Assembly (NCBI GenBank): GCA_014383445.1
Contig: JACNHV010000255.1
Coordinates: forward strand, 1 to 52,563
Direction of reading: 5' to 3'
DNA length: 52,563 nt
Origin: Candidatus Desulfobacula maris
Lineage (GTDB): Bacteria; Desulfobacterota; Desulfobacteria; Desulfobacterales; Desulfobacteraceae
A model generated the notes under the pieces. That model searched no databases and had not been told where the DNA came from. It saw only the letters and a program-made list of their open reading frames with translations. Position numbers and translations under genes: made by a program. Positions 1 to 52,563 of the stretch are shown here, piece after piece. Within the stretch, counting starts at the first letter, position 1. Every line of letters begins with the position of its first letter.

Positions 1-731
1 TTGCCCTGACCTTTGACAATCATTTTGTATCGCCCGTTGCATTTGACAATATCAAAAAAGTTACTGACAAACTGAAAGTGGATTCAATAATTGTCAAACC
101 ACCATGGTCTGTTGTAAATGAAACCTTTTCTTTGACCTCTCAAAAAGATATTTTTTCAAAACCAACCTTATTGCGGGCATCCAGTATCTGCACGGCCTGT
201 ATCGGCATGGTCAAAAACATTGTTTTAAAAACAGCGCTTGAAATGTCTATTCCCCTTGTGGGATTTGGCTGGTCACCTGGCCAGGCACCCATTCAATCGG
301 CTATCCTAAAAACAAACCCTTTATTGATCAAACCAAACCAGGATGCTTTAAAAAAAGCATACCCGCTCGAATTATTAACCAGATTAAACTCCTATTTTAT
401 TCCTGAAACATACTTTGAAAAATTTAAGGATATTTTCCCCTATAATATTCATCCGTTGGCTTTTTTTGATTATGATGAAGATAAAATTAAACAGGAACTC
501 AAAACCATTGGCTGGCAGGCACCAAAAGATACTGATACCAATTCATCCAATTGTCTGATCAATGCTTTTGCAAATAAAATCCATATTGATCGCCATGGAT
601 TTCACCCCTATGTCTGGGAAATCGCCAATATGGTAAGACAGGGTATTATGAGCCGGGATGAGGGATTGATTAAAATTTATACGGAACAAAACGCTGAAAT
701 GGTAACTTATGCAGAGGAGAAACTGGGTTGA
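1..731 (+). CDS. PP-loop ATPase, N-acetyl-sugar amidotransferase-like (5' partial)
   Basis: The frame is open from the first bases of the window (codons start at base 3), so this is the C-terminal part of a longer gene; the GTG at 78 is internal. The visible N-terminus reads ALTFDNHFVSPVAFDNI, typical of the region just after the ATP-binding PP-loop. A CxxC pair (SICTACIGM) and a C-terminal DTNSSNCLINAF...RHGFHPYVWEIANMVRQG block resemble N-acetyl sugar amidotransferase (WbpG/PseA-type) and related PP-loop enzymes, which adenylate a substrate and then transfer nitrogen. The gene stops at TGA 729-731, which shares a base with the next ATG, so it is translationally coupled to the acyl carrier protein. 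The family call is moderately secure. The substrate cannot be told, because the P-loop itself is outside the window. Confidence 0.7.
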   Translation, partial: ALTFDNHFVSPVAFDNIKKVTDKLKVDSIIVKPPWSVVNETFSLTSQKDIFSKPTLLRASSICTACIGMVKNIVLKTALEMSIPLVGFGWSPGQAPIQSAILKTNPLLIKPNQDALKKAYPLELLTRLNSYFIPETYFEKFKDIFPYNIHPLAFFDYDEDKIKQELKTIGWQAPKDTDTNSSNCLINAFANKIHIDRHGFHPYVWEIANMVRQGIMSRDEGLIKIYTEQNAEMVTYAEEKLG

Positions 732-982
732 TGGATACGACAAAAGAAACAATCAGAAAATTTATGATAGAAAATTTTTTATTTGGGGAAGACACGGATT
801 TAAAAGATGATACATCTTTTTTAGAAGAAGGAATTATTGATTCCACAGGCGTGCTGGAGTTAATTGAATTCCTTGAAGAAGAATTCAATATCCAGATAGA
901 TGATGAAGATTTGGTTCCTGAAAACCTGGATTCTTTAAACAATCTGGAACAATTTATCAGCAAACTACTAAAAACTTTATGA
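731..982 (+). CDS. Stand-alone acyl carrier protein
   Basis: An 83-residue acidic four-helix carrier protein. The phosphopantetheine attachment serine lies in EEGIIDSTGVLELI, which fits the DSxxxxEL pattern of ACPs. The ATG at 731 overlaps the upstream TGA (TGATG) and is preceded by GAGGAGA, so I prefer it over the TTG three bases earlier. It would carry an acyl or aminoacyl group as a thioester, most simply one activated by the AMP-forming ligase 59 bp downstream. Discrete ACPs next to an AMP ligase are a known accessory set of exosortase A-type loci. The family is certain, the partner is inferred. Confidence 0.9.
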   Translation: MDTTKETIRKFMIENFLFGEDTDLKDDTSFLEEGIIDSTGVLELIEFLEEEFNIQIDDEDLVPENLDSLNNLEQFISKLLKTL

Positions 983-1041
983 TTCTTCAGTTTCTTAAAA
1001 CTATTGCAATCATGCAAGGTAATTAAAATAAAAGAAATATT

Positions 1042-2646
1042 ATGCTTGTTAATACTGTTTTAGAAAATAGTGCACAAAAATATCCTGATAAAATTGCTTT
1101 GGTTTGCAATGATGAACGTCTTTGTTATAAAGAAATTAATAACAAAGCTGCAAAATTTTCATCGTATTTAATTAAAGCAGGTATTAAACGGCACGATAGA
1201 GTTGCAATTTTTATAGACAATTCTGTTGAGTCTGTTATAGCACTTTTTGGTGTATTAAAAGCAGGGGCAACCTTTGTTATGCTCAGCGCGTCCATGAAAC
1301 CAACAAAACTAAATTATATTTTAAAAAATTCTGGTGCTTCTTTTCTTATTACCAACGCAAATAAATTCAGGATTGTAAAAAACTCTCTAAAAAACACAGA
1401 TGAGCTTAAACATATTATCTGGTGTGCTTCAGAAGGGAAACCCATTGGCTTAGGCGAAGCAAAGGATGAAAAAGCAGAATCCTTTTGGGAATCTATTTTT
1501 AAGGAAAATTCAAAACCCAATCCCAAGATAAATTCAGGACCCATTGACATTGATCTGTCCAATATAATTTATACATCAGGCTCAACCGGTGATCCAAAAG
1601 GCGTAATGTCATCCCACTACAATGTTTTATCAGCCACCAGAAGTATATCCCAATACCTTGAAATAAATGATAAAGATATCATTATGAATGTGCTGCCTTT
1701 TTCATTTGATTATGGTTTGTATCAGATTTTTATGACTTTTTTATGTGGTGCAACCATGATTATAGAAAAATCATTTGCATTCCCATACCGAATAATTGAA
1801 AAGATTGCTACTGAAAAAATAACAGGATTTCCCATAGTTCCTACCATGGCTGCACTGTTATTTAAAATTGACACTTTATCAAAATTTGATTTTTCATCTT
1901 TAAGATTTATATCAAATACTGCTGCTGCCCTGCCATTTACATATATCGAAAAGTTACAAAAGCTTTTTCCAATGGCCAAAGTATACTCAATGTATGGTTT
2001 AACAGAATGCAAGCGGGTTTCTTATTTACCGCCAAAAGATATCGACCGGAAAAAGGATTCTGTCGGGATAGCCATGCCCAATGAAGAGGTTTTTGTTGTT
2101 GATGAGGATGGTAATGAAGTTGGACCGGATGTTATAGGAGAGTTGGTTATTCGTGGTGCTAATGTAATGCAGGGATATTGGAAGGACCCGGAAACAACTG
2201 CAAAGGTCTTCAGACCTGGAAGGTATAAAGGGGAAACACTCCTTTATTCCGGGGATCTTTTTAGAAAAGATGCTGAGGGATATCTTTATTTTGTGTCAAG
2301 AAAAGACGACATGATTAAAACTAAAGGGGAAAGGGTAAGTCCAAAAGAGATAGAGTCCGTGCTTCATTCCATGGATGGAATTTCTGAGATTTCAGTATTT
2401 GGAATCCCAGACGAAATCTTTGGGCAATCAATCGTTGCAGCCGTGGTTCTTGAAAAGGGTAAAAAAATTTCTGGAAAAGACATAAAAAAATACAGCACTC
2501 AAAACCTTGAACCTTTTATGATTCCCAAATTTATTGAGTTTTATAAAGAGTTCCCAAAATCAACAAGTGGTAAGATTGATAAAAAGACTATTTCTGCTAA
2601 CTATATGAAAATGTTTGTAACGCCAAATAGCGAGGCCATTAAATAA
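1042..2646 (+). CDS. AMP-forming acyl-CoA/acyl-ACP ligase (exosortase-locus type)
   Basis: A 534-residue ANL-superfamily enzyme of full length. The A3 nucleotide loop is IIYTSGSTGDPKGVM (about residue 175), followed by YGLTE (about 330), YSGDLF (about 415) and the C-terminal catalytic lysine motif TSGKIDKK (about 515). It should adenylate a carboxylic acid and transfer it to CoA or to the adjacent stand-alone ACP. The best-known homologues in this context are the acyl-CoA ligases of exosortase A loci. It has no fused carrier or condensation domain, unlike the A domains at 28-40 kb. The acid substrate is not predictable by eye. Its neighbours form a plus-strand operon: PP-loop, ACP, ligase, methyltransferase. 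Confidence 0.85.
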   Translation: MLVNTVLENSAQKYPDKIALVCNDERLCYKEINNKAAKFSSYLIKAGIKRHDRVAIFIDNSVESVIALFGVLKAGATFVMLSASMKPTKLNYILKNSGASFLITNANKFRIVKNSLKNTDELKHIIWCASEGKPIGLGEAKDEKAESFWESIFKENSKPNPKINSGPIDIDLSNIIYTSGSTGDPKGVMSSHYNVLSATRSISQYLEINDKDIIMNVLPFSFDYGLYQIFMTFLCGATMIIEKSFAFPYRIIEKIATEKITGFPIVPTMAALLFKIDTLSKFDFSSLRFISNTAAALPFTYIEKLQKLFPMAKVYSMYGLTECKRVSYLPPKDIDRKKDSVGIAMPNEEVFVVDEDGNEVGPDVIGELVIRGANVMQGYWKDPETTAKVFRPGRYKGETLLYSGDLFRKDAEGYLYFVSRKDDMIKTKGERVSPKEIESVLHSMDGISEISVFGIPDEIFGQSIVAAVVLEKGKKISGKDIKKYSTQNLEPFMIPKFIEFYKEFPKSTSGKIDKKTISANYMKMFVTPNSEAIK

Positions 2647-3491
2647 TATTTACTGATTTTTACAAAATCATAGAATTTTTTAAAAAATCAAATTGTGATG
2701 ATTCATTATATGAAACTTTACGTGTTTTTGATGTCTTATCAAACAAATCAATAAGCAGGCTTGATTTATCAGCTATTTTAAAAAATGAGGAAAACATTCA
2801 TTCATTGATAAGCCAGCGCAGCAATAACGTACCGGTAGAATACATCCTGGGTATGGGCAGTTTTTATGGCAACCTTTTTCATTGCGAGACTGGTGCTCTT
2901 ATACCCAGAGATGAAACAGAACTTCTCGTTAGTAAAGCCCTTAGTTTTATCAAAGGCTTTACTGATAAAGAACATGTAAATGTTGTTGATATGGGGACTG
3001 GCTGCGGGAGTATTGCCATTTCAATAGCATTAAATGACGTTCGAACCAATGTAATCGCTTCTGATTTGAATGAAAGCACGATTCTGGTAGCTAAAAAAAA
3101 TGTTGCTAAATTCCAACTGGAAGATCGAGTTAAGCTGCTTGTCGGCGACCTGTTTGCCCCTTTTAAAGGGCAAGGCTATGATGGGAATATTGACATAATA
3201 GTTTGCAATCCACCCTATATACCAACAACATCTCTAAGTAAAATGGAATCAGAAATAATTGACCATGAACCTAAAGAAGCATTTGATGGTGGTGCTTTTG
3301 GTATTAATTTTTACAAAAGACTTATAAAAGACTCCCTCCCCTATTTAAAAAAAGACGGGATTCTTATTTTTGAAATTGGACAAGGCCAGGAAAAGTTAGT
3401 GAAGCGATTGTTTAAAAAGGCTGATGACTATCAAAACATTCAATTTTATGATGATGGCGAACACGTAAGAGTCATTAGCGTGATGAAATGA
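2643..3491 (+). CDS. PrmC/HemK-like N5-glutamine methyltransferase, start codon non-canonical
   Basis: A class I SAM-dependent methyltransferase of the PrmC family. It has VDMGTGCGSIAIS (SAM-binding motif I) and VCNPPYIPT, the NPPY motif that binds the amide nitrogen to be methylated, plus the family hallmark VPVEYILGMGSFYG and IPRDETELL. The first conventional start in this frame is TTG 2805, which would delete the N-terminal helical domain. The frame is open back to 2643, and the upstream translation (TDFYKIIEFFKK ... SLISQR) is a plausible PrmC N-domain. No ATG, GTG or TTG occurs between 2643 and 2805. An ATA at 2643 overlaps the upstream TAA by two bases and follows GCGAGG. True release-factor modification or a biosynthetic methylation are both possible. 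Confidence 0.75.
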   Translation: MIFTDFYKIIEFFKKSNCDDSLYETLRVFDVLSNKSISRLDLSAILKNEENIHSLISQRSNNVPVEYILGMGSFYGNLFHCETGALIPRDETELLVSKALSFIKGFTDKEHVNVVDMGTGCGSIAISIALNDVRTNVIASDLNESTILVAKKNVAKFQLEDRVKLLVGDLFAPFKGQGYDGNIDIIVCNPPYIPTTSLSKMESEIIDHEPKEAFDGGAFGINFYKRLIKDSLPYLKKDGILIFEIGQGQEKLVKRLFKKADDYQNIQFYDDGEHVRVISVMK

Positions 3492-3509
3492 AACCTTTGC
3501 ACTACCACA

Positions 3510-4643
3510 TTATCTTACTGAAGGTTCCCAAACTACCACACGTCTTCCGGTAAGATACTGCCACCAGGCAACTGCAATGGCAACATTGACAACCAAAAAA
3601 AACATTGGTATTTTTAAGATACCGCTTAATGACTGTGTAAGCCAATCATAAACACCAATCCCATAAAAAACAAATTGCCCAACAAGCAGAAATAAAAAAA
3701 ATCCAGCTGTAAAAGCCAGGATAATATTACTTACCAGAGCAGCAATAAGAAAAAAAGGCACTAACCAGCGAAGCACCTTATGACAGAAAAATTGGTATGA
3801 AAACAAGCCATATTGAAAAACATTCAAAAATTCAAGATGCTTAAAAAAAACAGTCAGCCCTCGAAGCACTGTTCGCACTTTACGTTCAAACTCTTGCTTC
3901 TCATCAGCAAGATTCAAGTAGCTGCCAATTGCCTTTGGATCGCTTACGCCGCGCAGCCCCAGTTTCATACTGCTGAGAAGAGTCCGGAAATCACTCTGCA
4001 CATCCCCAGAAAAATCCTGACACACCTCTTTCCTGGCAGCAAAAAATGATCCGCTAAGACCGACAATTGAATTTACCCGAGATTCCAAACGCCTTAACCA
4101 CATCTCATATCGCACATAAAATCCTTCTCCGGAAGGCTTGCCATCCTGTCCTATCAACCTATCCTCGCTACTCACGCACCCTACTGTGGGGTCGGCAAAG
4201 TTTGAAACAATTTCTATTAGCCCTTGAGATTCCAAAATAGTTGCAATATCAGAAAATACAATAATCTCCCCCCTGGCATTGGAAACAGCAACCTTCTGGG
4301 CATTTTCCTTACCGCCTCGATTTTTTACTTCCAGTAATTCCACCCCTTTATCAGCATAGGATTGAACAATTTCATTTGTCTGATCCGTGGACCCATCTGA
4401 AGCAACCATAATCTGCAATTTTTCAGATGGATATTCAAGCTTGAGCGAGTTTTCTAACTTCTCTCCAATCCGCTTTCCTTCATTATAAGCTGTAATTATA
4501 AGGGTAACAGTCGGAGATATCCAACTCTGTCTTTGTTTTTTTCGACTAATTATCTGAAGAGAAAGGAGAGACAATGGATAACCAAAATATGCATAGAATA
4601 CAACGAATAGAGACAAGAAAAAAAATGTTTTTGAAATAATCAT
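3510..4643 (-). CDS. Membrane-anchored family 2 glycosyltransferase
   Basis: A 377-residue GT2 (GT-A fold) enzyme. There is an N-terminal membrane helix (FFFLSLFVVFYAYFGYPL), then a TLIITAYNEG nucleotide-sugar domain with VASDGSTD (the DxS-type metal/sugar-binding motif), and FRTLLSSMKLGLR in the QxxRW-equivalent region. Three to four C-terminal membrane helices follow. This is the layout of processive or undecaprenyl-linked polysaccharide synthases. I start at ATG 4643, which has a GGAG Shine-Dalgarno 7 nt upstream; a longer frame to TTG 4673 lacks proper spacing. It is the last gene of the minus-strand run and converges on the PrmC-like gene, with 18 bp between them. Confidence 0.85.
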   Translation of the reverse strand: MIISKTFFFLSLFVVFYAYFGYPLSLLSLQIISRKKQRQSWISPTVTLIITAYNEGKRIGEKLENSLKLEYPSEKLQIMVASDGSTDQTNEIVQSYADKGVELLEVKNRGGKENAQKVAVSNARGEIIVFSDIATILESQGLIEIVSNFADPTVGCVSSEDRLIGQDGKPSGEGFYVRYEMWLRRLESRVNSIVGLSGSFFAARKEVCQDFSGDVQSDFRTLLSSMKLGLRGVSDPKAIGSYLNLADEKQEFERKVRTVLRGLTVFFKHLEFLNVFQYGLFSYQFFCHKVLRWLVPFFLIAALVSNIILAFTAGFFLFLLVGQFVFYGIGVYDWLTQSLSGILKIPMFFLVVNVAIAVAWWQYLTGRRVVVWEPSVR

Positions 4644-4686
4644 TTGAAAACTCCACACCAATTGCGGGACCAACTCCTATAACCTC

Positions 4687-5790
4687 TCACAAAAGCCACT
4701 TTTTCAAAATCGACACAATACGATCTGCTGCCTTACCATCGCCATAGGGGGAAATCCCGAGAGCCATTGACTTATAATACTCTTTATCGAACAACAACTT
4801 TTCTGCTTCAGATATAATAAGCGTCTTATTCGTACCAACAAGACGAACAACGCCTGCATCAACAGCTTCAGGACGTTCAGTTTCTTCTCTTAAAACCAGG
4901 ACAGGCTTCCCTAAAGCCGGGGCTTCTTCCTGTACGCCACCGGAATCAGAAATTATCAAATACGCCTGTTTCATCGCCTGCACAAACTGGGTATAACCAA
5001 GCGGCTCAACCAAATGGATACGAGAATGAACGCCCAGAATTTCATGAGCAGGCTTGGTAACGTTGGGATTTGGATGTACCGGATAAAGCACTTCTATTGT
5101 ATCATTTCGTTCTACCAGCTCCAGTATAGCAGTAAATGCATCCCGCATTGGTGCGCCAAAATTTTCACGACGATGGGAAGTGAGCAAGATCAATTGTTTT
5201 GCAGAATCCAGATCTATTCCAATTTCAAAATCTTTCCGGGCTGTTGCCAGAAGGGCATCAATTACCGTATTCCCAGTCACATAAATGTGACCTTCAGAAA
5301 TATTTTCCCGCAACAGATTATCTCTTGCTGACTTTGTAGGAGCAAAATGCAAGGCAGATAAATGGCTAACCACAACCCGGTTCATCTCTTCAGGAAAAGG
5401 ATTGTAAATATCATTGGTTCGCAAGCCGGCTTCCACATGACCAAATGCAATCTTTCGATAAAAACAGGCCAATGAAGTTGTCATGACAGTTGTTGTATCA
5501 CCCTGACCCAAAACCATATCGGGAGATGCTTTTTCCAACACCTTATCCAAAGCAACTAACAACCTGGTTGTCAACTCTGTCAATCCCTGGTTCGACTGCA
5601 TGATGTCAAGATCATAATCCAGAGCAATACCAAAAACAGATAAGACCTGGTCTAACATTTGCCGATGTTGAGCAGTAGCAAGAACCTTAACATCGGCCCA
5701 TTCCTGTTTTTGCAAGGCAAGAATGACCGGAGCCATTTTTATAGCTTCTGGCCGTGTTCCAACAACACAAAGTATACGTTTATTTTTCAT
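4687..5790 (-). CDS. wecB: Non-hydrolysing UDP-N-acetylglucosamine 2-epimerase
   Basis: A 367-residue, full-length protein with the family start KRILCVVGTRPEAIKMAPVI, GQGDTTTVMTTSLA, HVEAGLRTNDIYNPFPEEMNR, LTSHRRENFG and SDSGGVQEEAPALGKPVLVLR. WecB interconverts UDP-GlcNAc and UDP-ManNAc in the cytoplasm, so the polymer made here may contain ManNAc or a derivative. It starts at ATG 5790 and ends 44 bp before the GT2 start. It is one of the most recognisable genes in the window. Confidence 0.97.
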   Translation of the reverse strand: MKNKRILCVVGTRPEAIKMAPVILALQKQEWADVKVLATAQHRQMLDQVLSVFGIALDYDLDIMQSNQGLTELTTRLLVALDKVLEKASPDMVLGQGDTTTVMTTSLACFYRKIAFGHVEAGLRTNDIYNPFPEEMNRVVVSHLSALHFAPTKSARDNLLRENISEGHIYVTGNTVIDALLATARKDFEIGIDLDSAKQLILLTSHRRENFGAPMRDAFTAILELVERNDTIEVLYPVHPNPNVTKPAHEILGVHSRIHLVEPLGYTQFVQAMKQAYLIISDSGGVQEEAPALGKPVLVLREETERPEAVDAGVVRLVGTNKTLIISEAEKLLFDKEYYKSMALGISPYGDGKAADRIVSILKKWLL

Positions 5791-5806
5791 ATATCCAAAA
5801 TCCTCG

Positions 5807-6892
5807 CTAAATCAAACCAGCTACTCGACAGGCAAAAAGTGCTGTTGTTGAAGTCATATCTTCATGGATACCGATCCGCTTCAAAGTAAACTTATCGGCA
5901 TCTGCATGGTTCCAGCCCTTTCTCGTAGTCACCGCCAACTGGTACCCGGTTAGACGAACCATATCAGCAATTTCTTTTGTATAATTTCCATTCGGATAAC
6001 AAAAGGAGATACATGAATTAGCAAATACATTTTTTTTCAAAAGTTTCTTTCGAGAATCAATTAATTCCTTTTTAATCCTCAAATTGTCCAACGTTGTTAA
6101 TATTTGATGGCTGACAGTGTGCGATCCAAAAGATATCAAACCAGACTCAATCATTTCATCTATTTCTGCCCAGTTTAAAAAATTCCGATCTTGCCCATCA
6201 AGATCAACGTGCCAAATTTCAGACAGCCCGACTAATACTTTCTCTATTGTGCTTAAAGGATATCCTTTTAAATACTCAATGCCGGTTTCAAGCTGGTTAT
6301 CAAAAGAACCGCGTAAGCTGTCCAAATATTCTGCAATTGTCAAAATATCAGGGTCAGATAATTTTTCCAGAGCAGTTGCCTGCCGATGTAAAAGAAGGTA
6401 GGCAAAAGCATCAGTCCAAAATTGCTTTCTGGTGCCAATAAATTCTGTTGGTAAAAAAATTGTTGCCGGTTGCTGATATTTCACTAAAAGAGGAAATGCA
6501 TAATCATAGAAATCTTTCCATCCATCATCAAAAGTCAATATGCATAGTGGTTTACCATTCTTGACAATCCTGTCCAAGCCATTCTTTTCAACTAAACAGT
6601 TTAAAGTAATAATATTAAAATATTTTTTAAGAAAGACAAGATGACTTTCAAATGTTGCAGGACTCACATACATGCCGACTTGAATTAACTTATCTGCCGG
6701 AACAACCCGATGGTACATCAGAATAATAAAAAAATCCTTTGCACAAAATTGACGTATTTTTTTGTCAACAACGCCGGAATGGAAAAGGAGTGACGAGATA
6801 ATTTTTTTGAATAGAATTGATGGCTTCAAGGAGTTTAGCTTTTGAATTTTTTTGTCTTTTGCAGGCAAAGAGAAGATATAAAAAATTGACAA
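5807..6892 (-). CDS. Polysaccharide deacetylase (NodB homology domain)
   Basis: A carbohydrate esterase family 4 protein of 361 residues. ILMYHRV is followed by LTFDDGWKDF (metal-binding Asp pair, motif 1) and SHTVSHQIL (HxxxH metal ligand, motif 2), then FCYPNGNYT (motif 3). It would remove acetyl groups from N-acetylated sugar residues in the exopolymer. The gene is 16 bp upstream of wecB. The start is unsure: the frame opens at TTG 6892 with no good ribosome site. The homologous part seems to begin near ILFKKIISSLLFHSG, so the protein may be about 20 residues shorter. Homologues in exosortase loci have the same KIxxSLLxxSG beginning. Confidence 0.88.
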   Translation of the reverse strand: MSIFYIFSLPAKDKKIQKLNSLKPSILFKKIISSLLFHSGVVDKKIRQFCAKDFFIILMYHRVVPADKLIQVGMYVSPATFESHLVFLKKYFNIITLNCLVEKNGLDRIVKNGKPLCILTFDDGWKDFYDYAFPLLVKYQQPATIFLPTEFIGTRKQFWTDAFAYLLLHRQATALEKLSDPDILTIAEYLDSLRGSFDNQLETGIEYLKGYPLSTIEKVLVGLSEIWHVDLDGQDRNFLNWAEIDEMIESGLISFGSHTVSHQILTTLDNLRIKKELIDSRKKLLKKNVFANSCISFCYPNGNYTKEIADMVRLTGYQLAVTTRKGWNHADADKFTLKRIGIHEDMTSTTALFACRVAGLI

Positions 6893-6980
6893 GATAGATC
6901 TTTTACAAGGTTGTCAAACAATGAGAGTTTATTGCTTAATCGCAATAATACTTGACTAAAAACGATATACATATGCTTCG

Positions 6981-8744
6981 TTATTGTCCAGTCTCTATTT
7001 GAAAGTCTTGAATCTTTGACGGGACAGAGGATACCTGACCAGAACCTTCTATCCAACTTGGGTCACCATCTCCCTGTTCTTTAAGCCAAGCAATTGAGGA
7101 TACATTTTGTAATATACTTTCTACCCAAAAGTTGTCATTAGGAGAAACTGCCCCAACATATATTGGCATAACTTTTGACAAGTACGGATGAGATATCCCG
7201 ATACCAACTGTTCCGGCTAACTTAGTGCCACCAAGCGAGAAATCAGTGTTGATCGCATATTGAGCAGATCCAGTTGAGCCCATAAAAAGACCAAACATAG
7301 AACTACTCCAATTTATTACCTGAGCATCACCTGTCCACGCCGAAAAACATGAATTAATAGAGGGAACCGTCTGGTATTGATAATCACAACCAGAGTATGA
7401 TGAATCATTATTATGTCCTATCACAAATTCATTCTTGTTTTTGTTATTATATATTAGATTATTTTTCACAATCAAATTAGCATTGTTTTGACTTGGCATA
7501 TTAGAGTTTTCAGGGATATTCCAATGAAAAGAAAATGGCTCATCATGATAACTTGATGAATTATTAGCGGCAATATTATTTAAAAACCATACATGCTCGT
7601 GAATTATTTTTTGTGCTCCATTATCATAATAATTATTGAAATCTGGATCATACCCCCCCGAGGTAGTATAACTTCCATATGAGCTATCGGTTGCATCTCG
7701 TTTTACTGTGTTATTGTAGATAACCCCATTATAAATTTGAGGGATATCTCCTGTTGACCCAGATCTCCTACCAAAATTAATAGTTGAATCAGTTATATTA
7801 TTATATATTTGAATAAAATCCTGTGATGCACCGATACTCTCTGATGCATCCAAAATAATATTATGATGCCACTTATCTCCAAATTCTTTATAGGTCATTT
7901 CGTTTGGATTTCTATCATTATAACCGAATCTCTGTTGTTCTTTCTGCCTTATAGAAATTCTCGACCCAACCAGATAATTATATCTTACAACATTGTGATG
8001 AGTTGCAGCATTTATATTAAAAGCATTTCCATTGCCTACCCCATCTTTATAATCAGAATCAAATAAAATATTACTGTTGTTCATATCAGATACAGGAGAT
8101 TGAATATTATCTTTAAAATAACAATACTCTATTGTTGAATAACGAGGACAGACAGATAATATTCCGGCAACTAAAGTATCAGTAACACCTCTACTCCTTC
8201 CATTGTCATGGATATACATATATCGCCACTTAATATTGTCTGCCTTGAGGAAAAATCCCACACGACCGCCAGTAACTTCAAATCGTTCAAATACCCAATA
8301 GGCGGTATAATTATTAGACTCGCCAGTACCGTAACCCGTTGGGTGTGTAAAGATGGCTTGAAAATACCACTTTGCGTTTGTGTTCAATCCAGCTCCATCA
8401 ACTATTGCCCATTCTCCAGGATAGCTTCCTAAAGTAGTATAATTACCAGAAGTCCATGCTGAACCATTTTTTGATTCTGGGATATCAATAGCAATCTCAT
8501 TGTACGTACCACCACGCATATAGATAACATCACCAACAGAACAATTATTAATGGCTTCCTGGATAGTATTATATGCCGCACCATCGGAACCGTTGCAAGC
8601 ACGAGCTCCGACAGAATAGCTGCCCGAACAACTCACATCTAACTTATTATCGATATAAATAGTTGCTGCGAGAAGATTGGAAGTTATCCCCATATGAAAT
8701 AAAGCCATAATAAAAGCGATTCTCCATTTTTTTTTTTGAATCAT
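6981..8744 (-). CDS. Secreted right-handed parallel beta-helix protein
   Basis: A 587-residue exported protein. The N-terminus MIQKKKWRIAFIMALFH...LLAATIY is a signal peptide with a probable cut after LLA-A. The body carries GDGAAYNTIQEAINN..GDVIYMRGGTY, the start of pectate-lyase/right-handed beta-helix folds, and many Asn-rich NIxxN, VVRYN and IYNN turns. I start at ATG 8744, where GGGAGGAG sits 5 nt upstream; the frame extends 61 codons further without support. Such proteins near exopolysaccharide genes bind or cleave the polymer (lyase or hydrolase); no catalytic set can be assigned by eye. The C-terminus (SKIQDFQIETGQ) shows no PEP-CTERM sorting tail. Confidence 0.8.
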   Translation of the reverse strand: MIQKKKWRIAFIMALFHMGITSNLLAATIYIDNKLDVSCSGSYSVGARACNGSDGAAYNTIQEAINNCSVGDVIYMRGGTYNEIAIDIPESKNGSAWTSGNYTTLGSYPGEWAIVDGAGLNTNAKWYFQAIFTHPTGYGTGESNNYTAYWVFERFEVTGGRVGFFLKADNIKWRYMYIHDNGRSRGVTDTLVAGILSVCPRYSTIEYCYFKDNIQSPVSDMNNSNILFDSDYKDGVGNGNAFNINAATHHNVVRYNYLVGSRISIRQKEQQRFGYNDRNPNEMTYKEFGDKWHHNIILDASESIGASQDFIQIYNNITDSTINFGRRSGSTGDIPQIYNGVIYNNTVKRDATDSSYGSYTTSGGYDPDFNNYYDNGAQKIIHEHVWFLNNIAANNSSSYHDEPFSFHWNIPENSNMPSQNNANLIVKNNLIYNNKNKNEFVIGHNNDSSYSGCDYQYQTVPSINSCFSAWTGDAQVINWSSSMFGLFMGSTGSAQYAINTDFSLGGTKLAGTVGIGISHPYLSKVMPIYVGAVSPNDNFWVESILQNVSSIAWLKEQGDGDPSWIEGSGQVSSVPSKIQDFQIETGQ

Positions 8745-8748
8745 AATT

Positions 8749-8756
8749 CTCCTCCC
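8749..8756 (-). promoter_or_regulatory. Strong Shine-Dalgarno that fixes the beta-helix gene start
   Basis: GGGAGGAG on the minus strand lies just upstream of ATG 8744. It is far stronger than any ribosome site near the longer frame start at 8927, so it decides the start. The 179-bp spacer to the preceding methyltransferase is unusually long for this run and may also hold a promoter, but I see no clear -35/-10 pair. Confidence 0.75.
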
Positions 8757-8923
8757 TAAAAACTTACTGATTCTGGAATTACCTGGAAATGGTTTTAGTT
8801 CATAAATATCTTTGATTAATTCATTTAGAACTTCCAAGCTTTTGATAACAAAATATATGGTAAAATTATATGAAATGAAATACGATTTTGCGTTTATAAA
8901 TTGCAAGAGAGATTGATAGCAAA

Positions 8924-9769
8924 TCATTTTTTATTTATTTTTTTAGCAAGTACCATAAATCCTTCTCCAAAAAAAAACCGTTTCGATAGTATAAGTTTAT
9001 CCCATTTAAGACTAATTTGATCGTTAAGCCTGCGAGCTAACATATAAAATGGATAAGGAAAAAGATTTAAAAAAAAGAATCTTTTATGAACTATTCTAAA
9101 ACTATTATGCTCCATTTCTTTTTTAAATTTTAAAGGATGATGTTTTCTGATAATAAAATGCCGCCGTTTTATTCTGCCGAGCCCAAACAAATTAACCTTA
9201 ATGTATGTCAACATCTCAAAAAAAAACTGAGTATTTTTAAAAAATTCTAATATACTATCGAAAATGAGGTTATACGCGTACTTATTTGTTACAGAAATTA
9301 ATAAAAACCCATCATCTTTAATAATACGTCTAAATTCTGATAAAACTTTACTATCATAATTTAAATATTCAATAACTCCAGCTGAACAAACCAAATTAAA
9401 TGTTCCTGATTTAAATGGTAATTTTTCAATATCTCCTTTTATGAGTTTAAAACAATGATGACTATCAAGTGAATTGTTATTTCCTTTTGCTATTTTGAGC
9501 ATACCTTCTGACCTATCTAATCCAATCACCTTAAAACCACGTTTGATTAAATCGCATAAAAATAATCCAGGCCCACAACCGGCATCTAAAACTAAAAAGT
9601 TCTCTAAACCATTCTTTAAAACAAATTCATCAATAGTATCCAGCATATTCTCGTGCCTTACCGACATATAGGTTCTTAGGCCTGCTTTATATTTATATTT
9701 TATATAGTCTTTGCCATCTTCATCAAAAAATGCTGTTATTTCTTTTTTTTTATCTATCATTTTTTTCAT
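8924..9769 (-). CDS. Class I SAM-dependent methyltransferase
   Basis: 281 residues. VLDAGCGPGLFLCDL is SAM motif I (about residues 60-75), VIGLDRSEGML is motif II, and GDIEKLPFKSGTFNLVCSAGVIEYL spans the post-II/III region of the Methyltransf_11/25 family. The C-terminal third is basic and rich in Phe, with LNLFPYPFYMLARRL, which may dock on the membrane. In this locus it most likely methylates a sugar or lipid-linked intermediate; the substrate is not known. It lies 116 bp downstream of the GT4 gene at 9886. Confidence 0.8.
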   Translation of the reverse strand: MKKMIDKKKEITAFFDEDGKDYIKYKYKAGLRTYMSVRHENMLDTIDEFVLKNGLENFLVLDAGCGPGLFLCDLIKRGFKVIGLDRSEGMLKIAKGNNNSLDSHHCFKLIKGDIEKLPFKSGTFNLVCSAGVIEYLNYDSKVLSEFRRIIKDDGFLLISVTNKYAYNLIFDSILEFFKNTQFFFEMLTYIKVNLFGLGRIKRRHFIIRKHHPLKFKKEMEHNSFRIVHKRFFFLNLFPYPFYMLARRLNDQISLKWDKLILSKRFFFGEGFMVLAKKINKK

Positions 9770-9885
9770 AATAATTAAAACTTTTCCCTAAATGCTGATT
9801 ATATGACTACTGAAATATTTATGCTTCGAAATCAACCTAAAACAGAAATGAATCTCGAAAAGTTTTATACAATATTGGAGTAAAT

Positions 9886-11088
9886 TTAGCTGCTTTTATT
9901 TTTTTCAAAAAGCTTGATAGCACACAGTAATTCCTTTTCATCTCTTTCCCAATTGTACTTTCTCTTGATTGCCCTTTTCCCATTCATTCCAAACGATAAC
10001 TCAGCACCATGCAACTTGACAATCGCACGTTGTAAATCTGAGGAGTCACCAGACTTATATGAAAAACCACATTTTTCCTCCTGAACAATTCTCGCCAGAG
10101 GTACAGCATCTGTAACAATAACAGGTAATTCCATTGCCATATAATCAAATAATTTATTTGGTATTGTGGTATTAACATGTTCACTCACAAAATGAGGGAT
10201 TAATCCAATTTTGGAATCTTTGATATATGCATACAGGTCGTTATGTTCAACCCAACCAACCCATAACACATATCCCTCAATACCTTTTTTTTGAACCATT
10301 TCTTTAAAGAAGTCAACTGAATAACCATCACCAATAATTACAAACAGAAAATCAGGAATCTTTTCTATTATTGCTGGCATTGCCTCAAACACAGTTTGTA
10401 AACCACGTCCTTTTTGAAGCCCCCCTGCATAGATTGCAGAATATCTGTTACGTATTAATTCACCATGCACATTATCAATATGAATCTTCTCATGATTTTC
10501 AAGCAGGGACATTAATGGAGTATTACTCACAATGGAAATCCTGTTAATATTAACACCAGCATTAATTAAAATATTCTTAGCTTCTTCTACCACAACAAAG
10601 GAATGGTCAGTATTTGCAAAAACATATATTTCAACCAATTTAGCTAAAAATGGATTGCGGACTAACAAGTTTAAACCAATAATTTTTGAATGCATGCGCA
10701 TCTCTTTTAAAAAAGCAACATAATTTTCAGCCATATCAAAAATAACTGGCAGTGAAAATATTTTGGCTATAATAATACCAGCTGGAGCTAAAGGTAAATC
10801 GCGTACAATAATTAATTCTATAGCATTCTCTTTTACAATTTTATTCAATAATCTAAGCCAAAAAGGATTAAAAAAAAATGGAAATGATAAAAAATAATTG
10901 ATACGTTGATTCTCATATGATCGTAAGCGATGGATAAAAATACCGTTTACTTCATTTTTTTTAGGTAGTCCTTTCAAATTTCTTGCGGCAATATGCACGT
11001 TATATCCCACACTACGGAGGCTTGAGGTTATCTTATCAACACGAATATCCCAAGGATAATCAGCATCCCAAATATATAAAATATTCAT
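9886..11088 (-). CDS. Family 4 glycosyltransferase
   Basis: A 400-residue GT-B enzyme. The N-terminal Rossmann half starts MNILYIWDADYPWDIRVDKI. The C-terminal half has YAGGLQKGRGLQTVFEAMPAI, FVIIGDGYS, the donor-binding VNTTIPNKLFDYMAMELPVIVTD and LARIVQEEKCGF. The expected E-x7-E acidic pair is replaced by a variant in which FDYMAME provides the conserved Glu. It starts 7 bp after the preceding GT4 gene, so the two are co-translated or at least co-transcribed. It should add one sugar to a lipid-linked repeat unit on the cytoplasmic face. Donor and acceptor are unknown. Confidence 0.85.
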   Translation of the reverse strand: MNILYIWDADYPWDIRVDKITSSLRSVGYNVHIAARNLKGLPKKNEVNGIFIHRLRSYENQRINYFLSFPFFFNPFWLRLLNKIVKENAIELIIVRDLPLAPAGIIIAKIFSLPVIFDMAENYVAFLKEMRMHSKIIGLNLLVRNPFLAKLVEIYVFANTDHSFVVVEEAKNILINAGVNINRISIVSNTPLMSLLENHEKIHIDNVHGELIRNRYSAIYAGGLQKGRGLQTVFEAMPAIIEKIPDFLFVIIGDGYSVDFFKEMVQKKGIEGYVLWVGWVEHNDLYAYIKDSKIGLIPHFVSEHVNTTIPNKLFDYMAMELPVIVTDAVPLARIVQEEKCGFSYKSGDSSDLQRAIVKLHGAELSFGMNGKRAIKRKYNWERDEKELLCAIKLFEKNKSS

Positions 11089-11095
11089 TTCTTAT

Positions 11096-12214
11096 TTATC
11101 TCTCCAAAATTTTTTTATATAATTGAATAGTACTTTCAGCAGTTTTTGTGGAAGAAAAATTTGTTTTAATATGGTTACAAGCATTTTCTTCAATACGCAC
11201 TTTAAAATCATTATAATTTAAAATTTTTTTACATGCTTCAGCACAGGCCTCATAGTCCTTAGAAGGTACAAGGATTCCGCTAAAATTTGATTCGACAATC
11301 TCTGGTATCCCACCAACTGCACTGCAAACTACCGGTTTCCCCATACACATTACTTCAAGCAAAGTAAGCGGCAAACCTTCATGCAAAGACATCATAACAA
11401 AAACATCAAAAATATTTAAATAATTACAAACATTCTCTTGAAAGCCAACAAAAATAATAAATTCTGAAATATTCATTTCTTTGGCCATTTGTTGATATTT
11501 TTGTTTTAGATTCCCTGTCCCTACTATTACAAAAACAATGGGTAGTCCTTCATCTATCAATTTTTTTACAGCCGACAATAAATATTCATACCCTTTTTCC
11601 AACTCTATACGGCTGGCTGTTCCAATAACAAAGGAATCTGATGGAATTAAAAGTTCCTCTCTAATTACATTTCTATCTTTTGATACAGACAAATTTTCAC
11701 AATCAATGCCATTATGAATAACCTTAATTTTGCTAGATGAAAAACCGTTTTCAGTTAAAAAAGTTTTCAATTCATGCGAAACTGCGATCATTTTGTCAGT
11801 TAAAAAACAAGCATTGAGTTTTTCAACAAAAACCTTCGGAAAAGATCCTCTAACGACACCTCTACCATGATGAGTTCGAGTCGTAACTAGTTTTCCAGAC
11901 ATCTTACCCGCAATTCCTGCAAGAAAATTTTCTTTGAAGCCATGGCAATGAATCAGATGAACACTGTTTTTTTTGAAAAATGATCGCATTTCCGCTATCA
12001 TTTCCCACAGATGTCTCTTATTTTCTTCAATCGCAACAACTGAAATAGACAAATCACATAATTTATCAAAAAGGACACCTTTATTGAGCGTAATAACACA
12101 TACTTTGCAATTATCCTTCTCAATTGTGTGCTTCACTAACTGATAAACTTGAGCTTCAGCACCTCCCCACAGATCACCGCTAACCACATGACAAATACTT
12201 ATAAAATTACTCAT
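11096..12214 (-). CDS. Family 4 glycosyltransferase
   Basis: 372 residues from ATG 12214 (MSNFISICHVVSGDLWGGAEAQVYQL), which lies inside the 3' end of the upstream polymerase gene (8-bp overlap) behind GAGGGTGG. A longer frame to 12361 would read through the polymerase gene and is rejected. The GT-B C-terminal half shows IGTASRIELEKGYEYLLSAV, FVIVGTGNLKQKY, FVGFQENV and the donor-site MSLHEGLPLTLLEVMCMGKPVVCSAVGGIPEIV with its EGxPxxxxE motif. The GGAEAQV start is common in exosortase-locus GT4 enzymes. The linked sugar is unknown. Confidence 0.88.
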   Translation of the reverse strand: MSNFISICHVVSGDLWGGAEAQVYQLVKHTIEKDNCKVCVITLNKGVLFDKLCDLSISVVAIEENKRHLWEMIAEMRSFFKKNSVHLIHCHGFKENFLAGIAGKMSGKLVTTRTHHGRGVVRGSFPKVFVEKLNACFLTDKMIAVSHELKTFLTENGFSSSKIKVIHNGIDCENLSVSKDRNVIREELLIPSDSFVIGTASRIELEKGYEYLLSAVKKLIDEGLPIVFVIVGTGNLKQKYQQMAKEMNISEFIIFVGFQENVCNYLNIFDVFVMMSLHEGLPLTLLEVMCMGKPVVCSAVGGIPEIVESNFSGILVPSKDYEACAEACKKILNYNDFKVRIEENACNHIKTNFSSTKTAESTIQLYKKILER

Positions 12215-13448
12215 TACCACCCTCGGCAATCCCTTTCTCACAAATATTTTTCCAGGTTTCACTAAAAGGGACAAGACACCAATAAAACGGGTAAGGAAGT
12301 AACGTAAGGAATAAAGATCCAAAATGGAATGAGATTTGAGATATAAAACAGGCGTGTGCAATCAAAACAAAATAAGTGGGAATTTTTGGTTTACGTGCCC
12401 AAACAACAGCTCGCCAATTTTGCCAGAGGGGGACCTGAAAACTCAAAAAAAACAACAGGCCAACTACTCCTGTTTCTGCAAGGTATTGTAGCGGAGTTGA
12501 ATGAGCAACCCTGTTTGACATATATTCATAGCGTGTTCCCTTGTCGTAAGAACTAAAGAAAATTGGATAGTTAAGAGGTCCTACCCCAACTAACGGGTGA
12601 TCATAAAACATTTCCATGGCTATCCCCCAAAGATAAATCCGATCAGATGCAGTAGACTCCTCTGTTCCCTGCTGTAAAGTTGCCATTTCTTCATGGAAAT
12701 CCGGTGGAGCATAACTGAGACCAACTATTATAAGAGCAATGATAATTATGGCATTTCGTATTTTATGCTTCATTAATACAAAACAAAGGAACAAGGCTAA
12801 TCCAAGGCTCAATGTTCCTCCTCTCGAATGAGCTATTACATTTGCAGTGACATATCCAAATAGACAAAGCACATAGCAGAATTTTTTAATCTTTGACTTA
12901 TGAACCACAAAAAACATCATAGCAAAAGGAAGTGCTGTTGCCGCGACTAAAGAAATATGGTTTTCGTCTTTCAACCATCTATTCCCCCAAATAAGCCCTC
13001 CCTGCATAGATGCATGGTAGCAACTTAACAATACTGATACAAGCCAGACGTCAAGAAGAAGAATAAATTGCGATTTTTTTTTAACTGAACAGATAATAAC
13101 TATATAATTACTCCAATAAATAATCGAATGCTTGATCAAATCTTCTTTAACTAATTTGCCCTTCGTAGCAGCCAGAGTATATAAAATAATAAATATCCAA
13201 AATATTGTGAAATAAAGTGTAGTCTTTGACTTGAAATCAACATCACCTTTTACAACCAATAAAAATGCATAAAGCATAGTTAGAGAAGCTGTAAGGAACG
13301 GCAAGTTCAATTGTTTTGTTAATGGGTGTAGACCATGAAAAGAGCCAAATTCCAGTAAAAAATAAATGGAAATTAATACAATTCCGAAATTCACATCTCT
13401 GATATTGAAAAAAGGAAATTTAAAATTATCTATAGTATCTTTTTTCAT
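12207..13448 (-). CDS. O-antigen ligase/polymerase family membrane protein
   Basis: A 413-residue protein with about ten hydrophobic segments. The Wzy_C/WaaL signature regions are visible: AHSRGGTLSLGLALFLCF and, after a large loop, MEMFYDHPLVGVGPLNYPIFF, then a HSTPLQYLAETGVVGLLFFL helix. Members polymerise or ligate undecaprenyl-linked glycans in the periplasm. With the flippase at 18846 this implies a Wzx/Wzy-type route for the exopolymer. Its last codons overlap the start of the next GT4 gene by 8 bp. Confidence 0.85.
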   Translation of the reverse strand: MKKDTIDNFKFPFFNIRDVNFGIVLISIYFLLEFGSFHGLHPLTKQLNLPFLTASLTMLYAFLLVVKGDVDFKSKTTLYFTIFWIFIILYTLAATKGKLVKEDLIKHSIIYWSNYIVIICSVKKKSQFILLLDVWLVSVLLSCYHASMQGGLIWGNRWLKDENHISLVAATALPFAMMFFVVHKSKIKKFCYVLCLFGYVTANVIAHSRGGTLSLGLALFLCFVLMKHKIRNAIIIIALIIVGLSYAPPDFHEEMATLQQGTEESTASDRIYLWGIAMEMFYDHPLVGVGPLNYPIFFSSYDKGTRYEYMSNRVAHSTPLQYLAETGVVGLLFFLSFQVPLWQNWRAVVWARKPKIPTYFVLIAHACFISQISFHFGSLFLTLLPYPFYWCLVPFSETWKNICEKGIAEGGNE

Positions 13449-13476
13449 AATTTAATAAGAGAATCCGATCCAAAGC

Positions 13477-14178
13477 CTATGCATACAAACAATCAATCCC
13501 TTTAATATATTTTGAGCTTTTAGTTATGAGGTAAGGGAATATGCTCGTTACTTGATCAGCAAATCTATCATCCTCCCCATCATATTTTAATTCAAGGACG
13601 ATATTAAATCTGTCGTTATATCCATACAAAAATTTATTACTATTATAAAAAAATCGATAATAGCTCAAGTTAGAGTCAATTGTTGTCCTGAACTTTCTGT
13701 CCGCGGAGAGAAAATAACTCCTTGTATAGTTATTCAACAATGAACACTTCAATGACAATATGCACTGCTTAATTGCCGAGGATTCGTCCAGCGAACTACT
13801 AAAGAGAGAATAAAAATCATTTTTGCCTGTATTTTCATCAAGTTCAAATGGTTGCAGTGGGATTCTTTTTTTCCCACCCAAATGACCGTTTTTACATTTT
13901 ATTTCAAGCACAGGATTTTCTATTCTGCCGAACGTATCGCCATACCACCTGATTCTAACCTTAAGTCTCTCACCTGTTCCAATGACATTATCATTATAGT
14001 TATTCATTGCAAGGGTATCAAAATAAAGATTGTTCACTTGGCGCTCATAAAAAATTTTTCGAAAAATAGCAGGATGGAGTTTTACAACGGTTTCAACCTC
14101 ATGTTTAGTCGAACTGGAAATGGCAAATTTTTTTTCATACCGCCAGTCATTTATATTTAGCAAATTGTAGAAACTCAT
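13477..14178 (-). CDS. VTC-domain protein (polyphosphate polymerase family)
   Basis: 233 residues, one VTC/CYTH-like triphosphate tunnel domain. WRYEKKFAI, YFDT, ERLKVRIRWYG and LEIKCKNG supply the alternating Lys/Arg and Glu residues of the tunnel. The fold in yeast Vtc4 makes polyphosphate from ATP. Bacterial copies, as here, sit beside CotH and DUF4956 genes, and their real product is not settled. Only 6 bp separate it from the CotH gene, so the three form one module. The domain is confident, the activity is inferred. Confidence 0.85.
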   Translation of the reverse strand: MSFYNLLNINDWRYEKKFAISSSTKHEVETVVKLHPAIFRKIFYERQVNNLYFDTLAMNNYNDNVIGTGERLKVRIRWYGDTFGRIENPVLEIKCKNGHLGGKKRIPLQPFELDENTGKNDFYSLFSSSLDESSAIKQCILSLKCSLLNNYTRSYFLSADRKFRTTIDSNLSYYRFFYNSNKFLYGYNDRFNIVLELKYDGEDDRFADQVTSIFPYLITKSSKYIKGIDCLYA

Positions 14179-14184
14179 GGGATA

Positions 14185-16827
14185 TTATCTGGTCTCATTG
14201 CCAATACGGACATCGCTTGTATTCGATGCCATTGGTATATTGTCAATTGTTAGAGAAGAAGTTTTATCCAACTCAAACCTTTCCTTGACATCAACAAAAT
14301 CAACACCTGTGAGGATAGCTTGGCCACCCTGTTCGGAGTCTGGTATTTTTTTATGGACAATGACACCAACATTGGAAGCAGAAAAGGTTATACCATGTGC
14401 ATCCAGGCGAGAACCATCATTTACTGAAATACAAATATCTGATTTATCGAAATAACCCTGTTTAAGCCTGACAAGACTACCGGCACTGCTTTCAAGGGCA
14501 ATACCTTTGATATTTTTAAATGAGATTTCATCTGCCAGAATAGTCGAGCTGACAGACTTAATCCCATATTGCATACACTGGTCGACAAGCAGATTGGAAA
14601 TTGATCCATTGCTATTATAAACTTTAATAGCATTGCCACACATAAAAAATGCCGTTTTCCCTATATGGAAATCAGATCTTACTAAACTGACCGCAAAGCC
14701 GGGCAGGCAATCTTCAAAAGAACACTGATTCAGATCAACTGAAGTTTCATAAAAAGTCAAGGGACTTGCAATAACAGGGGATGTATCAACAGGGGGTGAC
14801 GTCAAATCACGAAAAATGACATGCGTGAGTTTAGATTTTATGGCTGCCCCCAGAACAAAAATTCCTTGCCCTGTCTTGTCTGTTGAAGTTATGATAATAG
14901 GTTGTTCTTCTGTACCTTGAAAATTGAGCGGCGAATAGGATATGATTCGAGTTGAATTAATGAGGTTCAAACTTGTACCATTATTGCAGATAACTACAAA
15001 TCCTTCAGGAATCTTTATTGATCTGTCAAGAACCCAGTTCCCCGGTTCGATGGTAATTGTTTTATCAGATAAATTCTCTTTAAAAAATGGATATGCAGTA
15101 TAGGTTAAATCAACCTGACCGACATTAGTCAAAACTTTATTGCTATCCAAATGACTCCACGGGTTTATCTTTGTCTGAAATTTTTTACTGCTGCCCAGAG
15201 TACTATAGACAATGGACATCTCTTGAGAAGATTCGAAATTCCACTCAAAGGTAACAGGCAGTTGAAAAGTTACTTCCTGAAATCGTATAAATCGTAATTT
15301 TTGTTTTGGCTGCAAAATAGTTTTTGTGTCAACTTTGGCAAAAAAACCATTCGGGCCGGACACGCCACTGATTTCGATTGGTAGAGATTGAATATTACCG
15401 AGTTCTAAAGAAACAAGATGATTTTTTATGTCAACAGCGTGATAATACGCTTGAACAGCCTCTATTGGGTTTAAGACTGTTCTAATATATTCTTGGTTAT
15501 TGTAAAGCGTTTGGCGATATTTAAAATTATAGCCAGGAAAGGTTCTATACAAGAGATTTAATGCGGTTTCATATTCCCCATTTACCTTGGAAAAGAAAGT
15601 ATCGAGGAAGCTTTTTTTGCCAATATTCTCTAATTGACTGATATAATGTTTTACGAAGACCTCATCCTCGAAAACTCTATTGTACCATAATTGTTCACTT
15701 TCATAGTCACTAAACACAACCTTTTTCGATGCTTTAGATCGTATTTCTTTTCCCTCCCCCTCAATGTTCTCGGCTTTCATTATAAAAGTATTGTCATAGC
15801 CAATAGGGTCAAGAAGGGATGTCACCGGATTATAATAAAAACGAATATTTGAGTAGGCAGTAGAATGGTGGTAACCCAACAAATCGATTACTGCAAACAA
15901 TTGTGCCATTTTTTTTACATCAAAAACTTCATGGGTGGAGAGTCGGCCCAACCGAAAAGACTCGAGTAGATTTTTTGCCTGATTGAAATAGGTGCGCTGT
16001 ACTTTATCTCTACTGATTTGTCCTGTATTAAAGGCATCAATGGGTGATATGGTGTAATGTTCGTTGAGGTGTGACTTTGTAAAACCGAATTTTGGATCAA
16101 TTCCATACCATAATAAATGGTCTTTGATTCTAATGATAGGTGCTTTTACATAATTATTATTCACCAGGAGTTTGTCATCAAAATGTTCCTCCAACAAATA
16201 AATACCAAGATCTTTGCCATTGACGGACAATTGAACAAATTCATACCGGAGAACGATAAAATCACCTAAATGGTTCAACAATTTATGCAGGAACCAATCA
16301 TTAAAAAATCCTCTGGTTTTCGGATGCTGAAGAGAAAATTCCCGCATCCCTAAAATAGTTTTCTTCTTTTTGGTCTTCACCCGAAAGGACCATTTGGATT
16401 TATCAGCCCAATGATCTTCCAAATCTCCTTTTAACCTGACTGCAACGTTAGTAGTTGTATTATTCCAACGGATTTTTGCCGACACAAAATCCTCTTTGGA
16501 GGAATGCAGCACTCCGGTTTTCAGAGCCTGTTCCCTTTTAAATGCAAGTTTCTGGTAATCAAGATGTTTAATATCAAGGGACAATTGCTCAGGTATAGTG
16601 AGCAGGCTACGCAAATAGCGATAGGGAATACGAATATTTGTTTCAATGGCTGGCTTTAATACCTGACCGAAAAACCCTTCTTTGTGCGCAATCCCGCCCA
16701 TGTAAAAAGAAAATAATATTGCTGCGAACAGAAGAGCGGCTCCACTTAAGTGTGTAGTCTTCTGAATAATTTTCTTCAGGATACCACCAGAACTTCTATT
16801 CTTTGAATTACTGAGTTGAATTTTCAT
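14185..16827 (-). CDS. CotH kinase-fold protein with C-terminal beta-helix
   Basis: An 880-residue membrane-anchored protein. A hydrophobic segment (GAALLFAAILFSFYMGGIA, about 29-47) is followed by a CotH domain. MREFSLQHPKTRGFFNDWFL, VNGKDLGIYLLEEHFDDKLL and LDPIGYDNTFI match the conserved CotH blocks; CotH is an atypical protein kinase that phosphorylates secreted proteins. The last third reads as a right-handed beta-helix (GIFVLGAAIKSKLTHVIFRD, LNQCSFEDC), probably an extracellular binding surface. Its neighbours are DUF4956 (28 bp upstream) and VTC (6 bp downstream). A role in envelope or exopolymer modification is inferred. Confidence 0.82.
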   Translation of the reverse strand: MKIQLSNSKNRSSGGILKKIIQKTTHLSGAALLFAAILFSFYMGGIAHKEGFFGQVLKPAIETNIRIPYRYLRSLLTIPEQLSLDIKHLDYQKLAFKREQALKTGVLHSSKEDFVSAKIRWNNTTTNVAVRLKGDLEDHWADKSKWSFRVKTKKKKTILGMREFSLQHPKTRGFFNDWFLHKLLNHLGDFIVLRYEFVQLSVNGKDLGIYLLEEHFDDKLLVNNNYVKAPIIRIKDHLLWYGIDPKFGFTKSHLNEHYTISPIDAFNTGQISRDKVQRTYFNQAKNLLESFRLGRLSTHEVFDVKKMAQLFAVIDLLGYHHSTAYSNIRFYYNPVTSLLDPIGYDNTFIMKAENIEGEGKEIRSKASKKVVFSDYESEQLWYNRVFEDEVFVKHYISQLENIGKKSFLDTFFSKVNGEYETALNLLYRTFPGYNFKYRQTLYNNQEYIRTVLNPIEAVQAYYHAVDIKNHLVSLELGNIQSLPIEISGVSGPNGFFAKVDTKTILQPKQKLRFIRFQEVTFQLPVTFEWNFESSQEMSIVYSTLGSSKKFQTKINPWSHLDSNKVLTNVGQVDLTYTAYPFFKENLSDKTITIEPGNWVLDRSIKIPEGFVVICNNGTSLNLINSTRIISYSPLNFQGTEEQPIIITSTDKTGQGIFVLGAAIKSKLTHVIFRDLTSPPVDTSPVIASPLTFYETSVDLNQCSFEDCLPGFAVSLVRSDFHIGKTAFFMCGNAIKVYNSNGSISNLLVDQCMQYGIKSVSSTILADEISFKNIKGIALESSAGSLVRLKQGYFDKSDICISVNDGSRLDAHGITFSASNVGVIVHKKIPDSEQGGQAILTGVDFVDVKERFELDKTSSLTIDNIPMASNTSDVRIGNETR

Positions 16828-16855
16828 TTTTTATAAAATATTAACTGGACTGTCT

Positions 16856-17542
16856 TCAGTCAATTCCTCTATTATCCAAAAAGGTAATATTTATGTCCGG
16901 GCTATATTTATGAATATCAGTTCTGCACTGTTCAAACCGTTCAAAAGAATCGATGTCAATGACATAGGTTGCTTCAATGTTTTCCCCACTTTCATCCAGC
17001 CTTCTCAAACTTAAACCTTCACAATGTTTTTTCAGGATATTCATAATAATAGAAAAATCAACAGAACTTGCTTTTTGGGAAGAAATGGTCAAAAAAAGAT
17101 TATAAAAATCTGATGTGGTCTTCTTTGTTTTATTTAGCCAGATCACACAGATAATAGTACAAAAGCCTATGAGAGTTATAGCGACCTGATCGGCACCGAG
17201 ACCAAGGCCGATGCCTATCGTTAAGAACAGATAGGCTAACTCTTCAGGGTCCTTTATGGCAGCACGAAATCTGACAATGGATAATGCACCAACAAGCCCA
17301 AGGGATAAAGCAAGCGACGATTTAACGATAGTGATAATGACCATTGTTGTCATTGCCAATATCACAAAAATAGAAGAAAACCGTTTTCTGTTTGAAAGGG
17401 CTTTGCCATATTTTACATAAATTTTACTTAACAAATAACCTAAAATTGCCGCAAGAATAAGATTTAATAAAAACGACAGGATTGGAACCTGTACGCTTTG
17501 TGTTGCTAAAAATTCATTGAAAGATGCAAATTTATTATTCAT
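16856..17542 (-). CDS. DUF4956 membrane protein
   Basis: 228 residues. The N-terminal half has three to four membrane helices with the family signature SLALSLGLVGALSIVRFRAAIKDPEELAYLF (about 80-110), followed by a soluble C-terminal domain resembling MgtC-like tails. I start at ATG 17542, 8 nt after GGAG; the TTG at 17554 is part of that ribosome site. DUF4956, CotH and VTC genes recur together in many bacteria, and their function is unresolved. The 97-bp gap to the preceding glycosyltransferase contains a G-rich stretch but no convincing promoter. Confidence 0.88.
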   Translation of the reverse strand: MNNKFASFNEFLATQSVQVPILSFLLNLILAAILGYLLSKIYVKYGKALSNRKRFSSIFVILAMTTMVIITIVKSSLALSLGLVGALSIVRFRAAIKDPEELAYLFLTIGIGLGLGADQVAITLIGFCTIICVIWLNKTKKTTSDFYNLFLTISSQKASSVDFSIIMNILKKHCEGLSLRRLDESGENIEATYVIDIDSFERFEQCRTDIHKYSPDINITFLDNRGID

Positions 17543-17651
17543 AATTTTCTCCAAATTGCTTAATATAATATTCTAAACAGATAGGGGGGAGGGTGGATTC
17601 TTGTAGTTATGGGTGTTGCCTGCGGATTTTTTTTAACATTATTATAGTAAA

Positions 17652-18839
17652 TTAATGAGTAAGAATTTCATTATAAACTGCTTCAACACCTTGAACCATA
17701 TTCTGAGCAGAAAATTTTTCAACAACCCTTTTAAATGCATTTTGCCCAATTTTTTCTGCTTTTGACATATCGGCGATATAATTTAAAATTGCATCTGCCA
17801 TGGCTATCTCATCATTCATGGCAATAAGTACTCCCGACTCCCCGTGAACAATAATCTCCGATGGTCCTCCTAACTTTGTTGCGATAATCGGTTTTTTCCT
17901 TGCCATTGCCTCAATAATAACCCTACCAAAAGGTTCTGGCTCAACTGAAGCATGAATAAATATATCAAAAGCATCTAACAAAGCAGGAATATCCTCCCTA
18001 TACCCGGTGAAAAATATTTTGTCATTTAACTTATTCTGTGAAATACATGTTTTAATATCATGCTCATATGCTTCACCACCCGACACTGTTTTGCCAACCA
18101 GTAGTACTTTAACATTTTGCTGTTTTTTCACAATACGAGTCATGGCTTTGACCAATACGATTTGGCCCTTCCAATAAATGATATTTCCTACCATACCGAT
18201 TAAAATATCATCATCATTGACATCAAGATTTTTTCTAAGTTGATTTCTTTGCTCAGTAGAGTATTGACCACTAAAATCTTTGAGAGCCAGGCCATTGTAA
18301 ACTCGGCATGCCAATTTGGGTTTAAGTCCTTGTCCTGTTATATATTGCAAATATGAATCACTGACACTGATAATAGCATCTAAGAGTCTGACAAAAAACC
18401 TAGTTTGCAGACTAGCAGGCGGCATAGTGCCTCGATCATGAGCAATTATTTTCACTCCCTTTAGTTTGCAGGCAAGTACCCAATCATGATTTGCAGCATA
18501 AGAATTATTTAAATGAACGATATCAGGTTTAATTTCATCAATTTTTTTTATTATTTCGAACTGCGCCCAAAGGATGTCTCTGACAAAACGCGGGATAAAT
18601 TTTATAAAATTGCCAAAACTTCTAATACAACCACTGAAAGGTGAATCATGATCAAATATTATTACTTCTTTCACAACTTTTTCAAATTTCTCAATCAGAG
18701 GATTCTCTTCATAAAACATCACAATGGGTTCATAGATATTTTTATCAAGGCCTTCAACAAGGTAAAAAAGGCTATAATATGAACCTCCTACAGTTCCATC
18801 TCTATTTGATTCAATATACAAAATTCTTGTTTTCGCCAT
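17652..18839 (-). CDS. Family 4 glycosyltransferase
   Basis: A 395-residue GT-B protein. RILYIESNRDGTVGGSYYSLF opens the acceptor half. The donor half contains IGMVGNIIYWKGQIVLVKAM, VLLVGKTVSGGEAYE, FFTGYREDIPALLDAFDIFIHASVEPEPFGRVIIEAMARKKPIIA (with the EPFGRVIIE active-site motif) and LGGPSEIIVHGESG. The ATG has AGGTAA in front and follows the flippase stop by 6 bp, so the two are one transcript. The transferred sugar is not known. Confidence 0.9.
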   Translation of the reverse strand: MAKTRILYIESNRDGTVGGSYYSLFYLVEGLDKNIYEPIVMFYEENPLIEKFEKVVKEVIIFDHDSPFSGCIRSFGNFIKFIPRFVRDILWAQFEIIKKIDEIKPDIVHLNNSYAANHDWVLACKLKGVKIIAHDRGTMPPASLQTRFFVRLLDAIISVSDSYLQYITGQGLKPKLACRVYNGLALKDFSGQYSTEQRNQLRKNLDVNDDDILIGMVGNIIYWKGQIVLVKAMTRIVKKQQNVKVLLVGKTVSGGEAYEHDIKTCISQNKLNDKIFFTGYREDIPALLDAFDIFIHASVEPEPFGRVIIEAMARKKPIIATKLGGPSEIIVHGESGVLIAMNDEIAMADAILNYIADMSKAEKIGQNAFKRVVEKFSAQNMVQGVEAVYNEILTH

Positions 18840-18845
18840 AAAAAG

Positions 18846-20303
18846 TTACCTTGATTTGCTATGTTTTAATGCACGTAAATCTCTAAATAATTCCCGATCA
18901 AAAACACTCAATGTCCCGACATACACAAGTCCTCCAACTACAATTTTAGTTATCAACGTTAAAATCTGTCCAGAGTCTGCCCATGGAAGCAGATAAGAAT
19001 ATATGCTATATCCTTTGACTGAAATATACATCAGACCAACACTGATAAAAACAAATAGGATATTAGAAATATATTGGACAATGCTTATTCCAAGCTTATA
19101 AAGAGTGAAATATATCCAGCCAGCACATAACAAAAAATAGGTCCCACACCATGGAAAAATCATTGCATCGAGACCATAATAAACCGCCGCAATATAAAAG
19201 GATATGGTCATAAGAACAGCACATAATCCATTAAAATACATAGATAATTCAGCTTTCCCTAATGCGTTATGGACAATGTTGTTAATTGCACTCAGGGAAG
19301 TAATAATCTGGGCAAGGCACAAATACTTAAACAATATAATTATTGGCGACCATTTATCACCAAGCACCACAAAAATAAGTTCCTCCGCCACCAAAAAACC
19401 ACCAACAAAAAGTGGCAGAACAAGAGTGGCAATTATTTTGATAATCTTCAGGTAATGCCTGTTAAACTCCTCCTTGGAATGCTGAAGTTTTGAGAAAAGT
19501 GGGAATGAAATCTGATTTATCATTACTGTTATTTTTTCAGTTGGCAATTGAGACAACTGCAGGGCAAAAGAATAATAACCGACATCAACAGCACCAAGTT
19601 TCTTACCCACAATAAATTTATCTGAATTATCTGTTATATAAAAAAGTGTCCTGCCGATGGCAATTCTCACCCCGTATTTTATATACGAACTTACTTCTTT
19701 AAAATCAAAATGCCTGCGAGGGTACCATCTAACTAAACAAACAACAAGCAACGTGTTAACAAAGGCTAATAAAATTTGACCCCCCAAAAGAGACCAGACC
19801 CCTGCCCCGCGATATGCACTTATTAACATGTAGACGCATGAGATAAAAATGGCTATCATCTTAATAAATCCCAATTTCTTGAATTCCATATCTTTTCTTA
19901 AAAGGTTACCCGGAACTATCTGCACACTGTTAATCAAAAAGATAATAGCAATGGTACGAGTCAAAGCAATCAGGCGAGGCTCCTCAAAGAACCAGGCTGA
20001 TATTGAGGCAATGGGAAAGCAGGCTATTGCCAGGAGCACTCCCACTCCAAGGGTGAACCAAAAAATAGAAGAAAGATCTTCCTGGGTCGGGGACTCCCTT
20101 TGAATAATGGCTGCGCCAAGACCTAATTCACTGAACCAGGCTGCGTATCCCGTAAAAATAGTCGTTAGCGCCATTAAACCATAATCATCAGGCATTAATA
20201 AGCGTGCAACCCAAAAGGTAATAAGCCATGAAAAGCCTTGGCTGGCAAAGGTAAAAAGAGCGTACCAAGAGCCGCTTTTGAATGCCTTTTTGCCTAATGA
20301 CAT
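18846..20303 (-). CDS. Wzx-type polysaccharide flippase (MOP superfamily)
   Basis: 485 residues with about twelve to fourteen hydrophobic segments. The start MSLGKKAFKSGSWYALFTFASQGFSWLITFWVARLL and the LMALTTIFTGYAAWFSELGLGAAIIQ region are typical of the WzxC/lipopolysaccharide biosynthesis branch. It would move undecaprenyl-linked repeat units across the inner membrane for the polymerase at 12207. Its ATG shares one base with the TAA of the upstream GNAT gene (TAATG), showing translational coupling. Confidence 0.9.
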   Translation of the reverse strand: MSLGKKAFKSGSWYALFTFASQGFSWLITFWVARLLMPDDYGLMALTTIFTGYAAWFSELGLGAAIIQRESPTQEDLSSIFWFTLGVGVLLAIACFPIASISAWFFEEPRLIALTRTIAIIFLINSVQIVPGNLLRKDMEFKKLGFIKMIAIFISCVYMLISAYRGAGVWSLLGGQILLAFVNTLLVVCLVRWYPRRHFDFKEVSSYIKYGVRIAIGRTLFYITDNSDKFIVGKKLGAVDVGYYSFALQLSQLPTEKITVMINQISFPLFSKLQHSKEEFNRHYLKIIKIIATLVLPLFVGGFLVAEELIFVVLGDKWSPIIILFKYLCLAQIITSLSAINNIVHNALGKAELSMYFNGLCAVLMTISFYIAAVYYGLDAMIFPWCGTYFLLCAGWIYFTLYKLGISIVQYISNILFVFISVGLMYISVKGYSIYSYLLPWADSGQILTLITKIVVGGLVYVGTLSVFDRELFRDLRALKHSKSR

Positions 20304-21355
20304 TAAATATCTTTATCCCCTTGTGTTACTAATATAGAACTTGAATAAATTTCCTTTAATCCATCTGGTGTCAACATTTGTAAAAAAATATCTTCTGTTC
20401 TCATAAAGAATCCAACTTTTTGTAACATGCCTGACAAGAAATGTGTTTCGTTAATTAAAATCATTTCTAACTTATGGGATTTCTTTTTTTTAAAAAAATA
20501 TTTAATAAATAAAGATAATACCATTGCACTCTCATCCCTATTAACAAGGACATCGTAAATGGTAATATTGTAATTATCATCAGTCCTATAAATTAAGAAC
20601 CCAATAAATGTATTATGCTTAAAAAATTTCAAAGTTGTAAAAGTATGGCGAGGGTGTTTTAAGTATCTCCATTCCAATATTGGAAGCGATCTGTCTCTGA
20701 GAATAATCCCGGTTTTATCAAAATTTTCCCAAAACATCTCAAAATCGTGGTCGAAATTATGTACCTTTTTCAATTGATATGCACTGGTATTGAAAAAGGA
20801 TAATTTTACTTTACAAAAGATAGAATAAAAATATCCTAGAACTTTTGATAAACTTTTATGATTAATTTTTTCATTAATTTTTTCTGAGCTATCTATTAGG
20901 TATACATATGAATATAGTTTATCAACTTTTTTCCAGCCTATGCTTGAAAGGATACTTGTAACTACGGGTGTTCCTATACCAAATCCATAGTTTTTATTTT
21001 TTTCCAAAAAAACCGTTATATATTTAAACAGCTTTTTTCCTATACCCTTCCCTCTATAATCCTTACTAATTGATGTGTCTCCACTTACAGCTAAATAGAT
21101 TTTTTTGTTGTTTTTCCAATATGCCCTAAAAATTAAAGCCGACATCCCTATACAAGGCCCTTTGGATAAGTATACCCAAAAAATCAAGGGGGGAATGGGA
21201 CTCTCTTCCCCTAAATATCTCCAGTCTAAATATTCATGAGTAAACTCTTCATCTCTATTTTCATCTAATATTTTTTTAATTTCTCTTTCATATCCTATAT
21301 AGGGAGTGATCGAAAAACTAATCTCATCATCATTGTTTAATTTATTATTCGACAT
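20303..21355 (-). CDS. GNAT-family N-acyltransferase (double-domain type)
   Basis: About 350 residues from ATG 21355; the frame opens at TTG 21400. The GNAT acetyl-CoA loop is YRGKGIGKKLFKY (motif A, R/Q-x-x-G-x-G/A), preceded by HEYLDWRYLG and followed by a second GNAT-like half with LEWRYLKHPRH. The WRY motifs and length match the protein at 22546, and the two look like diverged paralogues. They may acylate amino sugars or an amino group of the peptide product. The substrate is not known. It is co-translated with the flippase. Confidence 0.75.
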   Translation of the reverse strand: MSNNKLNNDDEISFSITPYIGYEREIKKILDENRDEEFTHEYLDWRYLGEESPIPPLIFWVYLSKGPCIGMSALIFRAYWKNNKKIYLAVSGDTSISKDYRGKGIGKKLFKYITVFLEKNKNYGFGIGTPVVTSILSSIGWKKVDKLYSYVYLIDSSEKINEKINHKSLSKVLGYFYSIFCKVKLSFFNTSAYQLKKVHNFDHDFEMFWENFDKTGIILRDRSLPILEWRYLKHPRHTFTTLKFFKHNTFIGFLIYRTDDNYNITIYDVLVNRDESAMVLSLFIKYFFKKKKSHKLEMILINETHFLSGMLQKVGFFMRTEDIFLQMLTPDGLKEIYSSSILVTQGDKDI

Positions 21356-21423
21356 AACATCAAGACTCTTAATTTTTCTTTTGCTGACATCACTATTCAA
21401 GATAATGCTTAAAAAATATTCAA

Positions 21424-22527
21424 CTATGTCCTTAAATAGAGATGTTCATATTGCTTTGTCATAATTTCAGCACTGAATTTTTTCTTAAACTTCTGCAAAG
21501 CTTTTTCGGCATATTTTTTTTGCAACTGCTCATCTGTAAGAAGTTGTATAACTGCACCTGCAAGCTGTTCAGGCTCTTGCGGAGCAACGAGCAAGCCATT
21601 TTGTTTACTATCAATAACCTTTGAGACACCACCGACATCAGTAGCAACGACAGGACACCCTGCAGCCATAGCTTCCAACAATACCATGGGCATACCCTCC
21701 CATAAAGAGGGGAGTACATAGACATCAAATAATTTCAAAAGTTCTGGAATATCCAGCCTGGCCCCCAAAAACAGAACATTATTGTTAATGCCCAACTGCT
21801 TTGCCTCGGCTTGCAGTTCAGTTTTCAGTTCTCCGTCTCCGACAATGATCAGTGTAATATCAGGGTAAGCATTAACCACTTGTGGCATGGCCTGTAGAAG
21901 ATAGGTAATGCCCTTCTGTTTTGCCAGCCTGACTCCAAGACCTATAACTGGGCCTTTGCTTCTGATTCCCAGTTCTTTTCGTTTTTTCTGTTGATCAATG
22001 TCAACTTCAAAACGGGACCCATCAATACCATTTTCAATGGTCATTATTTTTTTTGAAGAGATCTTTTCATAATTTATAAGATTTTCTGAAGTATGTTCAG
22101 AAACCCCAACCACTCTATAGGCAAAATATGACATTACATGTTCGGCCAACATATACCTGAATTTATCCGGAAAATCCCTGGCGTGATCTGTATGAACAAT
22201 TTTTTTGACGCACGATAACAATGCCCCTATGGTTCCGTCAATAAATGGCTGGGTATTGTGAGTGTGGATAACTTCGATTTTCTCTTGTCGTAATATTTTA
22301 GCAACTTTAAGAAATGAACAATAATCTGTTCCATTCTTTTTTTGAGGAAGATAATGCACTTTAATTCCCAATTTTTCAACTTCAGGGACAAATTCCCCCA
22401 AAGACCTGAGGCACAAAACTGATACATCAAATTTATCCCTATCAATTGATCTACAGAGATTCACCACAACTTGCTGCAATCCACCGATTGCAAGGTCATG
22501 GGTTATCTGCATTAATTTTGTTTTCAT
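21424..22527 (-). CDS. Family 4 glycosyltransferase, exosortase-locus type
   Basis: 367 residues. The opening LMQITHDLAIGGLQQVVVNLCRSI and IEVIHTHNTQPFIDGTIGALL are characteristic of sugar transferases in PEP-CTERM/exosortase loci. The donor half has VIGLGVRLAKQKGITYLLQAMPQV, LIIVGDGELKTEL, LFLGARLDIPELLKLFDVYVLPSLWEGMPMVLLEAMAAGCPVVATDVGG. All GT4 catalytic blocks look intact. It lies between two GNAT genes with short spacers (68 and 18 bp). The sugar specificity is not predictable. Confidence 0.9.
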   Translation of the reverse strand: MKTKLMQITHDLAIGGLQQVVVNLCRSIDRDKFDVSVLCLRSLGEFVPEVEKLGIKVHYLPQKKNGTDYCSFLKVAKILRQEKIEVIHTHNTQPFIDGTIGALLSCVKKIVHTDHARDFPDKFRYMLAEHVMSYFAYRVVGVSEHTSENLINYEKISSKKIMTIENGIDGSRFEVDIDQQKKRKELGIRSKGPVIGLGVRLAKQKGITYLLQAMPQVVNAYPDITLIIVGDGELKTELQAEAKQLGINNNVLFLGARLDIPELLKLFDVYVLPSLWEGMPMVLLEAMAAGCPVVATDVGGVSKVIDSKQNGLLVAPQEPEQLAGAVIQLLTDEQLQKKYAEKALQKFKKKFSAEIMTKQYEHLYLRT

Positions 22528-22545
22528 TGTTGCAATACCTTAATA

Positions 22546-23571
22546 TCAAATATTTCGATCTGCAGAGGTAAAAGCCCACAGCTCTGTTTCTTTTATTTTT
22601 TCAGGATATGTATAAAGTTCAATTTGCTCTTTTGTATCAAAAAAGCAGCTCCTTTTAATAACGGACAACAACGGATTATTTTCATAAATCGAACAATAAA
22701 TTCCACGAAATTTTCTTTTTTTACATATCTCCATAATTTTGTTGATCATCGATAAAATATTTTTATTGTCTAAAGCCACTATATCATAAATTACCAAACG
22801 ATCTGTCCTTAATGAAATAATAAATAACCCCTGAATAACCTCACCTGCTTTTTTTCTGAGGCTGAAAATCTGAAAATCGAATTCAGGGTTTTTCCGGTAC
22901 CGCCAGTCAATATATGCACTGCTATATTCGCCTGTCATCAGGCCTATACCACTTTTGCGAATTTGCTTACAGAACTCATTGACTGCCGCATCATCGTGCC
23001 GGTCAATTTCTTTAAAAATAGCAGAGCGGCTCGCATAGGTCGCACTGGAAAAAAATTTTAACAATAATGACAATGGCATATCCAAAATTGCTGCTAAAAA
23101 AAAACCTATATATTTCTTTAATAAAAATTCACATCGTTGGGGGTGCATCATGAAATACAATTCACCAGCAAGTCTGAACCCGGCTTTTTCAACCAGTTTT
23201 TTTGATTTCAAATTCGGAATTGTATAAAGGAAATCAAACACCTCTTGTTTCTGATACGTTATTGCCGCTTTGAGCAAAGCCAATGCCGGACCAAAAACTC
23301 TAAACTTGGAATGAAGCATAAAATCGCCAAGAACGGCTGCCTTTATTTTTTTGCTATTTAAAAAAAACTCTTTGGGAAATAGTGATATTGTTCCAGCGAG
23401 GCTTCCGGTTTTTTCCTCAATAGCAAACAACCAGATAGCAGGCCCAGCCGGATTATTTTCCATCCAATCAAGTCGCTCTGCAGGTGTTCCCGGCAGATAT
23501 TCTTTCCAGAAATCAAAAATTTTATCCTTATATTTGTGGGGACTATCCTGGATGATTTCAAATTTCGACAT
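22546..23571 (-). CDS. GNAT-family N-acyltransferase
   Basis: 341 residues. It has an acceptor/acetyl-CoA region ALLKAAITYQKQEVFDFLYTIPN and AYIDWRYRKNPEFDFQIF, corresponding to LEWRYLKHPRH of the protein at 20303. The first GNAT half (KIFDFWKEYLPGTPAERLDWME...GTISLFPKEFFLNSKKIKAAVLGDFMLHSKFRVFGPALALL) retains the beta-strand/loop pattern, but its acetyl-CoA loop is degenerate (KFRVFGPAL). It may therefore be an acyl-ACP or scaffold variant. It ends 18 bp before the GT4 gene. The substrate is unknown. Confidence 0.65.
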   Translation of the reverse strand: MSKFEIIQDSPHKYKDKIFDFWKEYLPGTPAERLDWMENNPAGPAIWLFAIEEKTGSLAGTISLFPKEFFLNSKKIKAAVLGDFMLHSKFRVFGPALALLKAAITYQKQEVFDFLYTIPNLKSKKLVEKAGFRLAGELYFMMHPQRCEFLLKKYIGFFLAAILDMPLSLLLKFFSSATYASRSAIFKEIDRHDDAAVNEFCKQIRKSGIGLMTGEYSSAYIDWRYRKNPEFDFQIFSLRKKAGEVIQGLFIISLRTDRLVIYDIVALDNKNILSMINKIMEICKKRKFRGIYCSIYENNPLLSVIKRSCFFDTKEQIELYTYPEKIKETELWAFTSADRNI

Positions 23572-23579
23572 AGTAGAAG

Positions 23580-24134
23580 CTAAACAATAAACCCTAATGT
23601 TTTATCAACTGACTGGAGGATTTCTTCCCGTTTTGCTTTATTTAAATTTTCAATAAAATAATTCTCATTGAAAATTTTCTTTTTACTGGCCAATATTTTG
23701 ATCCGTGCAAGATACTCATCAACAGAACATATCACTCTTGCAGGATTCCCGGCAGCTACCATTCCAGGCGGAATATCTTTTGTCACAATTGATCCGGCTC
23801 CTATAATGGAACCAGAACCGATATTAACACATGATAGAACAATCACACTGTCGCCTATGAAACAATTTTCACCGATATTTATTTTACCAATTTTAGTATA
23901 ACCAAGTTGCTTTTTAATACTTGCATCATGAGCGATTAACCTAACATTTGGGCATATTGTACAATTGTTTCCTATTTTTATTAAAAAGCAATGTGATGGA
24001 TCAAAGAAAAAAGTATCAATAATTTCTACATTTTCACCTAAACAGAGACCGTTTTTAATCAGGTTATTTAAATATTGTTTTCGCTTCTTTTTCATGAAGT
24101 TGTGATAAGCTTTTTTTATTAAAGAATATATCAT
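23580..24134 (-). CDS. Left-handed beta-helix O-acetyltransferase
   Basis: 184 residues. Hexapeptide repeats include IGNNCTICPNVRLIAHDASIK, IGKINIGENCFIGDSVIVL, VNIGSGSIIGAGSIVTKDIPPGMVAAGNPARVI. The HD in IAHDAS is the catalytic His region of maltose/serine acetyltransferase-like enzymes, and GAGSxVTKDIPPGMVAAGNPAR closes the acetyl-CoA site. It probably O-acetylates a sugar of the repeat unit. It leads the polysaccharide block after a 136-bp spacer from the methyltransferase at 24271, a possible promoter region. Confidence 0.85.
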   Translation of the reverse strand: MIYSLIKKAYHNFMKKKRKQYLNNLIKNGLCLGENVEIIDTFFFDPSHCFLIKIGNNCTICPNVRLIAHDASIKKQLGYTKIGKINIGENCFIGDSVIVLSCVNIGSGSIIGAGSIVTKDIPPGMVAAGNPARVICSVDEYLARIKILASKKKIFNENYFIENLNKAKREEILQSVDKTLGFIV

Positions 24135-24270
24135 AAATGTTTACCTTTAAATAATTTTCAAATGAGATGGAATCTATTGTAAATATCACCAAAAAGCAAA
24201 GGGATTTCAACCATCCCAAAGGGGTCACTAATCCGCCCTCTTTGTGAATCGGAAAATAAAAACTTCTCGA

Positions 24271-25035
24271 TTAGATATTTTCGCCCTTTTTTCTCAGATA
24301 ATACCCCCAGTATCCATCAACTTTCCGTTCCGGGTGACCGGGAATTATAACCTGTCGTTCTATTTTCCAACTATTTACCAATTCGTATCCCATTAAAAGA
24401 AACGGCTCGACCAACTCTTTGTAAGAGTGAATACGATAGCAACAATATGCTCCGAGATTCTGCAGGGTTATGTAGCCGGTGGAATTGGTTACCGGCGTTT
24501 TATTAATTATAATATGATTCGGTTTTCGGGCCATTTTCCGAATCTGATCTGGAAGGATTTCGCCGGGAACATATTGCAGGGATCCTGATGCCAATAAGAT
24601 ATCGACTGGTTCATCGACTTCAGCAAAACTGTTGATAAAAGCTATGTTGGTTTTATTTCGTTCAAGCGCAAGCTTTCTACCAGCTTTTGTCACACTCGGC
24701 ACGTCAACAATGATCCATTTCAACTCCGGTGGATAAGAAATTACCTTCTCGAAAGAATAATAAGCAATGCCAACATGTCCCCCGATTTCAACAACATGGA
24801 TAGGAGTTTTTATTGCCAGTAATGCCTTCTCAAACCAAAAGAGCATAGCATAATCGTCATTCTGAACTGAGTCCAGCCATTCGCGGTACCATCCACCAGT
24901 TCGAGCAGCATCATATCCCAGATTTTTCCGTTGCGGACCAGCATGAGAGGCCTCTTCGAAACTATCAAACACACCCCAGAAGCCATTAATTGGTACGCGC
25001 GTTTTAAATAGCCATTTTAGTTTCTGTAGCTTCAT
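24271..25035 (-). CDS. Putative methyltransferase, TIGR04325 family
   Basis: 254 residues. It opens with GFWGVFDSFEEASHAGP and YDAARTGGWYREW. HVVEIGGHVGIAYYSF is a Rossmann SAM-binding motif, and IDILLASGSLQYVP-like text and IINKTPVTNSTGYITLQNLGAYCCYRIHS match a family described only as putative methyltransferase (LIC12133-like), found in polysaccharide clusters. It lies 26 bp downstream of the CocE-type hydrolase, so it belongs to the NRPS-PKS transcription unit rather than to the glycosyltransferases. A tailoring methylation is inferred. Confidence 0.75.
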   Translation of the reverse strand: MKLQKLKWLFKTRVPINGFWGVFDSFEEASHAGPQRKNLGYDAARTGGWYREWLDSVQNDDYAMLFWFEKALLAIKTPIHVVEIGGHVGIAYYSFEKVISYPPELKWIIVDVPSVTKAGRKLALERNKTNIAFINSFAEVDEPVDILLASGSLQYVPGEILPDQIRKMARKPNHIIINKTPVTNSTGYITLQNLGAYCCYRIHSYKELVEPFLLMGYELVNSWKIERQVIIPGHPERKVDGYWGYYLRKKGENI

Positions 25036-25061
25036 AAAATCCTTTGTCGAAATAATTGGTA

Positions 25062-26867
25062 TTATTGGATAACAGGTAGTTCTATGAATGAAGGATGCAA
25101 TGTGTCGTGATATACTTGATTTATAGCCTCCTGCATTCTTTTTCCCTGATATTCATGCTCGCCCGTATTGAGATTCCTGGCTAATCGAGGGAAATTACTG
25201 CTTGAGATATGGATGACAATTTGATGGCCCTCCTCAAACAGATAGGCGATTGGACGAAGTATTATTTGGACCTCATAGATCTTATGAGGCTCAGCAAGTT
25301 TTGGGTTTTCAATACCATCGCGATAACGCAATCTAACAACGCCGTCCTGCAAACTTAGGCTTTTACCATCAGGAAATTTGTCTATCAGTTTAGCTGTGAA
25401 ATCAGTATCAGGAGCATTGGTAGAAACATTCAGAACAATCCTTGCACTCCCAACCATCTCAAGAGGCTCAGTTAAGGCCCTTGATTTATAAATTAAAATA
25501 TCAGAACGGTCCTCGATTGATCTCTGGTCCAAAGGACCTGGGATGTCTTCCTCCCGCCCTGTGCAGCAAATAGGTCCACCCAAAGTTGGAACGGGGTTAG
25601 CGGGGTTGTATCTGTATTTGTCTGCAACCTGTTTTGGTGGTACTTCCCGCTGTAAAAGTCCATTTTTTTTGTCAGATTGTTGAGATGATGCTAAAAATAG
25701 CCGCATTGGCTTTGTAGTCTCTGGCGGCCATTTTTCAGAAGTTGCCCATTTTGAATTTCGTAATTTATAATATTGAAACTTCGACGGAAGATCTGTTTGT
25801 TCTTCTTTGAGCCAGTAGCTAAACCAATCTATATATATGGCTTCATAGTCGATATCATTGTAATCAAACTCTAAATCACCAATCTTGATTTTGCCTGTCT
25901 CAAAGTCTTCTGAGGTGCAATGTTCGCCAGGACCAATTAATACATATTGGTGCTTTGCTCTAGGATGAACTGCCTTTTTCTCCATCAATTGAGCCAGTTT
26001 GAAAGTGTCCTGTACAGTCTGGTCAAACCAGTTGTTGATATGAAGGCCTGCCGTTGCAAAGGTATCGGTATTTTTTATATATCCTTCGGCATTCCACCAA
26101 CTGTCTGTAAGTGTATGTGTGACCAGATCATCAAATCCAGTTTCATATGGAACGACTTTCCTGGCCAAACTGGAAATGGGCAGCTCGTTGATTGATTGCT
26201 CCAATCGTGTCTCATAGTCTTTCGGTAAAACACCATCATTATGATCCACAGCACCGTGTTTTGTATACCAGCCAAGTGCAGATGCTAAATTTAAAACTCC
26301 GTTTTCATACACTCCGAAATATCCGTAACTATCCATTGCATTGCCAATGGCTCCACCACCACCATCGGTTATCATGGCTATATGGTTAGGATGCTTACTT
26401 GCCGCTAATATACTCTGTGTTTCGCCCAAATAAGAACATCCAAAAGTTCCAACCTTACCATTTGACCATTCCTGCTTTACTATCCAGCTAATCGTATCGT
26501 GGCCATCATGGCGGGAATACCTATGAGTACTATAAATACCCTCTGAGCCATAGCGTCCCCGCACATTTTGAACTATGACAGCAAACCCATTCTCAGTAAA
26601 AAGTTTTATCCGATGAAACGTTACCCCACCATAGGTTGTTCGCATCAAAATGGTAGGTAGCGGGAAATCTATATTTGCAGGTTTGAATATCTGTGTTGAG
26701 AGATGAATTCCGTCGCGCATGGGTATCATGATGTTGCGTTGCCTGTCGATACCATGTCTCCATGGCATAGTTTTGTCGGAAATCCATTCCCGTATGTTTC
26801 CTGTATTCCACATAACCGAAACTAAAAGAAAGGCTAAAAAAATTCCCCATTTGAAATATTTTATCAT
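25062..26867 (-). CDS. CocE/NonD-family (X-Pro dipeptidyl-peptidase S15-like) hydrolase
   Basis: 601 residues. A short N-terminal membrane segment (FKWGIFLAFLLVSVMW) suggests anchoring or export. IMIPMRDGIHLSTQIF starts the alpha/beta-hydrolase domain, and VGTFGCSYLGETQ gives the nucleophile elbow with Ser145. LIGPGEHCTS supplies the likely catalytic His, and the C-terminal jelly-roll begins near PEKWPPETTKPMRLFL. Family members cleave esters or amides, including acyl-amino bonds. The start overlaps the stop of the upstream hydrolase by 4 bp (ATGA). It may deacylate or release the assembly-line product outside the inner membrane. Confidence 0.85.
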   Translation of the reverse strand: MIKYFKWGIFLAFLLVSVMWNTGNIREWISDKTMPWRHGIDRQRNIMIPMRDGIHLSTQIFKPANIDFPLPTILMRTTYGGVTFHRIKLFTENGFAVIVQNVRGRYGSEGIYSTHRYSRHDGHDTISWIVKQEWSNGKVGTFGCSYLGETQSILAASKHPNHIAMITDGGGGAIGNAMDSYGYFGVYENGVLNLASALGWYTKHGAVDHNDGVLPKDYETRLEQSINELPISSLARKVVPYETGFDDLVTHTLTDSWWNAEGYIKNTDTFATAGLHINNWFDQTVQDTFKLAQLMEKKAVHPRAKHQYVLIGPGEHCTSEDFETGKIKIGDLEFDYNDIDYEAIYIDWFSYWLKEEQTDLPSKFQYYKLRNSKWATSEKWPPETTKPMRLFLASSQQSDKKNGLLQREVPPKQVADKYRYNPANPVPTLGGPICCTGREEDIPGPLDQRSIEDRSDILIYKSRALTEPLEMVGSARIVLNVSTNAPDTDFTAKLIDKFPDGKSLSLQDGVVRLRYRDGIENPKLAEPHKIYEVQIILRPIAYLFEEGHQIVIHISSSNFPRLARNLNTGEHEYQGKRMQEAINQVYHDTLHPSFIELPVIQ

Positions 26868-27706
26868 GCTTTAATTTGCTTAAATAACTTTAAGTTTACC
26901 GATGCCCATTCGTATATTCTTTCAATGAGACGATCACGATGGGTCTGTACCTTAAAAACATGATCTGCCAAAGGCCAGAAAACCTCAGTACAACATGTTT
27001 CAAATTCTGGTATATCCAGAGCCCGAACAAACTGCCCATGTTGATTATAATGATTCAAAGTTTGACTGGTAAAGAAGGCTAATACTTTTCCTTGACGTCG
27101 TACAATATGGATAAAGGCGTTCTGCATTTCGTCTGAGGTTGGAGCATCTCGCATACCAGCCATTTCTTCATAGATATCTTTTTCAATTCCTAAAAGTCTG
27201 CGTATACGCGAATAAATATTTTTTGATAAATTTAACCATTTGTAAGGGTTACTGATTTTTGAGATGAATTGCCGTTTTCGAAATCCGACATCTTTCAGAG
27301 ACACTGGATCAATGATCACCAAACCACAAACATCCGATTCTTCAGCTGTGATCTTTATCGCATTATCTGCACCGGAACATAATCCTATTAAAATAAAATT
27401 TCTTTGTCCAAATCTTTCATATATCGCTTGCTTTATCTGGTGCCAATCTAATGCTACAGACTGCCGATTTGTCAATCCCTCCCGGGAAGGAGTATCTCCT
27501 TTCCCCGACAGGTTAATGCGAATAGAGATGTAACCTAACTGAGCAAGCATCCGACAAATTAACACATTCAGCCGATAGGGTCCTTCCCTGTGTATTAATC
27601 CTGCATTCAGCGTTATGGCTACTGGAGCTTCAGAAATATTTTCCGGTAAGGTCACCATCCCTAATCCACTACTATTTTCACCATAACGAAAAATCGCTTC
27701 TTTCAT
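26864..27706 (-). CDS. Alpha/beta hydrolase, exosortase-locus ortholog 1 type
   Basis: 280 residues. VAITLNAGLIHREGPYRLNV is the oxyanion-hole strand, followed by YISIRINLSGKGDTPSREGL and the nucleophile elbow LIGLCSGADNAIKI with a serine in GLCSG. WPLADHVFK carries the catalytic His. This pattern is that of hydrolase 1 of exosortase A systems. It overlaps both neighbours by 4 bp, so three hydrolases are made in a fixed ratio. It could act as a stand-alone thioesterase for the NRPS-PKS line. Confidence 0.85.
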   Translation of the reverse strand: MKEAIFRYGENSSGLGMVTLPENISEAPVAITLNAGLIHREGPYRLNVLICRMLAQLGYISIRINLSGKGDTPSREGLTNRQSVALDWHQIKQAIYERFGQRNFILIGLCSGADNAIKITAEESDVCGLVIIDPVSLKDVGFRKRQFISKISNPYKWLNLSKNIYSRIRRLLGIEKDIYEEMAGMRDAPTSDEMQNAFIHIVRRQGKVLAFFTSQTLNHYNQHGQFVRALDIPEFETCCTEVFWPLADHVFKVQTHRDRLIERIYEWASVNLKLFKQIKA

Positions 27707-28455
27707 TGATCTAATACCTTTTGGGCAATATTCTTTAGAACCGATTTGGGGATAAGGTCTCCTTGGTGGAATACTGGCCAGCCATATTCAAACCCGCTGA
27801 AATCACAATTTATATATTTTCTGCTCTCATAAATCTTCTTGTTTGTTGTCGTAATCCAGACCTTTTCAGGGTGTTGTTCCAAAATTTTTGTGATAGAAAG
27901 TTTTTCCATGCCTTGTTTCACCTTTTGACTGAGGCCAAATAGAACATAAGGGATGTTCTCAAATTCACCATTAATTTCTTTTGCAATTCTCCTTTGACTT
28001 GATCTCAGCATCGAATTAACGTGATCCAACCATTGCAGATAAATCCTTCCTGTATCTATTGGATCCCAAAAGATGTATCGATTAACAGCAGAATGATGGC
28101 ATTGAGCAGCTAAAATGGCACCGAAACGAACTCCCATTAAGTCAACATTATCAGAACCTGTCAGCGCTATTCCTTCTTCGATAGCATTGTTGATATCATC
28201 TAACCAATTAATAGCTGTCGAATCTGATAGAACACCCTGCGCTTCCCCGGTACCACTGTAATCAATCCGAAGGACATGTGGTCCTTGTGGGTGTGAAGTG
28301 CATGCATTTGCCAGATCAACCAATGCTTTGTAGGTCCTTTGGTACTCATCAAATAACGGCGGACATATAATAAGCATATGCCTTGAATCAGGATTGGCTG
28401 AAGGGTGATAGAAGGCTAAAGCACCATTTGGCTCGAAAAAAAATGGTTCAATCAT
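27703..28455 (-). CDS. Alpha/beta hydrolase, exosortase-locus ortholog 2 type, no Ser in the elbow
   Basis: 250 residues. The sequence begins PFFFEPNGALAFYHPS, with LRIDYSGTGEAQG and VDLMGVRFGAILAAQ in the place of the GxSxG elbow. The nucleophile position there is Arg, so a classical Ser hydrolase mechanism is not possible at that site. Hydrolase 2 proteins of exosortase A systems often show a GLRLG-type elbow, so this is probably a family property rather than decay. It follows the NRPS gene by 24 bp. It may be a non-catalytic partner of the hydrolase at 26864. Confidence 0.82.
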   Translation of the reverse strand: MIEPFFFEPNGALAFYHPSANPDSRHMLIICPPLFDEYQRTYKALVDLANACTSHPQGPHVLRIDYSGTGEAQGVLSDSTAINWLDDINNAIEEGIALTGSDNVDLMGVRFGAILAAQCHHSAVNRYIFWDPIDTGRIYLQWLDHVNSMLRSSQRRIAKEINGEFENIPYVLFGLSQKVKQGMEKLSITKILEQHPEKVWITTTNKKIYESRKYINCDFSGFEYGWPVFHQGDLIPKSVLKNIAQKVLDQ

Positions 28456-28479
28456 TAATTTTCACCTTAAAAAGAAAAT

Positions 28480-31400
28480 TTACTGAAATAAACGACGCCA
28501 GAAAGGCTTCTTTTCAATTAATTGGTTGTCAATATTATTTTCCTTTTCTATATTCAAATCAAGTTTGTCTATTGATTTTAGGATGTCAGAAATACTATCA
28601 AAAAGGGAATCGATAAACTTGGTTTCAACCTGGCCTTGATCGTAATCAAACACCAGTAGCAAACCGTCCGTCTGGACACGTGTCCAGAATTCCATTGGTA
28701 ACTCGGTCTGTTTTCGATCAACACCATACTGTATGAGTTCAAGATTTGCCAAATTCCGTGGTCTGTTTCGAATATCCTGATAAGAAAAGCTTAGTGATAG
28801 TATGGAAGGAAATGACTGATTTTCAATAGGTGTCCCACTAACCAATTGAGCGAAACTCAATTCCTGGTGTTTATAAAACGTTTTTAATTGTAGAGATATC
28901 TCCGCAACAGTATTGAGGAAGTCATTACGACTCAATATTAATTCAGCAGGAAGTATTGAAACAAAGCTACCAATCAGACCTATTACATCAGGAGTATATC
29001 GGCCCGTAACTGGCAAACCAATGCAAATTTGATCTTTCTCTAACAATTGCCCATAGGATTTGGCCAGTGCTGTAAGCAGCACTTCATAGATCCGGAATTG
29101 GTATTTTTCACAGAAGGCTTCAACCTTTTTAAGATATTTTAAGTCCAGCATGATCTTTTGGCTGCTACAGGTTCCTCTTGGTTTGTGAATACTAAATGGA
29201 ATGTCGTCATAAGATGGAACATTCAACACACGACGGTGAAAATTTAAATTACTCTTTTCCGGTTGATTTTTTGAAGACCAATCCGTATAGTCCCTGAATT
29301 GGAATGGAAATGACTCCAGGGTAGCGGCTCTATTATCCATAGCCGCGTCATAGAATGCCTCCAATTCTTTGAGGAAGATATCAAATGACCATCCGTCAAA
29401 AATAAGCTGATGGGGTATAAATACAAATAAGTGGCTGGTTTCGTTTATCTTATAAAGTCTGGATCGGCAGAGCAGATGCCCTATTATCTTGAAAGGCTGT
29501 TCAACCATATGCTTTGCATCGTTCAAGGCATACTCCAGCGCATCGTTTTTATCAGTGCAATCTACCAATTCAATGCTTTCTAACTCTGACACATGACGCA
29601 GGGATAGATAATAGCCATTGTTATCTTTCAAAACGATACTGCGCAGAGCTGTCTGTCTTTCAAAAACACGTATTAAGCTGTTTTGAAAGGCATCCTGGTT
29701 GAACTCGCCCTTAAGTAGCCATGCGGCAGGCAGGTTGCCTGAAGTGTTATCTGGTAAACCCAGCTGACGATTGAGAAGACGAATCTGTTCATCACTTAGA
29801 CGTCTTATGGCTGTCTTTTGCAAAGCAACAGGGCCTCTTTCATCAGAACCCTCTATCTGTTGAGAATTGGCAACCTTTTCAGCCAGGAATGAAAGTCGCT
29901 CGGTGATGATTTGTGTTGGTTCTAACCGCACCCCAGTGGCTTTCTCGATACGCCATATAACTTCCAAGGCTAACAGTGAATGCCCTCCAATTTCGAAAAA
30001 ATTGTCCTCCCGACCAATTACAATTTCTGTTTTGAGTAGATCCATCCAAATCACTGCGATCAGCTTTTCCGTATCGGTATGCAATATCCCCTGACTCAAA
30101 ATTGATGACTCATTTATCTGAGGCCTTGGTAACGAGCGTCGATCTACTTTACCATTCGGACTTAGAGGTATAGTCTCAACACTTATAAAATATTGTGGCA
30201 CCATGTAGTTTGGCAAGATGGCTCTTAGCTGTCTTCGGAGGCTAATTGTTTCTAAGGGGTCAGCGGATGAAGGGATACAACAAGCAACAATGCGGTTATC
30301 TATCTCGCTTAGTTCCCACAAATAAACTGCCACTTGTTTTATTTCCCTACAGTTCAGTAATGCTGATTCTATTTCTCCAAGTTCAATGCGATAACCGCGT
30401 AGCTTTACCTGATCATCCATACGACCCAAATATTGAATCTCTCCGTTAGATAACACTTTGGCAAGATCACCGGTTCTGTAAATTCGACCAAATTTCGGAT
30501 GGTCCACAAATTTCTCAGATGTAAGTTCTGGGCGATTATGATAGCCTAAAGTTACACACACTCCACCGATGCACAATTCACCCGGTACTGAAATTGGAAG
30601 GGGTTTGAGATTGGAATCCAAAACATAAAGTTGAGTGTTAGCAGGAGGAGTCCCTATTGATATAACCGAATCTGAAAGATTAATTCGTTTAAAACTAGAA
30701 TAAACTGTGGCTTCAGTTGGACCATAACCATTCCACAGTTCAGTCACATGTGGCAGCAATGCATCTATAAGACTTTGTGGTAATGGTTCACCACCGCTTA
30801 TGGCTTTTAAAACGGGACGGTTTAAATCTCTATCATTTGTCCAAAGGCTGGCTAAAAGCATCCTCCATGTGCCCGGGGTTGCCTGCAATACTGTGATGTT
30901 ATGTTGCTCAATCAATGTTGCCAGGCGTTCCCCATCCTTATAATCTGCGCTGTTGGCAATTACTGTAGTACCACCAACAATTAATGGCAAAAACAATTCC
31001 AACACGGAAATGTCGAAGGACAAAGTCGTAAATGCAAGAATCCGGTCCTGATCTGAAAAACCAGGTCGTTTTGCCATGCTCTCCAGGAAGTTTATCATAG
31101 CACTGTTTTGTACTTTGACACCTTTGGGTTTGCCGGTAGAGCCTGAAGTATAAATTGTATAGGATAGCCGATCTCCAGAAGGAAATATTTGAGGGAGTGT
31201 AATGGAACCGGTGTCAACATTACAAAGTTCATTGACATTTATATGGGTAAGTTTCGCAGCTCTTACTCCCTGTGGAGCGCTATCATCCTCTATTACTGCA
31301 ACAGCAGCACTGTCTTCGATCATATATACAAGACGATCATTTGGAAAATCCGGATCAAGTGGCATATATGCCGCACCTAGTTTCAATATCGCCAATATAC

Positions 31401-32988
31401 TGATTAATATCTTTTCAGAACGTTGGCAACATATACCAACAATAGATCCATCACACACTCCCAAATGACATAGATGTTTAGCCTGCTGTGTTGAAAGTTT
31501 GTCGAGATCACTGTAAGTTATAGCGTTATTATCAAAAATTACAGCAATTGCCTCTGGGGAAAGCTTCTGTTGTATATTAAATGCAGATATAAAATCATCA
31601 AACTGATTTTCTCTATTTGTTTTATTTGTTTCCTTTACGATGTCAGGAAGATCCTGGCAAAGTTCCAGATCATCTAATCTATGTTCATTGTTATGGGCTG
31701 CTGAGATCAGTATAAATTCTAAAGCCTGCATCCAGGCTGTAATCGTTTCTTTGCTAAACAGTATATCAGAGTATGTCGCCTCAATAAGGAAATCATCTCC
31801 GGAAGGTACAATATTGAGAAAAATTTCAAAACTTTCAGCCGCTCGCGGCACTGATCGTACAACTGCGGAAGCTGATCCGAAATCCAAAACAGGCATTGGC
31901 TGATCTATGTTGAAAATAGTGCTGATCAAAGGGACTCGTGACCTATCGACCGTAAAATTTTTGAGGAGTTGGCCAAATGTGAAGTTTGGATGCTCTGAGG
32001 CATTGAGCACTTCATGTTTTACTTTGTTAACCAATTCACTGAATGTGGTATTGCCATCAAATTGGATCCTGATTGGTAACAGCTGAACCATATGGCCCAA
32101 CAAATTTAATCTGCTTAAGGCTACCTGTCCGGCTACAGGTAATCCAATCACAATATCCTGATTACCTGTGAGCCGATATAGTAATGAAAAATATCCTGCC
32201 AGAACAAAATTAACCATACTAGATTTAAGCATTGCTGAGGCTTTAGGCAGTTTGGCTACCAAGATTTTATCTAAATTATAATTCAATCTTGCAGCGCGAA
32301 AACTTCGCATAGCTGGGCGGGTTCGATCCAGCGGGAACTCCAATGTCGGGGGTAATTGTTCGAACCTTTCTATCCAGTAATCGACATCTACATTTGTTAT
32401 CTCATTGGCAGAATGCTGCTCTGCATAATCGAAAAATGAAGGGGCTTCGCCAAGTTTTAAGGCATCACCATTGTTACAATAAATTTTAACCAGTTCATCA
32501 AGCATTATGCCAAACGACCATCCATCACACACCACGTGATGTGTAGCAATGACTATTTCATAGCATGTATCCTCAAGTTGCTTTACCCACACAAATAACA
32601 GTGGCCCTTCCTCAAGGTTCATAGGTGAGATAGAAATATTTTTTAAAAGAGATTTAACTACTCGTGTTTTTGTTGATTTATCAAAGCTACGAAGGTCTTC
32701 ATAGTCAATAGACAGATGTCTACCCTCTTGTAAGCACAATTCATTACCACCAGGTGAAAACGTAGCCCTGAGTATATCATGACGTTCAACTATGACATTG
32801 AAACATATCTCTAATAATTCAATGTCTATTGTCCCATTTACACGCAAAGCTATTGCTTCATTAAAAGCAGTATTTGCCTCGTCACTTATTTTTGTTGAAG
32901 TGATAATCTCTTGTTGAGGAGCAGTAGTGGGTGATATTCTTATAAGTTCACCAGAGGCAAATGGATCAAAATATTCTTCATTTTTCAT
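28480..32988 (-). CDS. Non-ribosomal peptide synthetase, C-A-PCP-C
   Basis: 1502 residues. Domain 1 is condensation (about 15-440), with HHVVCDG and catalytic His151. Domain 2 is adenylation (about 460-960), with YTIYTSGSTGKPKGV, YRTGDLA and PNGKVDRR. By eye alignment to GrsA its ten-residue pocket is D-I-L-Q-I-G-G-V-Y-K, closest to the classical glycine code (6 of 10). Domain 3 is PCP, with FFEIGGHSLLALE and Ser1004. Domain 4 is a second condensation domain (about 1080-1480) in which the motif reads HQLIFDG, with Gln1194 where the catalytic His should be. No thioesterase follows. The ATG overlaps the TGA of the upstream PKS-NRPS gene by 4 bp. Confidence 0.93.
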   Translation of the reverse strand: MKNEEYFDPFASGELIRISPTTAPQQEIITSTKISDEANTAFNEAIALRVNGTIDIELLEICFNVIVERHDILRATFSPGGNELCLQEGRHLSIDYEDLRSFDKSTKTRVVKSLLKNISISPMNLEEGPLLFVWVKQLEDTCYEIVIATHHVVCDGWSFGIMLDELVKIYCNNGDALKLGEAPSFFDYAEQHSANEITNVDVDYWIERFEQLPPTLEFPLDRTRPAMRSFRAARLNYNLDKILVAKLPKASAMLKSSMVNFVLAGYFSLLYRLTGNQDIVIGLPVAGQVALSRLNLLGHMVQLLPIRIQFDGNTTFSELVNKVKHEVLNASEHPNFTFGQLLKNFTVDRSRVPLISTIFNIDQPMPVLDFGSASAVVRSVPRAAESFEIFLNIVPSGDDFLIEATYSDILFSKETITAWMQALEFILISAAHNNEHRLDDLELCQDLPDIVKETNKTNRENQFDDFISAFNIQQKLSPEAIAVIFDNNAITYSDLDKLSTQQAKHLCHLGVCDGSIVGICCQRSEKILISILAILKLGAAYMPLDPDFPNDRLVYMIEDSAAVAVIEDDSAPQGVRAAKLTHINVNELCNVDTGSITLPQIFPSGDRLSYTIYTSGSTGKPKGVKVQNSAMINFLESMAKRPGFSDQDRILAFTTLSFDISVLELFLPLIVGGTTVIANSADYKDGERLATLIEQHNITVLQATPGTWRMLLASLWTNDRDLNRPVLKAISGGEPLPQSLIDALLPHVTELWNGYGPTEATVYSSFKRINLSDSVISIGTPPANTQLYVLDSNLKPLPISVPGELCIGGVCVTLGYHNRPELTSEKFVDHPKFGRIYRTGDLAKVLSNGEIQYLGRMDDQVKLRGYRIELGEIESALLNCREIKQVAVYLWELSEIDNRIVACCIPSSADPLETISLRRQLRAILPNYMVPQYFISVETIPLSPNGKVDRRSLPRPQINESSILSQGILHTDTEKLIAVIWMDLLKTEIVIGREDNFFEIGGHSLLALEVIWRIEKATGVRLEPTQIITERLSFLAEKVANSQQIEGSDERGPVALQKTAIRRLSDEQIRLLNRQLGLPDNTSGNLPAAWLLKGEFNQDAFQNSLIRVFERQTALRSIVLKDNNGYYLSLRHVSELESIELVDCTDKNDALEYALNDAKHMVEQPFKIIGHLLCRSRLYKINETSHLFVFIPHQLIFDGWSFDIFLKELEAFYDAAMDNRAATLESFPFQFRDYTDWSSKNQPEKSNLNFHRRVLNVPSYDDIPFSIHKPRGTCSSQKIMLDLKYLKKVEAFCEKYQFRIYEVLLTALAKSYGQLLEKDQICIGLPVTGRYTPDVIGLIGSFVSILPAELILSRNDFLNTVAEISLQLKTFYKHQELSFAQLVSGTPIENQSFPSILSLSFSYQDIRNRPRNLANLELIQYGVDRKQTELPMEFWTRVQTDGLLLVFDYDQGQVETKFIDSLFDSISDILKSIDKLDLNIEKENNIDNQLIEKKPFWRRLFQ

Positions 32989-35900
32989 GGTTTACCTACT
33001 TCCAAATACTTTCCTTTTTGTTTGGGATCATTTATAAAATAAGCAGCCTCTCCACGAGCATTTTTACCCAATTTTGCACCCGGTGGCAAATTTGGTTTAG
33101 CCTTTAAGAATTTGTTAGCTACGACCATATTTCCCTCAATCAAACCATGAGAAACAATTAGCGCCAGAGATTTCTTGAAAGCTGTAAGAATTGCCGAAAT
33201 ATCTTCATCGCTGTGTGCTGTAGTGATGAAATTGGGTCTGAACTGCTGGATATTAATTCCCTCCATTACCATCAATAAAAACAACACATGTCCCCAGTGT
33301 GCATTCTGTGGAACTGATATATAAAAAAAAGAAGCAAATTCTTCGAATTTTACCTGACAATCGAGCTGCCGAATAAAGTCTTTAGCACTTAATGCCAATT
33401 TTGATGTTTTTTCTCCTAATTGCTTGTACAAATCGTTTCCTTCGGCCTTTATTCTCATTAGTACAGCATTTGCTGCAGCTAAAGCCAATGGGTGACGAAC
33501 AAATGTCCCGGCAAAAAAGGTCACGCCGCATTCTGGTATAGACTCGTCACCATACTGCCAGTAACCTCCGTCAAGAGCATCCATAAATTTGACTTTACCG
33601 CCGATTATACCGATAGGGTATCCACCGCCAACGACCTTGCCATAAGTTGCAAGATCTGAATCAATATCAAAGAGCTTTCGAATACCCCCTGGATGCACCC
33701 GGAACCCTGTTACTACCTCATCAAGGATCATCGCTGTTCCGCTATCTTGGGTGATTTTGCGAATCGACTGAAGATACTCGCGATCATGGAATTCGGGATG
33801 TCGGCTCTGCACAGGTTCCACCAAAACCGCGGCAAGATCAGGACCCAGCTTTTTGATAATGTCAAGACTCTCACCCCCACCCCAGGGCAAGACCAGCATA
33901 TTACTAGTCATTTCCTTTGAGATGCCCGGAGCTGCTGGTAGCGCCTGATAATTCTTCCCGGGGCGGTTAATCACTTCATCAAAAATTCCGTGATAACTCC
34001 CTTCAAACATCACAATCTTTTGTCGACAAGTAACTGTTCGTGCGAGGCGGATAGCACCGATAACTGCCTCGGAACCGGTACTGGCAAAAGAACAACGTTC
34101 ATTACCCGTCAATTCACAAAAAAGTTTGGCAACTTCCCCGGCAAGAGGTGCCTGTGGGCCAGTCTCGATACCAAGATCCAGCTGTTTTTTAATTGCTTTG
34201 GTGATAAAATCCGGAGAATGACCAAAAAATATTGGCCCAAAACCGTTTGAGATATCTATCAGCTCGTTCCCATCGATGTCCCATAATTTAGAGCCTTTCG
34301 ATTTTTCGGTCACGATAGGAAATATGATTTCCTTCCATTCAGGGTTAAAACCTGACACAGTGCGCGGATCAGAAAAATATTTGCGATGTTTTTGTGTGTG
34401 TTGCTTTGATTTATTAAATTTGTTTTGATAGTTTTTCATCACTTCATTTAGCCATCTATCCTGGGCTTTTGTTAGAGTGATACCTATTTTTTCACGCGCA
34501 ATACGTGTTCCTGGAGTGTGCCGAGCTTTAGAAATTTCGCCATCCGGTTGTTCCATTTGAATATTGGATGCATCATTAGATGACACTGATGTTTTCAGTT
34601 GCATAGTCGGTGAATCAATTGCTGGGGGTTGCAGGGGTATACTGCCTCCGCCGATTGCCCTCAGCTGTAGCTCCATTATCCGTAGCTGATGTGAAATCAA
34701 AGTTTCAACAGTGCCAATTCCTGAAACTGTATCACATGAAAAATTTTGCATCGTATTCTGAGGTGAATTTTTCATATTAATCATCTCACTATCGGTTTTG
34801 TTTTCTTCAGGAAAAAAGTCCACTGGTAAAGTTTGACTATAATACTCTGCCAATTTTTCAATATCTGGATAATCCTCCATTAGTTGTCTGATTGAGATAT
34901 TGCTTTTAAATTCATTTTTTAATGCAACGCTGACCTGAGTCAAAATTAACGAATCAAATCCCATTTCTAAGAAAGAGACTGACTCATCCTCTTTAGAGAC
35001 ATCTTCACCTGAAATTTCTTCTAGGATAAAGTGTATAGTGTGGATTATTTTTTCTCTTCTATTGTTTCCAACCATATAACAAGGCTCCTTTACATTTTTC
35101 ACCACATTTGAAAATTCGGAGAAACATTTTTGATCTCCATTTGAATTCTCGGTTGCTGACTGATCAGCCAACGACGAATAAGAATCTAACCAGAATCTTT
35201 TCCGCTCGAACGGATATGGGGGCAGAGGAATGCGGTTACGCTTTTCAGTTTTATAAAAATTTTTCCAATCAATGGGTATGCCGTTTTTCCAGAGGATTCC
35301 GACAGCTTGGAGGATTGCAGTCCACTCTGAGTTACCTTCGGTCGTTCTTCCCAATGACGGTATTGCTGTATGAGTTTCTTTATCCTTTATCTGCTGAAAT
35401 GCCAAAGTTGTCGCTGTATTTCCTGGGCCAGTTTCAAGTAATATTTGATTCTCTTTTTTTAAAATTTCTTTTATCCCATCGGCAAAACGGACTGGCTGCC
35501 TTAAATGGTTCGCCCAATATTCCGGATCAATTGCCTGCTTTTGTGTGATCCATGTTCCTGATACTGCTGAAATGAACGGAAGCTGAGGAGAAGAAAGTTC
35601 AACAGCTTTTACAATTTCTTTGAATGGTTTGATAGCCGGTTCCATCATACTTGAATGAAATGCATGGGATGTATGCAGCAATCGGCAAATTATTTTTTCT
35701 TTTTCGAGCTCTTTCTGCAATTGAAATATTGTCATTGATGGCCCTGAAACAACACAAAGCGATGGAGCATTCATTGCAGCAATAGAAAGATTGTCTCCCA
35801 ATCTTTTTTCTATTTCTAATAACGGCATTCTAACAGACAGCATTGAACCTTCAGGTTGCTCCTGCATAAGCCTGCCCCTTGATGATGCAAGAAGCAGTGC

Positions 35901-38900
35901 ATTTTCAAGAGAAAACACCCCGGATAGGCATGCAGCAACATATTCACCAATACTGTGGCCAATCATAGCCGAAGGGAAGACTCCCCAGGAATTCCATAGT
36001 TTTGCCAATGCATACTCAATAATAAAAAGTGCCGGTTGGTTATTTTTGGTTTTAATCAGCTCCTCAGTTGCTGTATCAGAATTTTTTTCTACAGGAAATA
36101 TTATGCTTCGAATATCTATATTCGATATTGATTTAAGTATTTCCGAACACTCATCAACAACTTTCCGAAATACAGGCTCAGCTTCATATAATTTCAAGCC
36201 CATATTAATATATTGGGAGCCCTGGCCCGGAAACATAAATACGACATCAGGCTTGCCTGAACTATCAAGCTGAATTTTATTAAACCTACAATCATCTTCT
36301 TCAAGTTTTCTTAATGCATCCTGCACATCTTTACATATGATAAATCGCTTTAAATTGAATGTTTTTCTTCCAAGCATCAATGTATTGGCAACATCGGCTA
36401 TTTCTATTTCAGGATTATCGCTTAAACATTTATGGATATTCTTAGTTGACATCTTTAAAGCAGCGTCAGTTTTAGCAGAAATAACAAGGAGATGTTTTGA
36501 TCTTGTTGATTTAGTATGTACCATTTCAGGTGCTTCTTCAAGCACGACATGCGCATTTGTGCCTCCAACCCCGAAAGCACTTACACCTGCCCTACGTGGC
36601 CCTTTGACGTTCTCCCATTCCGTCAGTCGGGTATTGACATAAAAAGGACTGCTTTCAAAATCAATCTCAGGATTAGACTCAGAAAAATTAAGACTCGGTG
36701 GAATTTTTTTATTTTTTAATGACAGCGCTGTTTTGATTAGTCCTGTCACACCCGAAGCATGAATCAGGTGGCCAATGTTACTTTTTATTGAGCCAATAGC
36801 GCAGAACTGTCTTGCTGATGTGCTGCTTTTAAATACCTGATTTAAAGCAGCGATTTCTATTGGATCGCCTAATGGAGTTCCCGTACCATGCGTTTCAATA
36901 TATGAAATAGTTTCAGGAGAAACATTTGCTTGTGCTAAAGCAAGAGAAACAGCTTTTGCTTGACCATTAATGCTGGGAGATGTGAAACTGACCTTATCAG
37001 CACCATCATTATTCATTCCTGTCCCACGGATAACAGCAGTTATCTCATCTCCATCACGGATGGCGTCATCAAGACGTTTCAGGACAACTATGCCAGCACC
37101 ACTATTAAAGGTTACACCATGGGCATTTTTATCAAATGGTCGGCAATGACCGTCCTTAGATAGAATGGCCCCTTCCTGGTACAAATAACCGCTGTTCTGG
37201 GGGACAATAATAGAAATGCCTCCTGCTAAAGCCATATCGCACTGATAATTATTCAAACTATCGAATGCATGGCAGACAGCCACTAAAGAAGTAGAACAGG
37301 CAGTATATATATTTACGCTAGGTCCACTAAGATCTAACTTGTAAGAAACACGGGTTGTTAAAAAATCTTTTTCATTGACTAACATCGCCTGAAACTCGCC
37401 AATGCGGTCAACAGCTTCTCTGTTTGGTAATACATTATTCAAGTAGTATGTGTTGTTGTTCGAACCGGCAAATATGCCAATTAGTCCATTATACTGTTCA
37501 GGCGTGTACCCTGAATTATCAAGGGCTTCCCATGAAAGTTCCAAAAATAGACGCTGCTGTGGGTCCATAATTTCTGCTTCTCTGGGACTGATGCCAAAAA
37601 ACGATGCATCAAACATATCTATATCATCAAGAACACCACGTGCTTTTACATAATTAGAATCATTTTTTAATTTACTGCTTATAGTTGGAGAAAGATCTTC
37701 CTCATCAAAAAAAGTGATGGATTCTTTACCATTACATATATTTTCCCACAGCTTTTCTACATTCGAAGCTCCTGGAAATCTGCCGGCCATACCTATAATA
37801 GCAATAAATTGATTATTTACAGTTATGCTTCTACTACTATCTTTTTGATTTATCCTCTGCCTCGCAAGCTTATATTTTTCACTTTCAAGAAATGGCAGAC
37901 TGCTCTCCTGAGTTAAATAATCTGCAAATGATTTGATAGTCGGGTATTGAAAAAACTTAACAACACTGATTGTACGATCTGTTTTAATACGATCTTTGAT
38001 TCTTAGGACGACTTTCAATGAAAGGATAGAACTCCCTCCCACATCAAAAAAATTGTCTTGCGTTCCTATATTCTCAATATCTAAAACCTGAGACCAGATT
38101 TTTGACAACTCTTTTTCAAAAGAGTTTGTTGGAATTGAATATCCTTTTTTCGAAATAATTTTTGGTTTTGGCAAAGCTTGTCTATCTGTTTTACCATTAG
38201 CTGTAAGTGGTATTTTATCCAAAAAAACAAAAAAGGCGGGGATCATGTACACAGAAATTTTATCCCGTAGATATTCACGAAGAGATTCTGAGTCAATTTC
38301 CTTTTGCCCAGATAATATCACATAGGCTACAAGTTTTTTCTGACCAGGCTTATCTTCCCTAACGACAACTAACGCATCGGATAAAGATTCATTCTGTTTG
38401 AGTACAAACTCGATCTCTTTTGGTTCTATCCGATAACCATGAATCTTTACTTGATCATCAACTCGTCCTAAAAAATCGATATTACCATCCGGCAGTCTCC
38501 TGACATTATCACCGGTTGCATATAGAGTGGCTCCTACCTTTTTAGAGAATCTGTCCTTTATGAATTTTTCAGCAGTTAATTCTGGTCTATTTAGATAACC
38601 TTTTGCTACTCCATAACCACCAACGTAAAGCTCTCCAGACTCCCCATTATCCACTATTTGCATTTTTGAGTCGAGGATATAGGCTGTCGTATTTGATATG
38701 GGTTGACCTATAGGAATAGTTAACCATTTTTTATCCAAATTAGAAGGAATTCGGTAGCAGCAAGTAAAGGTTGTATTTTCTGTTGGACCATATCCATTGA
38801 CAAAATTGGTGCCCGGCAATTGGTTTTGAGCTTTTTTAACATGTGTGACAGACAGAGCCTCACCTCCTGTCAAAATCTCATTTACATTTAACAGCACATC

Positions 38901-39725
38901 CGGTTTTTCATCGATTATTGTATTAAACAAAGATGCAGTTAGCCACATAGTTGTGATTTTATAATTCTCAATTAAGGCTTTCAAAATCTTGAGATCTGGA
39001 ATCCCATTCCCTGGATATAAAACACATTTCCCGCCATGGAGCAAAGCCCCCCAAATCTCAAATGTTGCAGCATCAAAAGAAATAGTTGCCAATTGTAGCA
39101 GTACCTGGTCGGCATTAAGTGGCGTATAGTCGACTCCAAAAACCAGACGGATCACACCACGGTGTGGGACCATAACACCTTTTGGAGTACCCGTAGAACC
39201 AGACGTGTAATTAATATATGCAAGATTTTCAGAAGTACATTTGCATTCTGGGCTTTTGTTTTCAGAAACAAGGTCGCTTCCCCATCCAGCATCCATAATT
39301 TGTATTTCAGCTTTCAAATCAGTCAATCTGCTTAAGAAATGGCTCTGCGTCAGCAGAACAGGCGAACCCGTGTCCTTAAGCATAAAATCAATCCGTTCTT
39401 TTGGATATGCAGGATCAATTGGGACATAGGAACCACCCGCCTTAAGAATTCCCAAAATTGCTACAATCATTTCAATTGAACGATCCATGAACATTGCAAC
39501 AAGAATATCAGGCCCGACGTTTTTACGTAATAATATATGAGCGAGATGGTTGGCCCGCTTGTTCAATTCATAATATGAAACCGTTTTAGATTTATTAAAT
39601 TCTTGATCAATCTCTGGAAGAACAACTGCAGTTTTGTCAGGAGTTCTTAAAACGGTTGCTTCAAAAATTTGTTGAATGCATAAATTTATTGGGGTATTTA
39701 ATTCCATTTCAAGTTTTCTATTCAA
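32985..39725 (-). CDS. Hybrid NRPS-PKS megasynthase, A-PCP-KS-AT-ACP-aminotransferase
   Basis: 2246 residues. Adenylation (about 20-530) has YTSGSTGTPKGVM and A10 TANGKTDRQ; the pocket read by eye is D-A-F-W-L-G-G-T-F-K, a valine code. PCP has DNFFDVGGSSI with Ser566. Ketosynthase (about 640-1065) has TACSTS with Cys810, ETHGTGT and SNIGH. Acyltransferase (about 1160-1480) has GHSIGE with Ser1258 and HAFH, the malonyl-CoA signature. ACP has FLEMGFDSL with Ser1592. A class III PLP aminotransferase (about 1780-2190) has LDEVVTGFR and YGKVVGGG with Lys2030. No ketoreductase or dehydratase fits between AT and ACP. The start is TTG 39725 or ATG 39707; neither has a well-spaced ribosome site. Confidence 0.95.
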   Translation of the reverse strand: MNRKLEMELNTPINLCIQQIFEATVLRTPDKTAVVLPEIDQEFNKSKTVSYYELNKRANHLAHILLRKNVGPDILVAMFMDRSIEMIVAILGILKAGGSYVPIDPAYPKERIDFMLKDTGSPVLLTQSHFLSRLTDLKAEIQIMDAGWGSDLVSENKSPECKCTSENLAYINYTSGSTGTPKGVMVPHRGVIRLVFGVDYTPLNADQVLLQLATISFDAATFEIWGALLHGGKCVLYPGNGIPDLKILKALIENYKITTMWLTASLFNTIIDEKPDVLLNVNEILTGGEALSVTHVKKAQNQLPGTNFVNGYGPTENTTFTCCYRIPSNLDKKWLTIPIGQPISNTTAYILDSKMQIVDNGESGELYVGGYGVAKGYLNRPELTAEKFIKDRFSKKVGATLYATGDNVRRLPDGNIDFLGRVDDQVKIHGYRIEPKEIEFVLKQNESLSDALVVVREDKPGQKKLVAYVILSGQKEIDSESLREYLRDKISVYMIPAFFVFLDKIPLTANGKTDRQALPKPKIISKKGYSIPTNSFEKELSKIWSQVLDIENIGTQDNFFDVGGSSILSLKVVLRIKDRIKTDRTISVVKFFQYPTIKSFADYLTQESSLPFLESEKYKLARQRINQKDSSRSITVNNQFIAIIGMAGRFPGASNVEKLWENICNGKESITFFDEEDLSPTISSKLKNDSNYVKARGVLDDIDMFDASFFGISPREAEIMDPQQRLFLELSWEALDNSGYTPEQYNGLIGIFAGSNNNTYYLNNVLPNREAVDRIGEFQAMLVNEKDFLTTRVSYKLDLSGPSVNIYTACSTSLVAVCHAFDSLNNYQCDMALAGGISIIVPQNSGYLYQEGAILSKDGHCRPFDKNAHGVTFNSGAGIVVLKRLDDAIRDGDEITAVIRGTGMNNDGADKVSFTSPSINGQAKAVSLALAQANVSPETISYIETHGTGTPLGDPIEIAALNQVFKSSTSARQFCAIGSIKSNIGHLIHASGVTGLIKTALSLKNKKIPPSLNFSESNPEIDFESSPFYVNTRLTEWENVKGPRRAGVSAFGVGGTNAHVVLEEAPEMVHTKSTRSKHLLVISAKTDAALKMSTKNIHKCLSDNPEIEIADVANTLMLGRKTFNLKRFIICKDVQDALRKLEEDDCRFNKIQLDSSGKPDVVFMFPGQGSQYINMGLKLYEAEPVFRKVVDECSEILKSISNIDIRSIIFPVEKNSDTATEELIKTKNNQPALFIIEYALAKLWNSWGVFPSAMIGHSIGEYVAACLSGVFSLENALLLASSRGRLMQEQPEGSMLSVRMPLLEIEKRLGDNLSIAAMNAPSLCVVSGPSMTIFQLQKELEKEKIICRLLHTSHAFHSSMMEPAIKPFKEIVKAVELSSPQLPFISAVSGTWITQKQAIDPEYWANHLRQPVRFADGIKEILKKENQILLETGPGNTATTLAFQQIKDKETHTAIPSLGRTTEGNSEWTAILQAVGILWKNGIPIDWKNFYKTEKRNRIPLPPYPFERKRFWLDSYSSLADQSATENSNGDQKCFSEFSNVVKNVKEPCYMVGNNRREKIIHTIHFILEEISGEDVSKEDESVSFLEMGFDSLILTQVSVALKNEFKSNISIRQLMEDYPDIEKLAEYYSQTLPVDFFPEENKTDSEMINMKNSPQNTMQNFSCDTVSGIGTVETLISHQLRIMELQLRAIGGGSIPLQPPAIDSPTMQLKTSVSSNDASNIQMEQPDGEISKARHTPGTRIAREKIGITLTKAQDRWLNEVMKNYQNKFNKSKQHTQKHRKYFSDPRTVSGFNPEWKEIIFPIVTEKSKGSKLWDIDGNELIDISNGFGPIFFGHSPDFITKAIKKQLDLGIETGPQAPLAGEVAKLFCELTGNERCSFASTGSEAVIGAIRLARTVTCRQKIVMFEGSYHGIFDEVINRPGKNYQALPAAPGISKEMTSNMLVLPWGGGESLDIIKKLGPDLAAVLVEPVQSRHPEFHDREYLQSIRKITQDSGTAMILDEVVTGFRVHPGGIRKLFDIDSDLATYGKVVGGGYPIGIIGGKVKFMDALDGGYWQYGDESIPECGVTFFAGTFVRHPLALAAANAVLMRIKAEGNDLYKQLGEKTSKLALSAKDFIRQLDCQVKFEEFASFFYISVPQNAHWGHVLFLLMVMEGINIQQFRPNFITTAHSDEDISAILTAFKKSLALIVSHGLIEGNMVVANKFLKAKPNLPPGAKLGKNARGEAAYFINDPKQKGKYLEVGKP

Positions 39726-39729
39726 AGTC

Positions 39730-40608
39730 CTACAGATTTATCAGAAAGATAAGCAACTGTTTGGCAATATATTTTCGGCCTTTCTCGTTCAAGTGGCCAC
39801 CGTCTTTTGTATACTCAGGAACCAGCGCATAATATTCATTGCCATCATAAGAGAAAATCTCTCTTTTCCCCGTAGAATGGGTTGCCTCCAGCCGGGCAAT
39901 GTCAAAAATAGGCTCCTTACCACCATAGTGACTTAAAAGTAATTTATTATATTCATTCCTGACTGCATTATGACTATTGGAAAAGAAGTTGTCTTTTTTC
40001 TCACCCCTAATCCCTCTGATAAAATTTTTTACACTTTTGACTATCCCTACCTGCTCTTTTATGAGGAGAGGCACGGTGAAGTGGACAATTGTCATCCCGG
40101 GATACCTTGTTTTCAATTCATCCATACTTTCTCGGTACTTTTTGAAGGTCGTCTCAATATCAGCTCCCGACTTAAAGTCAACAAAACAAAATTTTAAAAA
40201 AGCAATGTCTAATTTGTTGCCAAGCCCGTCATGCATAATCTGAATAAAATCGTCTATCTTCGATATAGGATTATTATTTTTCCCAATATTGGAATAATGG
40301 GCAAATATTGCTTTCTCAAAATCTTTCCTGGATTTGGTCTCAACTAAATTCAATTGAATTTGCATATTATTTGATTTTAATTCGTTGATACCCGAAACAA
40401 TGTTGTTTCCTAACGATTGATGACCGAAAAATATTTTTTTTCGAGCCAGATTATCCCATTTTTCCTTTGGAATTTGAGCGATCTTTTTAATCTGCTCATT
40501 GCTATGCTGATTTATTTCCATATCATCTCCTGAACATCCATTGGTAAATAGAAATATGACCCCAATATAAAACAGCGAAATTATTATTTTGTTGATATTA
40601 TATGTCAT
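39730..40608 (-). CDS. SGNH/GDSL-like envelope hydrolase, probable lipoprotein
   Basis: 292 residues. The N-terminus IIISLFYIGVIFLFTNGCSG is hydrophobic and ends in a TNGC box, which suggests lipoprotein export but is not a perfect lipobox. The body has KIFFGHQSLGNNIV in the position of the block I GDS nucleophile motif, and a late DGGHLNEKGRKYIA that fits the block V DxxH pair of SGNH esterases/acetyltransferases (AlgX/AlgJ-like roles). It ends 4 bp before the hybrid megasynthase. The ATG 40606-40608 lies inside the IS target duplication. A TTG inside the IS end (40623) could add five residues. Its native leader has been displaced to 44278. Confidence 0.7.
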   Translation of the reverse strand: MTYNINKIIISLFYIGVIFLFTNGCSGDDMEINQHSNEQIKKIAQIPKEKWDNLARKKIFFGHQSLGNNIVSGINELKSNNMQIQLNLVETKSRKDFEKAIFAHYSNIGKNNNPISKIDDFIQIMHDGLGNKLDIAFLKFCFVDFKSGADIETTFKKYRESMDELKTRYPGMTIVHFTVPLLIKEQVGIVKSVKNFIRGIRGEKKDNFFSNSHNAVRNEYNKLLLSHYGGKEPIFDIARLEATHSTGKREIFSYDGNEYYALVPEYTKDGGHLNEKGRKYIAKQLLIFLINL

Positions 40609-40610
40609 TA
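40602..40610. repeat. Left target-site duplication of the IS element
   Basis: ATGTCATTA, identical to 44269-44277, directly abuts the left terminal inverted repeat. On the minus strand it contains the start codon of the SGNH-like gene. Confidence 0.9.
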
Positions 40611-40625
40611 CACTATTGTCCAAAA
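40611..40625 (+). repeat. Left terminal inverted repeat (IRL)
   Basis: CACTATTGTCCAAAA, matching the reverse complement of 44254-44268 with one mismatch. It lies directly against the 9-bp target duplication. Confidence 0.85.
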
Positions 40626-40729
40626 ACGGATTTTAGATAAAAAACTGTTGTAGGAATTCTCCTTGTGAGATTATGGTTGTTGTGACCAAACAATAACCGG
40701 AAAATCAAAAACAAGGAGAATTCGAAAAA

Positions 40730-40849
40730 ATGATACGACATGCGAGCCTGTTCAGTCAACTGATAGCGTTTTTTAACCGGAATAAATTTAAGAATTTGGT
40801 ATTGGAACATAAAACCGAAAGATACTCTAAGGGATTTGAGGGTGTTTAG
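40730..40849 (+). pseudogene. IS4 transposase N-terminal fragment (DUF4372)
   Basis: An ATG behind AAGGAGA opens a 39-codon frame starting MIRHASLFSQLIAFFNRN and ending ERYSKGFEGV before TAG. The beginning matches the DUF4372 N-terminus of IS4-type transposases (MIRHASLFSQL...FNRN...KGF), whose normal length is about 370 residues. The homology breaks right after KGF. With the C-terminal fragment at 43961 it marks one broken transposase gene. The minus-strand frame over the same bases (40613-40873) is not a gene. Confidence 0.85.
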
Positions 40850-41055
40850 TACTGCGAAAGCAGCATAAAACAACCCATTACCAACCCATTAAAATTATTT
40901 TCAACCCACAAAAGTTTCCGATTTCTCCCTAAAAAATCCATAAATCCACCTTTAATTCGGTCACAAACTCCTCAGCTTCATCCTGCTTCAAATTTTTTTC
41001 ATTTTTTTTAAAAAAAAGCTGGCGTCCCCTGTTTTTATTTGATATACAATCATTT

Positions 41056-41928
41056 ATGGAGCCTTTAATCATCAGAAATCGTGAGATTACCGCTCACGAT
41101 CTAATATTTATCCAAGCTGTCGTTCATGAATACTGGGATAAAGGCAGAACCCATATCTCAAAAATCCTTTGCCAAAAATGGAACTGGGTCCAGCCCAGTG
41201 GCCGCCTTAAAGACATGGCCTGCAGAGAACTGCTTTTGACTCTGCATAGAAAAGGCCTGCTTGATTATCCACCTCCCATACAAAAGGCCTATAATAATAG
41301 AAGAACCGGTCCCCAAAAAATTAAAATTGATACCACTCCTATATCTTGCAACATTTCTGATCTTGGACCTGTCCAGGTTAAAATGGTCAGGCACACTTAT
41401 CTGGAATCGCTTTATGACAGTCTTATAGATCAATATCATTACCTTGGATATGTCCAGATTGTGGGCAATCATTTAAAATATATGGCCTTTTCCGGGGATA
41501 AACCTGTTGCATGCATAGGCTGGGGTTCTGCTGCATGGGCTGTTGAATCCCGGGAAGAGTTTATCGGCTGGACCAAGCCTGTTAAAAACAAGAACCTTCA
41601 TTTTGTAATGAATAATACCAGGTTTTTAGTTTTGCCCTGGGTGACAGTCAAATGCCTTGCCTCCAAGGTTTTATCGCTGAACATTAAAAGGATATCTACT
41701 GACTGGATCAAAATTTACAACTATCCTTTATACATGCTGGAGACATTTGTTGAACAGGATCGGTTTGTCGGCACCTGCTACAAAGCCTCTAACTGGATAC
41801 GTGTTGGAGAAACAAAAGGAACGTCTAAAAAGGGTCATAAGCATCTGAAGCATGGTAAAATTAAGGATGTTTACCTTTATCCCCTTGATAAGAATTTTAA
41901 AAGGCTGTTGAACAATGACACCGTTTGA
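41056..41928 (+). CDS. DUF4338 (DruA-domain) protein, transposon-associated
   Basis: 290 residues. The DUF4338 core is plain: YDSLIDQYHYLGY, VGNHLKYMAFSGDKPVACIGWGSAAWAVESREEFIGW, FVMNNTRFLVLPWVTVKCLASKVL, RISTDWIKIYNYPLYMLETFV and RFVGTCYKASNW. The same domain defines DruA of the Druantia anti-phage system, but most copies lie next to transposases, as here. No other Druantia gene (DruB-E) is present, so a mobile-element accessory role is more likely than defence. Its end overlaps the downstream transposase by 14 bp. The N-terminal 90 residues look like a helix-turn-helix-type DNA-binding region. Confidence 0.88.
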   Translation: MEPLIIRNREITAHDLIFIQAVVHEYWDKGRTHISKILCQKWNWVQPSGRLKDMACRELLLTLHRKGLLDYPPPIQKAYNNRRTGPQKIKIDTTPISCNISDLGPVQVKMVRHTYLESLYDSLIDQYHYLGYVQIVGNHLKYMAFSGDKPVACIGWGSAAWAVESREEFIGWTKPVKNKNLHFVMNNTRFLVLPWVTVKCLASKVLSLNIKRISTDWIKIYNYPLYMLETFVEQDRFVGTCYKASNWIRVGETKGTSKKGHKHLKHGKIKDVYLYPLDKNFKRLLNNDTV

Positions 41929-43750
41929 TAAATTTAATATCAGCAGTGTCAGTAAAAAACTCAATAATATTAATGTTAAAATTTCAGCAGCCAATGATAA
42001 ACCTTTTCCCTGTCTTGTTCTTCTTTCCAATTACCAGTTCACAAAGCGGTTTGTAAAAATCATGCCTAATGGAGATATCCAGGGCGGGTATACCAAGATG
42101 ATTACCTCTCTGATTGACTTTTCCTTTGTCAGATCCTTGACTGCTTCTTGTTACCGCATTAAAAGCCCGCCTGCTTACGATCCTGTCTCTCTTTTTCTGC
42201 TGGAGCTGTTCCGGTTTATCGACTGCCATCAAAACATGGACAAATTTCTTAAAGTTTTGAGAGACCATGACCGGGGCAACGCCTATCGGACCTATGCAGG
42301 CATTTGTGGCCGTGTCCCCACCAAGGGAACTTTTTCCAATTTTAAGGCCAGGCTTGGTGAAAGCCTGTACAACGAGATTTTTCATGTGCTGGTTGATATC
42401 TTTTACCTGCTTCAAATGATTACATTTAATATGCTTGCTCATGATGGCACCTTATTCCCCACCCGGGCCAGATATAAAGGATGCACCTGGTTTTCTGACA
42501 AATGCTCATGCATAGATATCCATGATATTGTGTTCCGGGTGAAAAGGCAGATCATGTACCGGTTGAACAATCTTAATAAAGTCAATCTTGACAAGGCTTT
42601 CAGAATAAAATGTGAATGCCCTTTTGTGCCTGAAGATAAGGTCATGAAAAAACCGCCCAAGATGGAAGTTCTTTCCATGAAGCTTGGATTTATTGATGGC
42701 AAACAATCTGAGAATCAAATCAATACCGCCATTTTATTTGGTGTAAAACAAGAACTTGATAAGCAAGGGATGTTTATCAATGTCATACGCTCCAATCTGT
42801 TCGAAATAAATCCTTGTGAAGGGCATGCCAAATTCAGATGCCCGAAAATACCAAAGGACACTGATGCCAGGATCGGTGTTCGAATGGATCCCCAGAATGC
42901 AAACAGAAAGCAGAAAATATTTGGATACAATCTTGTGATGTCAACCTCGGTTGAGCTTGATCTTAAGCTTGAACTGCCTGTGGCTGCAACCAATATTGCC
43001 GGCAATGCTGAAGAGGGTAAAAAAATCATTACCAACACTGAACAGGTCAGAGCCCACCATGATTGTGCTACTAAAATTGATATTGCAGATGCCAAATATG
43101 ATACCACTGAAAATTATACCTGTTTAAGGAAGAATGGTTCCATTCCCATTATTGATTATAACCGAAGAAACGAAAAATTTACCAGCGAGGCTCTCAGAGA
43201 GAGAGGATATGACCAGAATGGCTGGCCTTATGCGCCTTGTGGCATCCTCACAAAGCCCAATGGGTTTGATAAAAAGCATCAACGGCACACCTTCTGCTGT
43301 TTTAAGCAATGTCTTGATTTAAAGGCTGCCGGCATTAAAAATATCCAGAAAGATTATGATATTGGTTCCTGCCCACATGTTAAAAATAGTAACGGCTTTT
43401 CAAAGCATACATATATCAAGGATAATCCAAGGCTTATTAATGAAATCCCCCGGGGAACAAAGCGGTTTAAAATGATACAGCGTTACCGGTCAGCCTCGGA
43501 AAGGGCAAACAGTACAATTAAAGAAGATTTGAAGATCATTGAAAAGCCCATTGTATATAATAAGGAAAGAGCTGACATACTTGCCCAGATTGCAGTGATC
43601 GCCCTGCTGCTGAAAAGGGCTTTTGCTTTTATTGCCCGAATTTCTGCATTGTTCATGCTATATCAATTGTCCAAAGATCCTGCTATCGCAGAAAAATTAC
43701 AGCCTCATCATGTTCCTAAATCCATATTGTCTCTTATCCAAAGGGAATAA
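41915..43750 (+). CDS. DDE transposase, large (611 aa)
   Basis: Likely catalytic acids are in MLAHDGTLFPTRARYKG (first Asp), IDIADAKYDTTENY (second Asp) and RYRSASERANSTIKED (Glu), giving a DDE set of the IS4/IS1182 supergroup. A Cys-rich segment (FCCFKQCLDLK...GSCPH) before the last motif resembles the IS1182-type zinc insert. The N-terminal part (DPVSLFLLELFRFIDC...KGTFSNFKARLGESLYNEIF) matches the transposase N-domain. The frame is intact, so it may be active. It overlaps the DUF4338 gene, and the two seem to be the genes of one element. Confidence 0.85.
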   Translation: MTPFDKFNISSVSKKLNNINVKISAANDKPFPCLVLLSNYQFTKRFVKIMPNGDIQGGYTKMITSLIDFSFVRSLTASCYRIKSPPAYDPVSLFLLELFRFIDCHQNMDKFLKVLRDHDRGNAYRTYAGICGRVPTKGTFSNFKARLGESLYNEIFHVLVDIFYLLQMITFNMLAHDGTLFPTRARYKGCTWFSDKCSCIDIHDIVFRVKRQIMYRLNNLNKVNLDKAFRIKCECPFVPEDKVMKKPPKMEVLSMKLGFIDGKQSENQINTAILFGVKQELDKQGMFINVIRSNLFEINPCEGHAKFRCPKIPKDTDARIGVRMDPQNANRKQKIFGYNLVMSTSVELDLKLELPVAATNIAGNAEEGKKIITNTEQVRAHHDCATKIDIADAKYDTTENYTCLRKNGSIPIIDYNRRNEKFTSEALRERGYDQNGWPYAPCGILTKPNGFDKKHQRHTFCCFKQCLDLKAAGIKNIQKDYDIGSCPHVKNSNGFSKHTYIKDNPRLINEIPRGTKRFKMIQRYRSASERANSTIKEDLKIIEKPIVYNKERADILAQIAVIALLLKRAFAFIARISALFMLYQLSKDPAIAEKLQPHHVPKSILSLIQRE

Positions 43751-43960
43751 CGTCTTCTTATTGGCCAGGCGTATCTCTTTTTTAAGGGTCACCTACTGAC
43801 TCAATAATAATCTTTTTCCTGATGGTAATTTTCTGACATTATTTTTGTGTTTTTTTATTTGCCCTGCCCCTGTTTTTGGAGAAATTTTACCTGATTTGAA
43901 ATTGGAATGTTCTCTTGCCGCCAAAAGCGTCGGCAGCACGGATTTTTTGACGTTGTATTA

Positions 43961-44155
43961 AACATCCTCATGCTTCTGATAAAGTTCTTCCAGCTTAAAT
44001 CAAAATTTGAGTGGTCCTTGTCTAATCTGGTAGCATTTTTAAGGTGGAATTTGTTCAGTTACAAGGACCTTTGGGAATGGCTGGACAAACCGTTTGATGT
44101 TGTACCGGAAGTACCACTGCCGATACAAATGCAATTACCTCTTAGAGGTATTTGA
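43961..44155 (+). pseudogene. IS4 transposase C-terminal fragment
   Basis: The frame reads NILMLLIKFFQLKSKFEWS, LSNLVAFLRWNLFSYKDLWEWLDKPF and ends PIQMQLPLRGI before a stop. LRWNLFxYxDLWEWxDxPF is the typical C-terminal tail of the same IS4/DUF4372 transposase family whose N-terminus lies at 40730. The frame upstream of 43961 (from ATG 43907) has no recognisable transposase sequence, which places the junction close to this point. Confidence 0.85.
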
Positions 44156-44253
44156 GCACGTAGTAAATGAAAACGACAACCTGGTTTTTGATTTTGAAAC
44201 CTCATCCTTAATTGACGGGGCTTTGAACTACTAAAATCCAGAAAATAAATTTA

Positions 44254-44268
44254 TTTTGGACAGTAGTG
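44254..44268 (-). repeat. Right terminal inverted repeat (IRR)
   Basis: TTTTGGACAGTAGTG, the reverse complement of the left end with one mismatch. A second short match (GGATTTTAG) occurs further inside both ends, offset by 17 bp. Confidence 0.85.
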
Positions 44269-44277
44269 ATGTCATTA
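44269..44277. repeat. Right target-site duplication of the IS element
   Basis: ATGTCATTA, a second copy of 40602-40610. The sequence after it, 44278-44339, is the original upstream leader of the SGNH-like gene. Confidence 0.9.
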
Positions 44278-44339
44278 GTTTTTCTATCCACATCATTTTC
44301 ATACAATTTTTCCTATATGTCTTTTGTGTACAAAGTAAA

Positions 44340-44984
44340 TTACAATGATTTCTGAACATACGGGAGGAGATTTTCCAAAAAATTAATTAATAATGATTTT
44401 GCAGCTAACTCATTTCCGGGAGTGAGTGTTGTGGAAATTCTGATCAGTGAACCTCTTGTATCATTCATCGCCAGCTTGTTAGAGGCGATACTCAATCGCA
44501 TTTTTATATAATTGCTGCCTATAAACGGCCCAGCTTTAAAGAAATAATATGTTAAAGTCTGACCAGTTGATCTTGTTGTCACCATCTTCGCTACCTCGAT
44601 CGTTCTCTGATGAATATCAGAAAATAAAGATAATATCTCTGTTGTTTTCTGTGTCTTGAATCCTCTTCCCCCGATGCATGCCTCTGGAGCATGAAAATCT
44701 ACTTTTGTGTCATTATAATGGACTACAGACAAAAAAACATTACCCTCATTATCAGCATTGAATGACCTGTGAATTATTGCCCTGGTCTCAAGTATGTCAT
44801 AAACCATTTCATCCAGCGATACATCCTGGCCCTTCCATTTGCCAATCTGCATGGGAATAGCCTGCAAATCGGCAAGGCCGGTTTCATCGTCTTGTGAAGA
44901 ATCATACCGCAAATTATATACCACGAAGGCGGTTAGTGCCAGCAAGATGACAACTATCAGATATCGAAATTTCAGGTTCGCCAT
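44340..44984 (-). CDS. epsI: Exosortase-associated EpsI family protein
   Basis: 214 residues. One N-terminal membrane helix (YLIVVILLALTAFVVYNL) is followed by an exported EpsI/DUF3485 domain with MQIGKWKGQD near the start and FHAPEACIGGRGF, the conserved H-x-P-E-x-C region. TLTYYFFKAGPFIGSNYIKMRL belongs to the C-terminal half. EpsI proteins act with the exosortase in exopolysaccharide and PEP-CTERM systems; the mechanism is unknown. The start overlaps the exosortase stop by 13 bp. It is the last gene before the IS insertion. Confidence 0.92.
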   Translation of the reverse strand: MANLKFRYLIVVILLALTAFVVYNLRYDSSQDDETGLADLQAIPMQIGKWKGQDVSLDEMVYDILETRAIIHRSFNADNEGNVFLSVVHYNDTKVDFHAPEACIGGRGFKTQKTTEILSLFSDIHQRTIEVAKMVTTRSTGQTLTYYFFKAGPFIGSNYIKMRLSIASNKLAMNDTRGSLIRISTTLTPGNELAAKSLLINFLENLLPYVQKSL

Positions 44985-45820
44985 TCGAGCGCCTTAGCAG
45001 CAAAGAATATTAAAAAAAATCCAAGAACGAAAACAAGCATGCCTGAGCCTGTATGTACCAGGGTATCTGGGCCGGCTGCTTCAAGTCCCCAATAATTTGA
45101 AACAAGGATAAGAATGGGTATCCGGACAATATTGGATAACAATGCAATTGGGATTGAAATCAAAAAAAGAACCCATTTTTTTATTATGGAAACAGGTTCC
45201 AGGTACGCAAATATTGATCCAAGTGCCAGAAATGCTATCAAGGAACGTAAGCCAGAACAAGGGTTCCCCACCAGGAGGGGGCCGGCTGGAATCAAAATAT
45301 TAAATCCTTCAAGATAGATAGGAATACCAAGTATACTGATTATCCATACCCCTGCCTTGGCGGCAAAAATCTTGAGGGGGAAAGAAACAAGACTAATCAT
45401 GGCTTCAGGTAATGGGAACATAAAAACCAGAAAGAGAAGAGGAAACCATATAATTTTTGATACCTCTTTGCCAAACAGGAAAAGCGACAGACCAATGATC
45501 AGAAAAAAAATGGAAAAGCCAGAAATGGAAAAAATATAAAGCAGTGTTCCCAGGAGATGTAGAAGTAAAGCGAAGAATAAAATAATCAGCCCTATAACAC
45601 TATTCTGCGGCTTTATCTGGGCAAGGTTTTCTTTTTGCAGATAGATAAAATACAGGGAAATAAAAGGGACAATGAAACCATGAGAATAATATGAATCTGC
45701 CCCCATGTAGCGATCATACATCCACATGAGTGTTGTTTTGTAAGCAAAAACTGTAAATATCCCAATGATTGTCAGAAAGATAATATTCACTGCCCTATTT
45801 CGCTTTTGCGTTTCAGACAA
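44972..45820 (-). CDS. Exosortase (EpsH family)
   Basis: 282 residues with about eight membrane helices. The transpeptidase-like active site is complete: Cys188 in GNPCSGLRSL, Arg233 in SNIVRIPIL and His256 in LVHTGSGM. Exosortases cleave and anchor PEP-CTERM proteins at the inner membrane, in step with exopolysaccharide production. No PEP-CTERM protein is visible in this window. It lies 1 bp after the DegT-family gene and overlaps epsI. The associated FemAB, hydrolase 1/2 and ligase genes suggest the exosortase A (XrtA) type. Confidence 0.95.
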   Translation of the reverse strand: MSETQKRNRAVNIIFLTIIGIFTVFAYKTTLMWMYDRYMGADSYYSHGFIVPFISLYFIYLQKENLAQIKPQNSVIGLIILFFALLLHLLGTLLYIFSISGFSIFFLIIGLSLFLFGKEVSKIIWFPLLFLVFMFPLPEAMISLVSFPLKIFAAKAGVWIISILGIPIYLEGFNILIPAGPLLVGNPCSGLRSLIAFLALGSIFAYLEPVSIIKKWVLFLISIPIALLSNIVRIPILILVSNYWGLEAAGPDTLVHTGSGMLVFVLGFFLIFFAAKALEWRT

Positions 45821-45821
45821 T

Positions 45822-47054
45822 TTAAAAGCCTAACTCATTATTAATTAATTTTTTAATTTGCAATCTGTCCGAAAGGGATACAAAATGATGCACAGGCAAG
45901 GTAAGCAGATGTTTAGATATCATGGTTGCTTTTGGATAGGTTTTGTTTTTAAAATAATTTTTTAGTTCTTTAATATTATTAATGGAATCCGGGTAAGCTC
46001 TCATAATACCCATGCCTTGTTTTTCACTTTTAGAAAGTATCCTGTCTAAGATTTGAGTATCATATATTTTTAAAGGAAATTTTAATAAAAAATGAGTTTC
46101 ATTCTCATATATCATGGATGATATCAAATTATCTTTTTTTTGAAAGGCAGCTGTAAAGGCGTTTGCTTTTTGTTGACGTATGGAGGTTATATTTTTTAAT
46201 CTTGTCTGCCAGTTTTTTGCAAGACCCGCCTGGAAAGATGACATCTTTTTTATAGGGAACTCCGGTTTAAAAATCGTTTCTCCAAGCTTTAAAAATGGGA
46301 GGGATTTTGGAAACCAGAAGAGTAGCGGTTGCATAAAAATAGTAAGAATAATTGAATATATAACTAACTTTATAATTTCTAACATATTATATGTTGGGAG
46401 GGTTTTCATTTGTTTGGTGATATTGTCGGCAATGCTATTGTTATTTGTTAGAATAATGCCACCCTCAACTATTGAAAAAGCTTTGCCCCGGCCAAGGCTG
46501 AAAAACCCTGCATCTCCAAGGGTGCCGAGTTTTTTTTCTTTTAGTGTGCCTCCCATTGCCTGGGCCGCATCCTCTATTATTGAAATCTTATCATCAGTAT
46601 TTATTTTTCTTACTTGGCCTACATCTGCCAGCAAACCAAAAAGATGTGTGGGTATGACTGCGAGAATGGAATTTTTGGAATTGGTGGCACCTGGTTGAGA
46701 TAATATTTTTTTTAATTGATCGAAATCAAAATCAAGGGTTTCCGGGTTGATTTCACACAGTTTTACCTTGAGACCTGCCTTTACAATAGCAGATGGGACT
46801 GAATAACAGGTATAAGCCGGGATAAGGACTTCATTTCTTTCTGGGTACAGATCATGTAATGCTTTTAAGATTATGGTAAGGGCAGCTTTGCCTGATGACA
46901 AAAGAAAGCAATGTTTGACATTATAATGCGCCTTGAGTTCCGACTCAAAGCGATTGATTTCTTTTGGCCCCCTGATTAATCCCTTTAATCCAGAAAAAAT
47001 ATCGTTCAAATATATTGGGGCTGCTGCAGGGGGAAGAGTTCGTCCTATGCGCAT
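45822..47054 (-). CDS. DegT/DnrJ/EryC1-family PLP aminotransferase
   Basis: A 410-residue fold-type I enzyme. LLSSGKAALTIILKAL binds the PLP phosphate, IIEDAAQAMGG carries the ring-binding Asp, and GFFSLGRGKAFSIVEGGIILT has the Schiff-base lysine in RGKAFS. Classical members aminate keto-sugars. Members in exosortase loci are longer at the C-terminus, as here, and have no confirmed substrate. It is translated in series with FemAB (3 bp upstream) and the exosortase (1 bp downstream). It may supply an amino sugar to the polymer. Confidence 0.85.
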   Translation of the reverse strand: MRIGRTLPPAAAPIYLNDIFSGLKGLIRGPKEINRFESELKAHYNVKHCFLLSSGKAALTIILKALHDLYPERNEVLIPAYTCYSVPSAIVKAGLKVKLCEINPETLDFDFDQLKKILSQPGATNSKNSILAVIPTHLFGLLADVGQVRKINTDDKISIIEDAAQAMGGTLKEKKLGTLGDAGFFSLGRGKAFSIVEGGIILTNNNSIADNITKQMKTLPTYNMLEIIKLVIYSIILTIFMQPLLFWFPKSLPFLKLGETIFKPEFPIKKMSSFQAGLAKNWQTRLKNITSIRQQKANAFTAAFQKKDNLISSMIYENETHFLLKFPLKIYDTQILDRILSKSEKQGMGIMRAYPDSINNIKELKNYFKNKTYPKATMISKHLLTLPVHHFVSLSDRLQIKKLINNELGF

Positions 47055-47057
47055 AAA

Positions 47058-48134
47058 TTACAAACCAATATTTTTTCTGATCATGGGCCCTAATATTCCT
47101 GTTACAGACACAGGAAGCTTTTGCCAGCATTGAATCGCTATATTGAATCTTGATCTTTCTGATGCTTCTTCATCATCAGGCTTGCCATTTAAGGAAATGT
47201 GGATCCAGTGCAATGGTTCTGGGTTAGTTCCCCATTGTTGTTTAAATTTATAGGTACCTTCTTCTGGTGTTGATCTTCCAAAATCAAAATATTGATATCC
47301 ATTGTCACAGGCATACTCGAGCATTGTCCAGTATAAAAGCATGTTGGGGCTGAGTCTGCTGTATCGATGTAGGGAGGATGACCACGGGTTTTCAAGTGTA
47401 TCTTTGAACCCGGAAATAATGCTTGCAGCATATGGTTTATTGTCTTTATGAATGATTACAATTCTTGTATGTTCTTTAAATTGTTTCAAGACATTTTCTA
47501 ACAACTTCTTTGAATGAACTGGAGAGCCAAGATCCCGCATATTGATTAAAAAAACGTTGTAAAACTCATCAAGCAGTTCCATACCCCCGACCTTCGATTC
47601 AAGGCCTTCTTTCATAGGCTTCTTAATCTGGCTTCTCAATTTTGATTTAAATGATTTCATTAATACTTCTGATGATTCAGGAAGTTTTAATAGCATGCGA
47701 ACTTTATGGGTTCTTAAAGTGCTGGCAACTGAATTTGCTAAATTTAATTTTTCAAAACATGAGTGAGCATGGGCATGGCGAAGTTCAATTTTATCAACTT
47801 TTAAAGATTTACCTAATTTTATAGCTTCCGCAAGAAGTGCTTTTTCAATCTCGTCATTGTCAGCCAGGATACCTCCCATGTCAAAGAAAGGTATGGAAAT
47901 AAGACTGTTCCCAAAAATAAAATGTTTCAAATGAATTAATGGGAGGACTCCTGTTAACTTATTTGGAGAAGCTGAATTTGCTGCTGCCAGATAATATGTT
48001 TTATGGTCATAAGCTTTTTCAATTACCGTTTTCCATGGAAACAAATGGTATAATGTCCCGCCGGGATGATCATACACATATTTATCCCATGATTCAGAAG
48101 CATTTGAATCAATCTGTTTGATTAAGATAGTCAA
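47058..48134 (-). CDS. FemAB-family protein, XrtA/PEP-CTERM associated
   Basis: 358 residues. The hallmark is YDHPGGTLYHLFPWKTVIEKAY near the N-terminus, then LTGVLPLIHLKHFIFGNSLISIPFFDMGGI and the C-terminal GNAT-like half LLYWTMLEYACDNGYQYFDFGRSTPEEGTYKFKQQWG. FemAB proteins transfer aminoacyl groups in peptidoglycan; the exosortase-linked branch is of unknown function. It starts at TTG 48134 with no Shine-Dalgarno, and a REP-like CTGACCCC sits just upstream. It is the first gene of the exosortase operon. Confidence 0.9.
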   Translation of the reverse strand: MTILIKQIDSNASESWDKYVYDHPGGTLYHLFPWKTVIEKAYDHKTYYLAAANSASPNKLTGVLPLIHLKHFIFGNSLISIPFFDMGGILADNDEIEKALLAEAIKLGKSLKVDKIELRHAHAHSCFEKLNLANSVASTLRTHKVRMLLKLPESSEVLMKSFKSKLRSQIKKPMKEGLESKVGGMELLDEFYNVFLINMRDLGSPVHSKKLLENVLKQFKEHTRIVIIHKDNKPYAASIISGFKDTLENPWSSSLHRYSRLSPNMLLYWTMLEYACDNGYQYFDFGRSTPEEGTYKFKQQWGTNPEPLHWIHISLNGKPDDEEASERSRFNIAIQCWQKLPVSVTGILGPMIRKNIGL

Positions 48135-48142
48135 GTAAATAC

Positions 48143-48150
48143 GGGGTCAG
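48143..48150. repeat. REP-like half motif
   Basis: GGGGTCAG lies 9 bp upstream of the femAB start. It is related to the full palindrome at 48742-48754. The two motifs bracket hicAB. Confidence 0.45.
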
Positions 48151-48265
48151 GCTTTCCTTATTGTCGTTATTGGGGGGTAAACTATCGAGACTTTATGGTT
48201 CAGACCCTATGATCAGGATTATCATTTGACTCAGATGGGTTTGTGGCTCATTTGTATCCTATCAG

Positions 48266-48490
48266 CTAAGATTTCCAAAAATCATCCTGATCCATTTCAA
48301 GGTCATGTCGGATAATTTTGCTCAATAAACCTTTTGGAACATCTTTATTGCCATGATCAGGGATTGTTGTCTTTCTACCGTCTGGATGAGCAAAACGAAT
48401 ATGGGAGCCTTGTTGTCTTATTCGTTGAAATCCTAATTTCTGGACCTTTTGAATAAATATTTTAAAGGTTATGGCGGGAAAAGATGTCAT
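48266..48490 (-). CDS. hicA: HicA-type mRNA interferase toxin
   Basis: A 74-residue double-stranded-RNA-binding-like fold. GFQRIRQQGSHIRFAHPDGRKTTIP includes the G-S-H catalytic histidine, and the C-terminal GLLSKIIRHDLEM is the family tail (usually GTLRxILRQAGL). HicA cleaves mRNA and is blocked by HicB. The ATG overlaps the hicB stop as ATGA, the normal order for the antitoxin-first arrangement. It looks intact. Confidence 0.92.
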   Translation of the reverse strand: MTSFPAITFKIFIQKVQKLGFQRIRQQGSHIRFAHPDGRKTTIPDHGNKDVPKGLLSKIIRHDLEMDQDDFWKS

Positions 48491-48702
48491 ACCGCAATCT
48501 CTACATCTCTAATACCGACAAATTGAGTATAATCATCAACGATTGTATCTTCTATACAGGAACCAATGGCCTCAGTTATATTTGCAATAGCCTCGTCAAT
48601 GGTAGAGCCATAACTGTGACATCCTTTAAAAACCGGGCAAGTTACAATAAAAACACCCTCAAGGTCCTGTTCAATAATTATGGGAAAATGTCTTTTTTTC
48701 AT
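48487..48702 (-). CDS. hicB: HicB-type antitoxin
   Basis: 71 residues. FPIIIEQDLEGVFIVTCPVFKGCHSYGSTIDEAIANITEAIG is the partially degraded RNase H fold of HicB (ExDxxGYxAxxPxLPGxxSxGxTxEEA). It lacks the C-terminal DNA-binding domain of larger HicB proteins and ends soon after the core. It is co-translated with hicA by a 4-bp overlap. Confidence 0.92.
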   Translation of the reverse strand: MKKRHFPIIIEQDLEGVFIVTCPVFKGCHSYGSTIDEAIANITEAIGSCIEDTIVDDYTQFVGIRDVEIAV

Positions 48703-48741
48703 GATCGCACCTTTATTTTTAAAGCCTTTAATGGGTTTGAT

Positions 48742-48754
48742 GGGGTCTGACCCC
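48742..48754. repeat. REP-like palindrome
   Basis: GGGGTCTGACCCC is a 13-bp palindrome with a one-base centre. Sequences of this form (GGGGTCAGACCCC) are known repetitive elements near RAYT transposases. It lies 40 bp upstream of hicB, in a spacer with no other recognisable structure. Confidence 0.55.
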
Positions 48755-48857
48755 GCTAAGTTTTTGTTTTTAAAGGTGAATTGGTTTTAAAAAAATCGTT
48801 TTAACCTCTTAAAATCCACTTTTCGGGATCAAAAACAGCGTTTTAAGGATTCTGTGA

Positions 48858-49010
48858 TCATATTTGATGTTTGAACCATATATCTCCCTCTTTTTCAGCA
48901 TCCTTATCACTAAGCACACAATAAATCTTATGCAATTCTAATGATGCATAATAGTCTGTATTATTGACACAAACCACAAATTCCGAAATTTTCTGTTTTG
49001 AGTTTACCAT
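48858..49010 (-). CDS. Small conserved-type protein, C-terminally short
   Basis: A 50-codon frame, too short for standard gene finding. It reads SEFVVCVNNTDYYASLELHKIYCVLSDKDA, a pattern I recognise from small bacterial hypothetical proteins with the form VCVxNxGYxASLExxKIYxxLPDxxA. Normal members continue for about 15-20 residues (often RVIDESGEDYLYP-like). Here the frame ends DIWFKHQI, so the tail is lost or diverged. GGGG sits 6 nt before the ATG. The function is unknown; proteins of this kind often accompany toxin-antitoxin genes. Confidence 0.55.
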   Translation of the reverse strand: MVNSKQKISEFVVCVNNTDYYASLELHKIYCVLSDKDAEKEGDIWFKHQI

Positions 49011-49163
49011 GATTTACCCCAAATATTTCAATCTCAGTAATTTCTTCTATTATATCAAAATCCACTAAGGCAATCCATTGTTAATAACTTTTAATTTTAT
49101 TCTCGTACAAAGACACTAAGGCACAAAGGGTGGGGAATACAGCATGAGATTACCGTTTCCTGA

Positions 49164-49487
49164 TTATTCAAGAGAAAGATAAAAATCAATTCCTACTCGG
49201 TTAATATGATCTATGAGATCATTGTTTTCGATCTGCCGAAACAAAGAAATATCTATTTTGTAGGGTAACAACAAATCATCCAGTTCCATCTCAATCTTAA
49301 GCAATTGTGAAAAACTCACCCTGTCACCCATTATTGTCAAGTCAATATCAGACCCATAGTGATAATTTCCTTTGGCACGGGAGCCATAAAGGCGGACAAG
49401 ATCAATATCCGGATAACGTTCAAAAATCTGATGAATTTTCCGTGTTGTTTCAGGAGGTAACCCGCTTGAGTCCGGTCTATTGCTCAT
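49164..49487 (-). CDS. MNT-type nucleotidyltransferase antitoxin
   Basis: 107 residues from the ATG of MSNRPDSSGLPPETT. The minimal nucleotidyltransferase motif is intact: VRLYGSRAKGNYHYGSDIDLTI has the GS and D-x-D metal ligands, with YKIDISLF supplying the third acid. MNT proteins AMPylate and silence HEPN partners. It overlaps the HEPN gene end by 11 bp. A longer frame to 49523 only reads through the HEPN gene. Confidence 0.85.
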   Translation of the reverse strand: MSNRPDSSGLPPETTRKIHQIFERYPDIDLVRLYGSRAKGNYHYGSDIDLTIMGDRVSFSQLLKIEMELDDLLLPYKIDISLFRQIENNDLIDHINRVGIDFYLSLE

Positions 49488-49896
49488 GAGACAATCTGCG
49501 CATATCCTGCTCATATTCAACAAACAGAGAATAATACACTTTATCGATTTTTTGGATTATACCACCCACCATGGATTCATCATAGGTATGTACAGCCTTA
49601 TTACGTGTTTTAATCATATCCATCCAGTCATCACCATTACGAATCATTTGATTCTGGAAGGCTTCCCTGGTGGCATCTCGAGAGCCTGTAATCCGAGTGT
49701 TACCTTGATACAAAAAATAGTCTTTCATCACATTCCAGGCAAGTTCATGAGTAAACTCAAAGGCTTTCACAAATCCCTGTCCTTCAATATTGGATAAAGG
49801 TCGCTGATGAAGTAAATCCACTGCTTCTGTCAACTGGGCCAAAACCTTTTAAAAATTTTGAAACCGTTGTTTCCAGCGTATATCATTCTCTTTCAT
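49477..49896 (-). pseudogene. HEPN-domain (HI0074-type) toxin with in-frame stop at codon 16
   Basis: The gene should start ATG 49896, MKENDIRWKQRFQNF, but the next codon is TAA (49849-49851), followed in the same frame by KVLAQLTEAVDLL. The family consensus has Gln there, so this looks like a CAA-to-TAA nonsense change. After it the protein is intact: EFTHELAWNVMKDYFLYQG, GSRDATREAFQNQMI and the RNase motif TRNKAVHTYDE (R-x4-H). Translation could restart at TTG 49842, giving 121 residues without the first helix. The toxin is probably impaired, not proven dead. Confidence 0.75.
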
Positions 49897-49926
49897 TTTT
49901 CGTGAGAGCAGTTCCTTGTCTACCAT
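49897..49926 (-). pseudogene. Ten-codon remnant of a HepT (DUF86) toxin start
   Basis: The sequence MVDKELLSRK lies in frame just before the HEPN start and 1 bp after the MNT gene at 49928. MVDKExLxRKL is a common HepT/DUF86 beginning, which is what normally follows an MNT gene. The next residues are instead the HI0074-type start, so two modules seem to have fused by deletion. The match is short and the call is tentative. Confidence 0.4.
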
Positions 49927-49927
49927 A

Positions 49928-50308
49928 TCACACCGCAAGCTCTCTAAATAGGAAGCGGGTATCAAGATATTCACGTCTTGACGAGGTTTCCTGTTTCACC
50001 CGCACCGATGGATCCTTTTCATAGAGGAGATGACCATATTTTAATATTTGATGCTGCAGCAGGACTTCAGCCTGACGAAAGACTACCAAATCCACATCCA
50101 TATGCAATAAACAGGAAAGCACTGTTTCCATTGCTATCCTTTCAAAACCGTCTATTCTCCGTGTACTCATAATGGCTATATCAAGATCACTTGAGGCTCG
50201 CATCTTCCCAGTTGCCGCAGGTCCAAATAAATATACAACAGCAATATTGTCATGTGAGGACACATACTTTTCGATCTGGAGTGTTATGTTATCTATATCG
50301 ATTTTCAA
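49928..50308 (-). CDS. MNT-type nucleotidyltransferase, altered active site
   Basis: 126 residues from TTG 50308. VVYLFGPAATGKMRASSDLDIAI is the MNT loop, but the GS dipeptide is GP. The D-x-D and the third acid (MDVDLVVF) are kept. The family role is antitoxin to HepT by AMPylation. The Ser-to-Pro change at the nucleotide loop and the loss of its HepT partner suggest a relic. Confidence 0.78.
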   Translation of the reverse strand: MKIDIDNITLQIEKYVSSHDNIAVVYLFGPAATGKMRASSDLDIAIMSTRRIDGFERIAMETVLSCLLHMDVDLVVFRQAEVLLQHQILKYGHLLYEKDPSVRVKQETSSRREYLDTRFLFRELAV

Positions 50309-50392
50309 CTCATAAACCTTATTTCACGTGGTTAATTAATCATATGATACCAAGAGCATTTATTCAAATTTCTTTTGCAATTGAATCATAAC

Positions 50393-50692
50393 CTAATAGT
50401 AATCCTGTTCTCGCTGATGCCGAATCGCCAAAATTGTAACCACTTCCGCATTCTCAATCTCAAATAAAGCTACATAACCACTTGCACCAAAGGATATCAG
50501 AATCTCCCGCAAAAAAGGGTTATCATGAACTGCTTTTCGGCAGGTAAATGGGAAATCCCTTAAAAATTCAATACTCTTTTCTATCTCTTTAAGTGCTCGC
50601 CGGGCGACCTCAATATCATATTCCAAAAGAAAGCGATAAAGCCGTTTAATATCATTTTTTGCCCCCTTGGTATGGCGGACTTGATAACTCAT
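50393..50692 (-). CDS. RelE/ParE-superfamily toxin
   Basis: 99 residues. SYQVRHTKGAKNDIKRLYRFLLE opens a ParE fold, with ARRALKEIEKSIEFLRDFP and VTILAIRHQREQDYY at the end, typical of ParE gyrase poisons. It is translated with the antitoxin through a 4-bp ATGA overlap. The frame is intact and both genes look complete. Confidence 0.88.
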   Translation of the reverse strand: MSYQVRHTKGAKNDIKRLYRFLLEYDIEVARRALKEIEKSIEFLRDFPFTCRKAVHDNPFLREILISFGASGYVALFEIENAEVVTILAIRHQREQDYY

Positions 50693-50952
50693 TCAGCTTC
50701 TGCATTTGAGAGCATGGCATTGAGGTCATTTAATACATCCTTTGCATCAAAATACTCACCGGTCCGTCGTGCTTCTTCCCGTGATGCAAAACCACGTGCA
50801 ATGAACTCCTTTTGCATCTGTCGATATTGAATGCCGGTACGCAGTGATTGAATTACAAAACTTGATAATGTTTCTCCATCCTGTAAAACACTTTCTGCTG
50901 CATGCCGTAATTCCGGATTCACACGAAGCGATGGAATCGTTGCAGTTTTCAT
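50689..50952 (-). CDS. Ribbon-helix-helix antitoxin of the ParE pair
   Basis: 87 residues from ATG 50952, which follows GGGAGAGAG; the frame opens earlier at 50982. MKTATIPSLRVNPELRHAAESVL is a ribbon-helix-helix DNA-binding start and GETLSSFVIQSLRTGI is the second helix pair. The acidic tail (YFDAKDVLNDLNAML) should bind the toxin. It normally represses its own operon. Confidence 0.85.
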   Translation of the reverse strand: MKTATIPSLRVNPELRHAAESVLQDGETLSSFVIQSLRTGIQYRQMQKEFIARGFASREEARRTGEYFDAKDVLNDLNAMLSNAEAE

Positions 50953-51069
50953 AACTCTCTCCCCTTTTTTCTTCATTTGCATCGCATTTACAACACGATA
51001 CCAGGAAAAAAAAGAAAAATCAAATAAGCATTTTAAATTTAGGTCAAGTTGTCTGAAGTATTATCACTT

Positions 51070-51309
51070 TCATACTGCTAATCGTTTTTCAATTTTTTTC
51101 AATGCTTTGTTAAAATCAATACCTATTGCAGTTCCTTCATCAACAGCTCGGGCTCTATCTATGATTTCATTTTCCCAGACTGAATCGACATCAATATCTA
51201 AAGATTGAGTGTCCAGAAATAAAATAAATCTTGCTATTTCCAATCGTTCTTTTTTGGACAAACTAAATAAATTTTTAGTTATTTCTTCAATGTTAGGTTG
51301 GATTATCAT
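51070..51309 (-). CDS. Orphan addiction-module antitoxin component
   Basis: 79 residues. LFSLSKKERLEIARFILFLD and VWENEIIDRARAVDEGTAIGIDFNKALKKIEKR are the pattern of the short addiction-module antitoxins that pair with RelE/ParE toxins. No toxin frame follows in the 87 bp to 50983. Its ribosome site (AGGTGAG) is supplied by the duplicated vapB fragment that abuts it, so its expression may be by-product of that rearrangement. Confidence 0.7.
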   Translation of the reverse strand: MIIQPNIEEITKNLFSLSKKERLEIARFILFLDTQSLDIDVDSVWENEIIDRARAVDEGTAIGIDFNKALKKIEKRLAV

Positions 51310-51314
51310 TTAAC

Positions 51315-51383
51315 TCACCTTTCCATGAGCCTGCCAGCTTTAAAAACTCATCTGTCTGGTGCTGAAGTTTTGGATCAGGTTTT
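51315..51383. repeat. 69-bp direct repeat, copy 1 (vapB fragment)
   Basis: Identical over 69 bp to 52495-52563. On the minus strand it encodes KPDPKLQHQTDEFLKLAGSW, part of a VapB-type antitoxin, and ends just inside the ribosome site of the 51070 gene. The copies are 1180 bp apart. The second touches the window edge, so the repeat may be longer. Confidence 0.92.
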
Positions 51384-51422
51384 TTTTATGGGACGCAGAT
51401 TTTCTCAGATGACTCAGATGGT

Positions 51423-51745
51423 TTATTTAATTTTTGCTATCAGCAAGGTTCTTCCGATGGTGCCGAGGATGCGTTTGTCCTGCATTTTCTGCACCTGGTT
51501 CCCAGTCAGACGTTCAGAGGACAGGGGGCATTCTATGCGAAAGATTGTTTTCCATCCCGTTTCTGATAGAAGGCTGTGGTAGTCAAATATGGTGATTGCT
51601 TTATCGGGTTTTTCTTCTGCGGCTGGTGTGGATTCAAAATCACGCCAGTCAGCATTGAGGAAAGCCAGGGTTGTTGGTTCGGGCAAGGTCCATTTGGTAA
51701 TAGGCGGCTATGTATTCCATATCGTGGCCCTGGGAAAATAAATTA
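51423..51745 (-). pseudogene. Unrecognised coding remnant with a frameshift
   Basis: Two overlapping minus-strand frames read like protein. The first is FSQGHDMEYIAAYYQMDLAR, then a shift near 51680 to LAFLNADWRDFES, continuing to the end GTIGRTLLIAKIK at 51423. Neither frame is complete alone, and I cannot name the family. The composition is ordinary for coding DNA. The opposite-strand frame 51298-51582 is less convincing. It may be the remains of a gene broken by the rearrangement that copied the vapB segment. Confidence 0.4.
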
Positions 51746-51779
51746 CCAATATTACCAAAACTGGTATTATTGGTAATTT
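51740..51779. repeat. 18-bp inverted repeat, 4-base loop
   Basis: Arms 51740-51757 and 51762-51779 (AAATTACCAATATTACCA and its near reverse complement, 17 of 18) form a strong hairpin. It ends in a run of T on both sides. It lies 34 bp downstream of the RelE gene end, so it could be that operon's terminator, or an operator. Confidence 0.75.
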
Positions 51780-51813
51780 TAGAAATTCTTTGTTGATTTA
51801 GCCGGTCCCCTTA

Positions 51814-52065
51814 TTATTTCAACAGTCTTTCATACTCATCATGATTCCCGATCCATACCCAAATGAAGTCCTCTCCATCTTCTATAGCAAGCGCTCTAAA
51901 GTTCAGACCGATTCTAACAGACCAAAAAGATCCAATCTTTTTAAAATGAAGTGAAGGATGATAAGAATCGTCTTTCAAAAGTTCAAAATTCTCATCAGCA
52001 ATTTTCCGGATAGAATATGGAAGCTTATCAAGGCATTTCCAAAATCGAGAACTCGTCCTATGCAC
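51814..52065 (-). CDS. RelE/HigB-type toxin
   Basis: 83 residues. LDKLPYSIRKIADENFELLKDDSYHPSLHFKKIGSFWSVRIGLNFRALAI is the RelE core with its basic catalytic surface, and it ends WIGNHDEYERLL. The GTG start follows directly on the antitoxin TGA. The short length and WSVRIG motif fit the plasmid-maintenance RelE/HigB branch. Confidence 0.85.
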   Translation of the reverse strand: MHRTSSRFWKCLDKLPYSIRKIADENFELLKDDSYHPSLHFKKIGSFWSVRIGLNFRALAIEDGEDFIWVWIGNHDEYERLLK

Positions 52066-52266
52066 TCACAAAGCCTTCAAATTGTCATTGTTTTTATCCT
52101 GTAAAGCTTCTTTGACTAAGAAGTCTAATTTCCCAGACCTTGAGTCCTCTATAATTTGCGTATCCCATGCTTCCGAGTCTTTTTCTGCAAACCACTGCCT
52201 TAAAACGTCATATTCCTGTTTAGGCAAGTTTTCAATTTTCTTTTTTATTTCAGCTATCTGTGCCAT
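52066..52266 (-). CDS. Antitoxin of the RelE pair
   Basis: 66 residues. IAEIKKKIENLPKQEYDVLRQWFAEKDSEAWDTQI is the common antitoxin helical start, followed by DSRSGKLDFLVKEAL. AGGAG precedes the ATG by 6 nt. The stop abuts the toxin GTG, so the two are coupled. No DNA-binding fold is obvious beyond the N-terminal helices. Confidence 0.82.
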   Translation of the reverse strand: MAQIAEIKKKIENLPKQEYDVLRQWFAEKDSEAWDTQIIEDSRSGKLDFLVKEALQDKNNDNLKAL

Positions 52267-52294
52267 CTTTAACTCCTATTTTTATGCCGACCAG

Positions 52295-52417
52295 TTAAGA
52301 GCCCCCTCTTTGCATCAAATTAACATGCGTTGTTTCCTGTTTTACGAGCCTGATCTTACCCAGTATTATATTATTTTTTAAAGAACAAATAATAATATCA
52401 GTATCAATCAAAAACAT
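52295..52417 (-). pseudogene. vapC: Truncated VapC (PIN-domain) toxin
   Basis: MFLIDTDIIICSLKNN is the VapC start with the first catalytic Asp, at 52417. After residue 16 the sequence (IILGKIRLVKQETTHV) no longer matches a PIN domain, and it stops at residue 40. Normal VapC is about 130 residues. The ATG overlaps the vapB stop by 14 bp, as in intact VapBC operons. Confidence 0.8.
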
Positions 52418-52563
52418 TTATATTGTCCATAAAATCAAACCGTTTTGTTGATCGTCTATTTGTAATATCCTGAATGATTTTTTCAGCACTTTCATCACCT
52501 TTCCATGAGCCTGCCAGCTTTAAAAACTCATCTGTCTGGTGCTGAAGTTTTGGATCAGGTTTT
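52404..52563 (-). CDS. vapB: VapB-type antitoxin, 5' end beyond the window
   Basis: The visible C-terminal part reads KPDPKLQHQTDEFLKLAGSW, then GDESAEKIIQDITNRRSTKRF, and ends NINVFD. This is a VapB tail (LAGSWxxDxSAExIIxDI). It is paired with the broken vapC. Its first visible bases form copy 2 of the 69-bp repeat, so the gene continues off the window. Confidence 0.75.
   Translation of the reverse strand, partial: KPDPKLQHQTDEFLKLAGSWKGDESAEKIIQDITNRRSTKRFDFMDNINVFD
52495..52563. repeat. 69-bp direct repeat, copy 2
   Basis: Copy of 51315-51383, here in the context of a more complete vapB. It reaches the window edge. Confidence 0.92.

Follow-up and report, generated by a model that had tools for sequence, protein, structure and literature searches.

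The window, i.e., the whole stretch of DNA analysed here, comprises positions 1-52,563 of contig JACNHV010000255.1 from Candidatus Desulfobacula maris (GCA_014383445.1). It holds an exosortase/exopolysaccharide (EPS) locus of about 45 kb, which is nearly co-directional and has both NRPS genes inside it. The features are as follows.

78-731, plus strand: weakly WbuX-like protein of a left-edge cassette
728-982, plus strand: free carrier protein of the same cassette
1042-2646, plus strand: ligase_PEP_1-like acyl ligase of the same cassette
3510..24134, minus strand: other EPS-type genes (GT2, UDP-GlcNAc 2-epimerase, deacetylase, GT4s; GNATs, hexapeptide transferase, CotH/VTC/DUF4956)
12207..13448, minus strand: Wzy-type O-antigen ligase/polymerase (Pfam Wzy_C, 77.3 bits, cut-off 31.7)
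18846..20303, minus strand: Wzx/MOP flippase-like protein (NCBIfam PRK10459, 248.9 bits, below the cut-off of 273)
24271..25035, minus strand: TIGR04325-family methyltransferase (170.1 bits, cut-off 80)
25062..26867, minus strand: CocE/NonD (S15-type) hydrolase (TIGR00976, 328.3 bits, cut-off 66.3; Pfam S15 and PepX_C)
26864..27706, minus strand: hydr1, alpha/beta hydrolase (TIGR03100 relative, below cut-off)
27703..28455, minus strand: hydr2, alpha/beta-hydrolase fold (TIGR03101 relative, below cut-off)
28480..32988, minus strand: NRPS2, C-A-PCP-C*, 1502 aa (Pfam and motifs)
32985..39725, minus strand: NRPS1 megasynthase, A-PCP-KS-AT-ACP-AMT, 2246 aa (Pfam and motifs)
39730..40623, minus strand: SGNH/GDSL-like protein (Pfam Lipase_GDSL, below cut-off)
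41056-41928, plus strand: DruA-family gene, part of a mobile element (DruA, 124.9 bits)
41915-43750, plus strand: IS1182-family transposase (NF033551, 66.1 bits, below its cut-off of 270)
44340..44984, minus strand: EpsI (TIGR02914, 74.1 bits, cut-off 42.8)
44972..45820, minus strand: exosortase (TIGR02602, 157.3 bits, cut-off 105.55)
45822..47054, minus strand: DegT/DnrJ/EryC1 aminotransferase (Pfam PF01041, 154.3 bits)
47058..48134, minus strand: FemAB-family XrtA/PEP-CTERM-associated protein (TIGR03019, 318.6 bits, cut-off 260.35)

The preliminary description placed the NRPS block immediately beside both the Wzx/Wzy genes and the exosortase genes. Neither placement holds: Wzx and Wzy start about 4 and 11 kb past the other end of the block, and the IS1182-family transposase and the DruA-family gene on the plus strand (41056-43750) intervene before the exosortase genes. 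From the position of Wzx and Wzy follows that EPS genes occur on both sides of the block. The 4-bp overlaps, claimed for all junctions, are found at three of the six (NRPS1/NRPS2, hydrolase 2/hydrolase 1 and hydrolase 1/CocE), while at the remaining junctions gaps of 4, 24 and 26 bp separate the genes. The three hydrolases can now be specified as TIGR03101-like, TIGR03100-like (both below cut-off) and CocE/NonD, and the methyltransferase by its family, TIGR04325; the SGNH-like gene does have an SGNH/GDSL match, which lies under the Pfam cut-off. The exosortase, EpsI and FemAB genes all pass their curated cut-offs (TIGR02602, TIGR02914 and TIGR03019), and the exosortase is under the curated cut-off for XrtA (TIGR03109, 175.1 vs 208 bits). 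The genome has eight matches to PEP-CTERM substrates above the 16-bit cut-off, which two of 14 control genomes pass as well. Wza, Wzz and a priming glycosyltransferase (GT) are absent among the window proteins scanned by profile; the two PF02397 priming GT genes of the genome are on other contigs (C312 and C319). The NRPS genes do not have the foreign composition of a recent insertion: their GC content is 0.39-0.40, compared with 0.405 in a 105,650-base sample of their own genome, and their GC3 of 0.32-0.34 is within the range 0.29-0.57 of 37 sampled ORFs.

The domain orders first described, A-PCP-KS-AT-ACP-aminotransferase III and C-A-PCP-C, are borne out by Pfam. The KS domain of NRPS1 has the motifs TACSTS, ETHGTGT and NIGH, and its AT domain GHSIGE...HAFH of the malonyl type, all read in the sequence. 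Carrier serines are present, and the AMT, a class III aminotransferase after the ACP (Pfam PF00202, 139 bits), has its catalytic Lys in YGKVVGGG. The first C domain of NRPS2 has HHVVCDG, while the terminal one is degenerate (HQLIFDG), with Gln in place of the second His (HQxxxDG). We take these KS, AT, carrier, AMT and C motifs to have their customary active-site functions. The best PDB match of the AMT is mycosubtilin synthase A (6kfm, E 8.7e-116). A Pfam scan of the assembly line reveals no KR, DH, ER or thioesterase domain, and a single KS. NRPS1 starts with an amino-acid-type A domain (AA-adenyl-dom, 425.5 bits, cut-off 317.4), the code of which, DAFWLGGTF, is Val-like; such a code is listed for Val in an excerpt of PMC9113097. 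The NRPS2 code, DILQIGGVY, is related to Gly codes and deviates from the Gly consensus. When an amino-acid module is placed ahead of KS-AT-ACP-AMT, the expected product is a beta,gamma-diamino acid. The beta-amino chemistry proposed earlier is kept in so far as the aminotransferase is present; in place of an iturin-type beta-amino fatty acid, the product of NRPS1 would, to judge from the domain order, be a beta,gamma-diamino acid.

By their best NCBIfam matches, hydr2 and hydr1 are distant relatives of the "exosortase A-associated" hydrolases 2 and 1. Hydr2 scores 71.5 bits against TIGR03101, far under the curated cut-off of 202.75, and hydr1 scores 42.8 bits against TIGR03100, far under that of 168.45. 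Both have AlphaFold models (pLDDT 91.2 and 90.3, respectively), with which fold searches were done, for hydr2 on its alpha/beta-hydrolase fold and for hydr1 with curacin TE among the matches. The nucleophile elbow of hydr2 is GVRFG, where R110 is Arg in 50 of 50 aligned rows, window included. That of hydr1 is GLCSG, where C110 is Cys in 53 of 55 aligned sequences and Ser in the other two, and the conserved His (His249 in the window) occurs in 54 of 54. Hydr2 genes above the TIGR03101 cut-off have the Arg elbow in 11 cases of 11, each followed by a GLCD elbow in the next gene. This next gene passes TIGR03100 in all five of the regions that were scanned; in three of the five an acyl ligase is close to the pair, two with a TIGR03099 decarboxylase. 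The Arg elbow of hydrolase 2 and the Cys elbow of hydrolase 1 were noticed as family features in this analysis of aligned sequences. In human BAAT, a catalytic Cys carries the covalent acyl intermediate and amino acids are conjugated, but Cys or Ser at this site is a poor predictor of conjugation across mammals (excerpt of PMC6934887), from which follows that a Cys elbow is no proof of transfer over hydrolysis.

A scan of named genomes with hydr1 as query recovers 56 loci spread over roughly a dozen phyla, and a BLAST-visible hydr2 adjoins hydr1 in 49 of them. Of these loci, 48 extend 3 kb or more upstream: 31 have NRPS C and A domains there and 17 do not; KS and AMT occur upstream in nine each. 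The last A domain has a Gly-type code, as referenced in an excerpt of PMC12283262, in 20 of the 31. Hydr2 is fused to the NRPS in one open frame in five loci, four from Acidimicrobiia and one from Desulfobacteraceae (frames of 1433, 1356, 1422, 1416 and 451 codons, the last ended by a contig edge). An EPS priming GT occurs within 50 kb of the hydr1 module in 24 of 41 genomes, compared with 1.9 expected from random placement; the other 17, several with short contigs, have none within this distance. In seven NRPS-free loci, homologues of Wza and Wzz precede hydr1 by about 3-5 kb (L101 checked by Pfam), and in L056 the hydr2-hydr1 pair is part of an EPS locus that also has a FemAB homologue. The exosortase is not borne out as a constant partner: it was found in nine of the 50 genomes that carry the hydr1 module, within 25 kb of hydr1 in only two of the nine (G572 and G619), and with an NRPS there only in G572. 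The tie of the module is to EPS, not to the exosortase as such. Judged by sequence, related AMT lines without the hydr2-hydr1 pair also exist. In 16 stretches around order-level AMT matches (L037-L052) there is no hydr1 or hydr2 match at E<=1e-8, and in L037, L038 and L045 an NRPS1-like part is followed by an NRPS2-like part without the pair, the contig of L037 ending soon after.

An orthologous cluster, in the order NRPS1-NRPS2-hydr2-hydr1-x-MTase, occupies the end of a complete exosortase EPS locus in an Aestuariirhabdus MAG (G572, Gammaproteobacteria). Identical residues number 1091 of 2184 aligned for NRPS1 and 868 of 1500 for NRPS2, and the methyltransferase homologue that ends the cluster has 34.7% identity. 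The Wza-type exporter, chain-length protein, FemAB, deacetylase and exosortase of G572 all pass NCBIfam cut-offs, and its priming GT passes PF02397. This cluster and the priming GT linkage sustain the earlier claim that the assembly line is tied to exopolymer genes. The linkage is conserved in distant relatives, but in close kin the lack of linkage that would speak against the earlier interpretation is seen in part: G192, G035, G092, G129 and G176, of the same genus or family, gave no hydr2 match at E<=1e-8, and an NRPS is absent from the orthologous exosortase locus of the relative G806. In G806 an SGNH/GDSL-like homologue (35.6% identity) lies between DegT and the exosortase, the exosortase orthologue in G835 has 77% identity, and Wza, Wzz and a priming GT are present in both relatives (BLAST).

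The reading that we favour, and to which we give an even chance, is a dedicated glycan-decorating module, by which the assembly-line chain is moved from its carrier protein to an EPS sugar. NRPS1 would load a Val-like amino acid and add malonate, after which amination of the beta-keto group by the AMT would leave a 3,4-diamino acid on the carrier (with Val, 3,4-diamino-5-methylhexanoyl). NRPS2 would append a small residue, probably Gly, and its degenerate terminal C domain, rather than elongating, would dock the release pair. Hydr1, with its Cys nucleophile, would lift the chain from the carrier and transfer it to an EPS sugar or a lipid-linked repeat unit, at an amino or hydroxyl group; the DegT aminotransferase (45822..47054) is a candidate source of an amino-sugar acceptor. 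Hydr2, with its Arg elbow, would be a catalytically altered partner that grips the carrier, and the decorated unit would then be exported and polymerised by Wzx/Wzy. Attachment to the polymer is still something that we infer, as the preliminary description did, now with hydr2-hydr1 as a named candidate enzyme pair. The recurrence in distantly related bacteria suggests that assembly-line peptides decorate surface sugars. Weighing against this reading are the 17 loci without NRPS C and A domains, the 17 genomes without a priming GT nearby, the AMT lines that lack the pair, the deviating A code of NRPS2, the low TIGR03100/TIGR03101 scores of the pair, the absences in close kin, and the lack of Wza, Wzz and a priming GT among the scanned window proteins. 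In a more general form, which falls a little short of an even chance, hydr2-hydr1 would be a general, unrecognised carrier-protein-to-glycan acyltransferase pair with interchangeable suppliers, either the ligase/decarboxylase cassette of classical exosortase A loci or NRPS-PKS lines.

An unlikely alternative, to which some weight must nevertheless be given, is an ordinary natural-product cluster, where hydr1/hydr2 are an external thioesterase pair that frees a small beta-amino peptide, exported as signal, metal ligand or antibiotic, and where proximity to EPS genes reflects biofilm co-regulation. The megasynthase is indeed of standard type, with its AMT nearest mycosubtilin synthase in the PDB; alpha/beta hydrolases such as curacin TE are the usual release enzymes, and the CocE/NonD hydrolase and the TIGR04325 methyltransferase could serve in tailoring. 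Genes for N-acyl amino acid synthases, which make small molecules, reportedly often adjoin PEP-CTERM/exosortase genes (excerpt of PMC7293339). Against this stand an EPS linkage in unrelated genomes far above random placement, the NRPS-free pairs downstream of Wza/Wzz in seven loci, the pair in the FemAB-bearing EPS locus of L056, the preference for Cys over Ser as the elbow residue of hydr1 (53 of 55), and the absence of a transporter among the seven scanned genes of 24271-40623.

It is improbable that the neighbourhood is due to chance, i.e., that an NRPS island was gained horizontally and placed in a variable EPS locus without functional connection. The IS element adjoining the block and the absence of the module from sampled near relatives would fit such an event, as would the identities of hydr1, which are 56% to L066 (Aestuariirhabdus MAG) and 50% to L067 (Pseudomonadales MAG) but at most 32% to the remaining 41 aligned relatives. 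The Aestuariirhabdus ortholog, however, likewise sits in an exosortase EPS locus, GC and GC3 resemble those of the own genome, same-strand EPS genes flank both ends, and the priming GT linkage extends over 24 of 41 genomes. We also give little credence to the assembly line making an acyl or peptidyl anchor or lipid-carrier part of the polymer, instead of a side-chain decoration, in the manner of the capsule-locus PKSs RkpA/WcbR with their lipid role. Type I PKS genes wcbR/rkpA are reported within capsule clusters (excerpt of PMC3908369), but the line studied here has one KS and, in the Pfam scan, no reducing domains, and its predicted product is short, polar and diamino-acyl. Very improbable is an exosortase-specific role, with PEP-CTERM proteins as targets of modification by the peptide, or with FemAB acting on the peptide in the course of sorting. 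EpsI, exosortase and FemAB do share the strand of the NRPS block, at a distance of about 4-8 kb, and the genome has its eight PEP-CTERM matches, but the exosortase was found in just nine of the 50 module-carrying genomes.

If the glycan-decorating reading is true, assembly-line biosynthesis, read so far almost only as a source of secreted natural products, also customises polysaccharides, many "orphan" NRPS clusters may serve to tailor EPS, and the exosortase A-associated hydrolases 1 and 2 gain a testable function. The predicted 3,4-diamino-acyl substituents would bring positive charges to the surface polymer. If the general acyltransferase-pair reading is true, two named "hypothetical equivalog" families obtain a function, and there is a widespread route for custom nonribosomal peptides onto bacterial exopolysaccharides. 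More cases can be searched for by the LNxGLxHRxGPxRL stretch (alignment A2) together with the Cys/Arg elbows.

With iturin/mycosubtilin synthase (MycA AMT, 6kfm) the line shares a KS-AT module and a class III aminotransferase after the ACP, but the starter there is fatty-acyl, while here it is selected by an NRPS A domain with a Val-like code, in an EPS locus, and the Pfam scan shows no thioesterase domain. The organisation of microcystin McyG/McyE, with an A-PCP start, KS-AT-ACP-AMT and then C-A-PCP-C with a terminal C, is that of the line studied here, which differs by having no methylation or KR domains, a degenerate terminal C (HQ) and an EPS locus around it. DltABCD D-alanylation of teichoic acids likewise uses NRPS-like adenylation and a carrier protein to supply acyl groups to a surface polymer, as proposed here, but with a single amino acid, a membrane O-acyltransferase and a Gram-positive teichoic acid, instead of a Cys alpha/beta-hydrolase pair. 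The RkpA/WcbR capsule PKSs have reducing domains, whereas the window line is without KR/DH/ER in the Pfam scan. They resemble it in that a polyketide synthase gene lies within a polysaccharide locus, and are, as described in the excerpt of PMC3908369, without NRPS modules. The TIGR03100/TIGR03101 pair, which occurs with ligase TIGR03098 and decarboxylase TIGR03099, provides the best NCBIfam matches of the window pair and has the same Arg/Cys elbows; there, a free ligase activates the acyl group, while here a full NRPS-PKS line is found and the pair is below curated cut-offs. N-acyl amino acid synthase genes were reportedly linked to PEP-CTERM/exosortase genes by Craig in 2011. The likeness is that genes for acylating amino acids adjoin an exosortase system and EPS genes, but these synthases are single acyltransferases that make N-acyl amino acids, without NRPS-PKS line or hydrolase pair, as described in the excerpt of PMC7293339. 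BAAT, the bile acid-CoA:amino acid N-acyltransferase (excerpt of PMC6934887), is similar to hydr1 in its Cys-nucleophile triad and, on the favoured reading, in joining an acyl thioester to an amine; it is mammalian, uses acyl-CoA and is unpaired, unlike hydr1.

The NRPS-PKS line of the window, which is the entire contig C328 of the source genome, is placed within an exopolysaccharide (EPS) locus by the order of the genes from FemAB to a GT2 glycosyltransferase gene. Apart from one exception, the assigned genes of this interval are all encoded on the minus strand:

From 48134, minus strand: FemAB, DegT aminotransferase, exosortase and EpsI (right part, in this order)
41056-43750, plus strand: IS1182-family transposase and DruA-family gene, between EpsI and SGNH
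Next, minus strand: SGNH gene
32985-39725, minus strand: NRPS1
28480-32988, minus strand: NRPS2
27703-28455, minus strand: hydr2, alpha/beta-hydrolase fold
26864-27706, minus strand: hydr1, alpha/beta-hydrolase fold
Next, minus strand: CocE/NonD hydrolase, TIGR04325 methyltransferase
Next, minus strand: hexapeptide transferase, GNATs, GT4s, Wzx
13477-17554, minus strand: DUF4956, CotH kinase-like and VTC-domain genes in a row
Next, minus strand: Wzy
Left end, to 3510, minus strand: further GT4s, methyltransferase, deacetylase, epimerase, GT2

The preliminary description, which saw a beta-amino assembly line built into such a locus, is confirmed in this observation. In GC content the NRPS block (0.39-0.40) nearly equals its own genome, as sampled over 105,650 bases (0.405), and many of the EPS genes have lower values; an alien composition of the block is therefore rejected. 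Among the window proteins scanned there is no Wza, Wzz or priming glycosyltransferase (GT), and the two PF02397 priming GT genes of the source genome are both on other contigs.

Some further features of this genome may be recorded here. The DruA-family (PF14236) gene overlaps the IS1182-like transposase gene, which suggests that this DruA relative travels with an insertion sequence; a search of the sequence around the two genes gave no clean terminal inverted repeats. Just past FemAB (49164-50982, minus strand) lie two genes for Pol-beta-type nucleotidyltransferases and, preceded by a small gene, one for a ParE toxin, at a position where two relatives with an orthologous exosortase locus, G835 and G806, carry deacetylase, Wza and priming-GT homologues. 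At the contig edge (78-3491, plus strand) a second acyl-activation cassette encodes a weakly WbuX-like protein, with a homologue of 32% identity directly upstream of a Desulfoluna NRPS, a free carrier protein (PF00550), a ligase_PEP_1-like ligase (487.9 bits; cut-off 592.35) and a small methyltransferase. A second exosortase match, in a 526-residue frame, is found on another contig, which also has four PEP-CTERM matches (G000:C22:5184-5996 and C22:16408-26641).

The domain scan gives A-PCP-KS-AT-ACP-AMT for NRPS1, where AMT is an aminotransferase, and C-A-PCP-C for NRPS2. The expected motifs are present in the KS, the AT (malonyl-type HAFH), the carriers, the AMT and the first C domain. In the terminal C domain (the last ~470 residues of NRPS2) the motif HHxxxDG has HQ in place of HH, a change shared with the two closest homologues, G572 and L067, and this may be a recruiting rather than a condensing domain. 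The nearest PDB relative of the AMT is mycosubtilin synthase A; since the KS takes in an amino acid, the aminotransferase would yield a beta,gamma-diamino acid. The codes of the A domains, read by motif alignment with GrsA numbering and with the tenth residue, K, supplied by the script and not read, are DAFWLGGTF for the first domain, identical in G572, and DILQIGGVY for the second; a passage of PMC9113097 gives DAFWLGGTF as a Val code for a different A domain. A KS search of the source genome returns ten matches, and those besides the window's own are on other contigs.

When named genomes are scanned with the hydr1 alignment, 56 loci are found, with titles that include gamma- and betaproteobacteria, Myxococcales, Oligoflexia, Desulfobacteraceae and Desulfoluna, together with Gemmatimonadetes, Acidimicrobiia, Nitrospinaceae, Calditrichaeota, KSB1, Anaerolineae, Planctomycetota, Bacteroidetes and Latescibacterota. 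By BLAST, hydr2 adjoins hydr1 in 49 of these 56 loci. Where hydr1 has at least 3 kb of sequence before it (48 loci), NRPS C and A domains precede it on the same strand in 31, a KS in 9 and an AMT in 9. In Desulfoluna spongiiphila (L085) and D. butyratoxydans, of the same order as the window, a different NRPS-PKS line is followed by hydr2 and hydr1, and in D. spongiiphila GT and deacetylase homologues lie upstream. Two Luteimonas loci (L068, L072) have an NRPS with an AMT and hydr1, and no hydr2 that BLAST can see; like D. spongiiphila, the Luteimonas strains are in culture. A hydr2 profile search of the phylum gives matches in 86/395 genomes at E<=1e-10, just ten matches exceeding 80 bits; the remainder, short and generic alpha/beta-hydrolase alignments, are left uncounted.

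In five loci hydr2 shares a single open frame with the NRPS (L077, L078, L089 and L115 from Acidimicrobiia, L114 from Desulfobacteraceae UBA5852). Of the 31 loci with NRPS domains, 20 show a Gly-type code in the final A domain ahead of the pair, and among the remaining A domains of these loci 12 of 27 show it as well; part of PMC12283262 gives DILQLGMIWK as the code of Gly-activating domains. These fusions and, less directly, the pattern of terminal residues argue that the pair would act on the completed carrier-bound chain. Of the four Acidimicrobiia fusion lines, three have a readable last A domain, and there the code is DLTK, which is Asn-like, in place of the Gly code; three of these four loci have another acyl-ligase match downstream.

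Linkage to EPS loci is recurrent, and far wider than the preliminary description knew. Among 41 genomes with the hydr1 module, a PF02397 priming GT lies within 20 kb of a hydr1 match in 12, against 0.76 expected from a random placement model, and 24 have one within 50 kb, against 1.88 expected; this count leaves out nine genomes with short contigs (those of L077, L078, L089, L097, L104, L110, L111, L112 and L115) and retains some others (G573, G582, G597). The linkage is most evident in the closest relative, G572, an Aestuariirhabdus MAG (Gammaproteobacteria), where the residues identical to those of the window are 1091 of 2184 aligned for NRPS1 and 868 of 1500 for NRPS2. Its contig JAUXFT010000004 (G572:C117) has the following order:

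priming GT, exporter TIGR03027, chain-length TIGR03007, kinase-like and TIGR03016-like (these two under cut-off)
FemAB TIGR03019, deacetylase TIGR03006, exosortase TIGR02602
deacetylase-like, Wzx-like, Wzy-like, GT4-like, acyltransferase-like (by eye)
NRPS1, NRPS2, hydr2, hydr1, one gene, TIGR04325-like methyltransferase

The pair also occurs in such surroundings without an NRPS: with Wza and Wzz homologues upstream in seven loci (L070, L081, L084, L090, L094, L098 and L101, where the exporter passes PF02563 and the Wzz match is under cut-off), amid FemAB, GT2, GT4 and Wzy homologues in L056, and near FemAB and an exosortase-EpsI homologue in Exilibacterium. L081 and L101 belong to Dyella/Luteibacter strains. 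The E. tricleocarpae region (L118, G619:C13) has two hydr2-hydr1 pairs and an A-domain-like ligase, with no NRPS C domain seen.

The exosortase is in most cases examined an incidental neighbour: it occurs in 9 of 50 genomes with the hydr1 module, a count that leaves out six loci on short contigs (L082, L102, L106, L108, L113 and L121), and in two of the nine it is no further than 25 kb from hydr1; it is rejected as common denominator. The linkage holds in the distant relative G572, but hydr2 matches are absent from the five same-genus or same-family genomes searched, and the family member G806 has no NRPS at its orthologous exosortase locus; in G835 the contig stops directly after the exosortase. 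In the order, an AMT search gives matches in 176/194 genomes at E<=1e-40, and most of those listed are stand-alone GSAM-like frames; 21 of those listed, the window's own included, exceed 350 bits. Among the stretches around these matches (L037-L052), L037 (44% identity over NRPS1), L038 and L045 resemble the window's NRPS pair, and the hydrolase pair is found in none of the stretches at E<=1e-8, so that AMT lines without it exist in the order.

The genes hydr2 and hydr1 overlap by 4 bp, and their best families, both far under cut-off, are TIGR03101 and TIGR03100, the "exosortase A system-associated" hydrolases 2 and 1. In alignments built with homologues from the hydr1 scan, Arg replaces the hydrolase nucleophile of hydr2 in 50/50 rows, the window counted, while the nucleophile position of hydr1 holds Cys in 53/55 and Ser in 2 (two more rows are blank at this column), and His249 of hydr1 is kept in 54/54. 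In the window the two elbow residues are Arg110 of hydr2 and Cys110 of hydr1. Classical members, with hydr2 above the TIGR03101 cut-off, occur in 11/185 genomes of the class of genome G607, and all 11 have the Arg elbow followed by a GLCD elbow. The next gene, scanned in five, always passes TIGR03100 (277-361 bits; cut-off 168.45), with an acyl ligase nearby in three of these regions and a TIGR03099 decarboxylase in two. The models of the window's hydr1 and hydr2 are confident alpha/beta-hydrolase folds (pLDDT 90.3 and 91.2). A PDB sequence search with hydr1 gives weak matches only, and the fold search returns lipases, esterases and other alpha/beta hydrolases, so that the fold by itself does not indicate a transferase.

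Judged from sequence, the most likely mechanism is that hydr1 as a Cys enzyme, with hydr2 as its partner, would take a short nonribosomal beta-amino peptide off its carrier protein and attach it to one of the polymer's sugars. In the literature searched (listings, starts of abstracts and some passages) no description of an NRPS or PKS arranged in this way with exosortase or polysaccharide loci was found, and a text search of PMC1569441 finds no mention of hydrolase, acyl, ligase, nonribosomal, peptide synthetase or decarboxylase. BAAT, an enzyme that joins acyl thioesters to amino acids, likewise uses Cys as the nucleophile of its catalytic triad; the passages of PMC6934887 that describe it also warn that Cys or Ser by itself predicts conjugation poorly across mammals. 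The nearest printed precedents found are, in the parts of the sources seen, the PKS genes RkpA/WcbR of capsule clusters (PMC3908369) and the N-acyl amino acid synthases encoded beside exosortase genes (PMC7293339).
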